From Clostridium sp. AM30-24 (GTDB lineage Bacteria; Bacillota; Clostridia; Lachnospirales; Lachnospiraceae): a DNA stretch of 64,000 nt. Each line of letters starts with the position of its first letter. Positions within the stretch are counted from its first letter, which is position 1. The notes below the pieces were generated by a model, which was given only the letters and a program-made list of their open reading frames with translations, ran no database searches and was not told where the DNA came from. Location: contig NZ_QUJB01000009.1 of the NCBI RefSeq assembly GCF_003480435.1, forward strand, positions 1,438 to 65,437, in the 5' to 3' direction. Below are positions 1-64,000 of the stretch, piece by piece. The position numbers were made by a program, and so were the translations under genes.

Positions 1-195
1 GCTCCTTTCGAAGCCCTATAGTAGTCCAGAATTTTGTCCGCACCCTCTCCGCTATTGAACAACGGAACGCTCAAAATGACACTTCCCGATAAACCGAAAA
101 GTAAACATCAAAAATATATTACCGTTCGTACCGAGTAAAATGAGAAGCAGCTCATTCGGTGGGTCCAGTTAAGAAAATATTCTAAGATGAAAAAA

Positions 196-220
196 ACGGT
201 ATAGCTTCGTCTATGCCGTT
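196..220. terminator. Hairpin, possible bidirectional terminator
   Basis: A 10-bp stem (aacggtatag paired with ctatgccgtt, one G-T pair) closes a CTTCG loop, with an A-tract before and a T-rich stretch after. It could end transcription in either direction. It follows the possible truncated reading frame at the window edge. Confidence 0.5.
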
Positions 221-389
221 TCTTTCATTTTTACAAGGCAATTTGTCTTAGAGCTGAAATACTGAGTGCCTGCATTAGAATCGTATTTAATTGTTCAGAT
301 TTGGTCAGATTATGCCAAACCCTCCAGCGAAAAATCCGGTGTCTGAGAGTGCCAAATCACCCTCAAAAATACCCCCGAAATTGCTCCCC

Positions 390-464
390 GGTTATCCTAT
401 TTTTTAACCACTAAGGCCGTTTTTTGACCCCATTTTTGCCGGTTGTCCTATATTTAACCACTAA
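390..464. repeat. Pair of 24-25 bp direct repeats, putative arm-type recombinase sites
   Basis: Copies at 390-414 and 441-464 share the pattern ggtt-tcctat-ttaaccactaa and start 51 bp apart. Short repeats at this distance from an att core are typical arm sites for tyrosine recombinases. Their sequence differs from the GTAAACCCA repeats of the 33-kb element, so they would serve a different recombinase. Confidence 0.4.
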
Positions 465-675
465 AACTCCAGTGAAAATGGCTCTCGTTTGGTCAAATGA
501 GGTCAAACTATATCAGCCCGTTTAGGTATAAGCCGCCTTGCTTCCCTCGAAAAACCTTCGGTTTTCCTCGGTCACGGGCTTCGCCCTATGACATCAAATA
601 AAAAAGCTCCACACCATGCAAGCATGGGCGAAACTTTTTATATTTGATGTCGCATGGCTCATGGCCATCGCGAAA

Positions 676-724
676 ATTATCGCTTGCTGAACTGCGGAGT
701 GCGACGAGCTGCTTTGAGACCGTA
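676..724 (-). repeat. Distal att copy, duplicated rpsI tail
   Basis: Read on the minus strand, this encodes [15 protein letters not shown] and a TAA stop. It matches the true rpsI end at 33176-33224 except for two positions (Thr for Ala, and a synonymous Arg codon). It is the recombination product at the end of the element carrying the recombinases. Confidence 0.93.
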
Positions 725-786
725 TTCACCTATCCTTGATCCAAAAAGTCCAGGATTCATGCGGTTTTTCGGGATTTCCTCTCTCA

Positions 787-807
787 GTAAACCCATAGGT
801 AAACCCA
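787..807 (+). repeat. GTAAACCCA arm-type repeats, left end
   Basis: Two copies of GTAAACCCA start at 787 and 799, 12 bp apart, between the att copy and the first recombinase gene. The same 9-mer occurs three times at the other end of the element (32991, 33031, 33042). Matching short repeats at both ends are typical arm-binding sites of tyrosine integrases. Confidence 0.65.
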
Positions 808-833
808 CGAAATCGCGAAATTTTTGGTGCATT

Positions 834-2045
834 TTAACGCAGCCCGAATGCAGCATTCACAACGCTGCTTAATTCCTCAGGTTTATTATACTTGACTTTC
901 GCATAGATGTCCATAGTCGTTTTGCTGTTCTCATGGCCTGCCAGATACTGCACCGTCTTAGGATCAACACCTTTGTAAATCAGATTGGTGATGTAGGTGT
1001 GCCGCAGCATATGCGGAGTCACCTTGAAGTCCATCGTATACACCAGCTTGGGATTGTTCGGCTGATGCTCACCAAGCCTTGGCTTTATTCTATGCTTGAT
1101 GGACTGTCCATTTACATAGGTGTAATAACAGCGTTCTGCGGTAGAACGGACTGTTATGTACTTCCAGACCCTCACAAACTGTGTTTCCGTCAAAACAGTT
1201 CCCTTCGAATTCGAGATCACATATTCCGATTCTGATTTTTCCCTTTCTTCTTTGAGACAGGCTACCAGGCATTTGGGAATCGGAACATCTCGTTTCGCTG
1301 CTGGTGTCTTCAAGAGTGTATTGACTACCGGCTCACCGCCTTCCACATGCCATGCACGCCTTACGGAAATGTACGGCGTTTTTTCATCCAGGAATACACA
1401 GTCCCATTGAAGTCCAAGAATCTCTTCTCTACGCAGTCCTGCGTACAAGCCGATCATCACGAAGACATACGGTGGAAGCTCACGAATGCTATCCAGCAAA
1501 ATAGCAGTCTGTTCATCCGTCAAAGCCTCGCGCCGTTTCGCAGGCTTTCCGCCTCTTGCGCAAATTGTTTTGGACGGATTCTCTTTGATCACCTTGCTCT
1601 CTTCTGCCGAATTAAAAATGTTCTTAATCAGCATATTGAGCTGGCCATACATTCCGGAAGAACCTTTTGATAGTGGAACCATCAGCAGCCTCAGGTCATC
1701 TGTGGTCACCTCGTCCATATACATCTGTCCAATCGGACCCACGATGTATCTTTTCACCATCCGCTCGTATCCCTCCAACGTATTGGTTCTTACCGTTCCA
1801 GACCGCATCAGCAGCCATTTTTCACAGTACTCTTCCACGGTCGGATTCTCTCTGTGGAAAACCACTTCCGCGATTTTCTTCTGGGCATCTTCCACCCGAT
1901 CATATAATTCTTCGCGTGTCAGCCCATAAATCGCCACTCTCTTTCCGTCTGCATCTGTAATCCGGGTGCGGTAATACTGTACCCCTTTCATCATCACTGT
2001 TCCGTATTCCGGAAGTTCAGCAGGACGCTTTTTTCCTTTAGCCAT
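834..2045 (-). CDS. Tyrosine recombinase (integrase) 1
   Basis: Site-specific recombinase expected to integrate and excise the element at rpsI. The order is an N-terminal arm-binding part, a SAM-like core-binding domain (about 65-150, TVEEYCEKW), then the catalytic domain with the first Arg in AGLRREEILGL, the HMLRH box, and LAGHENSKTTMDIYAKV with the catalytic Tyr. The length of 403 residues is normal for Tn916/ICE-type integrases. The ATG at 2045 is chosen because GGAGGAG precedes it; an upstream in-frame start has no ribosome site. It ends 110 bp from the distal att copy. It is clearly paralogous to the next recombinase, and which one acts at rpsI cannot be told from sequence. Confidence 0.95.
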   Translation of the reverse strand: MAKGKKRPAELPEYGTVMMKGVQYYRTRITDADGKRVAIYGLTREELYDRVEDAQKKIAEVVFHRENPTVEEYCEKWLLMRSGTVRTNTLEGYERMVKRYIVGPIGQMYMDEVTTDDLRLLMVPLSKGSSGMYGQLNMLIKNIFNSAEESKVIKENPSKTICARGGKPAKRREALTDEQTAILLDSIRELPPYVFVMIGLYAGLRREEILGLQWDCVFLDEKTPYISVRRAWHVEGGEPVVNTLLKTPAAKRDVPIPKCLVACLKEEREKSESEYVISNSKGTVLTETQFVRVWKYITVRSTAERCYYTYVNGQSIKHRIKPRLGEHQPNNPKLVYTMDFKVTPHMLRHTYITNLIYKGVDPKTVQYLAGHENSKTTMDIYAKVKYNKPEELSSVVNAAFGLR

Positions 2046-2143
2046 GTGTTCTCCTCCTCGTCTATCTTCATACATTGCGTGTTGTCACTTTTATTATCAT
2101 GGCGTACAGCACTTCCTTCAAGGATGTCGAATGTATGTAAAAA

Positions 2144-2173
2144 GGGCAGGGATTTTTGTGACCATCCCTGCCC
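2144..2173 (-). terminator. Terminator of recombinase 2
   Basis: A perfect 10-bp stem (gggcagggat paired with atccctgccc) is followed on the minus strand by a T-run. It lies between the two recombinase genes and separates their transcripts. Confidence 0.8.
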
Positions 2174-2194
2174 TAAGTTGTTTCTTATTTACTC

Positions 2195-3403
2195 TTAATC
2201 CCACGATGCAAAAGCATCTTCCAACACTCCTGCGAGCTGCTCTGGGCGATTGTATTTCACCTTGGCGTAAATATCCATGGTGATCTTGCTGCTTTCATGA
2301 CCGGCAAGATACTGAACCGTCTTCGGATCAACCGAAGCATGAATCAGATTCGTAATATAGGTGTGCCGCAGCTGATGCGGAGTCACCTCAAAGTCCAGAC
2401 TGTAAACCACATTTCCATTGTGTGCTGCCTTTTGCCCCAGAACCGGCTTCACCGTATGCTTTACCCTCTTGCCATCCTCATAGCGATAATAGCAGCGTTC
2501 CTTGGTGGTACGGGTTACGATATACTGCCATAATCTCTTGAATTGCGTATAGGACAACGGGTCTCCATCCCGGTTTGCAACCACATAATCCGATGTCGAT
2601 GTATTCTTCGCCTCTTTCAGACATTCCAGAAGATTGTCCGGCAGAGGGACATTCCGATGCGCTTCCTTTGTTTTCAGCTCTGTCAGAATCACCGGACGAT
2701 TATGCTCCGTATGCCAGGCTCTCCGAACGGTAAGGTACGGAGCCTCGCAATCAAGATACACCGAATCCCATTGAAGTCCGAGGATTTCTTCTCTCCGCAA
2801 TCCTGCGTACAGCCCCAGCATTACAAACACATACGGCGGCAAGCCGTAAATGGCATCCAGCAGCTTATCCACCTGCTCATCCGTAAGCGGGAGGCGTTCC
2901 TTCTGGGGAATTCCTCCCACATTCATCTTCAGATAGATGGTCGGATTCTCATCAATGATCTTGCTCTCCATTGCTGCCGTAAAAATACACTTATATATAA
3001 CGCTCACCGATTTGTACACGGATGCCGACTTTTTTGATGCCGCCAGCAGTGCCAGTCGAATGTCATCTGCTGTTACATCTCCCATATGCATATCGCCCAA
3101 TGGCTTAATGATGTAGTTCTTCACTTTCGATGTATAGTCAATCAGCGTTGTCATCCTGATCTGTGCCGACTGCATCAGCAACCATTTCTCGCAATACTCC
3201 TCCACTGTAGGTGTACTGCGGCGATACGTCTTGTTCTCAATCTGCTGGATCGCTTCCTGTTCCTTCTGGTACAGTTCCTCTCTCGTTCTTGCATATAAGG
3301 AAACCCGCCGCCCCTGCTGATCTGTTACACGGGTTCGATAATACTGCGTTCCCTTCATACTCACCGTACCATAATCGGGAAGCATCATTCTTCTTGCCGC
3401 CAT
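2195..3403 (-). CDS. Tyrosine recombinase (integrase) 2
   Basis: Second recombinase of 402 residues, collinear with the first and very similar throughout, for example TVEEYCEKWLLMQS and AGLRREEILGLQWDSV. The catalytic elements are complete: Arg in AGLRREE, HQLRH, and LAGHESSKITMDIYAKV with the nucleophile Tyr. It starts at ATG 3403 behind a GGAGGTAATG-type site. Two intact paralogs in tandem suggest either a duplication or capture of the integrase of a second element that uses the same site. Its own terminator lies just downstream. The excisionase-like gene lies just upstream on the same strand. Confidence 0.95.
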   Translation of the reverse strand: MAARRMMLPDYGTVSMKGTQYYRTRVTDQQGRRVSLYARTREELYQKEQEAIQQIENKTYRRSTPTVEEYCEKWLLMQSAQIRMTTLIDYTSKVKNYIIKPLGDMHMGDVTADDIRLALLAASKKSASVYKSVSVIYKCIFTAAMESKIIDENPTIYLKMNVGGIPQKERLPLTDEQVDKLLDAIYGLPPYVFVMLGLYAGLRREEILGLQWDSVYLDCEAPYLTVRRAWHTEHNRPVILTELKTKEAHRNVPLPDNLLECLKEAKNTSTSDYVVANRDGDPLSYTQFKRLWQYIVTRTTKERCYYRYEDGKRVKHTVKPVLGQKAAHNGNVVYSLDFEVTPHQLRHTYITNLIHASVDPKTVQYLAGHESSKITMDIYAKVKYNRPEQLAGVLEDAFASWD

Positions 3404-3474
3404 ATCATTACCTCCAATTCTGTTGTTGCTTTCATTATTGCGGATTCATCGTCCATACTCAACGATGTCGATTT

Positions 3475-3705
3475 TCACCGCCGAAAGCTTCGAGGTTTGC
3501 GATATGTCGCAGCACGTTCCATCGGTTTTGCACGGTGTGTACATTTTGCAATGTACTCCTGAATCCCCACTTCCGTGAAATAAACGCAGCCGTTTTCCAC
3601 ATACTGAACATAGGAGATCAAACCGTCTGTTCTTGCAGCATCCAGTGTTTTTACGCTGATTCCCAGTATACTGGCTGCTTCCTTCCTTGTAATCAGTTTA
3701 TCCAT
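3475..3705 (-). CDS. Excisionase-like helix-turn-helix protein
   Basis: Small basic protein of 76 residues with a MerR/HTH_17-type fold near its N-terminus (LITRKEAASILGISVKTLDAARTDGLISY), as in excisionases and other recombination directionality factors. The ATG at 3705 lies in ATGGATAA, overlapping the stop of the MazF-type gene, so the two are probably translationally coupled. A longer in-frame extension only shadows the upstream gene. Position beside the recombinases supports a role in choosing excision over integration. It could instead be a transcriptional regulator. Confidence 0.75.
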   Translation of the reverse strand: MDKLITRKEAASILGISVKTLDAARTDGLISYVQYVENGCVYFTEVGIQEYIAKCTHRAKPMERAATYRKPRSFRR

Positions 3706-4120
3706 CGCCTTCTTCGCCTTCCTTTCGGCATTTGCCCTGTCTTTTTTTCTCTGCCTGTTCCGGAATGTAATAACCAAGCTGAATCCTTACAGCTTCGTCA
3801 ATCCCACGCATCTGCCCCTTACTTACCCGCCCAAGATAGCGAATCACGCATATCTTGTCGCAGGTGTCGAGCTGTTCTGCCAATACCATAGACGGTTTTG
3901 CCAGTCCCTTTGCTTTACGGAGAAAGAAATGCGTTGGCTGCTTTCGCTTCTTCTCAATTTTCGATGTCAGCGGAGCAATCGTGATTGTCGGCGCATAATA
4001 ATTACCGACATCATTCTGAAGAACCACAACAGGACGAACACCGCCCTGCTTTGATCCAACCGGAACACCGAGATTGGCGAGATATAAATCACCTCGCCGA
4101 TAAACCCAGTTTTCTTTCAT
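3698..4120 (-). CDS. MazF/PemK-family endoribonuclease toxin
   Basis: Protein of 140 residues with PemK/MazF landmarks: RRGDLYLANLG at the start, the GGVRPVVVLQNDVGN core, PTITIAPLTS, and a late VLAEQLDTCDK segment. Family members are mRNA interferases that cut single-stranded RNA and stall growth. The start at 4120 follows a GGAGA site; an upstream in-frame Met lacks one. No recognisable antitoxin precedes it. The overlapping downstream gene is the excisionase-like HTH protein, which is the only candidate partner. Such toxins often stabilise integrative elements. The lysine-rich tail is unusual and hydrophilic. Confidence 0.82.
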   Translation of the reverse strand: MKENWVYRRGDLYLANLGVPVGSKQGGVRPVVVLQNDVGNYYAPTITIAPLTSKIEKKRKQPTHFFLRKAKGLAKPSMVLAEQLDTCDKICVIRYLGRVSKGQMRGIDEAVRIQLGYYIPEQAEKKRQGKCRKEGEEGDG

Positions 4121-4812
4121 TTGCTGTTGTCTCCAATCTCCATACACTGATATGGATAAAGCCTGCCAGGTATCATACTGATACAGCACCCAGCAGTGCT
4201 TTCTGAAAATATGGTTTCTCTGTACTTTTTCTTATCACCCCAGAGATGTAGGATTTCTCACAGGCGGCAGTGTGCTTCACTGCTCCATTGGAATTTAACC
4301 ATCCCGCCTTCCTTATGGCCGGACCGCGAATTACGGAAGTATCATTGTCCCTGTCTGGCTTTAGCACCGCCGCCGGTTGCAATCCGGCATTTGCTTCTGC
4401 GAAACCGCTATCGCCCCGATGGGCTTCATGGCGTGCAGTCGAAGGCTCGACCAAACAGGAATGTACCTGAAGAATGAGTATTCAGTTTTCAAGGGACATC
4501 CGGACTTTCGTCCTTACAAAGTAAGTTTAACAAGAATCCTCCGGTTTCGCGTTGGCCTCGTAGGCGCACTTTGGTTGTCCTTGCAGGACTACATACGGTT
4601 TGTTTTGATTTTTTTCAGTGTCCTATGCAGTCGGATTGGGGCAAAAAAATACCTCGTTGGTTTCCCAACGAGGCATCGAAGACGATTCTATTCTGTTTTC
4701 TGTAAACTGGTACCCGTTTATCTCCTGGTGACCATTTGAGTCACGGCCAATGTATCTCTGAAGTCCTTTCTGTTCTATACATAGTTAGTATCGTCTAACC
4801 ATCTGGTGGAAG
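4121..4812. other. Junction region between element backbone and cargo, no clear gene
   Basis: Open frames of 60-120 codons occur on both strands but overlap each other and lack ribosome sites. The stretch 4190-4480 is mixed in composition and may be a conserved non-coding segment or gene remains. A terminator hairpin lies at 4652-4673. GC content rises visibly downstream of about 4800, marking the start of the cargo block. Confidence 0.5.
4643..4673 (-). terminator. Minus-strand terminator
   Basis: A 9-bp perfect stem (cctcgttgg with ccaacgagg) around a tttc loop is followed on the minus strand by seven T. It would stop transcripts leaving the ferritin gene before the toxin gene. Confidence 0.8.
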
Positions 4813-4846
4813 AAAAGGCAGGCCACCTGTATGCAGTCTGCCTTTT
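4813..4846 (-). terminator. Hairpin downstream of ferritin
   Basis: An inverted repeat (aaaaggcag with ctgcctttt) is followed on the minus strand by TTCTTCC. It is the first candidate terminator after the ferritin stop. Confidence 0.55.
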
Positions 4847-4878
4847 GCCTGATGCGAAAGCCCGCAGATGCGCGGGGC

Positions 4879-5388
4879 TTACAGCACCAGCGAGGGTGCG
4901 GTGTAGACCCGTGCCTTCAGCTCGCTATTGAGCATATACAGCCCCTTGCTGTCACCGCCGAACAGCTCCATCTTGGTGATGAGGTCGGCGACGTTCTTCT
5001 CCTCCTCGCCCTGTTCCTTGATGAACCAGTCCAGCATCTGCATGGCGCGGAAGTCTTTTGCCTCGTATGCGGCGGCGTAGATGGCATCGATGCTGGCGGT
5101 GACCAGCTTCTCGTGCTCCAGTGCCTTTTTCAACGGGGTCATGTGGTCGCCTCGTTCCCACTCCGGCTTTGCGATAGCCTCAAAGGTAACGCCCTCGCCG
5201 TTATTCTGCAAATACTGATAAAACAGCATGGCGTGATCCCGTTCCTCCTGCGCCTGTACCCGGTACCAGTTCTCAAAGCCGTCCAGTCCGACGGCGGCGT
5301 AGTAGTTGGCAAAGTCCAGATACAGATAGGCGGAGTAGAACTCCTTATTGATCTGCTCGTTGAGCAGCTTAGATACGTTAGCGTTCAT
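4879..5388 (-). CDS. ftnA: Ferritin
   Basis: Non-haem ferritin of 169 residues that oxidises Fe(II) and stores iron, removing fuel for Fenton chemistry. The four-helix bundle carries ferroxidase residues of the FtnA type: Glu in NEQINKEFYSAYLYLDF, ExxDH in QAQEERDHAMLFY, and the later KEQGEEEKN helix. Length and order match bacterial FtnA. The start at 5388 has a GGAGGAGAAG site, and the long upstream extension in the same frame has no family similarity. The ATG overlaps the stop of a truncated Fur-like frame, so an iron or peroxide regulator once lay directly upstream. Confidence 0.93.
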   Translation of the reverse strand: MNANVSKLLNEQINKEFYSAYLYLDFANYYAAVGLDGFENWYRVQAQEERDHAMLFYQYLQNNGEGVTFEAIAKPEWERGDHMTPLKKALEHEKLVTASIDAIYAAAYEAKDFRAMQMLDWFIKEQGEEEKNVADLITKMELFGGDSKGLYMLNSELKARVYTAPSLVL

Positions 5389-5564
5389 GATACTTCTCCT
5401 CCATAAGATTGTCTTTTTCCTGCTCCCGGCAGGCGGGGCAGATATACCGGATCCAGAGCGATGCTGGGATGCTCCCTTTTCATCTCCAGGAACACCTGCT
5501 CCGCCGTGGGATGCTGCTGCAGCTCCGTTACGTCGGCCAATATCTCCTCTGCGTATTTTGGCAT
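5385..5564 (-). pseudogene. Truncated Fur/PerR-family regulator fragment
   Basis: The 59-codon frame starts at ATG 5564 after a GGAGGGTTGG site. It reads MPKYAEEILADVTELQQHPTAEQV... then SIALDPVY, which follows the Fur/PerR winged-helix pattern (HPTAEEIY..., then a SLATVYRNL-like recognition helix). The similarity is lost after about residue 42, and the dimerisation and metal-binding half (about 90 residues) is missing. The remainder could hardly act as a repressor. A neighbouring frame in the same interval encodes a short CPAC zinc-ribbon-like motif, suggesting a deletion or frameshift. The position before ferritin is natural for a PerR/Fur gene. Confidence 0.65.
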
Positions 5565-5667
5565 ACCGCCAACCCTCCAAATGCAAGAATGAGTCTTATT
5601 ATACCTATATTTTTTCTCTGTCAACAACCACAAAAGGCTTGTGCCCCAAAAGCTGCCCCGAATTACC

Positions 5668-5696
5668 TTGACAGTTTTAACTGTATCTGTTACAAT
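5668..5696 (+). promoter_or_regulatory. Near-consensus promoter of the rhodanese-Rrf2-thioredoxin operon
   Basis: TTGACA (5668-5673), a 17-bp spacer and TACAAT (5691-5696) precede the lipoprotein rhodanese gene. The -35 box is inside the first copy of a palindrome (see next entry), so a repressor bound there would block RNA polymerase. Confidence 0.85.
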
Positions 5697-5711
5697 CACA
5701 GTATAAACTGT
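5671..5711 (+). promoter_or_regulatory. Twin palindromic operators, probable Rrf2 sites
   Basis: ACAGTTTTAACTGT (5671-5684) and ACAGTATAAACTGT (5698-5711) share ACAGT-N4-ACTGT and are both followed by ATC. Their centres are 27 bp apart and flank the -10 box. A further atacagt half-site follows near 5723. The Rrf2 gene in the same operon is the likely binder, giving autoregulation; that link is inference. Confidence 0.7.
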
Positions 5712-5746
5712 ATCAGCATCGAATACAGTTGCATTGGAGGTTGATT

Positions 5747-6169
5747 ATGCGTCAGATATTACTTTTTGCGGCACTTGCCACTTCGCTTGCGCTTCTGAGC
5801 GGGTGCACGCTGTCCAAGACAAAAGCGGACACGGCGGAGGACATGACAGGCAAGGCGGCGTATCATAAGATCAGCGCCGAGGAAGCCTATGAGATGATGG
5901 CCTCGCAGGAGGTCATGGTGGTGGATGTCCGCACCCATGAGGAATACGACGGCGGACACATCGAGAACGCCGTCCTTGTCCCCAACGAGAGCATCGGCAG
6001 CGAAATGCCCGAGGCGCTGCCCGACAAGGAAGCCACGCTGCTGGTCTACTGTCGCAGCGGCCGCCGCAGCAAGGATGCCGCACAAAAGCTGCTGGCGCTG
6101 GGGTATCAGAGCGTCTACGACTTCGGCGGCGTCATCGACTGGCCCTACGAGCTTGTGAAGGAGGGATGA
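5747..6169 (+). CDS. Rhodanese-domain lipoprotein
   Basis: Exported rhodanese of 140 residues. A hydrophobic signal ends in a lipobox (LALLSGC), so the mature protein should be lipid-anchored outside the membrane. The rhodanese domain has VVDVRTHEEYDGGHIENAVLVP and the active-site loop VYCRSGRRS with the persulfide-carrying Cys. It would move sulfane sulfur at the cell surface. The start at 5747 follows GGAGG; an in-frame ATG six codons earlier overlaps that site. It is first in an operon with an Rrf2 regulator, whose ATG overlaps its stop, and a thioredoxin. Confidence 0.92.
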   Translation: MRQILLFAALATSLALLSGCTLSKTKADTAEDMTGKAAYHKISAEEAYEMMASQEVMVVDVRTHEEYDGGHIENAVLVPNESIGSEMPEALPDKEATLLVYCRSGRRSKDAAQKLLALGYQSVYDFGGVIDWPYELVKEG

Positions 6170-6588
6170 TTGTGGACAGTTCTTTTAATCTGGCCGTCCA
6201 TGCGCTGGTCTGCCTGAGCCACGGTGGTCGCTCCCTCAGCAGCGAAGCGCTGGCGGAGAACATCTGCACCAATCCCACCCGCGTCCGCCGGGTGCTGGCG
6301 GGGCTGAAAAAGGCGGGAATGGTGGAGACCCGGGAGGGCTTGGACGGCGGCTACCGCCTGACGGCAGACCCCGCAACCCTTTCGCTCCGGCAGGTGGCGG
6401 AGGCGGTGAATACCCGCTTTGTGGACTGCGCGTGGCACAGCGGCGATATTGACCGGGACTGCGTCATCTGCTCCGGCATGGCGGGCGTGATGGATGCGCT
6501 GTACTGGAGCATGAATGAGGAATGCGCCGCCTATCTCTCGCACATTACGATCACGGATATTGAAACACAGCTTTTCACACAGAAATAG
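6166..6588 (+). CDS. Rrf2-family transcriptional regulator 1
   Basis: Regulator of 140 residues with a winged helix (FNLAVHALVCLSHGG..., then LDGGYRLTADP in the wing). Three cysteines clustered at VDCAWHSGDIDRDCVIC are positioned like the Fe-S ligands of IscR/NsrR-type members, so it may sense O2, NO or Fe-S status. The gene overlaps the rhodanese stop (ATGA) and precedes a thioredoxin by 12 bp. The twin ACAGT-N4-ACTGT palindromes upstream of the operon are its likely targets. The actual signal is unknown. Confidence 0.9.
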   Translation: MIVDSSFNLAVHALVCLSHGGRSLSSEALAENICTNPTRVRRVLAGLKKAGMVETREGLDGGYRLTADPATLSLRQVAEAVNTRFVDCAWHSGDIDRDCVICSGMAGVMDALYWSMNEECAAYLSHITITDIETQLFTQK

Positions 6589-6600
6589 GAGGATTTTACG

Positions 6601-6921
6601 ATGCTTACCATTACGACCAACAGCTTTGAAAATGACGTCCTGCACGCGGACAAGCCCGTGCTGGTGGATTTCTGGGCCCAGTGGTGCCCCTACTGCCGCC
6701 GTATTGCCCCGGCCTTCGACAAGGTGGGGGAGCAGTACGCCGACACGCTCATCGCTGGCAAGATCAACTACGACGAGGAGCCGCAGCTCATCGAGCGTTT
6801 CGGCATCGACACCATCCCCACGCTGATGCTCTTTAAGAGCGGCGAGGTGATCGGCTCTGTGGTAGCGCCCGGCTCCAAAGCCGCCATTGAGACATTTATC
6901 CGGGAAACGCTGGCGCAGTGA
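6601..6921 (+). CDS. trxA: Thioredoxin (CPYC active site)
   Basis: Thioredoxin of 106 residues with VLVDFWAQWCPYCRRIAPAF, the cis-Pro loop IPTLMLFKSG, and normal family length. The CPYC motif is more glutaredoxin-like than the classical CGPC and shifts the redox potential in related proteins. It is the last gene of the rhodanese-Rrf2 operon and may reduce the rhodanese or its sulfur acceptors. It closely resembles the thioredoxin in the nrd operon (shared INYDEEPQL/INIDEEPRL and APGSKA segments), which suggests duplication within the island. Confidence 0.95.
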   Translation: MLTITTNSFENDVLHADKPVLVDFWAQWCPYCRRIAPAFDKVGEQYADTLIAGKINYDEEPQLIERFGIDTIPTLMLFKSGEVIGSVVAPGSKAAIETFIRETLAQ

Positions 6922-7036
6922 GGGCGTGGCTATGGAGTAGATTTATGATACGCTTCCATGTAGCACACTTCGTGTCTTCTTAGAAACCGAGGGCAACGGT
7001 CAAAGCCATCCGTTTGCACCATGGTCAAAATGCAAA

Positions 7037-7071
7037 AAGCGCAGCCGCAGATATTCTCTGCGGCTGCGCTT
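7037..7071 (+). terminator. Strong hairpin after the rhodanese operon
   Basis: A 14-bp perfect stem (agcgcagccgcag with ctgcggctgcgct) lies between convergent transcripts: the thioredoxin gene on the plus strand and the flavodiiron gene on the minus strand. A-rich and T-containing flanks allow it to work in both directions. Confidence 0.75.
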
Positions 7072-7185
7072 CGATCCATTTTCAAAGCTTCGGCATCACT
7101 CAACGCCATATTGTTGTCTAAATAAATCAGCGACGATGTTTTGCTTTTGAGGCATCGGGCGGCCGGACGAAGCCAGACTCGCCGC

Positions 7186-8367
7186 CTACTCCGCGCAGAG
7201 CTCCGCCACCAGAGCGTCCATCTGCGCTTCGCTGGTTTGGTTCAGTGCGCCGCGCAGCGATACCTCTGTTTCACACAGTCGGAGTTCCTTCATCTTTTCC
7301 AACTCGGCGCGCATCAGCCGCGCGGCAGCAGGGGCCCATGAGCCGTTTTCCATGAGGCCGACCCGGCGGTTTCGGAATCCCTTTGTCTGTAAATGATCCA
7401 AAAAGGCCTTCATGGGCGGGAACAGTCCTCCGTCATAGGTGGAGCAGGCCAACACCAGTTTCCCACAGTAGAATGCGCTGGTCACGGCATAGGAAAGGTC
7501 TGTTGCCGTCAGATCGCACATGGTGACTTGCGCACCTTTTCCCTCCAGCTTGCTCTTGAGGGCCTCCGATGCATATGCGGTATTTCCATGGATGGACGCG
7601 TGGACGATAAGGATGCCCTCCGGGTCTTCCGGTTTCCATTGTGACCAGAGATCATAGAGCCGCAGATACTCCCCCAAGTCTTCTGTGAGCATGGGGCCAT
7701 GGAGCGGGCAGATCGTTTTGATCTCCAGCGCGGAGATTTTTTTCAGCAGCGCCTTCACCTGTGCGCCATACTTTCCGACGATGTTGTAATAATACCGCCG
7801 GGCCTGCGGCGCCCAGGGGGCACGGGCAGTCCGTTCCAGTGAACCGAAGCGGCCGAAGGCATCCGCCGAGAACAGGATCTTTTCCTCCTCTTCATACGCT
7901 GCCATCACCTCCGGCCAGTGTACCATCGGCGCCAGCAGAAAGCGCAGCCGGTGCAAACCCAAGGAAAGCGTATCTCTTTCGCCAACCTCCAGCATACGGT
8001 CTTCCGACAATGCACCTGTGCCGAAGAACTGCTTGATCAAGGTAAATGTTTTCGCGTTTCCCACGATCTTCATCTCCGGGTACTTTTGTGCCAGCCGCAT
8101 GAGGCTGCCGGAATGATCCGGCTCCATGTGTGTGACCACAAGATAGTCGGGGCTGCGCCCCTCCAACACCCGCGCCACGTTGGAAAGCCATTCTTCCACC
8201 GCCCGTGCGTCCACGCTGTCCATCACGGCGATTTTCTCGTCCAGAATGACATAGGAGTTGTAGCTCACTCCCATAGGCTGGACGGGGTACTGGTTTTCAA
8301 AGAGTGCCAATGTGTTATCATCCACCCCTACATAGCGGATGGCATCTGTTACCGTTTGAATGGTCAT
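7186..8367 (-). CDS. Flavodiiron protein 1 (O2/NO reductase)
   Basis: A-type flavodiiron protein of 393 residues. The beta-lactamase-like domain carries the diiron ligands HMEPDH (His80, Glu82, Asp84, His85), His150 in APMVHWPE, Asp169 in FSADAFG, and His223 in CPLHGP. A flavodoxin domain follows (about 250-390; HASIHGNTAYASEAL). These enzymes reduce O2 to water or NO to N2O with rubredoxin electrons. I chose the ATG at 8367, with GGAG 12 bases upstream; an earlier ATG abuts that site. It is last in an operon behind two DUF2249 genes and lies opposite a Crp/Fnr gene, a context that fits NO or O2 response. Confidence 0.95.
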   Translation of the reverse strand: MTIQTVTDAIRYVGVDDNTLALFENQYPVQPMGVSYNSYVILDEKIAVMDSVDARAVEEWLSNVARVLEGRSPDYLVVTHMEPDHSGSLMRLAQKYPEMKIVGNAKTFTLIKQFFGTGALSEDRMLEVGERDTLSLGLHRLRFLLAPMVHWPEVMAAYEEEEKILFSADAFGRFGSLERTARAPWAPQARRYYYNIVGKYGAQVKALLKKISALEIKTICPLHGPMLTEDLGEYLRLYDLWSQWKPEDPEGILIVHASIHGNTAYASEALKSKLEGKGAQVTMCDLTATDLSYAVTSAFYCGKLVLACSTYDGGLFPPMKAFLDHLQTKGFRNRRVGLMENGSWAPAAARLMRAELEKMKELRLCETEVSLRGALNQTSEAQMDALVAELCAE

Positions 8368-8386
8368 AATACAAAACATCTCCTTA

Positions 8387-9079
8387 TCATCTATTCAGGA
8401 CCTGCATCTCTGGGTTCTTCTCCCCGAATTTCTCGCGCAGCGCACTGCAGATATCCTCCCGGGACTTGCCCTGCTTCTCACCGTTTTTAATGAGCTTGTA
8501 CGCCTGAAACAGCGCCGAGGGGCCGATCTCGCTGCTGAAAAAGCCGATGCCCTGATTCCAGGCCAGCAGCTCGAACACATCGTCCAACGCGGCGCTCTCC
8601 ACACCGTGGATATATGCCTTTACCAGCTCCCGCGCCGCCTGCCTCATCCGGCCCGCACCGACAGCGTTGGTCAGGGACAGCAGCAGCCGCGTTTCGTAGG
8701 GCAGTACGCGCTTCTCGCTCTGCCATGTGGTCTCCCAAAAATCCACGGCGATCTGCCCCAGCTTTTCATCGATCATGGGATAGTTCAAAAGAGCCAGCGG
8801 CTTGAAGGGAGCGGAGCTGTCGCCTTCCTTCTTCTCCACACGGCAGAACCAGACATGGAACTCCGCCTCACTCCGCTGCTCGGTGTGGTGCTCGTAGCCC
8901 AAGCCCTCCATGACAGCGTACAGTGGATGCGGCTCAAAGGTCTGGATGATGTGTAATCCTTCGCCCACCTCCAACGCCTCGGCTCTTTTCTTCAGCCCTT
9001 CAAAGAAGCTGCCCTGTATATGGCGCACATCCACGGTCCGAAACCCCTGCGCCTTATTCTTCCAGTTTTCGTAGCTCAT
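8387..9079 (-). CDS. DUF2249 protein with C-terminal helical domain
   Basis: The 230-residue protein has an N-terminal DUF2249 domain (about 10-85: VDVRHIQGSF...HIIQTFEPHPLYAVMEGLGYEHH), a TusA-like fold often found near NO-response genes. The second half (about 95-225) is helical, resembles carboxymuconolactone decarboxylase/AhpD-type bundles in pattern (LLSLTNAVGAGRMRQAARELVKAYIHG) and lacks a CxxC pair, so it is not a classical AhpD. Its first half is closely paralogous to the 85-residue protein just upstream, 4 bp away. It is co-transcribed with flavodiiron protein 1. The biochemical function is unknown. Confidence 0.75.
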   Translation of the reverse strand: MSYENWKNKAQGFRTVDVRHIQGSFFEGLKKRAEALEVGEGLHIIQTFEPHPLYAVMEGLGYEHHTEQRSEAEFHVWFCRVEKKEGDSSAPFKPLALLNYPMIDEKLGQIAVDFWETTWQSEKRVLPYETRLLLSLTNAVGAGRMRQAARELVKAYIHGVESAALDDVFELLAWNQGIGFFSSEIGPSALFQAYKLIKNGEKQGKSREDICSALREKFGEKNPEMQVLNR

Positions 9080-9083
9080 GCGG

Positions 9084-9341
9084 TTATTCTCCTTTCTTCA
9101 CTCGATAAAACCAGATGTGATATTCGCTGCCGCTCACCTTCTCCGTGTGATGCTCAAAGCCCATAAGGGCCAGCACCGGGTACAAGGGGACAGGCTCGAA
9201 GGTCTGGATGATATGCAGTCCTTCGCCGTTTTTCAGCGCGGCAGCCTTTGCCCTCAATGCGGGGAAGAAGTCCATCTTTTTGCCCCGCACGTCCATCACT
9301 TCAAATGTGCCGATTTTGTCCTTCCATTTTTCATAACTCAT
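9084..9341 (-). CDS. Single-domain DUF2249 protein
   Basis: Protein of 85 residues that is essentially one DUF2249 domain, with VMDVRGKKMDFFPALRAKA and GLHIIQTFEPVPLYPVLALMGFEHHTE. The FEP-PL motif and the paired His are shared with the paralog downstream, suggesting tandem duplication followed by fusion to the helical domain. It is first in the operon, transcribed divergently from the Crp/Fnr gene at 9462. DUF2249 proteins often occur with haemerythrins, nitrate/NO genes or Crp-family regulators. No catalytic role is established. Confidence 0.8.
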   Translation of the reverse strand: MSYEKWKDKIGTFEVMDVRGKKMDFFPALRAKAAALKNGEGLHIIQTFEPVPLYPVLALMGFEHHTEKVSGSEYHIWFYRVKKGE

Positions 9342-9388
9342 AGTCTTTGCCTCTCTTGCAGAAAGCTCACGCCTCTTCGAAGCTCCTG

Positions 9389-9417
9389 TTGCTTTTGTGC
9401 GTTCATTGTACTATACT
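9389..9417 (+). promoter_or_regulatory. Promoter of Crp/Fnr gene 1
   Basis: TTGCTT (9389-9394), a 17-bp spacer and TATACT (9412-9417) point to the regulator gene. An inverted repeat of the -35 region (gttgcttt, then aaagcaac) spans the promoter. Confidence 0.7.
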
Positions 9418-9432
9418 AAAAGCAACAAGTCA

Positions 9433-9446
9433 GTTGAATTTTCAAC
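9433..9446. promoter_or_regulatory. GTTGAA-TT-TTCAAC palindrome, candidate operator
   Basis: The 14-bp sequence has 6-bp inverted arms around TT and lies just downstream of the predicted start of transcription of Crp/Fnr gene 1. It fits an autoregulatory site. It differs from the TGTGAC palindromes found elsewhere in the element, as expected if the two Crp-family proteins have different specificities. Confidence 0.5.
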
Positions 9447-9461
9447 GAAAGAGAACTTTTT

Positions 9462-10157
9462 ATGAAAGAATTTTTCCCGACGCTCCACGCCGCGGCGCTT
9501 TTCTCCGGTATTTCCGACGACGAGCTTGCCACCATGCTCTCCTGCCTCGGGGCAAGGATCGACACCTTTCCAAAAGGCTCCCGCCTGCTTCGCGCCGGAG
9601 AGGCGGTGGAGGAGGTGGGCCTTGTATTGGCGGGCAGCGCCCTCATTATGCAGGAGGATATCTGGGGAAACCGCAACATCCTCTCCAAGACCGGGCCAGG
9701 GCAGACCTTCGCGGATGTGTTTGCCTGCGCGCCGGGAGCGGTGCTGAACGTGAGCGTGGAGGCGGAGAGCACGATGACGGTGATGTTTCTACACATAAGG
9801 CGCGTTTTGAGCGTGTGCCCCTCCGCCTGCTCCCACCATAGCCGGTTCATCCGCAATCTGCTGGGCGAGTTAGCGGAGAAGAACCTGCGGCTCAACGAAA
9901 AGCTCACCCACATGGGCCAGCGCACGACGCGTGCAAAGCTGATGTCCTATTTTTCCGCTGAGGCACTGCGACGCGGGGTCTATGAGTTCGACATTCCGTT
10001 TTCAAGGCAGCAGCTTGCGGATTACCTCGGTGTGGAGCGCAGCGGGCTGTCCGTGGAGCTTGGAAAAATGCGGGATGAGGGCCTGCTCGACTTTCACAAA
10101 AGCCATTTCCTTCTCAAAACGCCGGAGGCTGACCGTCCCTTTCCTTCTGCGCGTTAA
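9462..10157 (+). CDS. Crp/Fnr-family regulator 1
   Basis: The 231-residue protein has a cyclic-nucleotide-binding-type beta-roll (about 10-120), a long dimer helix (RFIRNLLGELAEKNLRLNEKL) and a C-terminal winged helix (FSRQQLADYLGVERSGLSVELGKMRDEGLL). The recognition helix lacks the RE...R pattern of E. coli CRP and the E..SR pattern of FNR, so its site should be different; the GTTGAA-TT-TTCAAC palindrome upstream is a candidate. Cysteines around VCPSACSHH could sense redox state. It is transcribed away from the DUF2249/flavodiiron operon, which it probably controls. A terminator follows. Confidence 0.92.
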   Translation: MKEFFPTLHAAALFSGISDDELATMLSCLGARIDTFPKGSRLLRAGEAVEEVGLVLAGSALIMQEDIWGNRNILSKTGPGQTFADVFACAPGAVLNVSVEAESTMTVMFLHIRRVLSVCPSACSHHSRFIRNLLGELAEKNLRLNEKLTHMGQRTTRAKLMSYFSAEALRRGVYEFDIPFSRQQLADYLGVERSGLSVELGKMRDEGLLDFHKSHFLLKTPEADRPFPSAR

Positions 10158-10191
10158 GGAGCTCCCTTTGGACGTATTAGCAAGTGCGGAT

Positions 10192-10220
10192 AACCCCGTC
10201 AGCCACGGAGCGTCGGGGTT
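10192..10220 (+). terminator. Terminator of Crp/Fnr gene 1
   Basis: The stem aaccccg/cggggtt with a GC-rich interior is followed by TTTTG, 35 bp after the stop codon. Confidence 0.7.
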
Positions 10221-10294
10221 TTGCGGATGGAAGAAGCAGCTACGGTCTGTAGAGATCGGCAGGACAGCGTCAGCTCGTACAATCTGATTTGATC

Positions 10295-10322
10295 ATACCC
10301 ACAGCTGCTTTGGCTGTGGGTA
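10295..10322 (+). terminator. Second hairpin downstream of Crp/Fnr gene 1
   Basis: The stem tacccacagc/gctgtgggta with a small loop is followed by TTTTCTG. It may be a backup terminator or the end of a lost gene. Confidence 0.6.
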
Positions 10323-10409
10323 TTTTCTGTTTGAACTCCAAAAGCTTCGCAGAGCTCAAGGAGCCTAATCGTACAACCGGAGCAGCGCCGCGCCGATTTT
10401 CTCAAATTA

Positions 10410-10451
10410 TGTGACGCCGTCACAGTAAAACCGCTTGTCACGCGGTATACT
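10410..10451 (+). promoter_or_regulatory. Crp-type operator and promoter without a gene
   Basis: TGTGACGCCGTCACA (10410-10424) is a palindrome except for its centre. A TATACT -10 box at 10446-10451 begins 29 bp from the palindrome centre, the class II activator geometry. Transcription would start near 10458 and run at once into a hairpin (10459-10494). The same operator type occurs before the ferredoxin-thioredoxin and rubrerythrin operons. No plus-strand gene follows; thioredoxin reductase lies antisense. Confidence 0.7.
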
Positions 10452-10458
10452 ACGCATA

Positions 10459-10494
10459 AAAACACAGCCGCAGAGTACATCTGTGGCTGTGTTT
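10459..10494. terminator. Perfect bidirectional hairpin
   Basis: A stem of about 15 bp (aaaacacagccgcag with ctgtggctgtgtttt, one mismatch) has A and T flanks on both sides. On the minus strand it would end the nrd-trx operon. On the plus strand it would end the short transcript from the promoter at 10446. Confidence 0.75.
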
Positions 10495-10671
10495 TGTGTT
10501 CAGTTGCTCACTGTTGCGTGGACTGGATATGGAGAGACAACATATCTCCCGATCTTACATGGGTTATCTTATCTGCCATCACTCTGGCAGTTTGCCTTGC
10601 AGATATGTCGGCATCCCCACTGCGGTCGTATCCGGCCTGACCTTAAACATGGCTTTTTCAATCTACCTCCC

Positions 10672-11601
10672 TTATCGGTTTTCCGCGATATATTTTTCCG
10701 CCATATGGACTGCCATCGCGCCGTCCGCCACGGCGGTGACCACCTGACGGAGGGGCTTCGTCCGCACGTCGCCCACGGCGTAAACGCCGGGAATACTGGT
10801 TTCCGTGGTCTCTCCGGCCACGATATAGCCGCCGCCGTCCAGCGCCAGTTGACCCACCGCCAGCGCCGTGGCGGGCTGTCGGCCCACGCTGACAAATACG
10901 CCGTCGCAGTCCACCACGCTTTCCTCACCGGTGACGGTGTCCCGCAGGCGTACGCCGGTCAGCCTGTCCCCGGAAAGCAGCGCGGAAACGGTGCTGTTCC
11001 AGCGGAATTCCACATTTTCGGCCTGTTCCAGTGGCTCGTGATAGATCTTGGTGGCCCGCAGGGTGTCTCTGCGGTGGACGAGGATCACTTTTTTCGCCAC
11101 GCGGCTGAGAAGGAGGGCATCTGCCGCGGCGGAATTGCCGCCGCCCACCACGACCACCGTTTTGCCCTTGTAAAACATCCCGTCGCAGGCGGCGCAGTAG
11201 GCCACGCCCCGGCCCACCAGTTCCGACTCTCTGGCCACGCCCAGCGTTCTGGGGTCCGCACCGGTGGCCAGCACCACGGTTTTCCCCCGGAAGATCCCCT
11301 CGCTGGTCTCCACGAGCTTGGGAACCGCCGTCAGATCCATGCGGAGAACTTCCGCGTATTCGCTGCGTGCCCCAAAACGCTCCGCCTGCTTTTGCATCTT
11401 CTCCGCCAGAGAGAAGCCGTCGATCCCGTCCTCAAAGCCGGGATAGTTGTCGATCTGCTCGGTCAGGGCCATCTGCCCGCCGGCGGACAGTTTTTCCAGC
11501 ACGACGGTGTCCAGCCCCGCCCGTGCCGCGTACAGGGCGGCGGTGTAGCCGCCCGGGCCGCCGCCCACCACGAGCATATCATAAACATGATTGTTGTTCA
11601 T
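10672..11601 (-). CDS. trxB: Thioredoxin reductase
   Basis: Low-molecular-weight thioredoxin reductase of 309 residues. The FAD-binding GGGPGGYTAALYAARAG is at the N-terminus, the redox disulfide is CAACD (about 135-138), the NADPH fold is VVVVGGGNSAAADA with HRRDTLRA, and the second FAD motif is GVYAVGDVR. It reduces the thioredoxin encoded 14 bp upstream, which feeds the class I ribonucleotide reductase of the same operon. The arginine pair in HRR supports NADPH use. It is the last gene of nrdA-nrdB-trxA-trxB. Confidence 0.96.
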   Translation of the reverse strand: MNNNHVYDMLVVGGGPGGYTAALYAARAGLDTVVLEKLSAGGQMALTEQIDNYPGFEDGIDGFSLAEKMQKQAERFGARSEYAEVLRMDLTAVPKLVETSEGIFRGKTVVLATGADPRTLGVARESELVGRGVAYCAACDGMFYKGKTVVVVGGGNSAAADALLLSRVAKKVILVHRRDTLRATKIYHEPLEQAENVEFRWNSTVSALLSGDRLTGVRLRDTVTGEESVVDCDGVFVSVGRQPATALAVGQLALDGGGYIVAGETTETSIPGVYAVGDVRTKPLRQVVTAVADGAMAVHMAEKYIAENR

Positions 11602-11615
11602 ATCTGAACCCTCCG

Positions 11616-11939
11616 TTATTTCGCCAAGGCTTCCTGAATGAAGCGGTCGATTTCTGCCTTTGAGCCAGGCGCGGTGATGGAATCCACGGCCTTTCCGTTC
11701 CGGTACAACACCAGAGTTGGGATGACCTCGATCCCCTCGGCCCCCGCCAGCCGCGGCTCCTCGTCAATATTGATCTTGCTGACAACGAGGCTGTCCGCGT
11801 ATTCCTCTCCAATCTTCTCATACGCAGGGCCGATCCTCCGGCAATAGCCGCACCAGGGCGCCCAGAAATCCACCAAAACGGGCTTTTCGCCCCGGGTCTC
11901 CTGCTCAAACTGCTCCTGATTCATATTCATAGCTGCCAT
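11616..11939 (-). CDS. trxA: Thioredoxin (CGYC active site)
   Basis: Thioredoxin of 107 residues with VLVDFWAPWCGYCRRIGPAYEKIG, IPTLVLYRNG and a normal C-terminal helix. The active site is CGYC rather than CGPC. The position between nrdB and trxB marks it as the likely reductant of this ribonucleotide reductase. It is closely similar to the thioredoxin of the rhodanese-Rrf2 operon. Met1 or Met4 could start; 11939 has the better spacing from an AAAGGAGCTGA-like site. Confidence 0.94.
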   Translation of the reverse strand: MAAMNMNQEQFEQETRGEKPVLVDFWAPWCGYCRRIGPAYEKIGEEYADSLVVSKINIDEEPRLAGAEGIEVIPTLVLYRNGKAVDSITAPGSKAEIDRFIQEALAK

Positions 11940-11966
11940 ATCTGTCAGCTCCTTTCCTTTGTTTCC

Positions 11967-13010
11967 TTATAAATCGTCTATCAATGCGGTGCTCTTGGCG
12001 TAGGCGGTACTGCGTGCCTCAAAGAAATCGGTCTTGACCATGTTGGCGTCGGCGTACTGGCTGACCCATTCCATGCTCTCCGGTTCGCTCTCAAAGCCCG
12101 GATACAATGCCGGATAGCCAAGGCTCGTCCAGCGAAGATTGCCGAGATAGCGGATGTAATCGCTGATCATCTTCCGGTTCAACCCCGGGATGTCGTCGCC
12201 GATCACATAATGCCCCCATGCGATCTCCTGCTCCACGCCCTCACGCATCATCTCGCGCAGCGCTTGTACGCTCTCGGCGGTGAACAACTCCGGCTGCTCC
12301 TTTTGCAGCTCCGTGATGATATTGCGGAACAGCCACAAGTGCGTGTTCTCATCGCGGTTGATATAGCGGATCTCCTGCGCCGAGCCGGACATCTTCCCGT
12401 TTCGGGAGAGATTGTAGAAGAACATAAAGCCGCTGTAAAAATAGATGCCCTCCAAAATATAGTTCGCCATCATCACTCGCAGCAGCGTGGGAGCGTCCTT
12501 CCGCTCCTGAAACTCGTTGTAGCAGTCCCCAATGAAGGTGTTGCGGCGCAGCAGATGCTCGTCCGTTTTCCATTGGTAGAGGATGTCATTGCGCTCCACA
12601 GGAGAGCAGATGGTGTCGAGCATATAGCTGTAGCTCTGTGAGTGGACACACTCCTGAAACGCCTGAATGGACAGGCAGAGATTGACCTCGTTGGCGGTAA
12701 TGTAGGCGCCGATATTAGGCAGGTTCGCTGTCTGAATGGAATCCAAAAAGACAAGAAAACTCAAAATTTTATCGTAGGCGCTGCGCTCGGCTGACAGCAG
12801 GCGGGGATAGTCCTTCACATCCTGCGAGAGATTGATCTCCTCAGGGATCCAAAAGTTGTTCATGGCCTGCCGGTACCAGTCGCTGACCCAAGCGTACTTC
12901 ATATTGTTGAAGTCGTTGAGGTTGGTGGTATTGCCGCCGATCATGCGCCGCAGGCGCACATCAAGGTTGCCCTCCGGGTTAAAGAGGGGCTTTTTCTTCA
13001 GTTCCGTCAT
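11967..13010 (-). CDS. nrdB: Class I ribonucleotide reductase beta subunit
   Basis: Radical-generating R2 subunit of 347 residues. Diiron and radical residues are visible: Asp90 in FLDSIQTANL, Glu120, His123 and Tyr127 in QECVHSQSY, and later Glu ligands in the LEGIYFYSGF and RDENTHLWLF helices. The Tyr at the radical position suggests a Tyr radical formed with O2. The start at 13010 follows AGGAGG; an upstream in-frame Met is inside nrdA. It begins 10 bp after the nrdA stop. An oxygen-dependent enzyme in an anaerobe's mobile element is notable, since the host would normally use anaerobic class III enzymes. Confidence 0.95.
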   Translation of the reverse strand: MTELKKKPLFNPEGNLDVRLRRMIGGNTTNLNDFNNMKYAWVSDWYRQAMNNFWIPEEINLSQDVKDYPRLLSAERSAYDKILSFLVFLDSIQTANLPNIGAYITANEVNLCLSIQAFQECVHSQSYSYMLDTICSPVERNDILYQWKTDEHLLRRNTFIGDCYNEFQERKDAPTLLRVMMANYILEGIYFYSGFMFFYNLSRNGKMSGSAQEIRYINRDENTHLWLFRNIITELQKEQPELFTAESVQALREMMREGVEQEIAWGHYVIGDDIPGLNRKMISDYIRYLGNLRWTSLGYPALYPGFESEPESMEWVSQYADANMVKTDFFEARSTAYAKSTALIDDL

Positions 13011-13020
13011 GCTATCCTCC

Positions 13021-15537
13021 TTATGACGAGCAGCTTTCGCAGTCCTCGACCTCAAGGGCCTTGCTGCGGACATAGTAAATGGTCTTGACGCCGACCCTCC
13101 ACGCCTCTAAATACAGTCTGAGCACCTGACGCATGGAATAGTCATTGGTGATATAGAGATTCATGCTCTGCGCCTGGTCAATATGTCTCTGGCGAAGGCC
13201 CGCGGCGCGCACCGACCAGCTTTGGTCGATCAGATGCGCCGCCTTATAGTACCACCATGTATCCATAGAAAGCTCCGGGGCAACGCGGGGCAGCATGCTG
13301 CCCTTTTTCTCCTCTAAGAAGAATTTCTTCATAATTGGATCGATGCCCGCCGACGTGCCGGAGAGGATAGATGTGCTGGAGGTCGGTGCGACCGCCAGCA
13401 AATAGGCGTTGCGCATTCCCTGCACCGCCACCGTTTCCGCAAGCGCCTGCCACTTTTCTGAGGTATAACCCCGCTTTTCAAAATACGCGCCCGTCTGCCA
13501 GTCGCTGCCCTCAAAGAGTGCGTAACGACCCTTTTCCCGTGCCAGTGCTGCGTCCGCCTTGACGGCGGCGTAGTTGATATGCTCGAACACCGCGTCGGTG
13601 AAGGCAAGGTGCTCCTCGCTCTCCCAACGGATGCCGCGCTTTGCCAGCATGTGGTGGTAGCCGCTGACGCCCAGGCCGATGCCGCGGTACTTCTGATTGG
13701 TAAGCCGCGCGTATTCCAACGGGTAGAAGTTGAGGTCGATCACATTATCCAGTGCGCGGATGGCCGTTTCCACCGTGCGTTCCATATAGGCCTCGTCCTC
13801 CACCGGCAGATTACCGAGAGACAGACTCGCCAGGTTGCAGACCACAAACTCACCTGGGCGTGTGGCCGTCACCACCACTGTGTCGCCGTTCTCCGTGTGC
13901 ACCTCAGTGCTGATATGCTCGATGGGCGCCATGTTCTGCGCGATCTCCGTGCAGAGATTGGAGCAATAGATCATTCCCGTGTGGCCGTTTGGGTTCATAC
14001 GATTTACGCTGTCGCGGTTGAAGGCGAAGGGCGTGCCGGTCTCCACTGCCGAGCGAAGCACCAGCCGCACGATGTCCTTGACGGTGACGCTGCGCTTTTC
14101 GATGCGCGGGTCATTGACACAGTCCAGATACCGCTTCTCCCATTCTGTACCCCAGTAATCCTCCAGTGCGTAGCCCTTGACCGTGAGGATCTCATGCGGA
14201 CACATGAGATGCCACGGCGCGTCTATGTTCTCCTCCGCCAGTCGCCAGAAGAGATCCGGATAGCACACGGCGGGAAACACATCATGCGCCTTCATGCGGT
14301 CGTCGCCGTTGTTAGTGCGCAGTTGAAGGAATTCCGGCAGATCCCGGTGCCATGCGTCTAAGTAAACCGCCGCAGCGCCCTGCCGCATCCCCAACTGATC
14401 CACCGCCACGGCGGTGTCGTTGACCAGCCGGATCCAGCGGATAACACCGCCCGCCGCCCCTTGAAAGCCGCGGATGGTGCTGCCTGCAGCGCGCACCTTA
14501 CCGAAGTACATCCCCATTCCACCGCCGAATTTAGAGACCTTTGCGAAGTTGTCCAGCGAGCGGTAGATGCCGTCCAGACTGTCCGGAACAGTGTCCACAA
14601 AGCAGCTTGAAAGCTGATGGTAGGGCTTTCGTGCGTTGGACATGGTAGGTGTCGCCATCGTGACCTCCATACGGCTGAGCATATCGTAAAAGCGTTTTAC
14701 CCACCCCATGCGGTCAGAGCCTTCGTTCATAGCAAGATGCAGCGCGATACCCAAAAACATATCCTGCGGTGTTTCCAGCGGCACGCGGCTGCGTGACTGG
14801 ATCACATAGCGTTTGAGCAGCAGGTCAAGGCCGGAGTAGGTGAACAGCTCGTCCCGTTCCGGGCAGAGAAAGTCCTCCGCCATGGCGATCTCCTCGTGGG
14901 TATAGTGGGCAAGAATATAGTCACCGTAGAGTCCCTTATCCGTCAGATAGCGAAGCCTGCCATAGAGGTCGCCGATGCCGCGCCTCTCCCATCCCTGTGC
15001 ATTGCGACAGCGAAAGGAGTGGTTCAGAAGCCGCGCCGCGATGAACTCCCACTTGGGTGCCTCTGCCGTAGTCAGCTCTACCGCTGCCTTGGTCAGTGCC
15101 TCAGCCCGCTCATCCTCCATCATGCCCGGGCGACAGAAGCTCTCAAACTTCATTTGAAGCGCCGCGAGGGAGTAGATTTCCTCGGTAAAATCCATCTGGA
15201 TACGGCGCAGCACCTCGTCAAGCGAATTATCCCCCACCGTCTGCGCGATGGTATGCCGGACGCGGCGCAGCGCAGACCGCTTTTCGCGATAGAGGATGTA
15301 CGCCTTGGCTACCTCATAGTGTCCGCGCTCCATGAGCGTCCGCTCCACCTCGTCCTGCACACGTTCCACGGTGAGCGGTACTGTGACGGAGAGATTGTCG
15401 AGAACGGTGGCGAGGATCTCCTCCAGTTCTCCGCCCGCAATCTCCCTTCCCTGTCCATCAAACGCTTTTTTCATGGCGTTGAAAATTTTATCCTGTTGAA
15501 AAGGAACAGACTTCCCGTTTCGTTTTCTGATCTCCAT
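13021..15537 (-). CDS. nrdA: Class I ribonucleotide reductase alpha subunit
   Basis: Catalytic R1 subunit of 838 residues that makes deoxyribonucleotides. An N-terminal ATP cone (about 1-90, MEIRKRNGKSVPF) allows allosteric activity control. The active-site Cys in CSNLCTEIA, the redox pair (LSSCFVDT and VCNLASLSLG) and the C-terminal shuttle CESC are present, so it should be thioredoxin-dependent. The start is set at 15537, after GAGAGG, because homologous sequence begins there. Only about 160 bp separate it from the flavodiiron gene upstream. No NrdR box is visible in that gap, so partial read-through from the upstream operon is possible. Confidence 0.96.
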   Translation of the reverse strand: MEIRKRNGKSVPFQQDKIFNAMKKAFDGQGREIAGGELEEILATVLDNLSVTVPLTVERVQDEVERTLMERGHYEVAKAYILYREKRSALRRVRHTIAQTVGDNSLDEVLRRIQMDFTEEIYSLAALQMKFESFCRPGMMEDERAEALTKAAVELTTAEAPKWEFIAARLLNHSFRCRNAQGWERRGIGDLYGRLRYLTDKGLYGDYILAHYTHEEIAMAEDFLCPERDELFTYSGLDLLLKRYVIQSRSRVPLETPQDMFLGIALHLAMNEGSDRMGWVKRFYDMLSRMEVTMATPTMSNARKPYHQLSSCFVDTVPDSLDGIYRSLDNFAKVSKFGGGMGMYFGKVRAAGSTIRGFQGAAGGVIRWIRLVNDTAVAVDQLGMRQGAAAVYLDAWHRDLPEFLQLRTNNGDDRMKAHDVFPAVCYPDLFWRLAEENIDAPWHLMCPHEILTVKGYALEDYWGTEWEKRYLDCVNDPRIEKRSVTVKDIVRLVLRSAVETGTPFAFNRDSVNRMNPNGHTGMIYCSNLCTEIAQNMAPIEHISTEVHTENGDTVVVTATRPGEFVVCNLASLSLGNLPVEDEAYMERTVETAIRALDNVIDLNFYPLEYARLTNQKYRGIGLGVSGYHHMLAKRGIRWESEEHLAFTDAVFEHINYAAVKADAALAREKGRYALFEGSDWQTGAYFEKRGYTSEKWQALAETVAVQGMRNAYLLAVAPTSSTSILSGTSAGIDPIMKKFFLEEKKGSMLPRVAPELSMDTWWYYKAAHLIDQSWSVRAAGLRQRHIDQAQSMNLYITNDYSMRQVLRLYLEAWRVGVKTIYYVRSKALEVEDCESCSS

Positions 15538-15584
15538 TTCGATCCTCTCATCTTCTCCGGTCACTTCTCATGTCCTTTGGGCAA

Positions 15585-15620
15585 AGAGCGGGCAAGCGCA
15601 GTATCACGCTTGCCCGCTCT
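15585..15620. terminator. Hairpin between flavodiiron gene 2 and nrdA
   Basis: A 14-bp perfect stem (agagcgggcaagcg with cgcttgcccgctct). The T-run is five bases on the plus strand but only TTT on the minus strand, so for the minus-strand genes it is probably a leaky terminator that allows some read-through into nrdA. Confidence 0.65.
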
Positions 15621-15701
15621 GTTTTTGAAAGCCGGTTTTTCTGCAGCCGACACGGCGGGGCTGTTTGTTGTCTGTTGTCTTGGTTTTAGCTTCCCTGCCA
15701 A

Positions 15702-16913
15702 TCACTTCATAGATTCCAGAATGGCGTCCGCCAGTGCTTCCAGCTCAGTGCGCTTGTCCGTGCCCATGGACGAGGCGAGGCTGAGCCGCTCGTTGAGAAC
15801 CGTCATGTTCTTAAGCTCATCGTTGACGAATTTCTGCATGAGATCACCGGACTTCACCGCCCATGAGCCGTTTTCAATGATGGCAAAGGTGCGGTTTTGC
15901 AGATTCAGTGCCTTCATATCCATGAGGAAGTCATGCATGGCGGGGTAGATGCCGAGATTGTAGGTCACAGAGGCCAGGACAATGTGACTGTACTTAAACG
16001 CCTCGGAGATCAGCTGGGAGACATGAGTGGAGGACACATCGTACATCGCCACCTTGCTCATGCCCTTATCGCAGAGCGACGCCGCCAGCGCCTGCGCCGC
16101 GTTCTCCGTGTTGCCGTACATGGAGGCGTAGACGATGAGCACGCCCTGGGTCTCAGGGGCATAGCGGCTCCATGTGTCGTACTTTTCGATGAACCAGCCC
16201 AGATCCTTGCGCCACACGGGGCCGTGGAGCGGGCAGATGTACTTGATCTGATCCAAAACGCCGCCGGCCTTTTTCAGCAGGAGCTGGATGTGGGGGCCGT
16301 ACTTGCCCACGATGTTGGTGAGATAGCGGCGGGCGTCGTCCAGCCAGTCCCGCTCGAAGTCCACCTCGTCGGCGAACAGCTTACCGTCCAGCGCGCCGAA
16401 GGTGCCGAAGGCGTCGGCGGAAAAGAGGACGCCGTCGGTGACGTCGAGGGTCACCATGGCCTCCGGCCAGTGAACCATAGGCGCGCCCACAAAGGTGACG
16501 GTGTGCTTGCCAAAGGAGAAGGTGTCGCCCTCCTTCACCTCGATGCACTCATGTCCGTCCACATGGAAGCCGAACTGCCGCATGAGCATGAATGCCTTCT
16601 CGTTGGAGATCAGCTTCACCTTGGGATGGCGCAGCAGGATCTCCTCGATGCAGGCGGCGTGATCCGGCTCCAGATGGTTGACCAGCAGGTAGTCCAGCTC
16701 GCGGCCATCCAGCACATACGCCAGATTTTCCAAAAGCTGGCGGCAGGCAGACCAGTCCACCGTGTCAAAGAGCACCGTCTTTTCATCCAGCAGGCAGTAA
16801 GCGTTGTAGCTTACGCCCCGGGGAATGGGAAAGCAGTTTTCAAACAGGGCCAGGCGATGGTCGTTGGCGCCCACCCAGTAGAGGTCGTTTGTTACTTTAC
16901 GCACGCAATACAT
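15702..16913 (-). CDS. Flavodiiron protein 2 (O2/NO reductase)
   Basis: A-type flavodiiron protein of 403 residues. Ligands are HLEPDH (80-85), His in APMVHWPE, Asp in FSADAFG and His in CPLHGP; a flavodoxin domain follows (VYASMYGNTENAAQAL). It has no C-terminal rubredoxin, so it needs an external one. The gene starts 22 bp after the acyl-CoA dehydrogenase/ETF-alpha/rubredoxin fusion, whose rubredoxin domain is the obvious electron donor. It differs clearly from flavodiiron protein 1, so the pair is not a recent duplication. Substrate choice between O2 and NO cannot be read from sequence. Confidence 0.96.
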   Translation of the reverse strand: MYCVRKVTNDLYWVGANDHRLALFENCFPIPRGVSYNAYCLLDEKTVLFDTVDWSACRQLLENLAYVLDGRELDYLLVNHLEPDHAACIEEILLRHPKVKLISNEKAFMLMRQFGFHVDGHECIEVKEGDTFSFGKHTVTFVGAPMVHWPEAMVTLDVTDGVLFSADAFGTFGALDGKLFADEVDFERDWLDDARRYLTNIVGKYGPHIQLLLKKAGGVLDQIKYICPLHGPVWRKDLGWFIEKYDTWSRYAPETQGVLIVYASMYGNTENAAQALAASLCDKGMSKVAMYDVSSTHVSQLISEAFKYSHIVLASVTYNLGIYPAMHDFLMDMKALNLQNRTFAIIENGSWAVKSGDLMQKFVNDELKNMTVLNERLSLASSMGTDKRTELEALADAILESMK

Positions 16914-16935
16914 CTTATCTTACCTCCTTCACGGC

Positions 16936-18849
16936 TCAAGCCTTTACAAATTGATCCTTCGTCTCCGCGCACTCCGGGCACACCCACTCGGCGGGAAGCT
17001 GCTCAAAGAGCGTACCCGGCGCGATCTCGCCGTCCTCGTCGCCCAACTCCGGCACATACTCGTAGCCGCAGCCGCTGCAGACGTAGCGGTCGCCGATGGG
17101 GGCGGGCTTCGGCGGTGTGGGCCGCTTCATCTTTACCATAGGCGGCGCGGGCAGCTTTTCGCCGCTATCCAGCGCAGCAGTGAGCAGGGGCAGGATCTCC
17201 TCCACATCGCCCACGATGCCGTAGTCGCAGTTCTTGAAGATAGGCGCGTTACCGTTCTTATTGATGGCCACGATGGTGGAGGCGTCCTTGATGCCCTTAA
17301 GGTGCTGGGATGCGCCGGAGATGCCACAGGCGATGTACAGATTGCCGGTGAACTTCTGACCGGACATACCCACATAGCGGTTCAGCGGCAGATATTTGAG
17401 AGTCTCCGCCACAGGGCGAGAAGAACCGATGGCCGCGCCGGCAGCCTTGGCCAGCGACTCTACCAGTTTCATGTTCTTTTTCTCCCCGATGCCCTTGCCC
17501 GCGGAGACCACCCGCTCCGCCTGCGGGATGGGCGTATCCATAGGGATGCCCACGGAGAAGTCATGACCATCCTTCTTCAGCGCCGCTACAAGGTCGGCCA
17601 CCTGCTGGGCAGCATCCCCCTCCCGGAAGATGGTCTTTTTGCGAATACCGGTGATGGGCGCGGGTTTCTTGGCCGCCGAACGGCTCTCGCCGCCGGAGCT
17701 CTTGCCCAGCCTGCCCACCAGATGAGAGGCGATGACCACCCGCTGGATCTCGTTAGTGCCCTCGTAGATGGTGGTGATCTTAGCGTCGCGGTAGGCCCGT
17801 TCCACCTCCATGCCCTTGAGGAAGCCGCTGCCGCCGTGGATCTGCAAGGCATCGTTGGTGACCTCCAGCGCGATGTCCGAGGCGTACATCTTCGCCATGG
17901 CGGACTCCATGCCGTAAGGCGCGTGCTGCTCCTTCAGCTCTGCCGCGGAGTAGATGAGGAACCGGGCGCAGCGCAGCTTGGTGGCCATATCCGCCAGCTT
18001 GAAGGCGATGCTCTGCTGGGCCGCGATGGGCTTGCCGAACTGGACGCGCTCCTTGGAATAGCTCAACGCGTGCTCAAACGCGCCTTGGGCGATGCCCAGC
18101 GCCTGCGCGGCGATGCCGATGCGTCCGCCGTCCAGCGTGGACATGGCAATCTTGAAGCCCTCGCCCTCCTTGCCCAATAGGTTTTCCTTGGGAACCTTCA
18201 CGTCGTTGAAGATCAGCTCCGCCGTGGAGGAGGAGCGAATACCCATCTTGTCATAGTGGTCGCCGAACTCAAAGCCCTTCCAGCCCTTCTCCACGATAAA
18301 AGCGGAGATGCCCCGGGTGCCGATGTCCGGTGTGGTGACGGCGAAAACCACATAGATGTCCGCCTTAGGGGCGTTGGTAATGAAAATCTTGCCGCCGTTG
18401 AGGAGGTAGTAGTCCCCCTTATCCAGCGCCGTGGTCTCCGTGCCGCCGGCGTCGGATCCGGCGTTGGGCTCCGTAAGGCCGAAGGCGCCGATCTTCTCGC
18501 CCTTGGCCAGCGGAACCAGATATTTCTTCTTCTGCTCCTCGGTGCCATAGGCGAAAATGGGCCATGAGCCGAGGGAGACGTGGGCGGAGAGGATTACGCC
18601 CGCGCCGCCGTCCACACGGGCCAGCTCCTCCACCGCGATGGCGTAGCTCAGGGCATCAAGACCGGCACCGCCGTACTCCTTGGGGTAGGGAATGCCCATC
18701 CAGCCCAGCTTACCCAGCTTCTTGACAGCCTCCTCGGGAAACTCATTGTTCTGATCCATTAAAAATGCGAGGGGCTTGATCTCCTCCTCCGCAAAACTCC
18801 GGATCTTCGCGCGCAGCTCTTCGTGCGCCGCCGTGGTTTGAAACAGCAT
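16936..18849 (-). CDS. Acyl-CoA dehydrogenase / ETF-alpha / rubredoxin fusion
   Basis: The 637-residue protein has three redox domains in one chain. Residues 1-380 are an acyl-CoA dehydrogenase ([14 protein letters not shown], then the catalytic Glu in [11 protein letters not shown]). Residues about 400-560 match the FAD domain of ETF-alpha ([40 protein letters not shown]). Residues about 585-637 are a rubredoxin with two Cys-x2-Cys pairs ([23 protein letters not shown]). Electrons from an acyl-CoA could pass FAD to FAD to the rubredoxin iron. No ETF-beta partner is encoded nearby. It lies in one operon between an Rrf2 regulator (22 bp) and a flavodiiron protein (22 bp). The acyl-CoA substrate is unknown; short-chain is plausible. 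Confidence 0.93.
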
Positions 18850-18871
18850 ATGGGTACCTCCTCTTAAAATT

Positions 18872-19303
18872 TTACAGCTCGCTTGTATCTTGAGGATCGG
18901 ATCCGCCGGTCAGCAGCCTGCGCAGGCTCACGGCGCGGAACGCCTCGTCCTGCTTTTGCTGCAAGGCCGCCAGCTGACAGTGGATGGCGCACCGCCCATG
19001 CTTGTCCTGCCAGCGGCATTCATATCCCGGCTCCATGCAGGCGCACAGGATGCCCCGCTCCCCCATGACCCCCATGAGATCGTAGAGGGAGGTCGCGCCC
19101 AGATCACAGGACAGCGCGCAGCCGCCGAGGGCGCCGCGGCTCACCCGCACCAAATTGCCGGCGGAGAGCTTGCGCAGAATCTGGTAGGCAAACTGATTGG
19201 GGATCAATTCCGTTTCCGACATCTCGGCCACCGAATGCTTCTCCCCGTCCAGCAGCACCCGCAAAATGCGCAGTGCGTAGTCCGTCTCTTTAGTGATGAT
19301 CAT
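18872..19303 (-). CDS. Rrf2-family transcriptional regulator 2
   Basis: Regulator of 143 residues with an N-terminal winged helix (TKETDYALRILRVLL...LGGCALSCDLGATSLYDLM). Cysteines are plentiful after residue 80 (LCACMEPGYECRWQDKHGRCAIHC), probably including Fe-S or redox ligands. It is the first gene of the operon with the acyl-CoA dehydrogenase fusion and flavodiiron protein 2. A long palindrome covers its own promoter, so it should repress itself and the operon until its signal (O2, NO or low Fe-S) arrives. The C-terminal half is more Cys-rich than in IscR, so cluster type is uncertain. Confidence 0.9.
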   Translation of the reverse strand: MIITKETDYALRILRVLLDGEKHSVAEMSETELIPNQFAYQILRKLSAGNLVRVSRGALGGCALSCDLGATSLYDLMGVMGERGILCACMEPGYECRWQDKHGRCAIHCQLAALQQKQDEAFRAVSLRRLLTGGSDPQDTSEL

Positions 19304-19338
19304 ACTCCGTATCCTCTTTTCGCTTGCTTGTTAATGCC

Positions 19339-19370
19339 ATCATATCAATCTTGATAAATTTTGTCAAGAT
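19339..19370 (-). promoter_or_regulatory. Promoter with overlapping Rrf2 palindrome
   Basis: On the minus strand, TTGACA (19362-19367), 17 bp and TATGAT (19339-19344) form a near-consensus promoter. The interval 19348-19370 is a 23-bp inverted repeat with arms ATCTTGA and TCAAGAT that covers the -35 box and spacer. This is the natural operator for the Rrf2 gene starting 36 bp downstream. Confidence 0.85.
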
Positions 19371-19647
19371 AATTTCCAAAAAAAATTATCGCTTTAACAC
19401 AGACTACCCAAGCCCGGGTCAGCTTCGCTTTCCATTCAGCGAAAAGCCATGTTCCTTACAATTATAGAAGCCGAAAAAGCTGTGCCGTGGCAGTCCGACG
19501 AAAGCAGAAAAGACTATGCCTTAAAACCAGAAAGCGGAGAAATTGGTTGGGGCTCGCAGGGGTCGCCCACCCAAGGCGGATAAGGCGGTCCCTGGCAAGT
19601 CCAAGGCAAGCACCAAAGTGCGTGCTTTTCATTTTATACTCGACACA
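19371..19647. other. Gene remnant or non-coding gap
   Basis: On the plus strand, codons from about 19497 to 19668 read KAEK-like then RRGRPPKADKAVPGKSKASTK, interrupted by a TAA near 19522 and without a start. The basic RGRPPK segment looks like an AT-hook. It is best read as a decayed small DNA-binding gene; no family is recognised. It runs into the 3' end of the convergent alarmone-synthetase gene. Confidence 0.35.
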
Positions 19648-20319
19648 TTATGTTATGATATGCAGTAAATGTTCCATCTTACCGTCCCATTCTCTGCTGG
19701 AATCGGCGCACTCTTTCAGTTCAGTTTCGACTTCAGCATTTATCGGCAAGTTTTTCTTATAGCGTATGGTATGCTCAAGGCTTGCCCAGAAGTCCATAGC
19801 GATTGTACGGAGTTGTATCTCCACCGGCACATGGATCACTTTTTCCGCAAAGAATATCGGCAGCCGGATCGTCAGGTGCAGACTGCGATAGCCATTTGGC
19901 TTAGGGTGTGAAATATAATCTTTCTCTGTGATGATTTCAATGTCAGACTGTTTTTTTAAGCACTTTGCCAAAAAGAACACATCCTCCTCGAAAGAGCAGA
20001 TCACCCGCACACCGGCAATATCCATGATATTTGTCTGCATGGTCGGAAAATCCAGAGGAAGTCCGCGTTTCTGCATCTTATTCATAATGCTGGACGGCGA
20101 CTTCAAGCGGCTTTTTATACTTTCTATCGGATTGCGATCATGCTGCAATGAAAACTCTTCGTTTAGAATTTCCAACCTGCTTTCCAGTGCTTTCAGCGCA
20201 CATCGGTATTGCAGCATGACTTCCTGATACCTGCGATTTTCGCTTAAAAGGCGCTGGCACTGCAAATCATCTAAGCCTTTATCTGCCGCAACCGTCAAGC
20301 CAAATAAATTCTCACTCAT
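19648..20319 (-). CDS. RelA/SpoT-domain small alarmone synthetase
   Basis: The 223-residue protein consists mainly of a (p)ppGpp synthetase domain, like the RelQ/YjbM class. Conserved parts include SIKSRLKSPSSIMNKM, DIAGVRVICSF, a PKPNGYRSLHL loop and VEIQLRTIAMDFWASLEH. It lacks hydrolase and regulatory domains. The ATG at 20319 overlaps the stop of the CoA-disulfide reductase gene and has GGAG upstream; a 52-codon extension lies within that gene. It is the last gene of the ferredoxin-thioredoxin operon, linking redox stress to growth control. It is less GC-rich than its neighbours, so it may have joined the operon separately. Confidence 0.9.
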   Translation of the reverse strand: MSENLFGLTVAADKGLDDLQCQRLLSENRRYQEVMLQYRCALKALESRLEILNEEFSLQHDRNPIESIKSRLKSPSSIMNKMQKRGLPLDFPTMQTNIMDIAGVRVICSFEEDVFFLAKCLKKQSDIEIITEKDYISHPKPNGYRSLHLTIRLPIFFAEKVIHVPVEIQLRTIAMDFWASLEHTIRYKKNLPINAEVETELKECADSSREWDGKMEHLLHIIT

Positions 20320-22010
20320 AGCTTCTCCATTCCGCAGGGATAGGCGCTCCGCGCTGTCTGCCGCTCTTGTGTTACGACCTGATAAAAACTGTATCCGCCG
20401 GAGAGATGGGAACAGGTGAAACCGTACTGCGTCAAAAGTCGGCAGGCCAGATAACTGCGAAGCCCTGTCTGGCAATTCACATAAACAGGCTTACCCCGGT
20501 CTAACTCGTCCAAATGCTCCCGCAGATCGTCCAGTGGAATATTGCGGAATCCATTCAAGTGCCCACGCCGATATTCGCCTTCTGTACGGACATCCAGCAG
20601 TGTCGCATTGCCATCGCAAGGCAAGTCCTCAACCTCATTCCAATGGAACTGCCGTACCTTCCCGCTCTCCAAATCCTCGATCATAAAACCGGCCATATTG
20701 ACCGGGTCTTTGGCAGAGGAATAGGGCGGCGCATAGGAAAGGTCAAGCTCCGTCAGTTCCAAGGCTGTCATTTTTGCGCGAATGGCCGTTGCCAGTACAT
20801 CAATGCGCTTGTCCACGCCCTCGCCGCCAACGATCTGCGCACCCAGCAGCCGCAGGCTTTCTTTTTCATACAGCACCTTCATTGCCATAGACTGTGCGCC
20901 GGGATAATAGGTAGCGTGGGATGCTGGGAAAAGTACGACTCTGTCGTAAGCAATCCCTGCTGCCTGCGCTGCCTTTTCATTGATCCCCGTAGAGGCCGCG
21001 GTCAAGCCAAACAGTTTCAGAACAGACGAGCCCTGAGAGCCGTGAAAGCGGCTGTTTCCGCCGCAGATATTGTCAGCGGCAATGCGTCCCTGCTTGTTGG
21101 CAGGCCCCGCCAGCGAGATCAATGCTTTTTGGCCAGTCACGAAATGGGTGACCTCTACGGCATCGCCCACAGCGTAGATATCCGGCGCGGAGGTTTCCAT
21201 CCGCTCGTTGACAGCGATGCTGCCCCGGATGCCCAGCTCAAGTCCGGCCTCTTTTGCCAGATGGGTGTCCGGCGTGACGCCGATGGCCAGCAGCACCATG
21301 TCGGAGCGCAGCGGCTCACTTTCCTCCAGCAGCGTCAGCACGGAATCTCCGTCCTGTCGGAATCCGGTGACGGTTTCATCCAACCGCAGAGCCACGCCGT
21401 GTCTGCGCATTTCCGCATGGACAAAGCTGGCCATATCCGCATCCAGCGGCGCTAATAGCTGCTTCAGACGCTGGACGATGGTAACCGAAACGCCCATCTC
21501 CACAAGGTTTTCCGCCATTTCCAGACCGATAAAGCCGCCGCCAGCCAAAACAGCGGTTTTCGGCTTCTGATCCTCTACAAAGCGTCGAATGCGGAGGGTG
21601 TCTTCCACGGTGCGCAGGGTAAAGACCCGCTCGCTGTCCACGCCGGAAAGCGCAGGAACCGTCGGCTTTGCGCCGGGGGCAAGAAGCAGTTTGTCATAGG
21701 TTTCCGTGTAGACCTTCCCGCTGTCCAGTGCGTGGACGGTGACGGTTTTCTCTGCGGGATTGATCGCAGTTACTTCCTGCCGTACCCGTACATCAATGCG
21801 AAAGCGGTCCCAGAAGCTCTCCGGAGTTTGCAACGTCAGTTCTTCCTGCTCCTTGATCACGCCGCCTACATAATACGGCAGACCGCAGTTGGCATAGGAC
21901 ACATAGCCGCTGCGCTCGATCATGATGATCTGCGCGTGTTCATCCAAACGGCGGATGCGTGCGGCGGAAGAAGCACCGCCCGCCACACCGCCTACGATTA
22001 CAACTTTCAT
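20316..22010 (-). CDS. CoA-disulfide reductase with C-terminal rhodanese domain
   Basis: The 564-residue flavoprotein begins with a FAD motif (VIVGGVAGGASSAARIRRLDE), has the single redox-active Cys42 in SYANCGLPYYVG typical of CoA-disulfide reductases, then NAD(P)H binding (AVLAGGGFIGLEMAE) and a dimer domain. Residues about 460-550 form a rhodanese with the active loop VNCQTGLRS. Such CoADR-Rhd proteins reduce CoA disulfide, persulfides or polysulfide and some act as NADH oxidases. It overlaps the upstream thioredoxin gene by 4 bp (ATGA) and the downstream synthetase gene. Confidence 0.94.
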   Translation of the reverse strand: MKVVIVGGVAGGASSAARIRRLDEHAQIIMIERSGYVSYANCGLPYYVGGVIKEQEELTLQTPESFWDRFRIDVRVRQEVTAINPAEKTVTVHALDSGKVYTETYDKLLLAPGAKPTVPALSGVDSERVFTLRTVEDTLRIRRFVEDQKPKTAVLAGGGFIGLEMAENLVEMGVSVTIVQRLKQLLAPLDADMASFVHAEMRRHGVALRLDETVTGFRQDGDSVLTLLEESEPLRSDMVLLAIGVTPDTHLAKEAGLELGIRGSIAVNERMETSAPDIYAVGDAVEVTHFVTGQKALISLAGPANKQGRIAADNICGGNSRFHGSQGSSVLKLFGLTAASTGINEKAAQAAGIAYDRVVLFPASHATYYPGAQSMAMKVLYEKESLRLLGAQIVGGEGVDKRIDVLATAIRAKMTALELTELDLSYAPPYSSAKDPVNMAGFMIEDLESGKVRQFHWNEVEDLPCDGNATLLDVRTEGEYRRGHLNGFRNIPLDDLREHLDELDRGKPVYVNCQTGLRSYLACRLLTQYGFTCSHLSGGYSFYQVVTQERQTARSAYPCGMEKL

Positions 22011-22327
22011 CTTGCGCCCTCCACCATTGCGGCAATCTCCGACTTAGGCCGATAGCCCACCGATTTGACAACGGCTTTTCCATCCTTGAATACGACCAGC
22101 ATCGGGATACTGGACACCTGAAAACGCATTGCCAGCTCCATCTGCTCGTCCACATTGACCTTGCCCACCTTGAGCGCACCGCTTTTTTCTTCGGCAAGCT
22201 CATGCAGTATGGGAGAGAGCATTTTGCACGGTCCGCACCAGTCGGCGTAGAAATCCAGCAAAACGGGTTGGTCGGAACGCAGTACCTCGTTTTCAAAATT
22301 CGCAGCAGTAATTTTCAGTTCAGTCAT
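22007..22327 (-). CDS. trxA: Thioredoxin (CGPC active site)
   Basis: Thioredoxin of 106 residues with the classical VLLDFYADWCGPCKMLSPIL site, VNVDEQMELA and IPMLVVFKDG. Of the three thioredoxins in the element this is the only CGPC type. It lies in one operon with a ferredoxin-thioredoxin reductase-like protein and a ferredoxin, so it is probably reduced by ferredoxin rather than NADPH. It overlaps the CoA-disulfide reductase start by 4 bp, suggesting that it reduces that enzyme or its products. Confidence 0.95.
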   Translation of the reverse strand: MTELKITAANFENEVLRSDQPVLLDFYADWCGPCKMLSPILHELAEEKSGALKVGKVNVDEQMELAMRFQVSSIPMLVVFKDGKAVVKSVGYRPKSEIAAMVEGAR

Positions 22328-22355
22328 GAGAAAAACTCCTTTCTGTTATCCTTAA

Positions 22356-22931
22356 TTATTCTTTGTTTTTCAGCTTGCAAATGCCCTGCGTCATGGTTCC
22401 CATCGGACAAAACGCACACCATGTCCGGGGCTTATAGAGCACCATGACGATGAGGCCGATGAGCAGCGAGGTCAGCATGAGGCTGTAAAAGCCGAAGCTG
22501 AATTGGGCTACCCAGTCTGTCACCGTTCCGGCGGTGTAGGCCCAGCCCCACGGCACACGGAAGGTCCAGAACAGCTTAATGGCCTCCCGCAGGGACGAAG
22601 TACCCGCAGCGACCAGATATGTCTGAAACACCATGTTGCCGAACATCGTCAGGAAAAAGATCAAAAAGCCATAACGGAACCACTTGGAGGACATCCAGCG
22701 GGGCGTGGGCTTGCAGCGGGAGCATTTAAGGTCTGTCCCCAGCTTGCTGAACAGTTGACCCCGTCCGCAGAGGTGGTTGCAAAAGTATTTGTTCCCACTA
22801 AAGATGGCTAAGAACAGCGGCAAGAGAAAATCGATCATGCCCAGCCACGCGAACAGGATATTGAAAAAGCCCAGTGCAAAATAGATGATGGCATATACCC
22901 ACAGGTAATCGTACCAATGCTTCGCTTTCAT
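22356..22931 (-). CDS. Membrane iron-sulfur protein, NapH-like
   Basis: The 191-residue membrane protein has about four hydrophobic helices (at about 10-45, 85-110, 125-165). Two Cys groups are typical of NapH/CcoG-type polyferredoxins: CNHLCGRG with CSRC near 50-75, and WCAFCPMGTMTQ near the end. Such proteins pass electrons across or along the membrane. It overlaps the downstream end of the ferredoxin gene (ATGA), so the two likely form a complex. Here it may supply or draw electrons for the ferredoxin-thioredoxin reductase. The exact partner and direction are inference. Confidence 0.82.
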   Translation of the reverse strand: MKAKHWYDYLWVYAIIYFALGFFNILFAWLGMIDFLLPLFLAIFSGNKYFCNHLCGRGQLFSKLGTDLKCSRCKPTPRWMSSKWFRYGFLIFFLTMFGNMVFQTYLVAAGTSSLREAIKLFWTFRVPWGWAYTAGTVTDWVAQFSFGFYSLMLTSLLIGLIVMVLYKPRTWCAFCPMGTMTQGICKLKNKE

Positions 22932-23131
22932 GCGTCAGCCCTCACTTTCACCTCAATGCAGCCGACGGGGCAGAGCTTTGCGCACTTGCCGCAGCCTACG
23001 CAGCGTTCCGCCTCCACGGCGGCGTAGCAGCCACGGCGCACCTTGACGGCCCCCAGTGGACAGGTATTTTCACACACACCGCAGGCGACACACCGCGTCC
23101 TATCTACGGCGGCCAGTTTCTTTGACAACAT
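22928..23131 (-). CDS. 2[4Fe-4S] ferredoxin
   Basis: The 67-residue protein has two complete cluster motifs, CVACGVCENTCP and CVGCGKCAKLCP, the usual bacterial 2[4Fe-4S] pattern. It starts 12 bp after the FTR-like gene and overlaps the membrane iron-sulfur gene by 4 bp. It is the probable electron donor for the FTR-like protein encoded just upstream, and would be charged by the membrane protein or by cellular ferredoxin reductases. Confidence 0.93.
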   Translation of the reverse strand: MLSKKLAAVDRTRCVACGVCENTCPLGAVKVRRGCYAAVEAERCVGCGKCAKLCPVGCIEVKVRADA

Positions 23132-23143
23132 AGCTTTCCCCCC

Positions 23144-23347
23144 TTAATCCTGTAAGGATTTGTAATAGAGCATACAGTGGCAGAATCCCTCGAAGAGCGG
23201 ATCTGCAATTTGATCCTTAAACTCCTGACACATACATTTGGTTGCCTCTGTGCGCTCCCTGCGGCAGGGACAGTATCCTCCGGTGCGCTTGAGTCCTTCC
23301 CGGATGGTATTGACAATCTCCTGATCGGGATTGAGCTTGATTTTCAT
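23144..23347 (-). CDS. Ferredoxin-thioredoxin reductase catalytic-subunit-like protein
   Basis: The 67-residue protein has six Cys in three CxC pairs: CPC (26, 28), CMC (38, 40) and CHC (56, 58), the last in the signature CHCMLYYK. In FtrB these hold a 4Fe-4S cluster and the disulfide that reduces thioredoxin. The protein is shorter than plant or cyanobacterial FtrB and the spacing differs (x9 and x15 between pairs), so it is a minimal type. No FtrA subunit is present. I start at 23347 (GAGGTGG site) because homologous sequence begins there. It is the first gene of the operon behind a Crp-type operator. Confidence 0.82.
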   Translation of the reverse strand: MKIKLNPDQEIVNTIREGLKRTGGYCPCRRERTEATKCMCQEFKDQIADPLFEGFCHCMLYYKSLQD

Positions 23348-23378
23348 GTTCGCCACCTCTTTCTTTATCGTGGCTTTA

Positions 23379-23419
23379 TCATACCGCATGGTAAAGCATT
23401 TTTCTGTGACGAGGTCACA
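23379..23419 (-). promoter_or_regulatory. Crp-type operator and promoter of the ferredoxin-thioredoxin operon
   Basis: TGTGACGAGGTCACA (23405-23419) has 6-bp inverted arms. A TATGAT -10 box (minus strand, 23379-23384) begins 28 bp from its centre, and there is no good -35 box. This is the class II activator layout, with the site centred near -41 of a start at about 23372. Confidence 0.8.
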
Positions 23420-23445
23420 TTACGGAAATTTTTGTACAAACCCAA

Positions 23446-23489
23446 AAGAGCTGTGAAGCAGTATGTAAGATACCGCTTCACAGCTCTTT
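23446..23489 (-). terminator. Terminator of the rubredoxin gene
   Basis: A stem of 14-15 bp (aagagctgtgaagc with gcttcacagctctt) is followed on the minus strand by TTTT. It lies between the rubredoxin stop and the next operator. Confidence 0.75.
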
Positions 23490-23513
23490 ATTTATAGGTC
23501 CTGTTGTACTTCT

Positions 23514-23672
23514 TTACTCAGCCGCAGAAAACTGATCTTTGCCAACTAAACATAAGGGGCATTCAAAATCAACCGGAATATCTTTCCATTTTGTACCCGG
23601 TGCAATGCCGCCTTCCGGATAGCCCTTTTCTTCATCGTATTCCCAACCACACACATCACATACATATTTCAT
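23514..23672 (-). CDS. Rubredoxin
   Basis: The 52-residue rubredoxin has the canonical YVCDVCGWEYDEEKGYPEGG start and CPLCLVGKDQF end, giving the four Cys that hold one iron. It starts at ATG 23672 behind AAGGAGAATT. It can pass electrons to rubrerythrin, desulfoferrodoxin and the flavodiiron proteins of the element. It has its own terminator and is more AT-rich than the surrounding cargo. It lies between the FTR operon and a small membrane-protein gene. Confidence 0.95.
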   Translation of the reverse strand: MKYVCDVCGWEYDEEKGYPEGGIAPGTKWKDIPVDFECPLCLVGKDQFSAAE

Positions 23673-23761
23673 AATGAAATTCTCCTTTGATGTTTTTTAT
23701 TTCGCACACAACATTAGCCCGACTTTATCGTCATCAGAAACAATAACGATTCCTATCTTAC

Positions 23762-23974
23762 TCAAAGAATATCCACAGCTTCCGCTTGTTTTACTCTCTT
23801 TGTTTTCTTATTCCCTGAAATCATTTTATGACCCGTATATACTGCCATAACCATGCAGATCAAGGAACTAAGCGCAAGGTACTTATGCGTTGTTTTTGAG
23901 CCTTTATATCCAGTGCAAAAAGTTCCAAACATGGTAATTACCGCTCCGATTGACCAATATTTATGTGCTTTCAT
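23762..23974 (-). CDS. Small two-helix membrane protein
   Basis: The 70-residue protein starts at MKAHKYWSIGAVITMFGTF with two predicted membrane helices (about 7-20 and 32-50) joined by a short basic loop (GYKGSKTTHKYL), and has a lysine-rich tail. Small proteins with this MKxHKYW start occur in Clostridia next to redox genes, but no function is known to me. The ATG at 23974 has GGAGG upstream. It has its own spacing from rubredoxin (about 90 bp) and may be separately transcribed. Confidence 0.7.
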   Translation of the reverse strand: MKAHKYWSIGAVITMFGTFCTGYKGSKTTHKYLALSSLICMVMAVYTGHKMISGNKKTKRVKQAEAVDIL

Positions 23975-24050
23975 AACTTGTTTGCCTCCTGCCTGCAATA
24001 CATGACATTCAGTTCTCTATGTTGGTTCTAAGATACCATGCGCGGAACGA

Positions 24051-24425
24051 TCACGCTTTCCACAGACTGTGGAGGTTGCAGTAGGCGTAGACCGCCTCGA
24101 CTTCGTCGCCCTCGCAGAGCGCAAAGCAGACCTCCGGCTTCTCGCCCGGGTGCAGTTCCTTGCGCTGGTTGCCCTGCTTGGTGTGGAGGGACACCCACTC
24201 GATGTAGTGCTCCGGCAGCATGGGATGCTCTACGGAGCCGACTTTGACATGAACGATGCCGTTTTCCACAGTCCAGACAGGGACGTGCTTCTCCACGGCG
24301 GCGTCGGTGGTACCGGGGATGATCTCGCTCATCGGCTCACCGCAACAGATGACGGGAACGCCCGTGTCCTTGACCTTGGCAATGATGTTGCCGCAATGCT
24401 TGCAAATGTAAAACTTCTGCTCCAT
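24051..24425 (-). CDS. dfx: Desulfoferrodoxin (superoxide reductase)
   Basis: The 124-residue protein reduces superoxide to peroxide without making O2. The N-terminal desulforedoxin part has CKHC and VICCGEPM (rubredoxin-like iron). The catalytic iron site has EKHVPVW (Glu and His), HPMLPEHYIEWV (His), and CNLHSLW (Cys, His), all present. It lies 20 bp after the rubrerythrin stop in one operon, so superoxide is turned to peroxide and then to water by neighbouring enzymes. RBS AAAGGAGAA. Confidence 0.96.
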   Translation of the reverse strand: MEQKFYICKHCGNIIAKVKDTGVPVICCGEPMSEIIPGTTDAAVEKHVPVWTVENGIVHVKVGSVEHPMLPEHYIEWVSLHTKQGNQRKELHPGEKPEVCFALCEGDEVEAVYAYCNLHSLWKA

Positions 24426-24445
24426 GATTCGTTCTCCTTTTCTCT

Positions 24446-24988
24446 TTAATAGTTTTCTGCGTGAATTTCAAAGTAGCTCTGGGGATGGTTGCAGGTCGGG
24501 CAGACCTCCGGTGCTTTCTCACCGATCACGATATGCCCGCAGTTGCGGCACTCCCATACCTTGACCTCACTCTTGGCGAAGACCTCCGCCATCTCCACAT
24601 TGTGCAGCAGGGCACGGTAGCGCTCCTCATGATGCTTTTCAATGGCGGCTACCAGGCGGAAACGCTGGGCCAGCTCATGGAAACCTTCCTCATCGGCAGT
24701 TTTGGCAAAGCCGTCGTACATATCCGTCCACTCGTAGTTCTCGCCCTCAGCGGCGGAGAGAAGGTTTTCGGCGGTGTCGCCAATGCCGTTCAGCTCTTTG
24801 AACCACAGCTTGGCGTGTTCCTTCTCATTATCAGCGGTTTTGAGGAACAGTGCCGCGATCTGCTCGTAGCCTTCCTTCTTGGCCTTGGATGCAAAATAGG
24901 TGTATTTGTTGCGCGCCTCGGACTCACCGGCAAAGGCAGCCATCAGGTTTTTTTCGGTTTGAGTTCCTGCGTATTTCGTTTCTTTCAT
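24446..24988 (-). CDS. rbr: Rubrerythrin
   Basis: The 180-residue peroxide reductase has a diiron four-helix domain ([25 protein letters not shown] and the later [12 protein letters not shown]) and a C-terminal rubredoxin domain ([28 protein letters not shown]). Length and order match classical rubrerythrins. It reduces H2O2 with rubredoxin or NADH-derived electrons. First gene of the rbr-dfx operon. A Crp-type operator sits at about -41 of its predicted promoter, and the likely activator is encoded by the next gene upstream. Confidence 0.97.
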
Positions 24989-25019
24989 GGTGGATACTCC
25001 TTCCTGTTTTTCTGCTTTT

Positions 25020-25060
25020 ATTGTAGCAAATCTATGATTTTCTTCTGTAACGAAGTCACA
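25020..25060 (-). promoter_or_regulatory. Crp-type operator and promoter of rbr-dfx
   Basis: TGTAACGAAGTCACA (25046-25060) matches the two other TGTGAC-N3-GTCACA sites with one changed base. The TACAAT -10 box (minus strand, 25020-25025) begins 28 bp from its centre. The -35 is weak, again the class II activator layout. Confidence 0.78.
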
Positions 25061-25067
25061 TTTCTTT

Positions 25068-25724
25068 TTATTTTAGACGATTTAGTCTGTTCTTATCCCG
25101 CAGCGTGATTGCACCACGCTTCAGCTCCACCAGCCCGTCCTCCGAGAAGCTTTTGAGCATCCGTGCCACTGCCTCCCGTGCCGAGCTGATGTGCTGGGCG
25201 ATCTGCTCATGGGTCATGCGTATCGTGTCGGAGCCGGTACGTTCCGCTTCGGCAAAAAGAAATTCTGCCAGCCGCTGATCCAATCCCTTGAACATAATCT
25301 GCTGCATCGCCCACATCACATCAGAAAACCGTTTCGTTGCCAGTTCATAGAGAAAACAGCGGACATGGAGATTTTTCTCCTTGAGTGCAGCAATGACATT
25401 TGCAGAGATAATCAGAATGTCCGTATCCATTCCGGCAGTCATTTGCGTATCAAAGGTGATCTGACTGATCACGCAGGAGGCGGAAAGCACGCATAGTTCG
25501 CCCGGATGCAGGCGGAACAGCGTTACCTCCCGCCCCTCATCAGAGAGAAGATAGGTGCGGATCTCGCCGGAAAGAATAAACAGCATTCCGAGACATTCAT
25601 TGTCGCTGCTGTGAACGAACGCGCCCTTTTCATAATGACGGACAAAGGCACTTCGGCGTATTGTGTCCATTTCGCGTTCGGTCAAGGATGACCAGAACGG
25701 AAGTTGTGTCAGTGTGCGTTCCAT
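25068..25724 (-). CDS. Crp/Fnr-family regulator 2
   Basis: The 218-residue protein has a beta-roll sensor domain (about 20-115), a dimer helix and a winged helix ([24 protein letters not shown]). The recognition helix keeps R-E-x3-R as in E. coli CRP (RETVGR), which reads TGTGA; this matches the TGTGAC palindromes before the rbr and FTR operons. Cysteines in [12 protein letters not shown] sit in the sensor domain and could respond to redox state; no FNR-type N-terminal Cys cluster exists. Its start lies 1 base after the stop of the NifX-like gene, without a clear ribosome site, so translation is probably coupled. The exact start Met is uncertain. Confidence 0.9.
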
Positions 25725-25725
25725 A

Positions 25726-26490
25726 TCAATGGCAGCTATGCTTGCCGCAGGTGTGACCAGCCTCGCCGTGCTCGTGGTCATGGTGGTCACAGTGAACATT
25801 GGGATCGTAGCCCAGATTTCCGCTGAGCAATGCGCTCACCGCCGCATCAGCGTCCCCGCTGACACCGCCGTAGAGCTTGATGCCCGCTTCGGCCAGAGTT
25901 GCCTGCGCACCGCCGCCGATGCCTCCGCAAATCAAAGTGTCCACACCGTGCTGCATTAGGAAGCCTGCCAGTGCGCCGTGACCGCTGCCGTTGGTATCAA
26001 CGACTATCGCATGAGTGATTTTGCCGTCCGCAGCTTCATAAAGCTTGAACTGTTCGGTGTGGCCGAAATGCTGAAAAATTTGACCGTTTTCATAGGTCAC
26101 TGCAATTTTCATAATGGACTCTCCTTTGCAAGTTTTGCCTGATTTTTCCATGTTGGCTCTCTGCATCCGGCAGCAGCGGCCACAGTGGGCTGTCTCCTGT
26201 CCTCCGCAGATGCGGTAGTTTCCCCCGGTGATGTGCAGCGGTTTCCCATGGACAAGACACGCTGCGATCTTGCGCCGTGCGCTTTCGTAAATCTCCTGCA
26301 CGGTAGAGCGGGAAATGTCCATTTGAGCGGCACACTGCTCGTGGGTTTGCTGCTCCAGGTCAACCAGCCGAATGACCTCGTACTCGTCCAGCGTCAGCAG
26401 GATCGGCTCGGTATTCTCGCACCCGTTGGGACAGAATGTATCGACCTGTGGTACGCCACAAATTCGACGGCACCGTGGCGGTCTTGGCAT
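25726..26490 (-). CDS. DUF134 / NifX-like fusion protein
   Basis: The 254-residue protein has an N-terminal DUF134 domain (about 1-105: PRCRRICGVP..., FCPNG, LDEYEVIRLVDLE, then an HTH with MDISRSTVQEIYESAR). The C-terminal half (from about residue 126) is a dinitrogenase-cofactor domain of the NifX/NifB type (KIAVTYENGQIFQHFGHTEQF, VVDTNGSGHGALAGFL, LICGGIGGGA). The tail is very rich in His and Cys (HCDHHDHEHGEAGHTC), likely metal-binding. These domains are usually separate genes in Clostridia; an internal ATG at residue 126 has GGAGAG before it, so a shorter product may also be made. Metal-cluster handling is likely, but no nif genes are present. Confidence 0.82.
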   Translation of the reverse strand: MPRPPRCRRICGVPQVDTFCPNGCENTEPILLTLDEYEVIRLVDLEQQTHEQCAAQMDISRSTVQEIYESARRKIAACLVHGKPLHITGGNYRICGGQETAHCGRCCRMQRANMEKSGKTCKGESIMKIAVTYENGQIFQHFGHTEQFKLYEAADGKITHAIVVDTNGSGHGALAGFLMQHGVDTLICGGIGGGAQATLAEAGIKLYGGVSGDADAAVSALLSGNLGYDPNVHCDHHDHEHGEAGHTCGKHSCH

Positions 26491-26525
26491 GGGAGCTTTC
26501 CTCCCTTTGTATTCGGTATATTCCG

Positions 26526-26554
26526 ATTATAGCACTTTGAGCAGAAAAAAACAA
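26526..26554 (-). promoter_or_regulatory. Promoter of the DUF134/NifX-Crp operon
   Basis: On the minus strand, TTGTTT (26549-26554), 17 bp and TATAAT (26526-26531) lie upstream of the DUF134/NifX gene, 36 bp from its start. Confidence 0.75.
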
Positions 26555-26878
26555 TTTTTTCAAAAGCTGCTACATTTTCCGTCCTCATATGTGTGCTGGC
26601 TGATATTCGGTGTCGAAGACTACGTGTGAGCCATGTTCGTATTGTCAGATTATCTACATTTGACAGAACTTCGCAGGGCATGATGAATTTGCTTGGATTC
26701 ATTATGAGTTTAGTTTACATGCAAGCCGTTCACGGGTGGTTGTCCGCCTATGAACGGCTTGTAAATTCTCAATTTTTTTCCTTACTTGACACAAGAAGAT
26801 CTCAGTCGCCGCGTTAGAGATTACATCGAAGCGGGCAAGTAGTCTCTCTATTTTGTCATTTCCAAACGCAGAGCACGA
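26555..26878. other. Gap at the cargo-backbone border
   Basis: No intact gene. A short plus-strand frame ending LTQEDLSRRVRDYIEAGK at about 26848 has no start and may be a gene remnant. A perfect 11-bp stem (26722-26732 with 26751-26761) may be a terminator. GC content falls here toward that of the element backbone. Confidence 0.4.
26722..26761. terminator. Perfect 11-bp hairpin at the cargo border
   Basis: caagccgttca pairs with tgaacggcttg around an 18-base loop. A T-rich run follows on the plus strand after a short gap. It may insulate the cargo from the XRE module. Confidence 0.45.
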
Positions 26879-27169
26879 TTAGATTTTCTTCGCAATCGTA
26901 GACAGCTCCGAAATAATGCTCAGAAGATCATTTTTGACTTCCTCTTTACTTGGCTCACTGCCCATCAGAAGATAATCCGTGCTGACATGGAGGATGCAGG
27001 ACAGTTCGATCAGCAAGTCAATGAAGCAGCTGCGCTCTCCGTTCTCCATACGGCTGACATGCTGCTTGCTTGCCAGTCCCAGGCGAACCGCCAGTTCCTC
27101 CTGCGTAATGCCACGGGAAGTGCGAACATCTTGAAGTCTCTTACCAAACTCTTTTGCGTCAAAATACAT
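26879..27169 (-). CDS. XRE-family regulator 1
   Basis: The 96-residue DNA-binding protein has a classic XRE helix-turn-helix (KRLQDVRTSRGITQEELAVRLGLASKQHVSRMENGERSCFIDLL) and a short tail. The start at 27169 follows AAGGAG; a 39-codon extension has no support. It lies 220 bp downstream of the zinc-ribbon and ImmA/IrrE genes on the same strand. A repressor/protease pair of this kind controls excision and transfer in ICEBs1 and relatives. Confidence 0.85.
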   Translation of the reverse strand: MYFDAKEFGKRLQDVRTSRGITQEELAVRLGLASKQHVSRMENGERSCFIDLLIELSCILHVSTDYLLMGSEPSKEEVKNDLLSIISELSTIAKKI

Positions 27170-27387
27170 ACGTTTCTCCTTCCGCACAGCCGGTACAGAA
27201 CCGGACCAACGGAAGGTCAAAAAAGGAGCCGCATGACGGTGAAGAAAAAAATCCTGTGCCGATAAAACAGAACATGGGTATCCCATAATTCTGTCTCATG
27301 CGGCATTCGGAAGACTTCGCCTGTCAGCGGCTCCACAGCACAGCTATGACTTATAAAATTGTGTTATTAGGGTTATTTATTGTCATC

Positions 27388-27648
27388 TCAACCATTCAAA
27401 GACGAATAGTAGAGCTGCAATCTCCGTAATCTTCTCATCTCCAAAACATTGAAGACAGTCTCTCGTCCGCAGGCCTTGCATTTGGTCTGCACATGTCCTC
27501 TGGTATCCTCAAAGACGATGATTGAATTGTGTCGGCAATAAGGGCACCTGACAGTCCTGGGCTTTTGCGAAGCAATCGCATCCTTTGCCCGGATGATTTT
27601 AATCTGCATTTCCGCAGATGGTTCCGATACTCTGATATTCCTGCTCAT
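27388..27648 (-). CDS. Zinc-ribbon protein
   Basis: Small basic protein of 86 residues with one complete zinc ribbon: CPYC near residue 37 and CKAC near 58, followed by a basic helix (VLEMRRLRRLQLYY). The ATG at 27648 has GGAGG seven bases before. It overlaps the end of the ImmA/IrrE gene by 4 bp, so the two are co-translated. No specific family is recognised; a nucleic-acid-binding role is plausible. Confidence 0.6.
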   Translation of the reverse strand: MSRNIRVSEPSAEMQIKIIRAKDAIASQKPRTVRCPYCRHNSIIVFEDTRGHVQTKCKACGRETVFNVLEMRRLRRLQLYYSSLNG

Positions 27649-28376
27649 GGCCACACCTCCAATGGATCGCGATATTCATAATCCTTTTTCCGGTTCAGAT
27701 AGCCCAGTTGTTCCAAGCGGATAGTAGCTGCCGATCTCGAAACGCCAAAGACACCACAGAAAGTATCTATCTTCACCTGGTCTTTGTCATAAAAACGCCC
27801 TCCATAACATGTCAGAGGCTTTCTGCTGTTGATGAACCACATCGCCCGATCCACTTCTGACTGGGGCATCAGGATGGCAGCTCCCAGCGAATTGGCCTGC
27901 CACTCGTTCCAATCTTCCTGCGTTCTCAGAACGCGGGAACCTTTTTTCCTCACTTCCGGTCTCTTATGGCAGGCTATCTTTCGGTCATCGGCATACAGCT
28001 GAAACAATATCTGGTGAGCGCACTCATGTGCCAGCGTAAACCTGCGTTTTCCGCAGAGTTTCCGTATATTCTCCGGTTCAATGAAGCTCTTGTCCAGAAC
28101 CACATCATTGGTTTTCAGGAAGATGCTCCTCTGACTTCCATCGACTTCAATCTGATATTCTGTATCCACATACGCAGTCAGACCATAGATGCTTCCGTCC
28201 GAGGACAGCTTTTGAAATGACACCTTCAGGTTCAGATAATCAGATGCGAACTGGTCAATGGGTGTCGGAAGCGCGAATCTCGACGGATCATCTGCTTCGC
28301 TGCCGAAAAAGGACTTTTGAAAATCTCTTATCACTGCAACAGCGATTTCTTCTATTTTTTTCTGTGAAAGGATCAT
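27645..28376 (-). CDS. ImmA/IrrE-family metallopeptidase 1
   Basis: The 243-residue protein has a zinc-peptidase motif HECAHQ (LAHECAHQILFQL) and a downstream Glu-containing helix (EWQANSLGAAILMP), the ImmA/IrrE pattern. The C-terminal part looks like a winged helix (FGVSRSAATIRLEQLGYL). Such peptidases cleave XRE-type repressors after stress and release element genes. The likely substrate is the XRE protein encoded downstream. The ATG at 28376 has AAGGAG before it and overlaps the end of the next gene. Confidence 0.88.
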   Translation of the reverse strand: MILSQKKIEEIAVAVIRDFQKSFFGSEADDPSRFALPTPIDQFASDYLNLKVSFQKLSSDGSIYGLTAYVDTEYQIEVDGSQRSIFLKTNDVVLDKSFIEPENIRKLCGKRRFTLAHECAHQILFQLYADDRKIACHKRPEVRKKGSRVLRTQEDWNEWQANSLGAAILMPQSEVDRAMWFINSRKPLTCYGGRFYDKDQVKIDTFCGVFGVSRSAATIRLEQLGYLNRKKDYEYRDPLEVWP

Positions 28377-28633
28377 AGACACTGCTCCTTTGCCTCAACG
28401 AACCATTTTTCATCTTCGTTGAACAGAAAACTCTCATGCCCACCGATCATGACCGTATAACGAATTCCGCAGCCGCCCACTTTCGTGGAAGCCGCCCGGC
28501 ACTTATGCTTCAATCGGTCGATCTCATATACCCGTCCGTCAATCCAGCGAATCAGGCGCGGACGAATATTTCCCTCTGCATCCACATCTAAATTCACAGG
28601 TACATATACTTTTCTGCATTTCTGTTCCGACAT
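28373..28633 (-). CDS. Uncharacterised 86-residue protein
   Basis: Small protein with VYVPVNLDVDAEGNIRPRLIRWIDGRVYEIDRL and a later HESFLFNEDEKWFVEAK end, suggesting a compact beta-rich fold. Proteins like this occur in Clostridial elements beside the Y-family polymerase and ImmA genes, but I know no function. It overlaps the ImmA/IrrE start and has a good site (GGAGGAGCG) at its ATG. It probably belongs to the same operon as the polymerase, 80 bp upstream. Confidence 0.65.
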   Translation of the reverse strand: MSEQKCRKVYVPVNLDVDAEGNIRPRLIRWIDGRVYEIDRLKHKCRAASTKVGGCGIRYTVMIGGHESFLFNEDEKWFVEAKEQCL

Positions 28634-28714
28634 ATTCTACGCTCCTCCTCTGTAAACCGGCGAATGTGTTGACTTCTTTTAGCAAAGAACTCACCAGATT
28701 CTGCCGGTGCTGTA

Positions 28715-29950
28715 TTAACCAATCATTCCTGTCGGCATAACCAAATCCACTTTTCGCTCTGTCGGCATCTTGCTTTTCTGAAAAAGTACCCCATTTTTAA
28801 TCGCATCTTTCCCGAATCGGAATCGAATCTGCTCAATCGCCGCGTCCAGCCGTTCCTGGCGATCCAGTGATTTCACGTCGGTGAATAGGTCGTATTGTAT
28901 CGGACAATCCTCTTCAAACAGGTTGATTGCCCGAACCGTCACTGAACGAATCGGATGCTCCCACTGATAGTTCTTTGCAAACAGAGCAAATGCGGTTTTC
29001 GCCAGATAGGTGGGGCTTTGTGTCGGAATACCAATCCGGCACTGCCACTCTTTCGTGTAAAGCTCGTTGTTGCGGATGGAAACCGCTATTCCGCCAGCTT
29101 TCTTTTTATGTGTTCGCAGCTTAGTTCCGATCTCCTGCACCAGTTCCAGCATGACACACCAGACTTCGGCGTTATTCTCCAAATCCTGCATGGTCGTTAT
29201 CCCGTGCCCAATGCTCTTTACTGGGGAGACATAATCGGAACGCATAACCGGCGAATCATCCAGTCCATTGGCATATTTCTTAATCGCCAGTCCATTCTTT
29301 CCAAGGCGGCACTTCAAGAAATCATCCGATGTTGCAGCAGGCTCTCCAATGGCATGAATCCCATAACCGGACAGAACCTTCTCGGTCGCTCTGCCGACTC
29401 CAAGCAAGTCAGAGGCGGGAAGGCACCAAATCTTCTCCCGGAACGAATCTGCATCGATGTAGGTAATCGCATCCGGCTTTTTCATATCCGACCCAAGCTT
29501 GGCAAAAATCTTGTTGAAACTCACTCCTGCGGAAATCGTAAGTCCCAATTCAAACTTAACCGTTCTGCGAATCTCATCTGCAATTTCAAATCCGGTTCCC
29601 ATGCAGCCGCTTCCGGTCACATCCAGCCAGCATTCGTCCATCCCATACGGCTCGATCTGATCGGTATAGCGACCGTATATTTCACGAGCCAGCTTTGAAA
29701 ACTTCATATATTGCTCATAGTGCGGCTCCACGATCACAAGATCCTGGCACTTCTGCTTTGCTTGCCAGATTGCCTCCCCCGTGGAAACACCAAACGCCTT
29801 TGCTGCATAGTTCTTCGCAAGTACGATACCATGCCGTTCCTCCACAGAACCGCACACTGCCACCGGCTTGTTCTTCAGTTCCGGGTTCAGCATACACTCG
29901 ACAGAGGCATAGAAATTATTCATATCACAATGAAGAATCACCCTTTGCAT
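28715..29950 (-). CDS. Y-family DNA polymerase (UmuC/DinB type)
   Basis: Translesion polymerase of 411 residues. The start HCDMNNFYASVECMLNPEL carries the first metal Asp, YGMDECWLDVT the catalytic Asp-Glu, followed by thumb and little-finger domains (SAGVSFNKIFAKLGSDMKKPDAI, LLGVGRATEKVL). Length fits bacterial UmuC-like proteins. The ATG at 29950 has GAGGAGG before it. It is transcribed divergently from XRE regulator 2, whose TTCGTG operators lie in the shared gap, so damage-induced loss of that repressor could switch it on. Confidence 0.94.
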   Translation of the reverse strand: MQRVILHCDMNNFYASVECMLNPELKNKPVAVCGSVEERHGIVLAKNYAAKAFGVSTGEAIWQAKQKCQDLVIVEPHYEQYMKFSKLAREIYGRYTDQIEPYGMDECWLDVTGSGCMGTGFEIADEIRRTVKFELGLTISAGVSFNKIFAKLGSDMKKPDAITYIDADSFREKIWCLPASDLLGVGRATEKVLSGYGIHAIGEPAATSDDFLKCRLGKNGLAIKKYANGLDDSPVMRSDYVSPVKSIGHGITTMQDLENNAEVWCVMLELVQEIGTKLRTHKKKAGGIAVSIRNNELYTKEWQCRIGIPTQSPTYLAKTAFALFAKNYQWEHPIRSVTVRAINLFEEDCPIQYDLFTDVKSLDRQERLDAAIEQIRFRFGKDAIKNGVLFQKSKMPTERKVDLVMPTGMIG

Positions 29951-29969
29951 CCCGTATTCCTCCTCTCCG

Positions 29970-30121
29970 TTCGTGAAAGCACGAACAACTTTTCACGAAC
30001 GCATTGACACACAGCATTTCTTGTGATACTATAATTACACGAATTGTATTTCGTGTTTCCATCGTCATGATAGCAAGCACAGTTTTTCGTGTCAATAGAT
30101 TTTTATGAAAAAGTGTTCGTG
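29970..30121. promoter_or_regulatory. Array of TTCGTG/CACGAA operators and XRE promoter
   Basis: TTCGTG-N4-CACGAA at 29970-29985, a half-site at 29994-29999, CACGAA-N6-TTCGTG at 30038-30055, and half-sites at 30086-30091 and 30116-30121. A promoter (TTGACA 30004-30009, 17 bp, TACTAT 30027-30032) points to XRE gene 2 and is flanked by the sites. This looks like the operator region of a phage-type divergent switch. Confidence 0.72.
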
Positions 30122-30151
30122 TTTGTTATCAAAAAAGAAAGAGGTATTCCT

Positions 30152-30568
30152 ATGGTCTTCAAAGAAAGGTTGAAAGAAAAAAGAACAGAAGCCAACTTAA
30201 CTCAGGTAGAACTTGCAGAGAAGGCCGGTGTAACCGCCCGCACAATTCAGAATTATGAGCTTGGCAGCCGCAAACCATCCAATATGGTTACGATTCAGAA
30301 GATTGCGGATGCGCTGAATACTACTACTGAGTACCTGCTGGGAAGCAGCGGCACCTATGTCGTAGAAGCTCATGAAAAAGGCGGCGCAAAAGCAGCGAAA
30401 GATATTGAAGAACTGGTCAGCGAAGTGACCGGTATGTTCGCTGGCGGCGAATTAAGCGAAGATGCCATCGAAGGAGCTTATAAAGCTCTGACTGATGCCT
30501 ACTGGATTGCCAAAGAGAACAATAAAAAATACGCCCCGAAAACGAGGCGTAAAAAATCCGATCAGTGA
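30152..30568 (+). CDS. XRE-family regulator 2
   Basis: The 138-residue repressor has an N-terminal XRE domain (RLKEKRTEANLTQVELAEKAGVTARTIQNYELGSRKPSN) and a helical C-terminal part. The ATG at 30152 follows AAAGAGG; an extension of 21 codons is unsupported. The TTCGTG repeats in the divergent gap are its likely operators, controlling itself and the Y-family polymerase. An ImmA/IrrE peptidase gene follows 45 bp downstream, giving a second repressor/anti-repressor pair in the element. Confidence 0.9.
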   Translation: MVFKERLKEKRTEANLTQVELAEKAGVTARTIQNYELGSRKPSNMVTIQKIADALNTTTEYLLGSSGTYVVEAHEKGGAKAAKDIEELVSEVTGMFAGGELSEDAIEGAYKALTDAYWIAKENNKKYAPKTRRKKSDQ

Positions 30569-30613
30569 TATTTATCGTACACACTTTTCGCTATACTGTA
30601 AACTGGAGGTGGT

Positions 30614-31126
30614 ATGATGAGTGCGGAACAGCTTTCACGGGTCGGTGAGAAACTGGTAAAACGCTGCGGTTCCAGAGACCCTTTTGAAATTGCAAGGCAG
30701 CTTGGTATCAATGTCATGCTTTGCGAAAATTTTGGTTCCCTGAAGGGAATGTACCGGGTGATTAAGCGAAATCGCTTTATTTTCCTGAATAACAGTCTGG
30801 ATGAAAATATGCTGCGCATCGTGTGCGCACATGAATTAGGGCATGACCAGCTTCACCGGTATATGGCGAAAACCACCCCGATTCATGAGTTCATGCTCTA
30901 TGACATGAAATCCAAACCGGAATATGAAGCCAACATCGTAGCAGCGGAGATCTTGATGGACAGCGATGAAGTCCTTCGCTACATCTATGAATATGGATAC
31001 ACAGCCGAGCAGATCGCCAGTGCGATGTCCACCGACATCAATCTGGTTGCGCTGAAGGTAGCACACCTGGCCACACTTGGTTATAATCTGCACGCACTGG
31101 AACATAAGAGCAACTTTTTGAAATAA
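30614..31126 (+). CDS. ImmA/IrrE-family metallopeptidase 2
   Basis: The 170-residue zinc peptidase has HELGHDQLH (zinc His pair and Glu) and the later EYEANIVAAEILM helix with the third ligand Glu. It is the expected antagonist of XRE regulator 2, cleaving it after DNA damage or another signal. A good GGAGGTGGT site precedes a double ATG at 30614. A strong terminator follows. It is shorter than and not closely similar to the first ImmA/IrrE protein. Confidence 0.92.
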   Translation: MMSAEQLSRVGEKLVKRCGSRDPFEIARQLGINVMLCENFGSLKGMYRVIKRNRFIFLNNSLDENMLRIVCAHELGHDQLHRYMAKTTPIHEFMLYDMKSKPEYEANIVAAEILMDSDEVLRYIYEYGYTAEQIASAMSTDINLVALKVAHLATLGYNLHALEHKSNFLK

Positions 31127-31135
31127 CGTGTCTTC

Positions 31136-31163
31136 GAGGAGCCTTGACCGGCTCCTCTTTTTT
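31136..31163 (+). terminator. Terminator of the XRE2-ImmA2 operon
   Basis: A stem of about 9 bp (gaggagcc with ggctcctc) and six T (31158-31163) directly follow the second ImmA/IrrE gene. Confidence 0.9.
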
Positions 31164-31169
31164 GTTGCA

Positions 31170-31196
31170 AATTGTGCAGATGCCGTCTGCACAATT
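31170..31196. terminator. Perfect 11-bp hairpin
   Basis: aattgtgcaga pairs with tctgcacaatt around five bases. It lies between convergent transcripts and may end minus-strand reading from the initiator operon, although its T-run is poor. Confidence 0.5.
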
Positions 31197-31417
31197 ATCA
31201 GCCTAACATCTGCATGTGATAGAGCTTCACTTTTTCCTCGAACGGCAGTTCCGGATCTGTTTGTTGTAAAATAAAAATGTAGTTGCAAAAAGGACTTGCA
31301 AAAAGCAATCTTTCTTTGACATCAAGACTACCGTCTCAACGGTATTACCAGATTCCCACAAAATCTTCCTTACCTCTTTTCCATCACGATATATCGGAAA
31401 GTTAAACTCAATAGACT

Positions 31418-31768
31418 TTAGCGGCATTTCCGATACGGCTTTTCCGTACACGGTGATTCCGAACACGGCTTTTTCCTCGGCATCTCATAAATCACATACT
31501 CGGCTCTACCCATCCGACCGTTGCTCTCACGCTGCTGGTTCCTTTCCAGATACCCAAGACGCTCCAGCTCCTTCAGAGCCGTAAGCACTCCAGCTACGCC
31601 ATCCGGCGTAAGCGAAGATAACCCCCGTACCGAATAGTTCCATGTGTCCGGCAAACTGAGCAGCATGGAGAGAAGTCCTTTCCCTTTCAGGCTGAGACCC
31701 TGATCCCGCAGGTGGTAATTGCACATCGTTGTGTAATTGCTGTTCTTCTCAACCCTGAATACCGGCAT
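31418..31768 (-). pseudogene. Replication-initiator-like protein, shortened
   Basis: The 116-residue product starts MPVFRVEKNSNYTTMCNYHLRD, has a winged-helix-like middle (GKGLLSMLLSL..., LSSLTPDGVAGVLTALKELERLGYL) and ends in a CSESPCTEKPYRKCR tail. Initiators of this class in Clostridial conjugative elements continue well beyond such a tail, with repeated TEKP motifs and a second DnaD-like domain. Here the frame stops early, and no continuation is clear in the next frame, so it is probably decayed. It follows the small gene at 31749-31916 with overlap. Confidence 0.6.
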
Positions 31769-31916
31769 GGTGCTCACCATCCTTTTTCGCAGGCTCCGCT
31801 TTCTTCTTCGGACATTTGCGCGGACGATCTTCGCTGTCCTCCCGGCAATGGTATTTACCAGTATCATGCATCATGCGCTCAAACGCCTGAAGGCGTCCCT
31901 CTGTAAAAAGCGTCAT
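31749..31916 (-). CDS. Small uncharacterised element protein
   Basis: The 55-residue product begins MTLFTEGRLQAFERMMHDTGK and continues with a basic Cys-containing part (CREDSED..., CPKKKAEPAKKDGE). Its ATG overlaps the stop of the antirepressor gene (ATGA), and it overlaps the start of the initiator gene, so the three form a compact operon. Similar small proteins occur in Clostridial ICEs at this position. The function is unknown. Confidence 0.5.
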   Translation of the reverse strand: MTLFTEGRLQAFERMMHDTGKYHCREDSEDRPRKCPKKKAEPAKKDGEHHAGIQG

Positions 31917-32743
31917 TCGATCACACCCCATTTCTTAAACAACTTGAAGAGATGATTCTTTCCCTTGCAGGTCACTCTCGTCTGCTGCACCAGTTTTCCG
32001 CTTCTGCCGTAGCAATCCCGGACAATAAAATAGCCCCTTGCAGATTTGTCTGCAAAAGGCATCAGCCAGCCGCTTGGACTGCGGTACAGATAGCGGTGAT
32101 CCAGTAAGAGAGCCACTGCCGTCTTCTCCGGGATTCCGATTTCCTTACAGAAATTCCGGATGCAGGTACAATCCTCGGAGTTCACAAAGGTGTCGAAGTA
32201 GTCTGCCTTGGGCTGTGCCGCATCCAGCTGTTTACGGATACCCTCAAGTTGCTCTCTCTCGGCTACAAGCTCTTGCGCCAGAGTGTAGATGGCCTCCGGA
32301 TGCTGAATCACCTGATCCAAAATGGAATCGCTCATATACACACCATGCTTGCGGATGGAAGGGAGAACTTCATCAAACACCCAGTGTTCAAATCGTTCTG
32401 CCGATGGCAGCTTGCTGTGAACGATCAGCCGGTAAACATCACCTTCTGAGATAAAGGAAATTTCAACGGCCTGCTCTCCAGCGTTTCCATACTGGTTCAC
32501 CTTCTGAACGACCCCCTCGCGTTTCGTTAGGGGGCCTCTGCAATGGCGTTTCACTGCGGCGTAGGGATTCACATACCCCAACGCTTTCGCCACATCGCTT
32601 GCACAGAAGAAGGTCTTGCCTGCCTCCTGTAACAAACGGATGGAACCAAACTCCTGGTTATCAAACACCTCCATCATCTGCCTCGACTGTCTGCCATGAC
32701 TGCCCACATCAGTGTCATGGGTCTTCTGATTGAAATCCGTCAT
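31913..32743 (-). CDS. Phage-type antirepressor (BRO-N and KilAC domains)
   Basis: The 276-residue protein has an N-terminal BRO-N domain (about 25-125: VFDNQEFGSIRLLQEAGKTFFCASDVAKALGY and SERFEHWVFDEVLPSIRKHGVY-like segments) and a C-terminal KilAC-like domain (about 150-270) ending KNHLFKLFKKWGVIE. Prophage antirepressors of this kind bind DNA or repressors and trigger induction. It is the first gene of the compact operon at the rpsI-proximal end. A minus-strand terminator sits 50 bp upstream, so it has either an attenuated leader or a promoter within that short gap. Confidence 0.85.
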   Translation of the reverse strand: MTDFNQKTHDTDVGSHGRQSRQMMEVFDNQEFGSIRLLQEAGKTFFCASDVAKALGYVNPYAAVKRHCRGPLTKREGVVQKVNQYGNAGEQAVEISFISEGDVYRLIVHSKLPSAERFEHWVFDEVLPSIRKHGVYMSDSILDQVIQHPEAIYTLAQELVAEREQLEGIRKQLDAAQPKADYFDTFVNSEDCTCIRNFCKEIGIPEKTAVALLLDHRYLYRSPSGWLMPFADKSARGYFIVRDCYGRSGKLVQQTRVTCKGKNHLFKLFKKWGVIE

Positions 32744-32794
32744 ATCTGTTACCTCCTGCTCAAATTTGTCTCGCCGGATTTCGGGCGAAAAAAA

Positions 32795-32843
32795 ATAGAG
32801 CCTCGACCCATTCTCGTTTTCAAAGAATGAGCCAAGGCTCTAT
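32795..32843 (-). terminator. Minus-strand terminator before the antirepressor
   Basis: An 18-bp stem (atagagcctcgacccattc with gaatgagccaaggctctat) is followed on the minus strand by eight T. It would stop any read-through from rpsI or act as an attenuator for the antirepressor operon. Confidence 0.85.
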
Positions 32844-32990
32844 GTAACAGGATACCTGATATTATTTTTTTGCAGAATTCGTCAGAACTCGCCAAACGAT
32901 CCTGACACTGCTTTTCATTCCATTTCGACCGGATTTTTACCGAAAATCTGTCAAGGATATGGGGCTAATTTCCCTCCAAAATAGCCTTCT

Positions 32991-33050
32991 GTAAACCCAT
33001 TTTCCCACCCATTAGGCTCAAAAATAGGCCGTAAACCCATGGTAAACCCA
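32991..33050 (+). repeat. GTAAACCCA arm-type repeats, right end
   Basis: Copies of GTAAACCCA start at 32991, 33031 and 33042, with an inverted tgggtta at 33057. They match the pair at the left end (787, 799). The mirrored placement supports their role as recombinase arm sites. Confidence 0.65.
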
Positions 33051-33122
33051 TCAAAATGGGTTAATTTGAAGTCAAATTTTCTCAAATTTCACCATCGGAA
33101 TCAGGCAATTTCAGGCATAGAA

Positions 33123-33154
33123 AAAGCCCGGAAAATAGCGTATTTCCGGGCTTT
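33123..33154 (-). terminator. Terminator downstream of rpsI
   Basis: gcccggaaa pairs with tttccgggc around a 7-base loop, followed on the minus strand by five T. It lies just inside the mobile element and therefore now ends the host rplM-rpsI transcript. Confidence 0.88.
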
Positions 33155-33175
33155 TTTAGCATTTTTAAGTTGTAG

Positions 33176-33224
33176 ATTATCTCTTGCTGAACTGCGGAGC
33201 GCGACGAGCTGCTTTGAGACCGTA
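33176..33224 (-). repeat. Proximal att copy, 3' end of rpsI
   Basis: The last 15 codons and stop of rpsI match the distal copy at 676-724 at 47 of 49 bases. The point where element DNA begins cannot be fixed within the repeat. Confidence 0.93.
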
Positions 33225-33569
33225 CTTCTTTCTTTCTTTCATACGCGGATCTCTTGTTAAGAAACCAGCTTTCTTTAATACCGGACGGTACTCGATATCT
33301 GCATGAAGCAGAGCTCTGGAGATACCATGACGGATAGCGCCTGCCTGTCCGGAAACTCCGCCGCCGCGAACGTTAACGATAACGTCGAACTTATCAGCTG
33401 TCTCTGTTGCTGCTAACGGCTGACGAACGATGAGCTTTAATGTCTCAAGACCAAGATACTCATCGATATCTCTCTTATTGATTGTGATCTTACCTGTTCC
33501 CGGTACAAGATATACTCTTGCGATAGATTTTTTTCTTCTGCCTGTTCCGTAATATTTTGTGCTAGCCAT
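33177..33569 (-). CDS. rpsI: Ribosomal protein S9
   Basis: Complete S9 of 130 residues, with [19 protein letters not shown] at the start and the conserved tail [24 protein letters not shown] that reaches the ribosomal P site. The 3' end is the integration site; insertion rebuilt the last codons, so the protein is intact. It follows rplM by 28 bp in the usual rplM-rpsI operon. A terminator supplied by the element follows. Confidence 0.98.
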
Positions 33570-33597
33570 TATGAATTTCCTCCTTTCAGACCTCTAA

Positions 33598-34032
33598 TTA
33601 AAATTTGATTTCTAAAACTTCCGGCTTCTGTGCTGCCTGCTCGTGATCCGGGCCAGCGTAAACGTGAAGTTTTGTGATCATGCTTCTTCCTAAAGGTCCC
33701 TTCGGGAGCATTCCCTTAACTGCTAACTCGATAACCTTCTCCGGCTTCTTCTCGAGCATTTCTCTTAAAGTTGTCTCTTTCATTCCGCCTACATAGTCGG
33801 AGTGGCTGTAGTAGATCTTCTGGTCTAACTTCTTACCTGTAACTTTGATCTTGGAAGCGTTTGTTACGATTACGTAATCGCCGCAGTCGATGTGCGGAGT
33901 GTAGATCGGTTTGTTCTTTCCTCTTAAGATCTTTGCTACTTCTGATGTCAGACGACCTAATGTATATCCTGTAGCGTCAACTACGTACCATTTTCTCTCA
34001 ATTGTTGCTGGACTAGCCATAAAGCTCTTCAT
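33598..34032 (-). CDS. rplM: Ribosomal protein L13
   Basis: L13 of 144 residues ([29 protein letters not shown], then [17 protein letters not shown] and [10 protein letters not shown]). It binds 23S rRNA early in 50S assembly. The start at 34032 (MKSFMASP) has AGGAGG seven bases before; the longer frame is unsupported. The 180 bp upstream could hold an L13 leader, but I see no firm structure. First gene of rplM-rpsI. Confidence 0.97.
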
Positions 34033-34213
34033 GGGTTGACCTCCTGTTTGTACTAAATCAATCAATGTTCCTTTATCGTAAAATACTGTCTCCGGGGCTT
34101 TGGCTACAGCATTTTCAACCGATGTCACAGTTATACATTATATTATACATGGCCGGGTGTGTCAACCGTTTTTCTTCAAAATTTCGATTAAATTTTTCCG
34201 AAAAACCTATATT

Positions 34214-35560
34214 TTATCGTGGTTTTGGCATGGTCCTCTTTATCGTTCCCCGATATACGATCTCAGCTACAACTGCTGCCGAAAACTCCGTGATCCAGAA
34301 CGCATTCCAGACTGCTCCGCCGCCAAACAAATGACATAAAATAAAAGCGGATGGAAGGATGACCACGATGTAGCGGAGCAATGAGATCACCAGGGACTGG
34401 ACTCCCATGCCGATTCCCTCGAGGGCGCCTGATGCTGTGACAGACACCGTGGAGACGATAAATCCGGCGCTGATGATCCGGAGAGCGGTGCCGCCCGCTA
34501 TGATAGTCTCCGCATTGTCCGTAAAGGCTCCGATCAGCGTGTTGGCGATTGTAAGACAGAGCAGTGTACCCGCCGCCATGATCACACCTGTCATGGCAAG
34601 CGTTGTCTTGTAGATCTTTGCAACCCTCTCCCGCTCTCCGGCACCGAAATTGTAGCCGATCACCGGGCGCATCCCCTGGATAATGCCGCTGGCCGGGAAA
34701 TAGAGGAAAGTCTGCAGTTTATAGTAGATTCCCAGAATGACCACATAGCTTCTGGAATACTGCGCCAGCAGACCGTTTAACACAAAAATCATGACGGAGG
34801 GCAGCGCCAGATTAAGGATTGCCGGGATCCCGATCCCGTAGAGCTTCTTCATCGTATTTCCACCTGGAATCTTATACCTTGCTTCCAGCTTTACCGGAAC
34901 CGGTCCTTTAAAATAGAAGACAAGGTAAACTATGAGCGAAATAAGCTGCCCCACACCTGTGGCGATCGCCGCTCCGGAGATTCCCATTTTCGGAAAGAAT
35001 GCCAGTCCAAAGATTAAAATCGGATCCAGGATAATATTTGTGATGCAACCGCCGAGCAGGGCGATCATGGAGACCTTCATCCGCCCCACTGCCTGAAAGA
35101 TCTTCTCGAAGGCTAATCCTGCCATGATGATTGGTGAAAACAGGAATGCAACGGATGCGTAACGCACACTGTACCGGATGACCTCCTGATCGCCTGTGAA
35201 CATTCCAAGGAATCCTGGCATGATAACGATACAGATCACAGCGAGGAGGATCCCGTGGATCACAGACAGGACAACGCCCTGAGTCGCTGCCCGGCGCGCT
35301 TCATTCTCCTTTCCGGCACCTCTCGCTGTGGCGATCAGAGCGTTGATTCCCACGCCGAAACCGATCGCCATGGCATTGATGAAGTTCTGGATCGGAAATA
35401 CCAGAGACAATGCTTCCATGGCATTCTCACTGATCCTGGCAACAAAATAACTGTCTACTATATTATAAAGAGAATTCACCAGCATAGACAGGACCATGGG
35501 CATTCCCATTCCGAGGAGAAGCGGAAAGATCGGCTTCTCCTTCATGAAAGTTTCATTCAT
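34214..35560 (-). CDS. MATE-family efflux transporter
   Basis: Membrane protein of 448 residues with about twelve hydrophobic helices, in two similar halves typical of MATE exporters (LLGMGMPMVLSMLVNSLYNIVDSYFV near the start; GIPAILNLALPSVMIFVLNGLL in the second half). It would extrude cationic drugs or metabolites using Na+ or H+. The Met at 35560 has AAAGGA at suitable spacing; Mets four and twelve codons upstream are less likely. It stands alone between rplM and the pxp operon. Substrate unknown. Confidence 0.93.
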   Translation of the reverse strand: MNETFMKEKPIFPLLLGMGMPMVLSMLVNSLYNIVDSYFVARISENAMEALSLVFPIQNFINAMAIGFGVGINALIATARGAGKENEARRAATQGVVLSVIHGILLAVICIVIMPGFLGMFTGDQEVIRYSVRYASVAFLFSPIIMAGLAFEKIFQAVGRMKVSMIALLGGCITNIILDPILIFGLAFFPKMGISGAAIATGVGQLISLIVYLVFYFKGPVPVKLEARYKIPGGNTMKKLYGIGIPAILNLALPSVMIFVLNGLLAQYSRSYVVILGIYYKLQTFLYFPASGIIQGMRPVIGYNFGAGERERVAKIYKTTLAMTGVIMAAGTLLCLTIANTLIGAFTDNAETIIAGGTALRIISAGFIVSTVSVTASGALEGIGMGVQSLVISLLRYIVVILPSAFILCHLFGGGAVWNAFWITEFSAAVVAEIVYRGTIKRTMPKPR

Positions 35561-35597
35561 ATTTATATCCATTCCTTTCGCTTCGCTCAGGCACAAA

Positions 35598-36212
35598 ACG
35601 TTATGAAAATGTTCCCCTGAGCCTATTTTTTCTTTATAATTCTTCTTGCAGGGAACTCGGTATACTACAAATCACGGGGAGGTGAGTGAGCTGTCCGGCT
35701 TGCCGGATGACCGAATATTTATATGTGTAGTCCGCCTTTTCAAGCACAAATAAGTGTGACTAAAGAGCACGTAATCTTATCTTTATATAAACATTCATAT
35801 AAAAAAGAATGTGCCTTGGCACATTCTCGCGCCTCGCGCGGTCGCTTGCGACAGTCTACATCTTCGCGCGAGCACGCATCTTTAGCACGTCAGTGCCTTT
35901 TTATGTAACAGGGAATTCCTTGGAATTTCCTGTTACATAAAAAAACCACACAACCACCCATAAAGCTTTTAGGTGATTGTGTGGCGAAAAAAGTTCTTCT
36001 CTAAAAATCCACACGAGTTTTAACGTCTGGTAGAATAACATAGATTTCGGATTCTGTCAACTATCCGGAGCCCGAAGACTCGATGACTCGATGACCCGAC
36101 CCTCTCACTCTCGAGGGCCCGAACATCTCACTTCCGCATCTGTCCGGCAAAGTCTGCCATGTCCGATGCTGGCAGCTGATCACGCATCTGCGATGCTGCG
36201 ATTCCTTCTGTT
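35598..36212. other. Intergenic region with several hairpins
   Basis: No gene is supported. It holds a perfect inverted repeat gaatgtgcc/ggcacattc (35808-35827), a stem of about 18 bp (35901-35940) and a terminator (35946-35984), plus Arg-codon-like gcgc-rich sequence. Short repeats of this sort recur elsewhere in the host part (57.4-57.8 kb). Confidence 0.5.
35946..35984 (-). terminator. Terminator of the pxp operon
   Basis: The stem ccacacaa/ttgtgtgg with inner pairing is followed on the minus strand by seven T (35939-35945). It follows the hydro-lyase-like gene, the last of the pxp operon. Confidence 0.75.
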
Positions 36213-37034
36213 TCACAGCGATTTCGTACCTTGCTTCTTTTTCTCCAAATAATCATTTAACTCCGCGTTCTTCACATTCGTGATAAACATATGACCCGGA
36301 GCGTGGGTGATGACGATCGGCGGCTTCGCCCGCTCGATGGCTGCCTGTGGGGTCACGCCGCAGGCCCAGAATACCGGGATCTCGCCCTCGCGGATCTCCA
36401 CTGGATCTCCATAGTCCGGATGGTCGATATCCTTGATGCCGATCTTTTCCGGATCGCCCATGTGGACAGGACCACCGTGAACATTCGGGAACTTTTCTGT
36501 GATCTCCGCCGCTTTCTTTGCGTTCTCCGGCGTCATCGGGCGCATGCTGCATACCAACGGACCTTCAAACACACCGGCTTTCTCGCATTCGATGTTCGTC
36601 TTGTACATCGGCACATTTCTTCCCATTGAGATATGGCGCACATCAATTCCGGCCTGTAAGAGCGCCTCCTCGAAGGAGAAGCTGCAGCCGATAAGAAAAC
36701 CGACGAAATCATCCTGCCAGTATTCGGAAGCATCTGTCACTTCATCGACCTTCACGCCGTTTTTATAGATAAAGTACCGCGGAATATCGGTGACGATATT
36801 CGCTCCCTCGCCCATATCATGAACCAGCGGGGAGCCGTCCATGATCTCGAGGATCGGACACGGTTTCGGATTACGCTCCGCGAACTTTTTAAAATCCTCC
36901 GCATATTTTTTCGGCAGGATCACAAGGTTTGCCTGTGCGTATCCCCCGCACATTCCGGCTGTCGGTTCTGTGATCTCACCGTCACGGATCTTTTTCCAGA
37001 TCTCTTCCGGTCTTGTCGTTCTGTAATCTCCCAT
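36213..37034 (-). CDS. DUF1445 / YcsI-family putative hydro-lyase
   Basis: The 273-residue protein matches the YcsI/DUF1445 family (RPEEIWKKIRDGEITEPTAGMCGGYAQANLVILP, then DDFVGFLIGCSFSFEEALL and ACGVTPQAAIERAKPPIVITHAPGHMFITN). Members are annotated as hydro-lyases and relate to D-glutamate cyclase. It is 130 bp downstream of pxpC. In Bacillus subtilis ycsI also lies among ycsF, ycsG and the kip genes, so the whole set seems conserved. It may feed pyroglutamate metabolism, but its reaction is not proven. Confidence 0.88.
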   Translation of the reverse strand: MGDYRTTRPEEIWKKIRDGEITEPTAGMCGGYAQANLVILPKKYAEDFKKFAERNPKPCPILEIMDGSPLVHDMGEGANIVTDIPRYFIYKNGVKVDEVTDASEYWQDDFVGFLIGCSFSFEEALLQAGIDVRHISMGRNVPMYKTNIECEKAGVFEGPLVCSMRPMTPENAKKAAEITEKFPNVHGGPVHMGDPEKIGIKDIDHPDYGDPVEIREGEIPVFWACGVTPQAAIERAKPPIVITHAPGHMFITNVKNAELNDYLEKKKQGTKSL

Positions 37035-37164
37035 TTTTCACTACCCCTTTCTCCTATGCCGTTCTTTTCGTTTCCGGCATCTTAAGTTTCCTGTTTCCCA
37101 CGACCCATTCTGCTGAAACGCTTCACCGATCAGGTCATTTTCCGGTCTGCATCCCCATATTTTT

Positions 37165-38262
37165 TTACCGGAATCTCACAACCTCTTTTTCAAGCTCCAC
37201 AAGAAACTCTTTTCCATTTACGGAGATCTTATAGGTTCCCGCCTTTACCCATGCGGTCTTGTTCGCCTCGGATGCCGCTGCGATCGCCACCGCCTGCTCA
37301 TCATCCGCCGGTTCCACCGGGGTATTCAGTCTCTTAGCAAGCGCGTCAAACTCTTCTTTTTCCTTACAATAGAGAGCCTGCGCCTCATCCACCGTGACTT
37401 TCTCAAAATGGATCTTCATTCCCGGCATACACTGGGCAAGCACCGGAAGGTCCACAGAGATCACATTGGCAATCTTTGTGTAGCCGCCTGTGGTCTGATG
37501 GTCCGCCATCATGACGATAGGATTTCCGTGGGACGGAACCTGGACAGCGCCGAAGCTGATGCCGTCAGTGATGATGTCGCCGCCGTTTTTATGCTCGATC
37601 ACATCGCCTTCCATGCGGCAGCCCATGCGGTCATACTCGTTGGAGATCGTGTAAGTGCTGTTTAAGAAGGTGTTGATTCCCTTATCTGTAAAACAGTCGT
37701 CCTGCGGGCCCATAACGACTCTGAGTGTCCATTCCTTTGCACCGTAAGACGGAAGTCCGTATACACGCTCGGCCATATGCGGGAGCCAGGATGCAGGAGC
37801 GCGGAAAGCGATCTCATCGCCGGTTCCTAATTTTCTTCCCTCGTATCCGCCGACCTTTGATTTCAGGTTCGTGGATCTGCTTCCCATAACGACCGGGATA
37901 TCAAGTCCGCCCGCAAAAGCGATATACGCACGGCTTCCGCCGTACATGCCCATGAAGCTCAACGTCTGGCCCGCTTTTACCAGGACCGCACGGTATCTCT
38001 CCACCGGCTTTCCGTCGATCTTTGCCCCGAGGTCGCCGCCTGTCACCGCGATGATCTCATCTTCTGTAAACTTCATCGTCGGGCCCATCATCGTGATCTC
38101 GATGACCGCCTCGTTCATATCATTTCCGACAAGGATATTGGCGAGTGACGCTGCCCTGGTATCCATGACACCAGATACAGACATTCCAGTCTCCTGATAT
38201 CCGTAACGTCCCATATCCTGAATCGTTGTCAGGAATCCGCCGTTTATGATCTGAATGCCCAT
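37165..38262 (-). CDS. pxpC: 5-oxoprolinase subunit C
   Basis: The 365-residue carboxyltransferase-like subunit (formerly KipA/YcsJ) has IQIINGGFLTTIQDMGRYGYQETGMSVSGVMD and the later HGNPIVMMADHQTTGGYTKIA. With PxpA and PxpB it cleaves 5-oxoproline to glutamate with ATP. Its ATG overlaps the pxpB stop by one base (TGATG) and follows GGAGG. The length is normal. Confidence 0.95.
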   Translation of the reverse strand: MGIQIINGGFLTTIQDMGRYGYQETGMSVSGVMDTRAASLANILVGNDMNEAVIEITMMGPTMKFTEDEIIAVTGGDLGAKIDGKPVERYRAVLVKAGQTLSFMGMYGGSRAYIAFAGGLDIPVVMGSRSTNLKSKVGGYEGRKLGTGDEIAFRAPASWLPHMAERVYGLPSYGAKEWTLRVVMGPQDDCFTDKGINTFLNSTYTISNEYDRMGCRMEGDVIEHKNGGDIITDGISFGAVQVPSHGNPIVMMADHQTTGGYTKIANVISVDLPVLAQCMPGMKIHFEKVTVDEAQALYCKEKEEFDALAKRLNTPVEPADDEQAVAIAAASEANKTAWVKAGTYKISVNGKEFLVELEKEVVRFR

Positions 38263-38993
38263 CACTCCGCCTCCTTATCATATACTACATACTGATATGT
38301 ATTGTTCTCCACCTGTTTTTCGATGGCTTTGTACTCTTCTTCCGTCACCGGGCGGAATTTAATGTACTGTCCGGACTCAAGGAGCACCGGTTTTTCCCGC
38401 TCGGAATCATAGAGCTTTAACGGAGTTCTTCCGATGAGCTGCCAGCCGCCCGGGGATGCCACCGGATAGATTCCAGTCTGCTCTCCGGCGATTCCCACGG
38501 AGCCGCCCTCGATCTTTACACGCGGACTCTTTAAACGCGGAGTCGCGATGCGCTTGTCCATACCGCCGAGATACGGGAAGCCAGCGATGAAGCCTAACAT
38601 ATAGATCAGATATTCTTCAGAGGAATGGATCTTTACGACTTCTTCCTCCGTAAGACCGTTATGTTTTGCCACATTCGCAAGATCCGGTCCCATTTCTCCG
38701 CCATAAAGCACCGGAATCTCGATCACGGTTGGCGGCGGGATCTGGATGCTGCCCATGGAGGACAGAACCTGCTCAAATTTTTCTGTCAGTGCTGAGAACC
38801 GGATCACTTCCGGCTTGTATACAACAAGAAGGGAACGGTAGGTCGGTACGGTCTCGACGATTCCCTCAATCTGTTCTTTCTCTAACGCGATCTTGAATGC
38901 GCGGATCTTCCGGTTGATCTCCGGACTGATCTCATTTCCAAATTCCACGGTGACTGCACAGTCACCGGAAACCAGATATCTTACATTTCCCAC
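38262..38993 (-). CDS. pxpB: 5-oxoprolinase subunit B
   Basis: The 243-residue subunit (KipI/YcsI-type carboxyltransferase half) contains VPTYRSLLVVYKPEVI, GFIAGFPYLGGMDKRIATPR and SVGIAGEQTGIYPVASPGGWQLIGRTP, all conserved. I choose a GTG start at 38993, which follows GAGAGGAG and gives the usual N-terminus (VRYLVSGDCAVTVEFGNEI). A longer in-frame ORF has no ribosome site. It lies between pxpA and pxpC in the operon. Confidence 0.95.
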   Translation of the reverse strand: MGNVRYLVSGDCAVTVEFGNEISPEINRKIRAFKIALEKEQIEGIVETVPTYRSLLVVYKPEVIRFSALTEKFEQVLSSMGSIQIPPPTVIEIPVLYGGEMGPDLANVAKHNGLTEEEVVKIHSSEEYLIYMLGFIAGFPYLGGMDKRIATPRLKSPRVKIEGGSVGIAGEQTGIYPVASPGGWQLIGRTPLKLYDSEREKPVLLESGQYIKFRPVTEEEYKAIEKQVENNTYQYVVYDKEAE

Positions 38994-39064
38994 AGCGAGT
39001 CTCCTCTCTATACATTTGCGGCTGTTTGACATTTGTAAGATGTCAAACAGCTGCACTCTTTTCC

Positions 39065-39826
39065 CTATAAACTTAAATTTTTAATCTCCACACCTTCCGC
39101 GATCAGTGTCTCACGGATATTCTTTACGAACTCCAATGCCTTTGGGTTATCTCCGTGAACGCAGATAGAGTCTGCCTTGATCGCGATATCGTTTCCGTTG
39201 ATGGACTCGACTTTTCCTTCTTTTACCATACGGATCACACGTTTGATCGCAAGGTCTTTGTCCTTGATCACTGCACCCGGAAGCTTTCTTGATACGAGAG
39301 TTCCGTCATCGTTGTAAGCGCGGTCAGCGAAGACCTCACTTGCAGCGCGGAGACCGACTTTTTCTGCTGCCGTGATCATCTTGGAACCTGCAAGTCCCAT
39401 GAAGATGATGTCCTTATCTACCTCATAAACTGCCTCACACATCGCGATGGCTAACTTCTCGTCAACAGCTGCCATATTGTAAAGAGCGCCGTGCGGTTTT
39501 ACATGCTGGATCTTTACGCCTTGGGCGGTACAGAACGCCATGAGAGCGCCCAGCTGGTAGCGGACATAAGCTTTCGCTTCATCCGGCGTCACTGCCATAT
39601 TGCGGCGTCCAAATCCCACAAGGTCCGGGAATCCCGGGTGTGCGCCGACGGCTGTTCCGAACTCTTTCGCCAGAGCAACAGTCTTTTCCATCACCATCGC
39701 GTCACCTGCGTGCCAGCCACATGCCACGTTTGCGGAGGAGACGTACTTTAAGATCTCCTCATCCATTCCGATCGTATAATTTCCAAAGCTTTCTCCAAGG
39801 TCACTGTTTAAATCTACACGGTACAT
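39065..39826 (-). CDS. pxpA: 5-oxoprolinase subunit A
   Basis: The 253-residue LamB/YcsF-family subunit has [12 protein letters not shown] at the start, [33 protein letters not shown], and [11 protein letters not shown], the conserved metal- and substrate-binding segments. It acts with PxpB and PxpC to open pyroglutamate. The NRAMP transporter gene precedes it by about 90 bp. Confidence 0.97.
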
Positions 39827-39914
39827 AATATTTCCTCCTTGCTTTCCCTGCCGGTATTTTCTAAATTTCCTATCTACTATTTTAAACGACTTGCGTCACA
39901 ATCTCAATACATAA

Positions 39915-41126
39915 TTAACCAAACATCTTTAAGATTCCCGGAAGAGCTTTGATTCCGGAGAATCCTGTGAGCAGTACCACGCATACACCTAAAACGATGA
40001 GGATCGTCGGATGCTTGTAATCCTCGCCGACGATCTTCTTGTTTCTGCTCGCAAGAAGGATCGTTAAGAGTGTCAGCGGAAGGATCAGTCCGTTTAAAGC
40101 GCCTGCAAGTACAAGAAGTGCTGCCGGCTTTCCGAGGATCGCCATGATCAGTGTGGAGGCTGTGATAAATCCGATCACGAACCACTTTTCATTCTTCATG
40201 ATAAACGGATGAAGAGTCTTTAAAAATGAAACCGATGTATAAGCCGCGCCGATGACGGATGTTGTAGCGGCGAAGAAAAGGACAAGACCAAAGATCTTAT
40301 ATCCGATCACGCCAGCTCCGAGACGGAACGCGTCTGCTGCCGGGTTTGAAGCGTCGAGTGTCACATCCGGGTTTGCTGTCACGACACCGAGAACCGCGAG
40401 GAACAGCAGGATCCTCATGATTCCGGAAACGCTGACACCCATTAAAACGGACTGGCGTACATGCGGAAGATCTTTCTTTCCGGAATATCCGGCGTCAAGA
40501 AGACGGTGCGCACCGGAGAATGTGATATATCCGCCGCAGCTTCCTCCGAGAAGCGTGATGAGCGGAAGGACAAGGGCACCCACATCGCCCGGGTGGAAAA
40601 TACTGCTCACAGCGTCCCCTACCGGAGGTTTGGATTTGATCGCCACATAGAGAACTACGATGATCATGATACTTCCAAGGTATTTTGTCAGCTTATCCAT
40701 GCTGGTCTTCGCGTCCTTGGAGAGGAAGATCAGGATTCCGATGATTCCCGCGATAAAGGTTCCAACCGTCGTCGGAATTCCGAACAATACGTTAAGTCCC
40801 AGGGCGCCGCCTCCGACATTTCCGATGTTGAATGCCAGACCGCCAAGCGCAACCATGAATGCGATAAAATACCCGAGTCCCGGAAGGACTTTATTTGCAA
40901 TATCCTGTCCGCGCATGCCGGACACACCGATCACCGACCAGATATTTAACTGTGTCGTCACATCCAACAGGATCGTACAGACGATCACAAGCGCGAAAAC
41001 GCTTTTATACTGAGCCGTAAATGTGGAAGTCTGTGTCAGGAATCCCGGTCCGATCGCGGATGTCGCCATCAGGAACGCAGCTCCCATCAAGGTCGTCATG
41101 TTGCTGTGTTTTTTCTTTTCCCCCAT
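39915..41126 (-). CDS. NRAMP-family divalent metal transporter
   Basis: The 403-residue membrane protein has about eleven helices and NRAMP features, including TSAIGPGFLTQTSTFTAQY early and GGSCGGYITFSGAH in the middle. It lacks the DPGN motif of manganese transporters, so the substrate may differ. The corresponding B. subtilis gene ycsG also sits next to ycsF. Start at 41126 (MGEKKKH), with GAAAGGGG upstream; an upstream Met is less likely. First gene of the pxp operon, controlled perhaps by the two-component system upstream. Confidence 0.88.
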   Translation of the reverse strand: MGEKKKHSNMTTLMGAAFLMATSAIGPGFLTQTSTFTAQYKSVFALVIVCTILLDVTTQLNIWSVIGVSGMRGQDIANKVLPGLGYFIAFMVALGGLAFNIGNVGGGALGLNVLFGIPTTVGTFIAGIIGILIFLSKDAKTSMDKLTKYLGSIMIIVVLYVAIKSKPPVGDAVSSIFHPGDVGALVLPLITLLGGSCGGYITFSGAHRLLDAGYSGKKDLPHVRQSVLMGVSVSGIMRILLFLAVLGVVTANPDVTLDASNPAADAFRLGAGVIGYKIFGLVLFFAATTSVIGAAYTSVSFLKTLHPFIMKNEKWFVIGFITASTLIMAILGKPAALLVLAGALNGLILPLTLLTILLASRNKKIVGEDYKHPTILIVLGVCVVLLTGFSGIKALPGILKMFG

Positions 41127-41243
41127 AAATGAGTACCCCTTTCGTATCTTTTCTACAACTGATGCCTTGATTTTATCTGACTTTTTAGTGATATTCAACT
41201 ATATTTTTCGGTTTCGGAAATTTTTTTTGAAATTTTCAAAAAA

Positions 41244-41286
41244 ATCGTGCGAATCCGCTCAGTTTTAGCGAGCGATTTCGCACGAT
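41244..41286 (-). terminator. Terminator of the symporter two-component operon
   Basis: A long stem (atcgtgcgaa with ttcgcacgat, plus inner pairing cgctc/gcgag) is followed on the minus strand by a T-rich run. It lies just after the response-regulator gene. Confidence 0.8.
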
Positions 41287-41350
41287 GTGAATTTTTGCAC
41301 GTTTTCAATTGTTCAGCAGGTCTGCCCCTTACCGTGCGGGCCGTAAGATT

Positions 41351-42706
41351 TCAGTCTTCCTTATCAAGTCTTCTCTTCATGGAGAATCTCGTGATTCCCA
41401 AAAGGGCCGCCGCTTTTGTCACGTTGTTTCCGCAGAGCTTCAGGGCCTGGTCCATGTAGATCTGTTCCAGCATGGAGACCTCCTGATCGAGACTGATCGG
41501 TCCTTTCCGAAGATCCTTTAACGCAAACGGCTCTCCTGTCCGGGTATCATCTTTCCAGTCTACCCGCTTTAATTCCACATGTTTTTCAAGCACGTCCCCC
41601 TGACAGAATAAGAAGCAGCGCTCGAAAATGTTTTTCAGTTCCCGAACATTCCCTTTCCAGTCATACAAAAGCAGCTCCCGCATAAAATCAGGATCCACAT
41701 GGGTGATATTCTTTCCAAACATGCCGTTATAATATTTCAGGTAATAATCGCATAGCGCCGGAATATCCTCTCTCCGATCCCTCAACGGCGGGATCACAAG
41801 CTCCATGACATTGATCCGGTAGAAAAGATCTTCCCGGAATTCCCCCTGCTTTACGGCATGTTCCAGATTCCGGTTTGTCGCCGCGATCACCCGGGCATCC
41901 ACTTCGATGTCCTCCAGACCACCCACACGCTTGAACTTCTTATGATCCAGAAATGTGAGGATCTTTGTCTGCATGGAGAGGGGAAGTTCCCCGATCTCAT
42001 CCAAGAACACGGTTCCGCCTGCTGCCAACTCGATCAGACCTTTCTTCGTCTTCATCGCACCCGCAAAGGCCCCCCGCTCATAGCCAAAGAGCTCGCTCTC
42101 CATCAGATGTTCCGGAATTGCGCTGCAGTTGATGCGGACCATCAGGTGGTCCCTCCGGTCGCTGCAGGCATGGATCAGGGACGCCGCAACCTCTTTTCCC
42201 GTTCCGGTCTCGCCCCGGATCAGAACATTCACCGTGGAATTCTTTCCGAGAAGTTCGATGTGGCGCCGGATCCGCATCGCGGCGTCGCTGACTCCGATAA
42301 ATTCCTGCGTTTTTCCCTTTAGAAACTCCAGGGATTCCCGATCCTGCATCTGACCAATGCAGCGGCTGGCGATCCGGTCGATCTCGTCAATATCAAAGGG
42401 CTTTAAAATATAGTCGTAAGCGCCGCGCTTCGTCGCCTCCACCGCCTGGGCGACAGAGCCGTACGCCGTCATCAGGATCACCTGGACCTCCTCATCGGCG
42501 GAACGGAACGTGGAGATCTCGTCGATCCCGAGGCTGTCCTGCAGGCGGTTATCCAGGAGGATCACCTGCGGATGGAACGTTTTCATCTTCTCGAGAGCGT
42601 CCTTCACCGTTTCCGCCGACTGGGTCTCGTATCCCCGGTCCTTCAGGCCTTCCTCCAGTGTAAACCGGATCAGAAATTCATCATCAACGATCAGTACCTT
42701 TTTCAT
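41351..42706 (-). CDS. NtrC-type response regulator with altered sigma-54 loop
   Basis: The 451-residue protein has a receiver (VLIVDDEFLIRFTLEEGL with phosphoacceptor Asp in VILLDNRLQ), an AAA+ domain (Walker A GETGTGKE, Walker B GGTVFLDEIGELP, sensor RDRREDIPAL) and a Fis-type HTH end (NNVTKAAALLGITRFSMKRRL). The sigma-54-contacting loop reads GAFAGA rather than GAFTGA. In PspF the Thr is important for sigma-54 engagement, so activation may be weakened or differ. It overlaps the end of the histidine kinase gene by about 20 bp; the start codon of several nearby ATGs is uncertain. Confidence 0.94.
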   Translation of the reverse strand: MKKVLIVDDEFLIRFTLEEGLKDRGYETQSAETVKDALEKMKTFHPQVILLDNRLQDSLGIDEISTFRSADEEVQVILMTAYGSVAQAVEATKRGAYDYILKPFDIDEIDRIASRCIGQMQDRESLEFLKGKTQEFIGVSDAAMRIRRHIELLGKNSTVNVLIRGETGTGKEVAASLIHACSDRRDHLMVRINCSAIPEHLMESELFGYERGAFAGAMKTKKGLIELAAGGTVFLDEIGELPLSMQTKILTFLDHKKFKRVGGLEDIEVDARVIAATNRNLEHAVKQGEFREDLFYRINVMELVIPPLRDRREDIPALCDYYLKYYNGMFGKNITHVDPDFMRELLLYDWKGNVRELKNIFERCFLFCQGDVLEKHVELKRVDWKDDTRTGEPFALKDLRKGPISLDQEVSMLEQIYMDQALKLCGNNVTKAAALLGITRFSMKRRLDKED

Positions 42707-44024
42707 GTTCATCCCTGCTTTCAAAAATCAGGCGCACCGTTGTTCCGCAGCCCGGAGCGCTTTCCATTTCCATTTTACCGTGGTTCTGCTCGATCAGCCG
42801 GTTTACGATCGCCAGACCAAGCCCGACGCCGTTAATGCTCTTCGTGTAGAACGGTTCTCTTGCACGTTTCAGTTCCTCTTCATTCATTCCTTTTCCGTTG
42901 TCGGAGACGCAGAATGTAGTCGTACCTCCGTCGGAAGACACTGAGAGACAGATCTTCCCCGTTCCGTCCCGGCTGACCGCCCGCATGCTGTTTGTCAGAA
43001 GATTGTACAGCATCTGGCGCATTTCATTCTCATCGGCAAACACCTCACATGCCACGCAGTCTGTCTCGAACGTGACATTCTGCTGTTCGCACTCCTTCGC
43101 GTAGATGGATGCCACCTCCCGCAGCACCGCATCCGCCGGAAAGACATGTCTGTGGTTTTCCTTCTTTACCGACAGCGTAAACAGGTCATTGATCAGCCCG
43201 GTCACCCGGTCGATCTCATGAAGCATGCTGTCGCAGAGAAGCTTTTCATTCTCCTTCACCGCCCGTCCGCCCAGGACCTGGATCCCGGAACGGATCCCGG
43301 CCAGCGGATTTTTGATCTCGTGGGCCAGCGCCGATGACATCCGGCTTGTATACTCCATTTTCGTGTAGTTATCAAGGTTTTTCAGAAGATTCTCAAAGGT
43401 TCTCGCCAGCTGGCCGATCTCGTCCTTTCTCGCTGTCTCCGGGAAACTGTACTCCCGGAACCCGTCCTTGTTCTCATCGAGCTTTTTACACGCCGCGCTC
43501 ATGCTTCGGATCGGTTTTGTGAGACTCCAGGCGAGGAACACGCTGACCTGGACGATGATCAGGAGACTGGCCACAGCGCCCACAATGACGTAATTCTGTT
43601 CTTCCAGGATCGCATTCTCAAATGACTTTTTATCCATCCAGTATTCCAGACGCCACCCCAGGGAATTTCCACTGTCCGCGTACAGGAGTTCCATATTTCC
43701 GTCCGGGATCTCCTCGTCCCCCGTGATGATCGTGCCGTCGGCAGCCAGGATCCGCACCGCCGGATCATGATAGAACTTATACTTCTGCCGGATCTCCTCT
43801 TCACTCAGTTTTCCATGCAGATAGTAGATATCCGCCTCCATGCTGCGGATCGCAGTCCTCGCGTACTCTTTTCTGTCCTTAAGCTTTTCTGTATATCCAT
43901 TACACACCGAAATAGCACAGAATGCACAGACCACCAGGATCCCTACCATGATGAACGGCAGCATGACCTCATGCTCGATCCTGCAGAACCATGATCGAAA
44001 CAGCTGTTTTTTCTTTCCGCTCAT
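42684..44024 (-). CDS. Membrane sensor histidine kinase
   Basis: The 446-residue kinase has a first membrane helix (about 20-42), an extracellular sensor domain (about 45-140), a second helix (about 145-168), HAMP region, DHp box SSALAHEIKNPLAGI (phosphorylated His) and an ATP-binding domain (NEMRQMLYNLLTNSMRAVS, SDNGKGM, GVGLGLAIVNRL). It pairs with the NtrC-type regulator just downstream (overlap). Its own start overlaps the symporter stop (ATGA), so both proteins are made together and may form a transport-linked sensor. Confidence 0.95.
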   Translation of the reverse strand: MSGKKKQLFRSWFCRIEHEVMLPFIMVGILVVCAFCAISVCNGYTEKLKDRKEYARTAIRSMEADIYYLHGKLSEEEIRQKYKFYHDPAVRILAADGTIITGDEEIPDGNMELLYADSGNSLGWRLEYWMDKKSFENAILEEQNYVIVGAVASLLIIVQVSVFLAWSLTKPIRSMSAACKKLDENKDGFREYSFPETARKDEIGQLARTFENLLKNLDNYTKMEYTSRMSSALAHEIKNPLAGIRSGIQVLGGRAVKENEKLLCDSMLHEIDRVTGLINDLFTLSVKKENHRHVFPADAVLREVASIYAKECEQQNVTFETDCVACEVFADENEMRQMLYNLLTNSMRAVSRDGTGKICLSVSSDGGTTTFCVSDNGKGMNEEELKRAREPFYTKSINGVGLGLAIVNRLIEQNHGKMEMESAPGCGTTVRLIFESRDEHEKGTDR

Positions 44025-45436
44025 TCTTCTGCCCCTCTTTTCTTCTCAAACATCGGGATCACAACATAGACTGCCGCCGCGCACAGTGTTGCCGGAAATG
44101 CCCAGTATATCCGGAGATCCATTTTCCAGAACAGGACAGAGCAGATAAGTCCCGTAAAGAACGCTCCCACCGCCCCGGCTTTCGTTCTCTGTTTCCAGTA
44201 CAGTCCCCCGTAGATCAGAGGGGCAAGCGCCGCCGAGAATAATCCCCAGATATCCGCCCCGAAGGACAGCATGTCCTTCGGCGGATTTACGGATAAGATC
44301 AGTGCAGCCGTGCCTCCCATGAAGATACATACCCGCGCCAGGGTGAGAATCTGCTCCTCCGACATCTTCTTTTTTGTGAGCTGGGCAGCCACATCGTAGG
44401 ACAGCATGCAGCCGATCAGGTGAAGCTGGGAGTTCGCCGTTGAGACGCAGGCGCCGATCACGCTGATCAGGAAGAAACCGCTGAACGGTGTGTTCATGAG
44501 ATTGACCACCGCATAGATAAATACGTCATCCGCGGAGCAGTAATTTTTCAGCTGTGGAAAGAGGATCCGCAGTCCAAGACCGATCTGGGTCAGTGCAAAG
44601 TACAGCACGCACAGGAATATCAGTGCATGCAGGATCATATGTTTTGCGGTTTTTTTATCCTTCGCCGCCAGGATCCTGACCATATACTGGGGATTCGACG
44701 CCAGTCCCATTCCCCAGCCGAAGAACATGGAGATATATACGAAGATTCCAATCTCCGCTGTCTGATTTTCAAAAACGCCCTTGCTCTTTATGAGTTCATG
44801 CACAGTCTGATCCGTCAAAAACCAGTGTCCCGGAACGTTTTTTACGATAACCAGATACAGAACCCCGATGCTCACAGAGAGCATAATCAGATTGAGGCAG
44901 TCCGACTTCGTGACGGAGTTAAAGCCACCGAAGCTCGAATAGAGGATAAAAAGATAGACAAGAAAGACAGCTACCTTGTAATTGATATTCAGCAGGCTGG
45001 ATACCGCGATGCCAAATCCCTTGATCTGGATCATCAGATAGAAAATATAGCCGCAGATCATAAAAATGGCCGATGCTGCCTGCAGAAATTTTGAATCATG
45101 CTTTTTTCCAATCAGCTGTGGGATCGACAGGACATCATTCTCGTATAGCCGCTCCGTCATCAGATACAGGAGACCCGCGCCGATAAACCACGGGATGACT
45201 GACGACGCGATGACGGAGAGTCCGCTGTGATACACGTTTCCCGTAAATCCCAGAATCGTCGCCGCAGAGACCCAGGTTCCGACAAATGTGAAAAACAGGC
45301 GTTTTTCGTCATTCTTTCTCTCACCGACGAAAAACTTGGAGAGAGAATCACTTTCCGAAAAAGAGAGCTTTCCGATGATCAGGAACACAATGGAATAGAT
45401 CACAAAATAGATCAGCTGGATCAGTACCCGGTTCAT
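44021..45436 (-). CDS. Sodium:solute symporter (SSS family)
   Basis: The 471-residue permease has about 13 helices, with SSS-type patterns (FTFVGTWVSAATILGFTGNVYHSG and SSFGGFNSVTKSDCLNLIML). Gene order is symporter, kinase, regulator, with overlapping ends. In CbrA and CrbS of proteobacteria an SSS domain and a kinase are fused; here they are separate but translationally coupled, suggesting that the permease serves as part of a sensor. It also overlaps the end of truA by 4 bp. Substrate unknown. Confidence 0.92.
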   Translation of the reverse strand: MNRVLIQLIYFVIYSIVFLIIGKLSFSESDSLSKFFVGERKNDEKRLFFTFVGTWVSAATILGFTGNVYHSGLSVIASSVIPWFIGAGLLYLMTERLYENDVLSIPQLIGKKHDSKFLQAASAIFMICGYIFYLMIQIKGFGIAVSSLLNINYKVAVFLVYLFILYSSFGGFNSVTKSDCLNLIMLSVSIGVLYLVIVKNVPGHWFLTDQTVHELIKSKGVFENQTAEIGIFVYISMFFGWGMGLASNPQYMVRILAAKDKKTAKHMILHALIFLCVLYFALTQIGLGLRILFPQLKNYCSADDVFIYAVVNLMNTPFSGFFLISVIGACVSTANSQLHLIGCMLSYDVAAQLTKKKMSEEQILTLARVCIFMGGTAALILSVNPPKDMLSFGADIWGLFSAALAPLIYGGLYWKQRTKAGAVGAFFTGLICSVLFWKMDLRIYWAFPATLCAAAVYVVIPMFEKKRGAEE

Positions 45437-46467
45437 AGCGTCCTCCCCGTATACTCCGTTCCGTAGCTGCCGTCATCCAGCCTGCGGAGTCGGTAATACC
45501 CATAACTTTCCGTCTCCGATACCTCATACCCATCCGGGACCGTGACGAAAACTTCCTTCGCCCCATTCCGGTATGCCTGGTGCACCATACGGCGGATCAG
45601 TCGGGGGAGTTCTTCCGGTTCGGAGAACCTGATCCGGACGCAGGAGATTCCGTCGGATTCCAGTTTACTCTGGTCCAGAACAGCGTCCCAATGTTCATTT
45701 CTCCCAATGATCTCCTTTGGGATCTCCCTCTCATACTCGATTCCCACAAGTGTCAGCCCCTTCGCCGGAGCAGTCTGTCCCGCCTCTTTGCGGTTTCTTG
45801 CCTCCAGTACCTCTTTCACATGTTCCGGCTCCCACTCGCCGGTTCCGACTTTTAACAGGGTTCCCGCGATGATCCGCACCATGTTGTAGAGGAATCCGCT
45901 TCCGCAAAGGCGGATCGTTACGATGTCTTCCTCATTTTTCGTCACCTGCGCCTCATAGATCGTCCGGACCGTCTCCTCCGCCTGGTGGTTTGCAGCACAG
46001 AAGCTGATGAAATCATGTTCCCCGATGAGGTATTTTGCTGCCTCATTCATCTTTTCCACGTTTAACGGGTAATAGCAGAAATGGGCGTAAAGGCGTCGCG
46101 TCGGGATCTCGATCTTACAGTTTAAGATCTGATACTCGTAGGTCTTTACGCAGTTCTGCTTTCTCGGATGCCAATCTGTTGGAACTTCCTCGGATTCCAC
46201 CACACGGATATCCTCCGGGAGTCCGCGGTTTACCGCGTAACAGAATTTATCTCCCGGGATCCGGCTCTCCGTGTCAAAGACCGCCACATTACCGCGCGCA
46301 TGGACACCGGAGTCCGTCCTGCTCGCCCCAATGACGCAGACAGGCTCTTTCAGAAGATCCGAAAGAGCCTTATTTAACATCTCCTCTATGGTAACGCCGT
46401 TGGGCTGGAGCTGCCAGCCCTTGTATGCGGTGCCGTCGTAGGCCACCGTCAGTTTGATTCGTCTCAT
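45433..46467 (-). CDS. truA: tRNA pseudouridine synthase A with C-terminal extension
   Basis: Residues 1 to about 250 are TruA (LTVAYDGTAYKGWQLQPN, catalytic Asp in ASRTDSGVHARGNVAVF, GSGFLYNMVRIIAGTLLKVG). It makes pseudouridine at positions 38-40 of tRNAs. The protein is 344 residues, about 90 longer than usual; the extra part (WDAVLDQSKLESDGISCVRIRF, then a Tyr-rich end) has its own folded look and resembles no domain I recognise. The symporter gene overlaps its stop. In Firmicutes truA normally links ecfT to rplM; here other operons intervene. Confidence 0.94.
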   Translation of the reverse strand: MRRIKLTVAYDGTAYKGWQLQPNGVTIEEMLNKALSDLLKEPVCVIGASRTDSGVHARGNVAVFDTESRIPGDKFCYAVNRGLPEDIRVVESEEVPTDWHPRKQNCVKTYEYQILNCKIEIPTRRLYAHFCYYPLNVEKMNEAAKYLIGEHDFISFCAANHQAEETVRTIYEAQVTKNEEDIVTIRLCGSGFLYNMVRIIAGTLLKVGTGEWEPEHVKEVLEARNRKEAGQTAPAKGLTLVGIEYEREIPKEIIGRNEHWDAVLDQSKLESDGISCVRIRFSEPEELPRLIRRMVHQAYRNGAKEVFVTVPDGYEVSETESYGYYRLRRLDDGSYGTEYTGRTL

Positions 46468-46625
46468 AGCTTTATTGTTTTCCTTCTGCTGTCCGGGGAT
46501 TCCCGGGCAAATTTACTTTTATACAAATCCAGCAGCTAATTTGCAGCCGAATCCAATTCTGCCCGGTTTTCCGGATAGAATCAGATATCAAATTACTTTT
46601 TCCCGGCTGAAATCGTTCATTTCTT

Positions 46626-46758
46626 GTAACTATTCAGTACCTTCATAGTTACGTGCAAAAATCCATTCCAGATCAGCTTCGCTGATGGGATTTTTGCCTT
46701 CCAGCCTATGTTTCCTTACGGTCAGTGCAGCAAGTGCGCAGACCTACTGAACAGTTAC
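46626..46758. repeat. 133-bp inverted-repeat element
   Basis: GTAACTATTCAGTA (46626-46639) and TACTGAACAGTTAC (46745-46758) are inverted with one mismatch, and an inner hairpin (gcaaaaatcccat-type arms at 46654-46696) lies within. It sits in the 300-bp gap between truA and ecfT. It resembles a small MITE or REP-type element; it could also end ecfT transcription. Confidence 0.45.
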
Positions 46759-46765
46759 CATTTCT

Positions 46766-47566
46766 TTACAAAACGACTTTAAGCAAAATTGCCACCACAA
46801 AATACACCAGATAGGCCCCATAAACCATGTGGTCCCTCTTCGCGTACTTAAGCGGTTTCATCTTCGTTCTTCCCTCGCCGCCGCGGTAGCATCTCGCCTC
46901 CATGGCCATCGCGAGGTCCGTGGCACGGCGGAATGCGGATACGAAAAGCGGTACAAGAAGCGGTACCATGGATTTCGCCTTCTGGATCAGGTTTCCGCTC
47001 TCGAAATCAGCGCCTCTTGCCATCTGCGCTTTCATGATCTTATCTGTCTCCTCGATCAGGATCGGGATAAACCGGAGCGCAATGGACATCATCATGGACA
47101 CCTCGTGGACCGGAACGCCGACCTTCTTTAAAAAGCCAAGGCTCTTTTCCAGACCGTCTGTCAGCTGGTTCGGCGTCGTTGTGAGCGTCAGGATCGTGGA
47201 TCCCATAACGAGGTAAACAAGACGGATCGCCATAAATGCCGCAAACCGGAGACCTTCCCAGGTCATCTGCAGGAAACCGATCTTAAAGATCGGGGTACCC
47301 GGCGTCAGGAACAGGTTGAAACTGACACTGAGGAGAAGCAGGAACATGATGGATTTTAAGCCGCGCACCATGAATTTTACCGGGACATTGGAGAGCTTGA
47401 TGGCAGTGATCAGAAAGATCGTCGCCGCAACGTATGCCCAAAGGTTGTCCGCGATAAATAAGGTTACGATGTATACAAGAGTTCCAAATAATTTTGTTCT
47501 CGGATCCAGCCTGTGAAGCAGGGAATCAACCGGGTAGTACTGTCCAAGTGTGATATCTCTTAACAT
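46766..47566 (-). CDS. ecfT: ECF transporter transmembrane subunit
   Basis: The 266-residue EcfT has about five helices and the two coupling motifs in the AxARGxx region ([14 protein letters not shown]) and [16 protein letters not shown], which contact the ATPases. With EcfA1, EcfA2 and various S subunits it imports vitamins and metals. The start overlaps the end of ecfA2 by 7 bp. It is last of ecfA1-ecfA2-ecfT. Confidence 0.96.
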
Positions 47567-48552
47567 GTCTTTTCCTCCCCGGCTGTCTTTTCTGTGATGT
47601 CCGCATTCCCAGAGGCTGTTCCGGCGGCGTTCCCATGACCTGCGTTCTCGGAATCTGCTCCAGCTGTGCTTACCTGAGCTGCATTTCCGGAACTTTTTCC
47701 ATTCTTTTCGCGCCAGATCTTAAGGATCGCATTCTTCGCCTCTTCCACCGTCGTGATATCCGGATCCAGCGGGATCCCCTTGTCGATCAGCTTGTGCACC
47801 ACATAGGTGATCTGCGGCGCCGCAAGGCCAATGGCTTCCAGCTCTTTATAGTGGCGGAATACTTCCTTTGGGGTTCCGTCGAAGACCTTCTCGCCGTGGT
47901 TCATGACTACAAGACGTGACACATAGCGCGCCACATCCTCCATGCTGTGGGAGACGAGAATGATCGTCAGCCCCTGCTCGTTATGGAGCTTTTGTACGAG
48001 TCCTAAAATGTCGTCGCGGCCTTTCGGGTCGAGACCGGCTGTCGGCTCATCTAAGATCAAGACCTCCGGCTTCATTGCGAGAACACCCGCGATAGCCACT
48101 CGACGCTTCTGTCCGCCGGAGAGGTCGAAGGGGGACTGCTTATAAAAGCTCTCATCGAGTCCCACCATGTCAAGCGCCTCTTTCGCGCGCTTCTCGATCT
48201 CCTCCTTCGGGAGTCCCAGATTCTTCGGTCCAAAGCAGACATCTGAGAATACATCCACCTCAAACAGCTGATGCTCCGGATACTGGAAAACAAGCCCCAC
48301 ATGGCTGCGGAGCTCTTTCATGGAATATCCCTCTTTATAAATACTCTCTCCGTTATAAAGGATATCTCCGCTCGTTGCCTTTAAAAGTCCGTTTAAATGC
48401 TGGGTCAGGGTTGATTTTCCGGATCCGGTATGACCGATGAGGCCGATAAACTCGCCATCATGGATCGTAAGATTTACATCCTTTAAGGCATACTGCTCAA
48501 AGATCGTTCCCTGCCCGTATATATGATTCAAGTGTTTAATTTCGATTGCCAT
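47560..48552 (-). CDS. ecfA2: ECF transporter ATPase A2
   Basis: The 330-residue ATPase has Walker [10 protein letters not shown], signature [16 protein letters not shown], Walker [13 protein letters not shown] and the switch His. Residues after about 285 form a low-complexity tail rich in Gly, Asn, Ala and Ser ([20 protein letters not shown]) that is not part of the family core. It follows ecfA1 with an 18-bp gap. The tail may be a linker or a slipped repeat. Confidence 0.95.
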
Positions 48553-48570
48553 ATTTCCACCATTTCTCCA

Positions 48571-49425
48571 CTATTTTAAGAGCGGAACAAGTTCGTCCAC
48601 AAGCTCGTCGATGGAAAGAATTCCATAAGGAAGATCCATTCCGGCCTCCTTTAATTCATCTGCCAGTTCCGTTACCTGCGGCACATCGAGGCTGTATTTT
48701 TTCAGTTCCTTGACTCTGGAAAAGACCTCTTTCGGGGTTCCGTCCATCACGACATGTCCACCGTCGATAACGACTACGCGGTCCGCGTCGATGACCTCTT
48801 CCATATAGTGGGTGATCAGAACTACCGTGATCCCTTCCTGACGGTTCAGTTCATGGACCGTTTTAATGACTTCGCGGCGTCCGTTCGGATCTAACATCGC
48901 TGTCGGCTCGTCCAGAACGATACACCGGGGCTTCATCGCCATAACGCCTGCGATGGCCACGCGCTGTTTCTGTCCGCCGGAAAGCTTATTCGGAGACTGA
49001 AGTCTGTACGCTGTCATACCCACCGCCTCAAGGCTCTTGTCGACCCGCGCCCAGATTTCCTCCGTCGGAACTCCCATGTTCTCCGGTCCGAATCCGACGT
49101 CCTCTTCCACCACATTTCCGATGATCTGGTTGTCCGGGTTCTGGAATACCATTCCCGCCGTCTTTCGTACATCCCAGAGATGCTCCTCGTCATCCGTCCT
49201 CATTTTAGAAATATAGACTGTTCCATCCGTTGGAAGCAGGATTCCGTTCATCAGCTTCGCGAATGTGGATTTTCCGGATCCGTTGTGTCCTAAAATCGCT
49301 ACGAAATCGCCTTCCTTGATGTCCAGAGAGACGCCTTTTAACGCATGGCTGACCTCATCCTTGTCTTCCTCTTCATCGTGCCTGATATAGTCAAAAATCA
49401 GGTTCACTGCTTTAATGATTCCCAT
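48571..49425 (-). CDS. ecfA1: ECF transporter ATPase A1
   Basis: The 284-residue ATPase has Walker A GHNGSGKST, Q-loop VFQNPDNQIIG, signature LSGGQKQRVAIAGVMA and Walker B CIVLDEPTAMLD. An acidic insert (DEEEDKDE) precedes the first strand. Start at 49425 (MGIIKAV) after GAAAGGATTT. Together with EcfA2 and EcfT it forms the energy module. In most Firmicutes this follows rplQ directly; here it is separated by about 8 kb. Confidence 0.96.
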   Translation of the reverse strand: MGIIKAVNLIFDYIRHDEEEDKDEVSHALKGVSLDIKEGDFVAILGHNGSGKSTFAKLMNGILLPTDGTVYISKMRTDDEEHLWDVRKTAGMVFQNPDNQIIGNVVEEDVGFGPENMGVPTEEIWARVDKSLEAVGMTAYRLQSPNKLSGGQKQRVAIAGVMAMKPRCIVLDEPTAMLDPNGRREVIKTVHELNRQEGITVVLITHYMEEVIDADRVVVIDGGHVVMDGTPKEVFSRVKELKKYSLDVPQVTELADELKEAGMDLPYGILSIDELVDELVPLLK

Positions 49426-49640
49426 AGAAATCCTTTCTCGTTTTTCATAAACTTCAAGTGACTGCGGCGCCGCATACACCTTCAGGCTGCCGCGACAAAT
49501 GTTTACACGTTTCTAAATTTTAGTTGATATCTCATAGTAAGTCAAGTGTTTTCGCATGGTTCCAGGAGCTTACCTTTTCAGATATGTGAAAACGGCATGA
49601 CACAGGATTTCTCCCATGACATGCCGCCCATCATTCCTTT

Positions 49641-50693
49641 CTAACTTACCCAGAGCCCCGATGCATCCAACGTATATCCGTCGATCACAGTGGACGCTGC
49701 CATCGCTCCGTTCGCGTTCAGGTAATACCACTGTCCCGGTGCTGTCTGACGCCAGCCTGTTGCCATCGCGCCGTCGGCATCCATGTAGTACCAGACACCG
49801 CCGATCTGCTTCCAGCCGGTTACCATCTTTCCATCATTTCCAAGGTAATACCATTTATTATTTACCATTCTCCAGCCTGTTACCATATATCCGTTCTCGT
49901 CGAAATAATACCAGGTTCCGAGGATCCGGTACCACTGGGAGGTCACGATCTGGTCATTCTCGTCCACATACTTCTTTCCGTCCGCGTAATTCTTCCAGCT
50001 GCCCTCCGTGTCACCCAGGTCATCCAGGTAGCGGTCGGAGGAGACGATATACTCGCTGTTCTTGCGGTACTTCGCATCGTTCGTTGTCTTTCCCACCGCG
50101 CGGATCTCGTAATAGTAGTTTCCCTCTCTTCCCATATACTCGGAGAGGTCCTTGCTGGTTCCCGTCGCATCGATGGTCCGGAGATAATAGTCATCCCGGT
50201 ACAGGCGGATCTGATATCCCGTCGCATAATCGACTTTCTTCCAGACTGCTTTCATATGGTTCGAAGCGCTCCAGCCGGCTTCATCCGGGGACTCCAGCCA
50301 TACCACCGGGTAATAAGTGACTGTGACCTTCAGGTCATCATCCACTTTCACTGCCTTACTCAACGTCGCACCGGAGATCTGGCAGGACTTTGAACCGTAG
50401 CTGGAGGAGAACTCTCTTCCGCTGGAGGAAAGAATCAGCGTTGCCGTCACTTTCATTCCAGGATTCCATTTTTCTACATCCTTGTTCCACTCCACGGATG
50501 TGATCTCGATCCCGTAGCTGCTGCAGCTGATCTCCGGCTCCTCGATCACTCCGGGATCTTCATACTTGTCTTTAAAGGTGATCCTTATAGAATTCACCGT
50601 CGGCGCAGCCAGTGCAGGAAGAACCATCCATATCGTCATCACGATCAGAATTCCTGCTGCCGCAAGCCATTTTCCAAAAGTTTTCTGTCTCAT
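49641..50693 (-). CDS. Cell-wall-binding repeat protein 1
   Basis: Secreted protein of 350 residues. A signal peptide (MRQKTFGKWLAAAGILIVMTIWMVLPALAA) is followed by an N-terminal beta domain and an Ig/fibronectin-like region (AVWKKVDYATGYQIRLYRDD). The C-terminal 120 residues have at least four choline-binding-type repeats (WYYFDENGYMVTGW, WYYLGNDGKMVTGW, WYYMDADGAMATGW, WYYLNANGAMA). These attach the protein to the wall. A paralog lies just upstream, separated by 88 bp. Start 50693 has AAAGGAG. No enzymatic motif is visible. Confidence 0.9.
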   Translation of the reverse strand: MRQKTFGKWLAAAGILIVMTIWMVLPALAAPTVNSIRITFKDKYEDPGVIEEPEISCSSYGIEITSVEWNKDVEKWNPGMKVTATLILSSSGREFSSSYGSKSCQISGATLSKAVKVDDDLKVTVTYYPVVWLESPDEAGWSASNHMKAVWKKVDYATGYQIRLYRDDYYLRTIDATGTSKDLSEYMGREGNYYYEIRAVGKTTNDAKYRKNSEYIVSSDRYLDDLGDTEGSWKNYADGKKYVDENDQIVTSQWYRILGTWYYFDENGYMVTGWRMVNNKWYYLGNDGKMVTGWKQIGGVWYYMDADGAMATGWRQTAPGQWYYLNANGAMAASTVIDGYTLDASGLWVS

Positions 50694-50781
50694 AAGGTGC
50701 TCCTTTCCTGTATTTTCAGTCTGCTGGAAAATATTCCGACGATTTTCACCGCATAACCGCATGCCCCGCAGGTTCAGATCT

Positions 50782-52053
50782 TTACTGCGGTTTTCTCCAG
50801 ATACCGTCCTGATCTAAATAGAAGGTATCGATCACTTCATTGACCGCCTTATGTCCATCCGGATACAGGTAGTAGATCTGTCCGTCGATGTTCTGCCATC
50901 CTGTGAGCATTCCGCCGTCGCCGCCGAGGTAATAAGCCTTATCACCCAGCGTGATCCAGCCGGTCACCATAGCTCCGCTCTCGGAGAGATAATACCAGGT
51001 ATTGTTGTAGAGAAGCCAACCCGTCTGCATCTTTCCGTCACCGTTCATGTAGTAATAAACGCCGTTCTTCATCTGCCAGCCGGTGAGCATCATTCCGTTT
51101 GCGTCAAATAAGTACCAGATATTTCCGATAAATCCCCAGCCGTTCTTTAAATAAGTTCCGTCCGGGTAACGATAATACCAGCGGTTTCCGTCGAGGATCC
51201 AGCCAACCGAATTCACATTTGACGGGGCCTGCTGGGAATTTCCGGAATTATTTGTGCTGCTGTTGTTGCCGCTTGACGGCTTTTTCTTTGCTGCTCTCGC
51301 CGCGTCATCCTCATCGATATAGACCTCATCGGATATGGTCCAGTCGCTCTTTGACGCGTACTTGGATACCTCATCGTTTGACGGGAGCGCGCGCACCTTA
51401 AAGGTGTAGGTTCCCTTGGAGCTCATATACGGAAAGAGATCACAGCTGCTGGTGTGGATCTCGCCGCTCTTGTAGACGTTCTTGCTGCCGCGGTAGAGGT
51501 ACACCTCGTAGGACGCGTCCTCAACGGCCTCCCACTTCGCGAGTCCGAGATCGGAGCTTCCGGACTTTGTGGTCTGCCAGTATGCCTCGCCCGGCGCGTC
51601 AAGATCGCCCTTTGCCGGTTTTGTCTTTACGGTAACCACCAGACGGTCGGAAGATGTTCTCGAAGCGCTGACAAAAGTTCCGTTCTTTACCTTTACCTTT
51701 GAGGAAGTGTAGGAGCTGCTGCTGAACCTATAGTTATTTAAAGTCTTTAAAGTAACTTTCATGGTATAGGTTCCGCCGATCTTCACGTCGTTCTTTGTGG
51801 AAGACCACTTTGCGGATACGATATCATATTTATCGTTGTTCGGGATTGATACCTCGCAGTTATCAGAATTGTATCCCACATCGAGATCCGGCAGGGATTC
51901 CCCCACCGTCGGTGTCACATCCAGTGTGATGCTGACACTGTTCACATAACTGGTCGCCGCAAACGCTGTCTGCACCCCGGATACCGCAAACACGACCGCC
52001 ATGACCCATGCGGCCATCCATGTACTTATTTTTTTCCATTTTCTTTCTGCCAT
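50782..52053 (-). CDS. Cell-wall-binding repeat protein 2
   Basis: Secreted protein of 423 residues, paralogous to the previous one. It has a signal peptide (residues 1-33), a similar beta-rich N-terminal domain, a fibronectin-like region (AKWEAVEDASYEVYLYRG), an Asn/Ser-rich linker (SSGNNSSTNNSGNSQQ) and a C-terminal set of five or more wall-binding repeats (WYYLSESGAMVTGW, YYYMNGDGKMQTGW and others). The ATG at 52053 has GGGGAGG. Both likely sit on the cell surface; function unknown. Confidence 0.9.
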   Translation of the reverse strand: MAERKWKKISTWMAAWVMAVVFAVSGVQTAFAATSYVNSVSITLDVTPTVGESLPDLDVGYNSDNCEVSIPNNDKYDIVSAKWSSTKNDVKIGGTYTMKVTLKTLNNYRFSSSSYTSSKVKVKNGTFVSASRTSSDRLVVTVKTKPAKGDLDAPGEAYWQTTKSGSSDLGLAKWEAVEDASYEVYLYRGSKNVYKSGEIHTSSCDLFPYMSSKGTYTFKVRALPSNDEVSKYASKSDWTISDEVYIDEDDAARAAKKKPSSGNNSSTNNSGNSQQAPSNVNSVGWILDGNRWYYRYPDGTYLKNGWGFIGNIWYLFDANGMMLTGWQMKNGVYYYMNGDGKMQTGWLLYNNTWYYLSESGAMVTGWITLGDKAYYLGGDGGMLTGWQNIDGQIYYLYPDGHKAVNEVIDTFYLDQDGIWRKPQ

Positions 52054-52239
52054 AGAATTGCCTCCCCTCAAGTATCTTTCTTTAACTATATTATAAGGTT
52101 GGACAATATCTCCCGTCAACTTACGATATTCTGTCTTTTATCGGCAAATCCGTGGCAGTTTGAGGCTTAGAATCTGCATTTTCCTATTATTCTTCCATTT
52201 TCCATATTTACCGTTGATCCTGTCATTTTCTGCGTAGTT

Positions 52240-53424
52240 TTAGTCTGTCCTCAGTGCGTCGATCGGATTCAGCTTCGCCGCCCGGCTCGCCGGCATGTAA
52301 CCAAAGATCAGTCCGATGGCAACAGAAACGCTAAACGAGATCACAACTGCTGTCATGGTTGGCGGCGCGTCGATTCCCATGATGGCGCCGATTCCTGTAC
52401 TTGCTAAGGCACCGATCATGATCCCGATAATTCCGCCGATGGAGCTTGTGACCAGCGCCTCAATGACGAACTGCTGCATGATCACGCTTTTCTTTGCGCC
52501 GAGGGCCTTTCTGATACCGATCTCCCTGGTTCTCTCTGTCACGGAGACCAGCATGATGTTCATGACACCGACGCCTGCAACTAAAAGAGAGATCCCGGCG
52601 ATACCACCTAACATCATGCTCATCATGGCAATCTGCTCGTTCAGGGAATCGAGAAGGGAGCTCATAGCTGTCACCGTGTAGAGGTTTTCGCTCTTCATCT
52701 TTTCATAGAGAAAATTTTCAAGCTCTGTCGTGCATGTTTCCGTGTCGTTGATGTCCCGCGATGTGAAGATATAGTTGTTGATCACAGCGTTTCTCGCCAT
52801 CTTCACAGCTCTGGAATACGGGATCCACACAAAGTCATCCGTACACCCGTCGTCAAACTCAGAGCTGCTCTCCGTCTGACGTTCCACAACGCCTACGATG
52901 GTGTAGCTGTCACCGTTTAACTTGACCATCTCGCCCACGGCGTTCTGGGAGCCGCCGTAGAGTTCCTCCGCCACATAAGCGCCGATGACCGCGACTTTTC
53001 GTCTCGCCTCCATGTCGGAGTACTGGAGATTTCTGCCGTACTCGATCTCGTAGTCCTTGATTGCGAGATAATCCTCACTGTAGCCGCCGACACTGGTGGA
53101 ATCCATGGTGTCAGAATCATGTTTTACCGTGACGCTGACGGACACGTTCGGGGACATGTTCTCGTAGAGGTCTGAATGTTCCTCGTAGAACTCATAAAAT
53201 TCGTTCACTTCAATACTTCTGGATGCCACCGCCTTGTACTGGACCGTAATCTGATTGACACCCATGGAAGAAAAGCTCTCCACCATGTAGGACATATAGC
53301 CGTTGACGATACTGACCAGAATGATCACCGACGCGACACCAATGATGATTCCAAGCATCGTGAGAAAGGATCTCATTTTGTTGCCCCAGATACTTTTTAA
53401 CGCCATTTTAAATGATTGCAGCAT
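52240..53424 (-). CDS. MacB-type ABC transporter permease
   Basis: The 394-residue protein has one N-terminal helix, a large extracellular MacB-PCD domain (about 45-260), and three C-terminal helices with an FtsX core (VAGVGVMNIMLVSVTERTREIGIRKALGAKKSVIMQQFVIEA). It works with the ATPase encoded upstream (17-bp overlap) and the membrane-fusion protein, exporting peptides or drugs. Located between wall proteins and the adaptor, so it may export an envelope component. Confidence 0.95.
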   Translation of the reverse strand: MLQSFKMALKSIWGNKMRSFLTMLGIIIGVASVIILVSIVNGYMSYMVESFSSMGVNQITVQYKAVASRSIEVNEFYEFYEEHSDLYENMSPNVSVSVTVKHDSDTMDSTSVGGYSEDYLAIKDYEIEYGRNLQYSDMEARRKVAVIGAYVAEELYGGSQNAVGEMVKLNGDSYTIVGVVERQTESSSEFDDGCTDDFVWIPYSRAVKMARNAVINNYIFTSRDINDTETCTTELENFLYEKMKSENLYTVTAMSSLLDSLNEQIAMMSMMLGGIAGISLLVAGVGVMNIMLVSVTERTREIGIRKALGAKKSVIMQQFVIEALVTSSIGGIIGIMIGALASTGIGAIMGIDAPPTMTAVVISFSVSVAIGLIFGYMPASRAAKLNPIDALRTD

Positions 53425-54208
53425 ACTTTTTCACATCCCCGTCGAAATTGATCTTTCCGTCATGGATCCGCACCACCCGCTTCGCCTCCAGGGCGATGGA
53501 GCTGTCGTGGGTGATCATGACGATCGTGTTTCCTTCTTCATTGAGTTTCTTTAAAAAATCAAGCACCTCCCGGCCTGTCCTGGAGTCCAGGGCACCCGTG
53601 GGCTCATCCGCCAGGATTAAGGACGGATCTCCTGCGAGAGCCCGCGCGATGGAGACTCGCTGCTGCTGGCCGCCGGAGAGCTGGTTCGGAAGATTCTTCC
53701 ATTTTTCTTCAAGCCCGACCCTTTTCAGGGAATTCATAGCCCGCTCCCGCCGTTCTTTCTTGTCGTAACCGGCGTAAAGGAGCGGGAGTTCCACGTTCTC
53801 TAAGAGATTTAACTTTGGAAGCAGGTTGTACTGCTGGAAGATAAAGCCGATCATGCGGTTTCTGATCTCCGCCAGCTCGTTGTCGGACATATCCGCCACG
53901 TCCTCGCCTCCGAGGAAATATTCGCCCTCCGTCGGGACATCCAGAGCTCCGATGATGTTCATCAGGGTTGATTTTCCGCTTCCAGATTTGCCGACGATGG
54001 CGACGAACTCGCCTTTGTTGATGGAAAGGCTGATGCCGTCGTTGGCGTGGACTTCCTCGTCACCCATGTAGTAGATCTTGTAGATATTGCGCAGTTCTAT
54101 CAGAGGTTCCTGCTTTTCCAACTTCTCATGAACTTTTGAAACTGCCTCTTCCTGTTTCATCGGCTCTTCTGCGGTATCTATTTGTATTGAGAATTCAGTC
54201 TTTTCCAT
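53408..54208 (-). CDS. MacB-type ABC transporter ATPase
   Basis: The 266-residue ATPase has Walker A GKSGSGKST, Q-loop, signature LSGGQQQRVSIARAL, Walker B LILADEPTGALD and H-loop MITHDSS. About 35 extra residues precede the core and may be a flexible N-terminus. RBS GGAG at 54208. It overlaps the permease gene at its 3' end and follows the adaptor by 19 bp. Confidence 0.95.
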   Translation of the reverse strand: MEKTEFSIQIDTAEEPMKQEEAVSKVHEKLEKQEPLIELRNIYKIYYMGDEEVHANDGISLSINKGEFVAIVGKSGSGKSTLMNIIGALDVPTEGEYFLGGEDVADMSDNELAEIRNRMIGFIFQQYNLLPKLNLLENVELPLLYAGYDKKERRERAMNSLKRVGLEEKWKNLPNQLSGGQQQRVSIARALAGDPSLILADEPTGALDSRTGREVLDFLKKLNEEGNTIVMITHDSSIALEAKRVVRIHDGKINFDGDVKKYAAII

Positions 54209-54227
54209 ACAATTTATCTCCTATACA

Positions 54228-55994
54228 CTACTGGGATCTTCGTCCGCTGCCACCGTTGCTGCCGCCAGGACCGCCGTTTCCGCCAAGACCGCCCGGTGCA
54301 CCTCCGCCCATATCACCGCCAGGACCGCCCATGCCGCCCATCTGCATCTGATTGGTCTGCGTCGAGCTTCCGGAATCGGAGGAAATGTAGACCTCGTCCC
54401 CCTCAGAGAGGCCGGAAAGGATCTCCACATAATCGTCGTTGATGATTCCAGTTGTCACCTGGACCGCCTCGAAGCCGTCCGGGACGTTGCTGCTGCCGGA
54501 TTTTCCGGAGCCAGAACTCTTCTTCACATACACTCTGTTTCCACGCATCAGCGCGCTGGCCGGGATCACCAGAGCATTCTCAGAACTGTCGAGAATGATC
54601 TTCGCATCCACGTTCATGCCAGGAAGAAGACTTCCCGTATCGTCCAGAGTCACTGTCACCGGATAGTTTGTGACACCGTTGGAGTAGCTGCTCTGCAGAC
54701 TCACATTTGTGACGGTTCCTGTGAATGTCTCACCTTCCACCGCATCCGCCGTGATCTCCACAGACTGGCCGACCTTGACGCTTGAGACATCGAGTTCATC
54801 CACAGACATCTCCAGTGTCATGGTGGACAGATCGTAGATCACCGCCATTGTGGTCGTTCCGCTGGAGCTCTTGGATATCTTATCCCCAACCTTCACGTTT
54901 TTCGTGATCACTGTCCCCGAGATCGGCGCTGTGATCGTATAGTCATCCACACTGTCCTGAGTGTTGCTCAGCTTGTTCTCCGCGTTTTCCAGGTTGTCAT
55001 CTGCGCTCTCCACTGCATCCTTGAATTCCTTTAAATACTCTTCCGCCGTCTTTGTGGTCACCTGGAACAGCTCGGAGTTTTTCTCCACATAAGAACCTTC
55101 ATGAATCAGAAGGTTCTCGATCTCAAGGCTCTTGTTTCCGGAGATTTCCACGCTCAGGGTCGTCTCCGTCTTCGCGGTGAATGTTCCCTCGGCGCTGCAG
55201 ACAAATCCATCGACTTTTACGGATGCCGCCGTATCTGTCGTAAGTCCGCCAGGATTGGATACCTCAACGGTCACGTTCTTCACGAGGCGTCCGCCGGAAA
55301 GTGTTTCCTCCATGCTGCTGACAACCGTGACGGTTCCGGAGATCTGCTCGCCGGTGTCCTCCAATATCACTGCCGCCTCATCACCCACGTTGATCTCCGC
55401 CGCCTCGCCTGAGAGGAACGGGACTGTGATCTTCATGACGGAATCATCATAGAGATCCGCGATCTTCGTTCCGTTGTTTACCTTATCGCCCTCTTTGATG
55501 TAGAGAGTCCTGATATATCCGGATGCTGTGGAGCGGTATGTATTTCCTGCAAGTCTTGCTGTCTCCTCAGTGTAATCAGACTGTGCCGTCTGGGCGCTCT
55601 CCTTCGCTCTCTGAAGGCTGGTCTGAGCAGAGCTCAGATCAGAGTCCATGGAAGACGCGTCGATCCGGTAGAGGATCTGGCCTTTTTCCACCACATCGCC
55701 CTCCTCAAAGTTTGCCTCGATGACCTCGCCTTCCACCAGTGATGTCACCTCGTAGGTGTCCTTCGGAGACAGGGCGCTTGACGCCGTAAGTTCTGAACTG
55801 ATGTCCATCCGCTTCACTGTCGCCGTTGACACAGACTGGTCGCCCTGACTTTTCTGGCTCGAGGTCTTTTTCTTATAGAGGAAAAATCCACCAAGCAGCA
55901 CTGCCAGAACCACTATAAGCACGATCACTACTTTTCTGCTTTTCCCTTTCCGTTTTTTCCGTTTCTTCTCTACAGCCACCTTTTCGTTCTCCAT
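54228..55994 (-). CDS. HlyD/MacA-type periplasmic-adaptor-like protein
   Basis: The 588-residue protein has a membrane helix near the N-terminus (KVVIVLIVVLAVLLGGFFLY, about 22-41), two lipoyl-like halves and a long coiled-coil region (ARLAGN..., ESADDNLENAENKLSNTQDSV), then beta-barrel domains (VDELDVSSVKVGQSVEIT, LLPGMNVDAKIIL). The end is Gly-rich (MGGMGGPGGDMGGG), probably a flexible tail. In Gram-positive cells such adaptors link the ABC pump to the wall space. First gene of the adaptor-ATPase-permease operon. Confidence 0.92.
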   Translation of the reverse strand: MENEKVAVEKKRKKRKGKSRKVVIVLIVVLAVLLGGFFLYKKKTSSQKSQGDQSVSTATVKRMDISSELTASSALSPKDTYEVTSLVEGEVIEANFEEGDVVEKGQILYRIDASSMDSDLSSAQTSLQRAKESAQTAQSDYTEETARLAGNTYRSTASGYIRTLYIKEGDKVNNGTKIADLYDDSVMKITVPFLSGEAAEINVGDEAAVILEDTGEQISGTVTVVSSMEETLSGGRLVKNVTVEVSNPGGLTTDTAASVKVDGFVCSAEGTFTAKTETTLSVEISGNKSLEIENLLIHEGSYVEKNSELFQVTTKTAEEYLKEFKDAVESADDNLENAENKLSNTQDSVDDYTITAPISGTVITKNVKVGDKISKSSSGTTTMAVIYDLSTMTLEMSVDELDVSSVKVGQSVEITADAVEGETFTGTVTNVSLQSSYSNGVTNYPVTVTLDDTGSLLPGMNVDAKIILDSSENALVIPASALMRGNRVYVKKSSGSGKSGSSNVPDGFEAVQVTTGIINDDYVEILSGLSEGDEVYISSDSGSSTQTNQMQMGGMGGPGGDMGGGAPGGLGGNGGPGGSNGGSGRRSQ

Positions 55995-56081
55995 ACTCGT
56001 TCCTTTCCTGTCTATTGAAATCTACTGGTATTTCCACTGCGGTATCTCAATTTTATGTATTGTATGTATATTCGTAACTAA

Positions 56082-57176
56082 TCAATAATCTCCAACAACA
56101 TCTACAACCGTATATGTCGCATTCTCATCGCTTCCACTCTTCTCCCACACGATTGCGATCTTGTCATCCACCTCAAACTCTCCATATACAGAGAACAGGT
56201 ACTGGAGCTCCGATCCGCTGATCTGGAACTCATCGCCCTCACCGCCGTTGTCCTGGTAATCGGTGTTTAAGACTACCTTTACCGGGGTAAATGGGTCGCT
56301 GGAATCGTAGTAGATCGCCTTGATACGTCCTTCTGTGGCACCTTTGTTCTCGCCACCGTTGGAATAGGCGAAGATCATCTTTGTCTCCTCATGGTAGTAG
56401 ATCACGGTGGCGTAATCATTGATCTCACTCTCGTCAGATGCCTCGCCGTTTAGGAACATGGTGGCATCTTTCAGGGAGAATGGAACAAGACTCTTCAGGT
56501 TCCGGCTGTCGTTGTCCAGGATCTTCGGTCCCTTTAAGCTATTGTCCAGAATCGAGGAGGTGTTGATCTCGCCGTCAGAATTGTAGGTCAGATCAAAGAC
56601 CTTGCTGCCGTACTGATTTCCTTCCTTCGTTTTTGCTTTCATCAGGTTGTAAAAAAGGTTGATACAGTCCTCCCTTGTGAGGATCTCATCGAGATCACGG
56701 TAAATATCGGAATCCAGAGACAGGGACTTGAACTTTGCGAGGCGGCTCTCCTGTAAACTTCCAGAGAAGTCCTCGTTTGTATATCCTAAGACTGCCAAGA
56801 CTGCCTTGATAGCATCCCGCATCGTGACTCCCTCATCCGGCTTAAAGTTTCCACCAAGATATCCGGACATCCAGGAGTTCATCGCCGACGTCCGAATTGC
56901 CGCGGAATACTGGGATTTTGAGGAGACATCCGCAAACACAGATACGGTTCCTGCCACGTTCGCGGTCTCTTTGTAATCCGATGCCTTTACGAGAAACTCC
57001 GCGAACTCACCTCTCGTCACATTTTTCTGGTAGTTGCTCGTCGTCATGATTCCAAGAAGACTCACCGCTTTCTTCCTCATCTCAAATGTGGTGCTGGCCG
57101 CATATGCGTTCACCGTAATTCCTGCACCCACCGCACAGACCGCCAGTCCTGCCGCTATCATCTTTCCTCTTCTCAT
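56082..57176 (-). CDS. S-layer-homology-domain protein
   Basis: Secreted protein of 364 residues. A signal (KMIAAGLAVCAVGAGITVNAYA) is followed by SLH-type domains (about 25-200: LLGIMTTSNYQKNVTRGEFAEFLVKAS, AIRTSAMNSWMSGYLGGNFKPDEGVTMRDAIKAVLAVLGY, and ILTREDCINLFYNLM). The C-terminal half is a beta-rich region with no recognised family. SLH domains anchor proteins to wall polymers. Start at 57176 (MRRGKM) fits AAAGGAG spacing. It precedes the adaptor gene by about 90 bp on the same strand. Confidence 0.88.
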   Translation of the reverse strand: MRRGKMIAAGLAVCAVGAGITVNAYAASTTFEMRKKAVSLLGIMTTSNYQKNVTRGEFAEFLVKASDYKETANVAGTVSVFADVSSKSQYSAAIRTSAMNSWMSGYLGGNFKPDEGVTMRDAIKAVLAVLGYTNEDFSGSLQESRLAKFKSLSLDSDIYRDLDEILTREDCINLFYNLMKAKTKEGNQYGSKVFDLTYNSDGEINTSSILDNSLKGPKILDNDSRNLKSLVPFSLKDATMFLNGEASDESEINDYATVIYYHEETKMIFAYSNGGENKGATEGRIKAIYYDSSDPFTPVKVVLNTDYQDNGGEGDEFQISGSELQYLFSVYGEFEVDDKIAIVWEKSGSDENATYTVVDVVGDY

Positions 57177-57455
57177 TCCCATTCTCCTTTCATCCACCAT
57201 GACCGCCAGATCTGTCATTCATCGGCAATTCATTCTTATTCCTTGAAATTTAAACTCCAGAAACTGTTCTGTACTCCGGGTACTGTCGATTTCTGTACTT
57301 TTAAAGTACACGTTCCCCGGATTTCTTTCAGTTTTCTTACAGTTTGTCCCATGACAGTAATAACTTTATCAGAAACTTGTGATTCATCTGTGTTTGACCT
57401 GTGTTTAAAATGTGAAGAAAATCACGCAAACAGAGGCATCTCTGCGGCAAAATTG

Positions 57456-57687
57456 TGGCTGCCCGCTCACTCGCAGATCCGCACTGACACCTCTGTTGCC
57501 TGCAAAGTGCGCTGGCCACACGCTCACTCGCAAACTCGCGCTGCGCGCTCTATTGCCTGCGAAGTTTGCTGGCTACCCGCTCACTCGCAAACTCGCGCTT
57601 GCGCGCTCTATTGCCTGCGAAGTGCGCTGGCTACCCGCTCACTCGCAAACTCGCGCTTGCGCGCTCTATTGCCTGCTTCGCAGGCTG
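57456..57687. repeat. Four tandem copies of a 57-58 bp unit
   Basis: Copies start at 57456, 57513, 57570 and 57628. Each begins tggc(t/c)-c-c-gctcactcgca and ends in a ttgcctgc-aag/ttc motif. The last two are nearly identical and the first is more diverged, so the array grew by slippage or unequal crossover. The unit contains internal palindromes (gcgcttgcgcg) and could form stems. Confidence 0.85.
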
Positions 57688-57695
57688 TTTGCTCG

Positions 57696-57759
57696 TTAGT
57701 GGCGCAGGAAAAGCAAATGTCTGCTCCGCAGCCGCTTGCTTTTCCTCTGCGCTCACTAA
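57696..57759. repeat. 64-bp inverted repeat
   Basis: ttagtggcgcaggaaaagcaa (split by a few mismatches) pairs with ttgcttttcctctgcgctcactaa around a GC-rich loop. The hairpin sits between the tandem array and the rplQ terminator. Confidence 0.7.
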
Positions 57760-57762
57760 AAA

Positions 57763-57802
57763 AAGACCGGCAGAATACGCATGATACGTATTCTGCCGGT
57801 CT
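57763..57802 (-). terminator. rplQ terminator
   Basis: A 16-17 bp perfect stem (agaccggcagaatacg with cgtattctgccggtct) is followed on the minus strand by a T-rich run. It ends the large ribosomal cluster transcript. Confidence 0.92.
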
Positions 57803-57827
57803 TCACCGATTTCGTATTAAATTCAAA

Positions 57828-58364
57828 TTAAACGAGCTCGATCAGAACTGCCATAGCACCGTCGCCCTTACGCTGACCGATCTTGATGATTCTTGTGTAA
57901 CCACCGTTACGGGAAGCGTACTTCGGAGCGATCTCGTTGAACAGCTTGTTTGTAAGATCAACTTTCTTTGTGTTTTTCTTCTTACCAGCTGCTGCTGTCG
58001 GAACCTCTGTTACGTCATAAAGAGCTTTTACCATCTGTCTTCTTGCATGAAGTCTGGACGGCATGTCCTTCTTGATTTCCTTCTCAACTTCGTCGTATAC
58101 AGTAACTTTCTTACCGTCAACAACTTCTTTTACTCTCTTGCCGTCAGCGTCCTTGCGGGCAACCTTAGCTGTAACTTTAACAGTCTCGAAGTTATCTTTC
58201 TCTTTTACTGCAAGAGCGATCAGGCTCTCAACGATCTTTCTTACTTCTTTAGCTCTAGCCTCAGTTGTAACGATCTTTCCATGATATAAAAGGTTTGTAG
58301 CCTGGATTCTAAGTAATGCTTTTCTCTGACTGGAAGTTCTTCCGAGTTTTCTATAACCTGCCAT
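57828..58364 (-). CDS. rplQ: Ribosomal protein L17
   Basis: L17 of 178 residues with the conserved start [31 protein letters not shown] and end [30 protein letters not shown]. It is about 50 residues longer than the E. coli protein because of a lysine-rich insert in the middle ([27 protein letters not shown]), as seen in Lachnospiraceae. Last gene of the cluster. Confidence 0.97.
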
Positions 58365-58508
58365 GATTTAATTTCCTCCATTTGTGGAACAGCCGCCCAC
58401 GCTTCTTTGGACTTACTGGACCGCCGCCTTTTTTTCCATAATGAGTCGCTCTACGCCCTTCTGCGCCCTTCGGACTTACCTTCCGGGTGAATGTATCACA
58501 ACCAAAAT

Positions 58509-59471
58509 TTACTGTTCGTCGCTGGAATTGAGCTGTAAGCCCAGTTCTTTTAACTTTGCAAGTACTTCCTCGAGGGACTTACGACCAAGGTTTCTAACCT
58601 TCATCATATCCTCAGAAGTGCGGCTGCAAAGCTCTTCAACGGTATTGATACCTGCTCTCTTGAGACAGTTGTAGGAACGAACGGATAACTCCAGCTCGTC
58701 GATATTCATCTCAAGAACTTTTTCTTTCTCGTTGTTCTCCTTTTCAACCATAACCTCTGCAGTCTTTGCATTCTCAGAGAGGTCGATGAAGAGATTCAGA
58801 TGCTCGCTTAAAACTTTAGCAGCAAGGCTGACAGCCTCATCCGGATCGAGTGTTCCGTTTGTGTAGATCTCTAATGTGAGCTTATCATAGTCTGTCTGCT
58901 GACCAACACGGGTGTTCTCAACGGACATATTGACACGCTCAACCGGTGTGTAAATGGAATCTACTGCGAGAACTCCGATCGGAAGATCGTCGCTCTTGTT
59001 CTTATCAGCGCTTACGTAGCCACGGCCGTTGGTGATCGTAAGTTCCATATAGAACTTGCTGTCTGCACCGCCGCTTAAGGTTGCGATAACCTGATCCGGG
59101 TTAAGGATCTCGATGTCCGCGTCTGTCTGAATGTCAGAAGCGTGGATCACGCCCTCGCCCTCGAACTCGATGTACGCAGTCTTCGGCTCGTTTGTATCAC
59201 TGTTGTTCTTAATTGCTAAGCTCTTGATGTTCATAATGATCTCAGTTACATCTTCCTTGACGCCGGCGATGGAACTGAACTCATGAAGTACACCATCAAT
59301 TTTCACCTGGCTGACAGCAGAACCCGGTAAAGAAGAAAGCATGATTCTTCTCAGGGAATTTCCCAGAGTTGTGCCGTAACCCCTCTCAAGCGGTTCTACG
59401 ACAAACTTTCCGTATCTTTTATCTTCGGAAATCTCAGCAATCTCAATGTTTGGTTTCTCAAAATCGAACAC
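58509..59471 (-). CDS. rpoA: RNA polymerase alpha subunit
   Basis: Alpha subunit of 320 residues: the N-terminal dimerisation domain ([27 protein letters not shown]) and C-terminal domain ([41 protein letters not shown]). I choose GTG at 59471 after GGAGGGG, which gives the conserved [13 protein letters not shown] start; the longer in-frame ATG is less likely. Standard place between rpsD and rplQ. Confidence 0.97.
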
Positions 59472-59583
59472 AAAAAGCCCCTCCTTTTGGGTATGCTTTG
59501 ACAAATGCCACGAAGCGTTCTTTTAGAACACAAAGCATCCGGCCGGAAATGGCCAGATACTTTGTAAAAACCGCTCCGGTGAA

Positions 59584-60177
59584 TTATTTGGAGTATAACT
59601 CGACGATGAGCATCTCGTTTACAGGAACGTCGATCTCTTCTCTTGTCGGAAGAGTTTTGATCTCGCCCTTTAAGTTCTCATGGTCAGACTCTAACCATGC
59701 CGGAACAAGACGGCCAGCTGTGGTCTCGAGAACCAGCTTGTAGTGGTTGTCGCCTTTGTTCTTTTCTCTGATCTCAACAACATCTCCAGCCTTTACAAGG
59801 TAGGACGGGATGTTTACGCACTTGCCGTTTACAAGAACGTGCTTGTGGTCAACGATCTGTCTAGCTTCCTTTCTTGTTCTTGCGAAACCAAGACGGAAGA
59901 TAACGTTGTCAAGTCTGCGCTCAAGAAGGATCATAAGGTTTTCACCTGTCTGTCCGTTTAAACGCTCAGCCTTATCGTAGTAGTTACGGAACGGCTTCTC
60001 CAGAACGCCATAGATGAACTTAGCTTTCTGTTTTTCTCTTAACTGAAGACCATACTCACTGATCTTCTTGTTTGCTCTTTTAGATTCTCTGTTGGATTTT
60101 TTATCTATTCCTAAATAAATGGGATCAAGGTCAAGGGATCTGCATCTTTTAAGAACAGGAACTCTATCAACTGCCAT
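59584..60177 (-). CDS. rpsD: Ribosomal protein S4
   Basis: S4 of 197 residues, with [19 protein letters not shown] at the start, the S4 RNA-binding domain ([38 protein letters not shown]) and the conserved C-terminal [22 protein letters not shown]. It nucleates 30S assembly. Located between rpsK and rpoA. Confidence 0.98.
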
Positions 60178-60192
60178 TTTACTTCCTCCTAA

Positions 60193-60594
60193 TTAGACTC
60201 TTCTACGCTTTGGCGGACGGCATCCGTTGTGCGGAACCGGTGTTACGTCCTTAATGCTTGTTACTTCAAGACCACATGCCTGAAGGGCACGGATAGCAGC
60301 CTCACGGCCAGATCCCGGTCCTTTAACCATAACGTCTACGGATTTTAAACCATGTACAAGAGCTGCCTTAGTTGCAGTTTCTGCAGCCATCTGTGCTGCA
60401 TATGGAGTAGATTTCCTTGAACCTCTAAATCCCAGACCGCCTGCACTTGCCCAAGATAAGGCATTACCCTGTGCATCTGTTAATGTCACGATTGTGTTGT
60501 TAAAAGATGACTGGATGTGCGCCTGTCCGCGTTCAACGTTTTTCTTTACACGCTTTTTTGTCACTTTTTTAGCAGTGGACACTTTTTTAGCCAT
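60193..60594 (-). CDS. rpsK: Ribosomal protein S11
   Basis: S11 of 133 residues. Conserved [40 protein letters not shown] and the [13 protein letters not shown] end are present. A lysine-rich N-terminal extension is normal in Firmicutes. It lies between rpsM and rpsD. Confidence 0.98.
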
Positions 60595-60681
60595 TTTAAA
60601 CTAACCTACTTTCTCATTTACTGAACCCTGTTTCCTGTCTTTAAAACATGCAACGTGATTCAAAACATTTGTTACTGATAA

Positions 60682-61050
60682 TTATTTCTTCTTGTTTGCA
60701 ACAGTCTTTCTCGGACCCTTGCATGTTCTTGCGTTTGTCTTGGTCTTCTGACCACGGCAAGGAAGACTCTTTCTGTGACGAATACCTCTGTAGCATCCAA
60801 TCTCCTGAAGTCTCTTGATGTTTAAAGCGATCTCACGACGTAAGTCACCTTCAACAGTCTGAGTCTCAGCGATTACTGCTGCAATGTTCTTTACTTCGTC
60901 ATCGGTTAAATCCTTTACACGAGTGTCAGGATTTACACCAGCCGCAGCAAGAATACGGTCTGCACTTGCTCTACCGATACCGTAGATATAAGTTAAGCCG
61001 ATTTCGACACGTTTTTCCCTTGGTAAATCAACACCTGAAATACGAGCCAT
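60682..61050 (-). CDS. rpsM: Ribosomal protein S13
   Basis: S13 of 122 residues: [25 protein letters not shown] at the start and the [23 protein letters not shown] end. The ATG at 61050 follows GGAGGTACC; the five-codon upstream extension is not conserved. It follows rpmJ by about 110 bp. Confidence 0.98.
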
Positions 61051-61158
61051 GAGTGGTACCTCCATTTAAATATTGTAGAAATAGTTATTGCCGACACAAC
61101 AACGCACTCTCGCGTTTCATGTCAAAGCCGCGCGAAAAAATACAGGCAAATTGCGGCA

Positions 61159-61272
61159 TCAGCCCTGTCTCTGTTTGTGCTTAGGATTTTCACAGATAAT
61201 TCTGATACTGCCTTTTCTCTTAATAACCTTGCACTTCTCGCAAATCGGTTTTACTGATGATCTTACTTTCAC
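61159..61272 (-). CDS. rpmJ: Ribosomal protein L36
   Basis: L36 of 37 residues, [20 protein letters not shown] then [13 protein letters not shown]. It is the zinc-binding form with CxxC and C...H ligands. It starts with GTG at 61272 behind AAAGGAG. It lies between infA and rpsM, as in most Firmicutes, and has its own promoter upstream. Confidence 0.97.
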
Positions 61273-61427
61273 AGTAATTCTCCTTTCCTTCGTAGTCCGC
61301 TTCCCTTTACTGCCGGAAACACACCGATTCCGTGCCATCTGGGAACGGCATTACGGGTTGCTATACCTGTATAAAAAGCACCTGAAAATGGGCATAATAC
61401 AAGCGTTCCAACAAAGTTCGCTTGAGC

Positions 61428-61456
61428 ATTATAACACTTCCTTGGCGGAAAATCAA
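61428..61456 (-). promoter_or_regulatory. Promoter of rpmJ and downstream ribosomal genes
   Basis: On the minus strand, TTGATT (61451-61456), 17 bp and TATAAT (61428-61433) precede a leader of about 150 bases before rpmJ. It gives the rpmJ-rpsM-rpsK-rpsD-rpoA-rplQ section its own start. Confidence 0.8.
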
Positions 61457-61504
61457 GCATTTTTATTGGTTTTCTTCAACTTTTTTAGCCCTTTGTCAAG
61501 GATA

Positions 61505-61723
61505 CTATTTATCTCTCCAAATAATACGTCCCTTAGATAAATCGTACGGGGACATCTCTAATGTTACCTTATCACCTGGAAGAATACGGATGTAATTCAT
61601 ACGCAGTTTTCCACTGATGGTAGCTAATACCTTGTGGCCATTCTCAAGTTCAACCTGGAACATAGCGTTCGGCAGTTTCTCAACAACGACGCCTTCGATC
61701 TCGATTACGTCAGCCTTAGACAT
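61505..61723 (-). CDS. infA: Translation initiation factor IF-1
   Basis: IF-1 of 72 residues: the OB-fold pattern [67 protein letters not shown] is complete. It binds the 30S A site at initiation. The standard place is between map/KOW and rpmJ. Confidence 0.98.
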
Positions 61724-61728
61724 AAAAT

Positions 61729-61902
61729 TTACCTCCTGTTTCGTTTCTTAATGATCTGGACATGCTTTTTATTTTTCCGGAGGACCCGGCCGTTTTCTGC
61801 AAGCAGAGAAACGTATGTTCCAAGGTCCTCCGATATGACATAGATTTTATCCTTGTCATTTCCGGCAAGCGATCTTGCCAGGAATCCCGGGGTCATTTCC
61901 AT
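61729..61902 (-). CDS. KOW-domain RNA-binding protein
   Basis: Short protein of 57 residues, [49 protein letters not shown], with a KOW-type beta motif found in ribosomal-protein-like factors of Firmicutes (sometimes called L14E-like). Start at 61902 with AGGAGG; a longer frame shadows map. It lies between map and infA, a conserved neighbourhood in Clostridia. Probable rRNA contact; role not established. Confidence 0.85.
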
Positions 61903-61912
61903 GCTGGACCTC

Positions 61913-62677
61913 CTATTCGAGGCCCGGGCGCAGGGAAAGGATCTCCGGCTCGCCCTCAGTGATGAGGATCGTATTCTCATAGTGAGCGGACAGGGCATGA
62001 TCTGCTGTAACAACGGTCCAGTCATCGTCCATCCAGATTACATCCGGTGTGCCGGCATTGATCATCGGTTCAACGGCCAGAGTCATACCCGGCTGTAAAA
62101 GGATTCCCCTTCTCTTTGTCGCAAAGTTCGGGACCTCCGGATCTTCATGAAGGTGGGTACCAATTCCATGTCCAACCAGCTCGCGGACAACGCCATAGCC
62201 GAATTTTTCGGCGTATGCCTGGATTGCCGTGGAGATATCATTCAGATGATTGCCAGCTTTCGCAAATTTAATACCTTCGTAAAAGCACTGTTTTGTGACA
62301 TCCATCAGTTTCTGTGCTTCCGGGGAGACGTTTCCTACTGCCCAGGTGCGGGCTGCGTCGGAATGGTATCCCTTATAGATCGTCCCCGCATCAAGGCTGA
62401 CGATATCGCCATCCTTTAAAATACGGTGCTTATTCGGGATTCCATGTACGATCTCATCATTTACGGACACGCAGATGGATGCAGGATATCCATTGTAATT
62501 TTTAAAGGAAGGAATACATCCATGGCTGCGGATCAGACGCTCTCCCAGCTTATCGATGTCCAGAGTGGACATTCCCGGGTGAACAGCTGCATGCAGCTCC
62601 TCGTGCACCTGCGCCAGAATTTCTCCGGCTTTTCGCATCAGTTCGATCTCTCTCGGCGATTTAATTGTTACTGCCAT
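61913..62677 (-). CDS. map: Methionine aminopeptidase
   Basis: Type I enzyme of 254 residues that trims the first Met of new proteins. Metal ligands are visible: DAGTIYKGYHSDAARTW (two Asp), GHGIGTHLHEDP (His), and two late Glu in AVEPMIN and NTILITEGEPEIL. It lies 4 bp after adk. A standard member of the spc operon. Confidence 0.97.
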   Translation of the reverse strand: MAVTIKSPREIELMRKAGEILAQVHEELHAAVHPGMSTLDIDKLGERLIRSHGCIPSFKNYNGYPASICVSVNDEIVHGIPNKHRILKDGDIVSLDAGTIYKGYHSDAARTWAVGNVSPEAQKLMDVTKQCFYEGIKFAKAGNHLNDISTAIQAYAEKFGYGVVRELVGHGIGTHLHEDPEVPNFATKRRGILLQPGMTLAVEPMINAGTPDVIWMDDDWTVVTADHALSAHYENTILITEGEPEILSLRPGLE

Positions 62678-62681
62678 TATT

Positions 62682-63326
62682 TTAAGCTCCTAAAATCTTT
62701 GTGATAGCCTCAAATACCTGTTCCATATTCTGCGTTCCGTCTACGGTGTAGAGGACGTGCTTATCCGCATAGAAGCTGATGAGCGGGCGCGTCTGCTCAT
62801 GATAAACAGAAAGACGTTTTGTAACAGTCTCCGGCTTATCATCATCTCTTAAAATGAGTTCAGCGCCGCACTTGTCGCAGATGCCTTCCTTCTTCGGAGC
62901 AGCATATACGATGTGATAAGTCATTCCGCACTTTACGCATGCACGGCGGCCTGCCATACGGGTAACGATCTTTTCGTCCGGTACGTCAACATCGATTGCG
63001 AAATCGATCGCCTCTCCCTTTTTGGCAAGAGCCTCTGTGAGAGCCTCTGCCTGCGGGATCGTACGCGGGAAACCATCGAGAATGTAACCCTTTTCGCAGT
63101 CCGGCTGGCTGATTCTGTCCATAACAAGATCAACCGTCAGTTCGTCCGGAACAAGAAGTCCCTGGTCCATGAATGCTTTTGCCTTCTTGCCAAGCTCTGT
63201 TCCGTTCTTAATGTTTGCCCGGAAGATGTCTCCGGTGGAAATGTGCGGGATTCCGTACTTTTCCGCGATTCTCTGTGCCTGGGTGCCTTTTCCGGCTCCC
63301 GGTGCGCCCAACATAATGATTTTCAT
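62682..63326 (-). CDS. adk: Adenylate kinase
   Basis: Adenylate kinase of 214 residues: P-loop [18 protein letters not shown], a zinc-bearing lid with two Cys pairs (CVKCGMTYH and CDKCGAEL), and RPLISFY. Start at 63326 has GGAGG; an upstream in-frame ATG is in non-conserved sequence. It follows secY, as expected. Confidence 0.97.
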
Positions 63327-63433
63327 AATTGTAATTTCCTCCACTCGTCCTAAAAAACCGAAAAAGCGGGCGAAAAGCATCTTTCCGCCCGCTCCGATTT
63401 TCAGCACGCAGCTGCTGCTATTTCTCTATTTGA

Positions 63434-64000
63434 TCAATCATTTAAGAATCCCTTGTAATTTCTTACAAGCATCATAGACTCCACAGCCTTGATCGTCTCG
63501 AGGATTACACCTGCAATAATGATCAGGGATGTGCCGCCGAAGGAAAGATTGCCGACAGAGAAGAGACCGGATGCGATGATCGGGATAATGCACACGATCA
63601 CCAATCCGCAGGCACCGATAAATACAATATAGTTTAAGATATTGTTGAGGTAGTCTGAGGTTGGCTTACCTGGGCGGATGCCCGGGATAAAGCCGCCGGA
63701 CTTCTTCATATTATTAGCAACTTCCAGCGGGTTAAACGTAATGGACGTATAGAAATACGCGAACAGTACGACTAATACGATATATACGAGCATACCAATG
63801 GAGTAAGCCGGAGCTTCCGGTTTAAACCAGTTGGATGAGCTCAAAGCTAACAGGATCTTTCCACCGATGGTTGAATAATCAACGTGGAAGAACTGAGCGA
63901 TCATAACCGGCATTGACATGATGGAAGAAGCGAAGATGACCGGAATAACGTTCGCGGTATTTACCTTCAACGGAATGTAGGTAGACTGTCCGCCGATCAT
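63434..64000 (-). CDS. secY: Protein translocase SecY, C-terminal part
   Basis: The last 188 residues of SecY, with several membrane helices and the conserved PLKVNTANVIPVIFASSIM, TSITFNPLEVANNMKKSGGFIPGIRPGKPT and GGTSLIIIAGVILETIKAVES. The gene runs off the right edge; only the C-terminal half is here. It confirms the spc-operon position. Confidence 0.97.
   Translation of the reverse strand: MIGGQSTYIPLKVNTANVIPVIFASSIMSMPVMIAQFFHVDYSTIGGKILLALSSSNWFKPEAPAYSIGMLVYIVLVVLFAYFYTSITFNPLEVANNMKKSGGFIPGIRPGKPTSDYLNNILNYIVFIGACGLVIVCIIPIIASGLFSVGNLSFGGTSLIIIAGVILETIKAVESMMLVRNYKGFLND

Follow-up and report, generated by a model that had tools for sequence, protein, structure and literature searches.

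A redox block with a BOOR-type core on an rpsI-integrated element, probably derived by deletion from a larger ICE, in a gut anaerobe

The cargo of ICEs in the gut is known mostly as drug resistance. The enzyme closest to the core of the locus analysed here is BOOR (butyryl-CoA:oxygen oxidoreductase; BCR plus flavodiiron protein, FDP) of Fusobacterium nucleatum, the architecture and activity of which are reviewed in PMC12288474 and which has the domain order Bcd-EtfA(C-terminal)-rubredoxin beside the flavodiiron protein. In gut Clostridia an Rrf2 regulator (C0FN14) adjoins BOOR, and in F. prausnitzii genes for RNR, thioredoxin and rubrerythrin lie close to the pair (main text of preprint PMC13404960). 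Streptococcal tyrosine-integrase elements inserted at the rpsI 3' end are flanked by direct repeats (excerpts of PMC4701971). The window, by which we mean the whole 64-kb stretch of DNA analysed, resembles each of these and differs from each. Its BCR-FDP pair is likened to the F. nucleatum enzyme by domain order, not sequence, and unlike that enzyme belongs to a longer operon, located on mobile DNA, that also encodes Rrf2, RNR and thioredoxin. As in the neighbourhood described for gut Clostridia, Rrf2 stands beside BOOR with RNR, thioredoxin and rubrerythrin close by, and like the streptococcal ICEs, with which the likeness is one of description, a tyrosine-recombinase element occupies the 3' end of rpsI, although here there are two tandem recombinases, a redox cargo and no homologue of the conjugation proteins tested. 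The initial annotation knew of no described element of such content; this stands for mobility of the BOOR block, which was not found in the literature searched, and not for BOOR and its Faecalibacterium neighbourhood, which are already in print. The main text of PMC13404960 is silent on mobile DNA, conjugation, transposons, islands and plasmids, its single "horizontal" concerning Bacteroidia regulators, and block boundaries, vehicles and transfer are what is added here.

Our main reading, with a probability of roughly 0.85 on the strength of sequence comparison, is that the locus is a deletion derivative of an rpsI ICE carrying a recently exchanged redox block, the net effect of which would be low-oxygen tolerance in a butyrate-producing gut anaerobe. 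The ends and backbone of the element are as follows.

676..724, distal attachment-site repeat, a copy of the rpsI 3' end (repeat comparison, 49 nt, 96%)
834..2075, minus strand, tyrosine recombinase 1 (Phage_integrase domain, E 1.5e-20)
2195..3403, minus strand, tyrosine recombinase 2 (Phage_integrase domain, E 6.4e-24)
3698..4189, minus strand, PemK/MazF-like protein, element backbone (domain search)
4285..4348, minus strand, pemK RNA motif (RF02913, RNA motif match)
4757..26878, redox block, the cargo (ends set by comparison with G659)
26879..30523, element backbone: HTH, IrrE-like, DNA polymerase IV, HTH (95% identity with G659)
31418..31867, minus strand, HTH_36 protein, 149 aa (domain search; G001 counterpart 228 aa), adjoining the junction at which the conjugation region of G001 is located
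31913..32743, minus strand, BRO-N/KilAC antirepressor at the right-hand end of the element (G001 and G385 copies at 96%)
33176..33224, proximal repeat copy, the 3' end of intact rpsI (repeat comparison)
33177..33569, minus strand, rpsI, ribosomal protein S9, integration target (Ribosomal_S9, E 1.6e-50)

The direct repeat matches at 47 of 49 positions over a spacing of 32,500 bp, and its sequence is the 3' end of rpsI. The two recombinases, in tandem at one end, are both open and full-length, which together with the flanking att repeats gives the window the site-specific recombination features of an ICE. Repeat, recombinases and a cargo of more than 20 kb had all been described in the initial annotation and are borne out. 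An empty rpsI site, proposed there as a check, exists in G023, where greA starts 116 bp past the rpsI stop; G023 is the one locus with rpsI-greA adjacency among those of 30 relatives (L001-L030, covered to at most 1.5 kb beyond rpsI), and greA is not beside rpsI in the window, the G001 region, G467 C112, G659 C16, G385, G557 C45 or G037 C42. The near relative G659 has the same element (674-4756 at 96.3%, 26879-30523 at 95.4%) with 5.2 kb of other genes in the slot of the block at the same junctions, the absence of the block being judged from a genome search with 15702-34140 only plus the contig parts retrieved. In G659, greA lies beyond the distal rpsI tail, about 1.2 kb apart, with occupancy read from two contigs. 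The window does not show its own attB, since the 675 bp to the left of the element resemble the end of another rpsI-site element instead of the greA region. This flank (1-675) was considered as proof of an empty site and rejected, 259-530 being found directly beside rpsI also in G029, G032, G586 and G659. G385 has, on a single contig of 885 kb, the block (10448-26681, mostly 96-98%) adjoining rpsI and the element's right end, whereas the block of G001 extends only to 20813 and is not part of the 119-kb rpsI element there.

VirB4, T4CP, relaxase (one protein, of MobA type), TopB and NlpC/P60 queries gave no match of at least 80 aa at E 1e-15 in the window, so that for the proteins tested the window lacks the conjugation module of its own (relaxase, coupling protein, T4SS ATPase) that marks an ICE. 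The rpsI element of G001 has T4CP, VirB4-like, TopB and ParB genes, the first three without homologue in the window, and conjugation-type genes are also present in the rpsI element of G029. On these comparisons the most fitting view is that the window element arose by deletion from a larger member of an rpsI ICE family that has paired tyrosine recombinases, and it is therefore probably not self-transmissible. The element may instead be a dead remnant that gained a mobile block by recombination and has lost excision, which we regard as a serious though less probable reading. The missing conjugation homologues would fit it, as would the shortened HTH_36 gene adjoining the deletion junction, the two mismatches between the rpsI repeats, and G385, in which the nearest recombinase reaches 25% identity and the 157 kb searched to the left of rpsI contain no distal rpsI tail. 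Against it, both window recombinases are intact and 97-98% identical to those of G659, and at fourfold sites the element genes of these two genomes have diverged by 9-20% versus 22-65% for chromosomal genes. Under the deletion-derivative reading, recombination of the rpsI-tail copy on the circle with the chromosome would insert the element and rebuild rpsI, and transfer would now depend on a helper.

The block makes up 22 kb of the 32.5-kb element. Its genes are as follows, those at 10672-19303 forming the core operon in the order rrf2-BCR-FDP-nrdA-nrdB-trx-trxB.

4879..5586, minus strand, ferritin (PF00210, E 1.2e-35; domain residues 73-208; true start probably near 5388)
5729..6169, plus strand, rhodanese-domain protein (family match)
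6166..6588, plus strand, Rrf2-family regulator (best match HypR, below the HypR cut-off)
6601..6921, plus strand, thioredoxin (family match)
7186..8379, minus strand, flavodiiron protein 1 (family match; HxExDH motif)
8387..9079, minus strand, DUF2249 protein (domain match)
9462..10157, plus strand, Crp/Fnr-type regulator (family match)
10672..11601, minus strand, thioredoxin reductase (family match)
11616..11939, minus strand, thioredoxin (family match)
11967..13073, minus strand, NrdB, class I RNR small subunit (562 bits, cut-off 310; aligns to solved small subunits)
13021..15564, minus strand, NrdA, class I RNR large subunit (1496 bits, cut-off 1377)
15702..16913, minus strand, flavodiiron protein 2, BOOR-type FDP subunit (family match; HxExDH motif)
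16936..18849, minus strand, BCR, BOOR-type fusion of acyl-CoA dehydrogenase, EtfA C-terminal domain and rubredoxin (domain search)
18872..19303, minus strand, Rrf2-family regulator, opening the core operon (family match)
19349..19369, minus strand, putative operator of the core operon, an upstream palindrome that overlaps a -35-like box (conserved among loci compared)
19648..20475, minus strand, RelA/SpoT-like small alarmone synthetase (family match; start uncertain)
20316..22010, minus strand, CoA-disulfide reductase (match covers residues 2-441 of 564)
22007..22327, minus strand, thioredoxin (family match)
22356..22931, minus strand, Fer4_5-domain protein, membrane-type by eye (domain match)
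22928..23131, minus strand, 4Fe-4S ferredoxin (family match)
23144..23389, minus strand, ferredoxin-thioredoxin reductase (FTR) beta-like protein, 81 aa (PF02943, E 2.2e-6, weak)
23514..23672, minus strand, rubredoxin (family match)
24051..24425, minus strand, desulfoferrodoxin, superoxide reductase (family match)
24446..24988, minus strand, rubrerythrin (family match)
25068..25799, minus strand, Crp/Fnr-type regulator (family match)
25726..26490, minus strand, DUF134 plus dinitrogenase FeMo-cofactor-type domain protein, MrpORP-like (domain match)

Two Rrf2 and two Crp/Fnr regulators and three thioredoxins are thus encoded. The cargo named earlier (ferritin, rubrerythrin, desulfoferrodoxin, two flavodiiron proteins, FTR, CoA-disulfide reductase, class I RNR and their regulators) is present, the FTR match being weak; the claim that nearly all of it is redox-related has to be softened, the RelA/SpoT-like synthetase, DUF2249-type proteins and unknowns being included. 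Frames 4831-5406 (plus) and 9416-9925 (minus) gave no family match and were rejected, the genes being the overlapping ferritin and Crp/Fnr frames. In 2-kb windows the G+C content of the block is mostly 51-62%, falling to 48% at 22-25 kb, and 43-55% outside, and no repeats, mobility genes or common junction motif were seen at the block ends.

The BCR-FDP pair, a Bcd-EtfA-rubredoxin fusion encoded next to a flavodiiron protein, has the architecture of BOOR and would form the heart of the block. NrdB has the metal-ligand and radical-Tyr residues of a class I RNR, the roles of these residues presumably being the usual ones. The Rrf2 protein of the core operon has a Cys-rich stretch, a candidate for cluster-ligating cysteines. 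The upstream palindrome was surveyed in the 41 of 82 loci with a usable Rrf2 start, and its palindromy score is biased upward since the site was chosen by match to a consensus from two block members; no second copy with at most 3 mismatches occurs in the window. In the working that we propose, Rrf2 would hold the core operon off until inactivated by oxygen, BCR-FDP would reduce O2 to water with butyryl-CoA as donor, and class I RNR with thioredoxin and thioredoxin reductase would sustain DNA synthesis when the oxygen-sensitive anaerobic RNR fails. Superoxide, peroxide, thiols and iron would be handled by desulfoferrodoxin, rubrerythrin, CoA-disulfide reductase and ferritin, with low-oxygen tolerance of a butyrate-producing gut anaerobe as the net outcome, and we infer that the block alters oxygen tolerance. 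A main role in nitrosative stress, or in redox balance or energy conservation with butyryl-CoA as donor, could be argued from the two flavodiiron proteins, a family able to reduce NO, and from the description of BOOR as energy-conserving in parts of PMC12288474; it is unlikely, given that the same parts credit the F. nucleatum BCR-FDP complex with no NO reductase activity and that superoxide reductase, rubrerythrin and class I RNR lie in the same block.

Block copies at about 88-98% DNA identity occur outside the rpsI element in Oscillibacter, in the Faecalibacterium genus (core operon), on a complete chromosome and on a Vescimonas plasmid (NZ_AP023417.1), which has a compact 88% version and is typed non-mobilizable. 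A genome search (E 1e-100) in which each genome contributed at most two scored candidates placed it in at least 28 of 392 genomes. Among 31 genomes of the Faecalibacterium genus, 8 have a 7.3-kb core at 97-98%, which in four lies on a contig of 2.8-3.1 Mb (membership of G428, G434, G438, G439, G451 and G452 is a genus-level draw around G063), and the other 23 have no such copy, contrary to a fixed non-element locus in all relatives, the outcome named at the outset as refuting. Conjugation-type or integrase genes, some broken, occur in the retrieved flanks of the six Faecalibacterium copies inspected (all but G434 and G438) and of MSJ-31. The block is a mosaic because parts of it diverge more than the core. 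At fourfold sites the core operon has diverged by 1-10% from G001, G385, MSJ-31, F. longum and F. hattorii, versus 34-89% for rpsI/rplM between the window genome and the same hosts. In a BCR tree of 92 rows (a quick LG+G4 search with SH-aLRT support only) the 16 carriers form one clade (SH-aLRT 99), separate from another Faecalibacterium BCR, L143. A phage origin was rejected, with no near match in 50,697 phage records and no BCR relative confirmed in viral contigs. An old Oscillospirales cluster, inherited vertically, lost in most lineages and in element DNA by accident, might be suggested by FDP-BCR pairs, often with Rrf2, that are widespread in Clostridia outside the block (about 68-83% DNA identity, best 80 loci), and is very improbable against this divergence, the single clade, the patchiness in Faecalibacterium and the copies amid conjugation-type genes or on a plasmid, being tenable only with strong silent-site selection in every host.

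The wide spread is, as these alignments indicate, that of the block in several surroundings, not of the rpsI element alone, which qualifies the earlier picture of a mobile rpsI element: integration holds, and the tested conjugation proteins are absent. The block core is best read as recently exchanged between genera, its surroundings including rpsI elements, ICE-like neighbourhoods, chromosome and plasmid, and coping with oxygen looks like a trait that gut anaerobes can pass to one another. We lean slightly towards a broader proposal, that oxygen tolerance of strict gut anaerobes is partly horizontally shared, a single ready-made block, with BOOR-type enzyme, class I RNR, and defences against superoxide, peroxide and thiol stress, circulating in Oscillospirales on plasmids, rpsI elements and several ICE families. 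Under this proposal the block recently reached some members of Faecalibacterium and would have altered their niche in a single step. The cargo would amount to a near-complete microaerobic kit, patchy in a leading butyrate-producing genus, and its presence predicts which Faecalibacterium strains better survive oxygen. The cirrhosis-associated regulator neighbourhood described in the main text of PMC13404960 would thereby be tied to horizontal transfer, and natural pairs of carriers and non-carriers are available for testing what limits strict anaerobes, F. longum CLA-AA-H243 and F. hattorii APC922/41-1 being among the carriers. As to the rpsI site, 26 of 299 genomes had two places in a search scoring at most two candidates per genome, the second places inspected being those of G001, G029, G032, G586 and G659; that of G608 spans 102 bp where a contig ends and may be a split rpsI.

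The 22-kb oxygen-defence block (4757-26878) appears, from comparison of its copies, to travel without the rpsI element that carries it in the window. Whole or partial matches to 4757-26681 at about 85-98% DNA identity occur in several genomes and two MAGs. They include G001, a 3.6-Mb one-contig genome whose copy lies outside its own rpsI element and reaches 20813 only, with 19661-20732 missing; G385, a genome with its copy next to an rpsI element, on the right-hand side of that element; Oscillibacter sp. MSJ-31, F. longum and F. hattorii; and O. valericigenes An907, where the block lies in pieces on three contigs. Among 31 genomes drawn from the genus around F. longum, a 7.3-kb core (11967-19303) is present at 97-98% in eight and absent from 23, five of which have weaker matches, and long stretches above 90% were found in at least two of 392 genomes in an order-wide draw (G001 and G385; a lower bound). 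Extent varies among four copies on contigs of 2.8-3.1 Mb: those of G451 and G428 reach 26644 with internal gaps, that of G439 is missing about 19458-24049, and that of G452 stops at 19637. Their flanks match each other in pieces only (e.g. G428 vs G439, 7.2 kb at 99%; G451 vs G452, on one side, about 25 kb at 97%). The flanking stretches covered for six Faecalibacterium-genus copies and for the MSJ-31 copy contain homologues of relaxase, VirB4, coupling protein or integrase, some of them fragmented.

Family scans bore out the redox cargo listed in the initial annotation. The core operon is a single minus-strand run of rrf2, BCR, FDP, nrdA, nrdB, trx and trxB, with intergenic gaps of 14-27 bp except for 137 bp ahead of nrdA (by ORF call) and with overlapping nrdA and nrdB ORFs:

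18872-19303, minus strand, rrf2
16936-18849, minus strand, BCR
15702-16913, minus strand, FDP (flavodiiron protein)
to 10672, minus strand, trxB, last in the run

One flank encodes ferritin, a rhodanese-domain protein, an Rrf2 regulator, thioredoxin, a second flavodiiron protein, a DUF2249 protein and a Crp/Fnr regulator. The opposite flank encodes a RelA/SpoT-like synthetase, CoA-disulfide reductase, thioredoxin, a Fer4_5 protein, ferredoxin, an FTR-beta-like protein, rubredoxin, desulfoferrodoxin, rubrerythrin, a Crp/Fnr regulator and a DUF134/FeMo-cofactor-type protein. The synthetase, a small alarmone type, lies at 19648-20475, and the G001 alignment omits 19661-20732. The ribonucleotide reductase (RNR) and the scavengers presumably act in the block as their families generally do.

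The BCR domain order and the FDP neighbour match those of butyryl-CoA:oxygen oxidoreductase (BOOR), an enzyme of Fusobacterium nucleatum reviewed in PMC12288474. Upstream of rrf2, at 19349-19369, lies a palindrome, TCTTGACAAAATTTATCAAGA, that shares bases with a -35-like TTGACA; of the 41 loci examined, 39 retain TTGAC at the aligned site. Autorepression of the core operon by Rrf2, with induction on damage to the Rrf2 cluster, would fit this arrangement; a preprint (PMC13404960) proposes such regulation for its own BOOR-linked Rrf2. BOOR, its neighbourhood in Faecalibacterium and streptococcal rpsI ICEs are already described; a description of the block as mobile was not found among the open-licence titles and passages covered, which is not proof of absence.

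Compared with G001, G385, MSJ-31, F. longum and F. hattorii, the window diverges at 1.0-9.5% of fourfold-degenerate sites in nrdA, nrdB, FDP2, BCR, rrf2 and trxB, and at 34-89% in rpsI and rplM. Fitting less well at such sites are FDP1 (16-20% from G385 and F. longum/F. hattorii) and dfx, rbr and coadr (13-29% from MSJ-31 and F. longum/F. hattorii), as well as the BCR of a MAG, G066 (22% from the window), and the five Vescimonas genes that were compared (21-46%). The block is a mosaic in which the shared core is recent. The 16 carriers included in a BCR tree of 92 rows form one clade (SH-aLRT 99), in which a plasmid copy branches first and eight Faecalibacterium-genus copies form a sub-clade (SH-aLRT 97); another Faecalibacterium-labelled BCR, from a MAG (L143), falls elsewhere.

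The plasmid copy is a compact block on Vescimonas fastidiosa pMM35_02 (L228, NZ_AP023417.1 110147-119737; 88% identity over 30% of the query), encoding ferritin, a transcriptional repressor, Rrf2, Trx, TrxR, an MBL-fold protein in the place of FDP1, a nitroreductase, FprA, BCR and Rrf2, with no RNR within the annotated stretch; PLSDB types the plasmid as non-mobilizable. The repressor gene precedes ferritin there, and by eye the window residues ahead of ferritin resemble the damaged remains of a gene of this kind.

The ends of the element are as first annotated, with a 49-bp repeat of the rpsI tail at both ends and two recombinases at one. The final 49 bases of rpsI recur at 676-724 with two mismatches, and the tandem recombinases, 56-57% identical to each other, lie between the two copies, on the side of the distal one:

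33177-33569, minus strand, rpsI
834-2075, tyrosine recombinase 1, adjoining the distal repeat
2195-3403, tyrosine recombinase 2

ARAGORN found no tRNA genes in the whole 64-kb window. Similar recombinase pairs adjoin an extra rpsI tail in G001 and in two further genomes, G029 and G032, and a single recombinase (53% identity) does so in O. valericigenes An907; the rpsI 3' end matched at two places in 26 of 299 family genomes, a count of matches in which a minority of second places were inspected. The G001 rpsI element spans 119 kb, with VirB4-like, NlpC/P60, topoisomerase, coupling-protein and ParB genes, and the 44-kb element of G029 has many genes in common with it. Of the five kinds searched for in the window (VirB4, NlpC/P60, topoisomerase, coupling protein, relaxase), none has a homologue there, and in the place of a 109-kb G001 region that holds these genes the window has about 220 bp, adjoining a shortened HTH_36 gene (149 vs 228 aa). 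The window element is best read as a deletion derivative. In G001, a 24-residue stretch (C1:2976066-2976137) that lies about 180 bp from where the block ends on its right resembles the C-terminal end of window recombinase 1 (79% identity) and may be a remnant.

A relative with the site free of the element, and one with the element but not the block, were both found. In G023 greA starts 116 bp past the rpsI stop, an uninterrupted rpsI-greA junction. In G659, whose rpsI 3' end is the nearest match (97% over 122 bp), the distal rpsI tail is followed by about 1.2 kb and then greA, whose protein is 97.6% identical to that of G023; site occupancy in G659 is read from two contigs because its rpsI lies on another contig. 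The rpsI-rplM stretch of each is 87% identical to the window, and the G659 chromosome is collinear with much of 33117-64000 at 64-87%, with gaps. G659 carries the same element (674-4756 at 96.3%, 26879-30523 at 95.4%), and exactly between these junctions the redox block is absent and 5.2 kb of other genes (C7:3786-8977, L271) fill the slot. Several of these have ATP-binding-type motifs by eye; they are possibly a defence system.

Part of the window's left flank (259-530 of 1-675) directly adjoins rpsI in G029, G032, G659 and another genome, G586. The flank looks like one end of a further rpsI-site element, which suggests that elements stand in tandem at rpsI both in the window and in G001. A pemK RNA motif (RF02913; 4285-4348) lies upstream of the backbone PemK/MazF-like gene, and on the host side near rplM, at 36213-39826, are D-glutamate cyclase, carboxyltransferase A/B-domain and LamB/YcsF genes, an oxoprolinase-type cluster.
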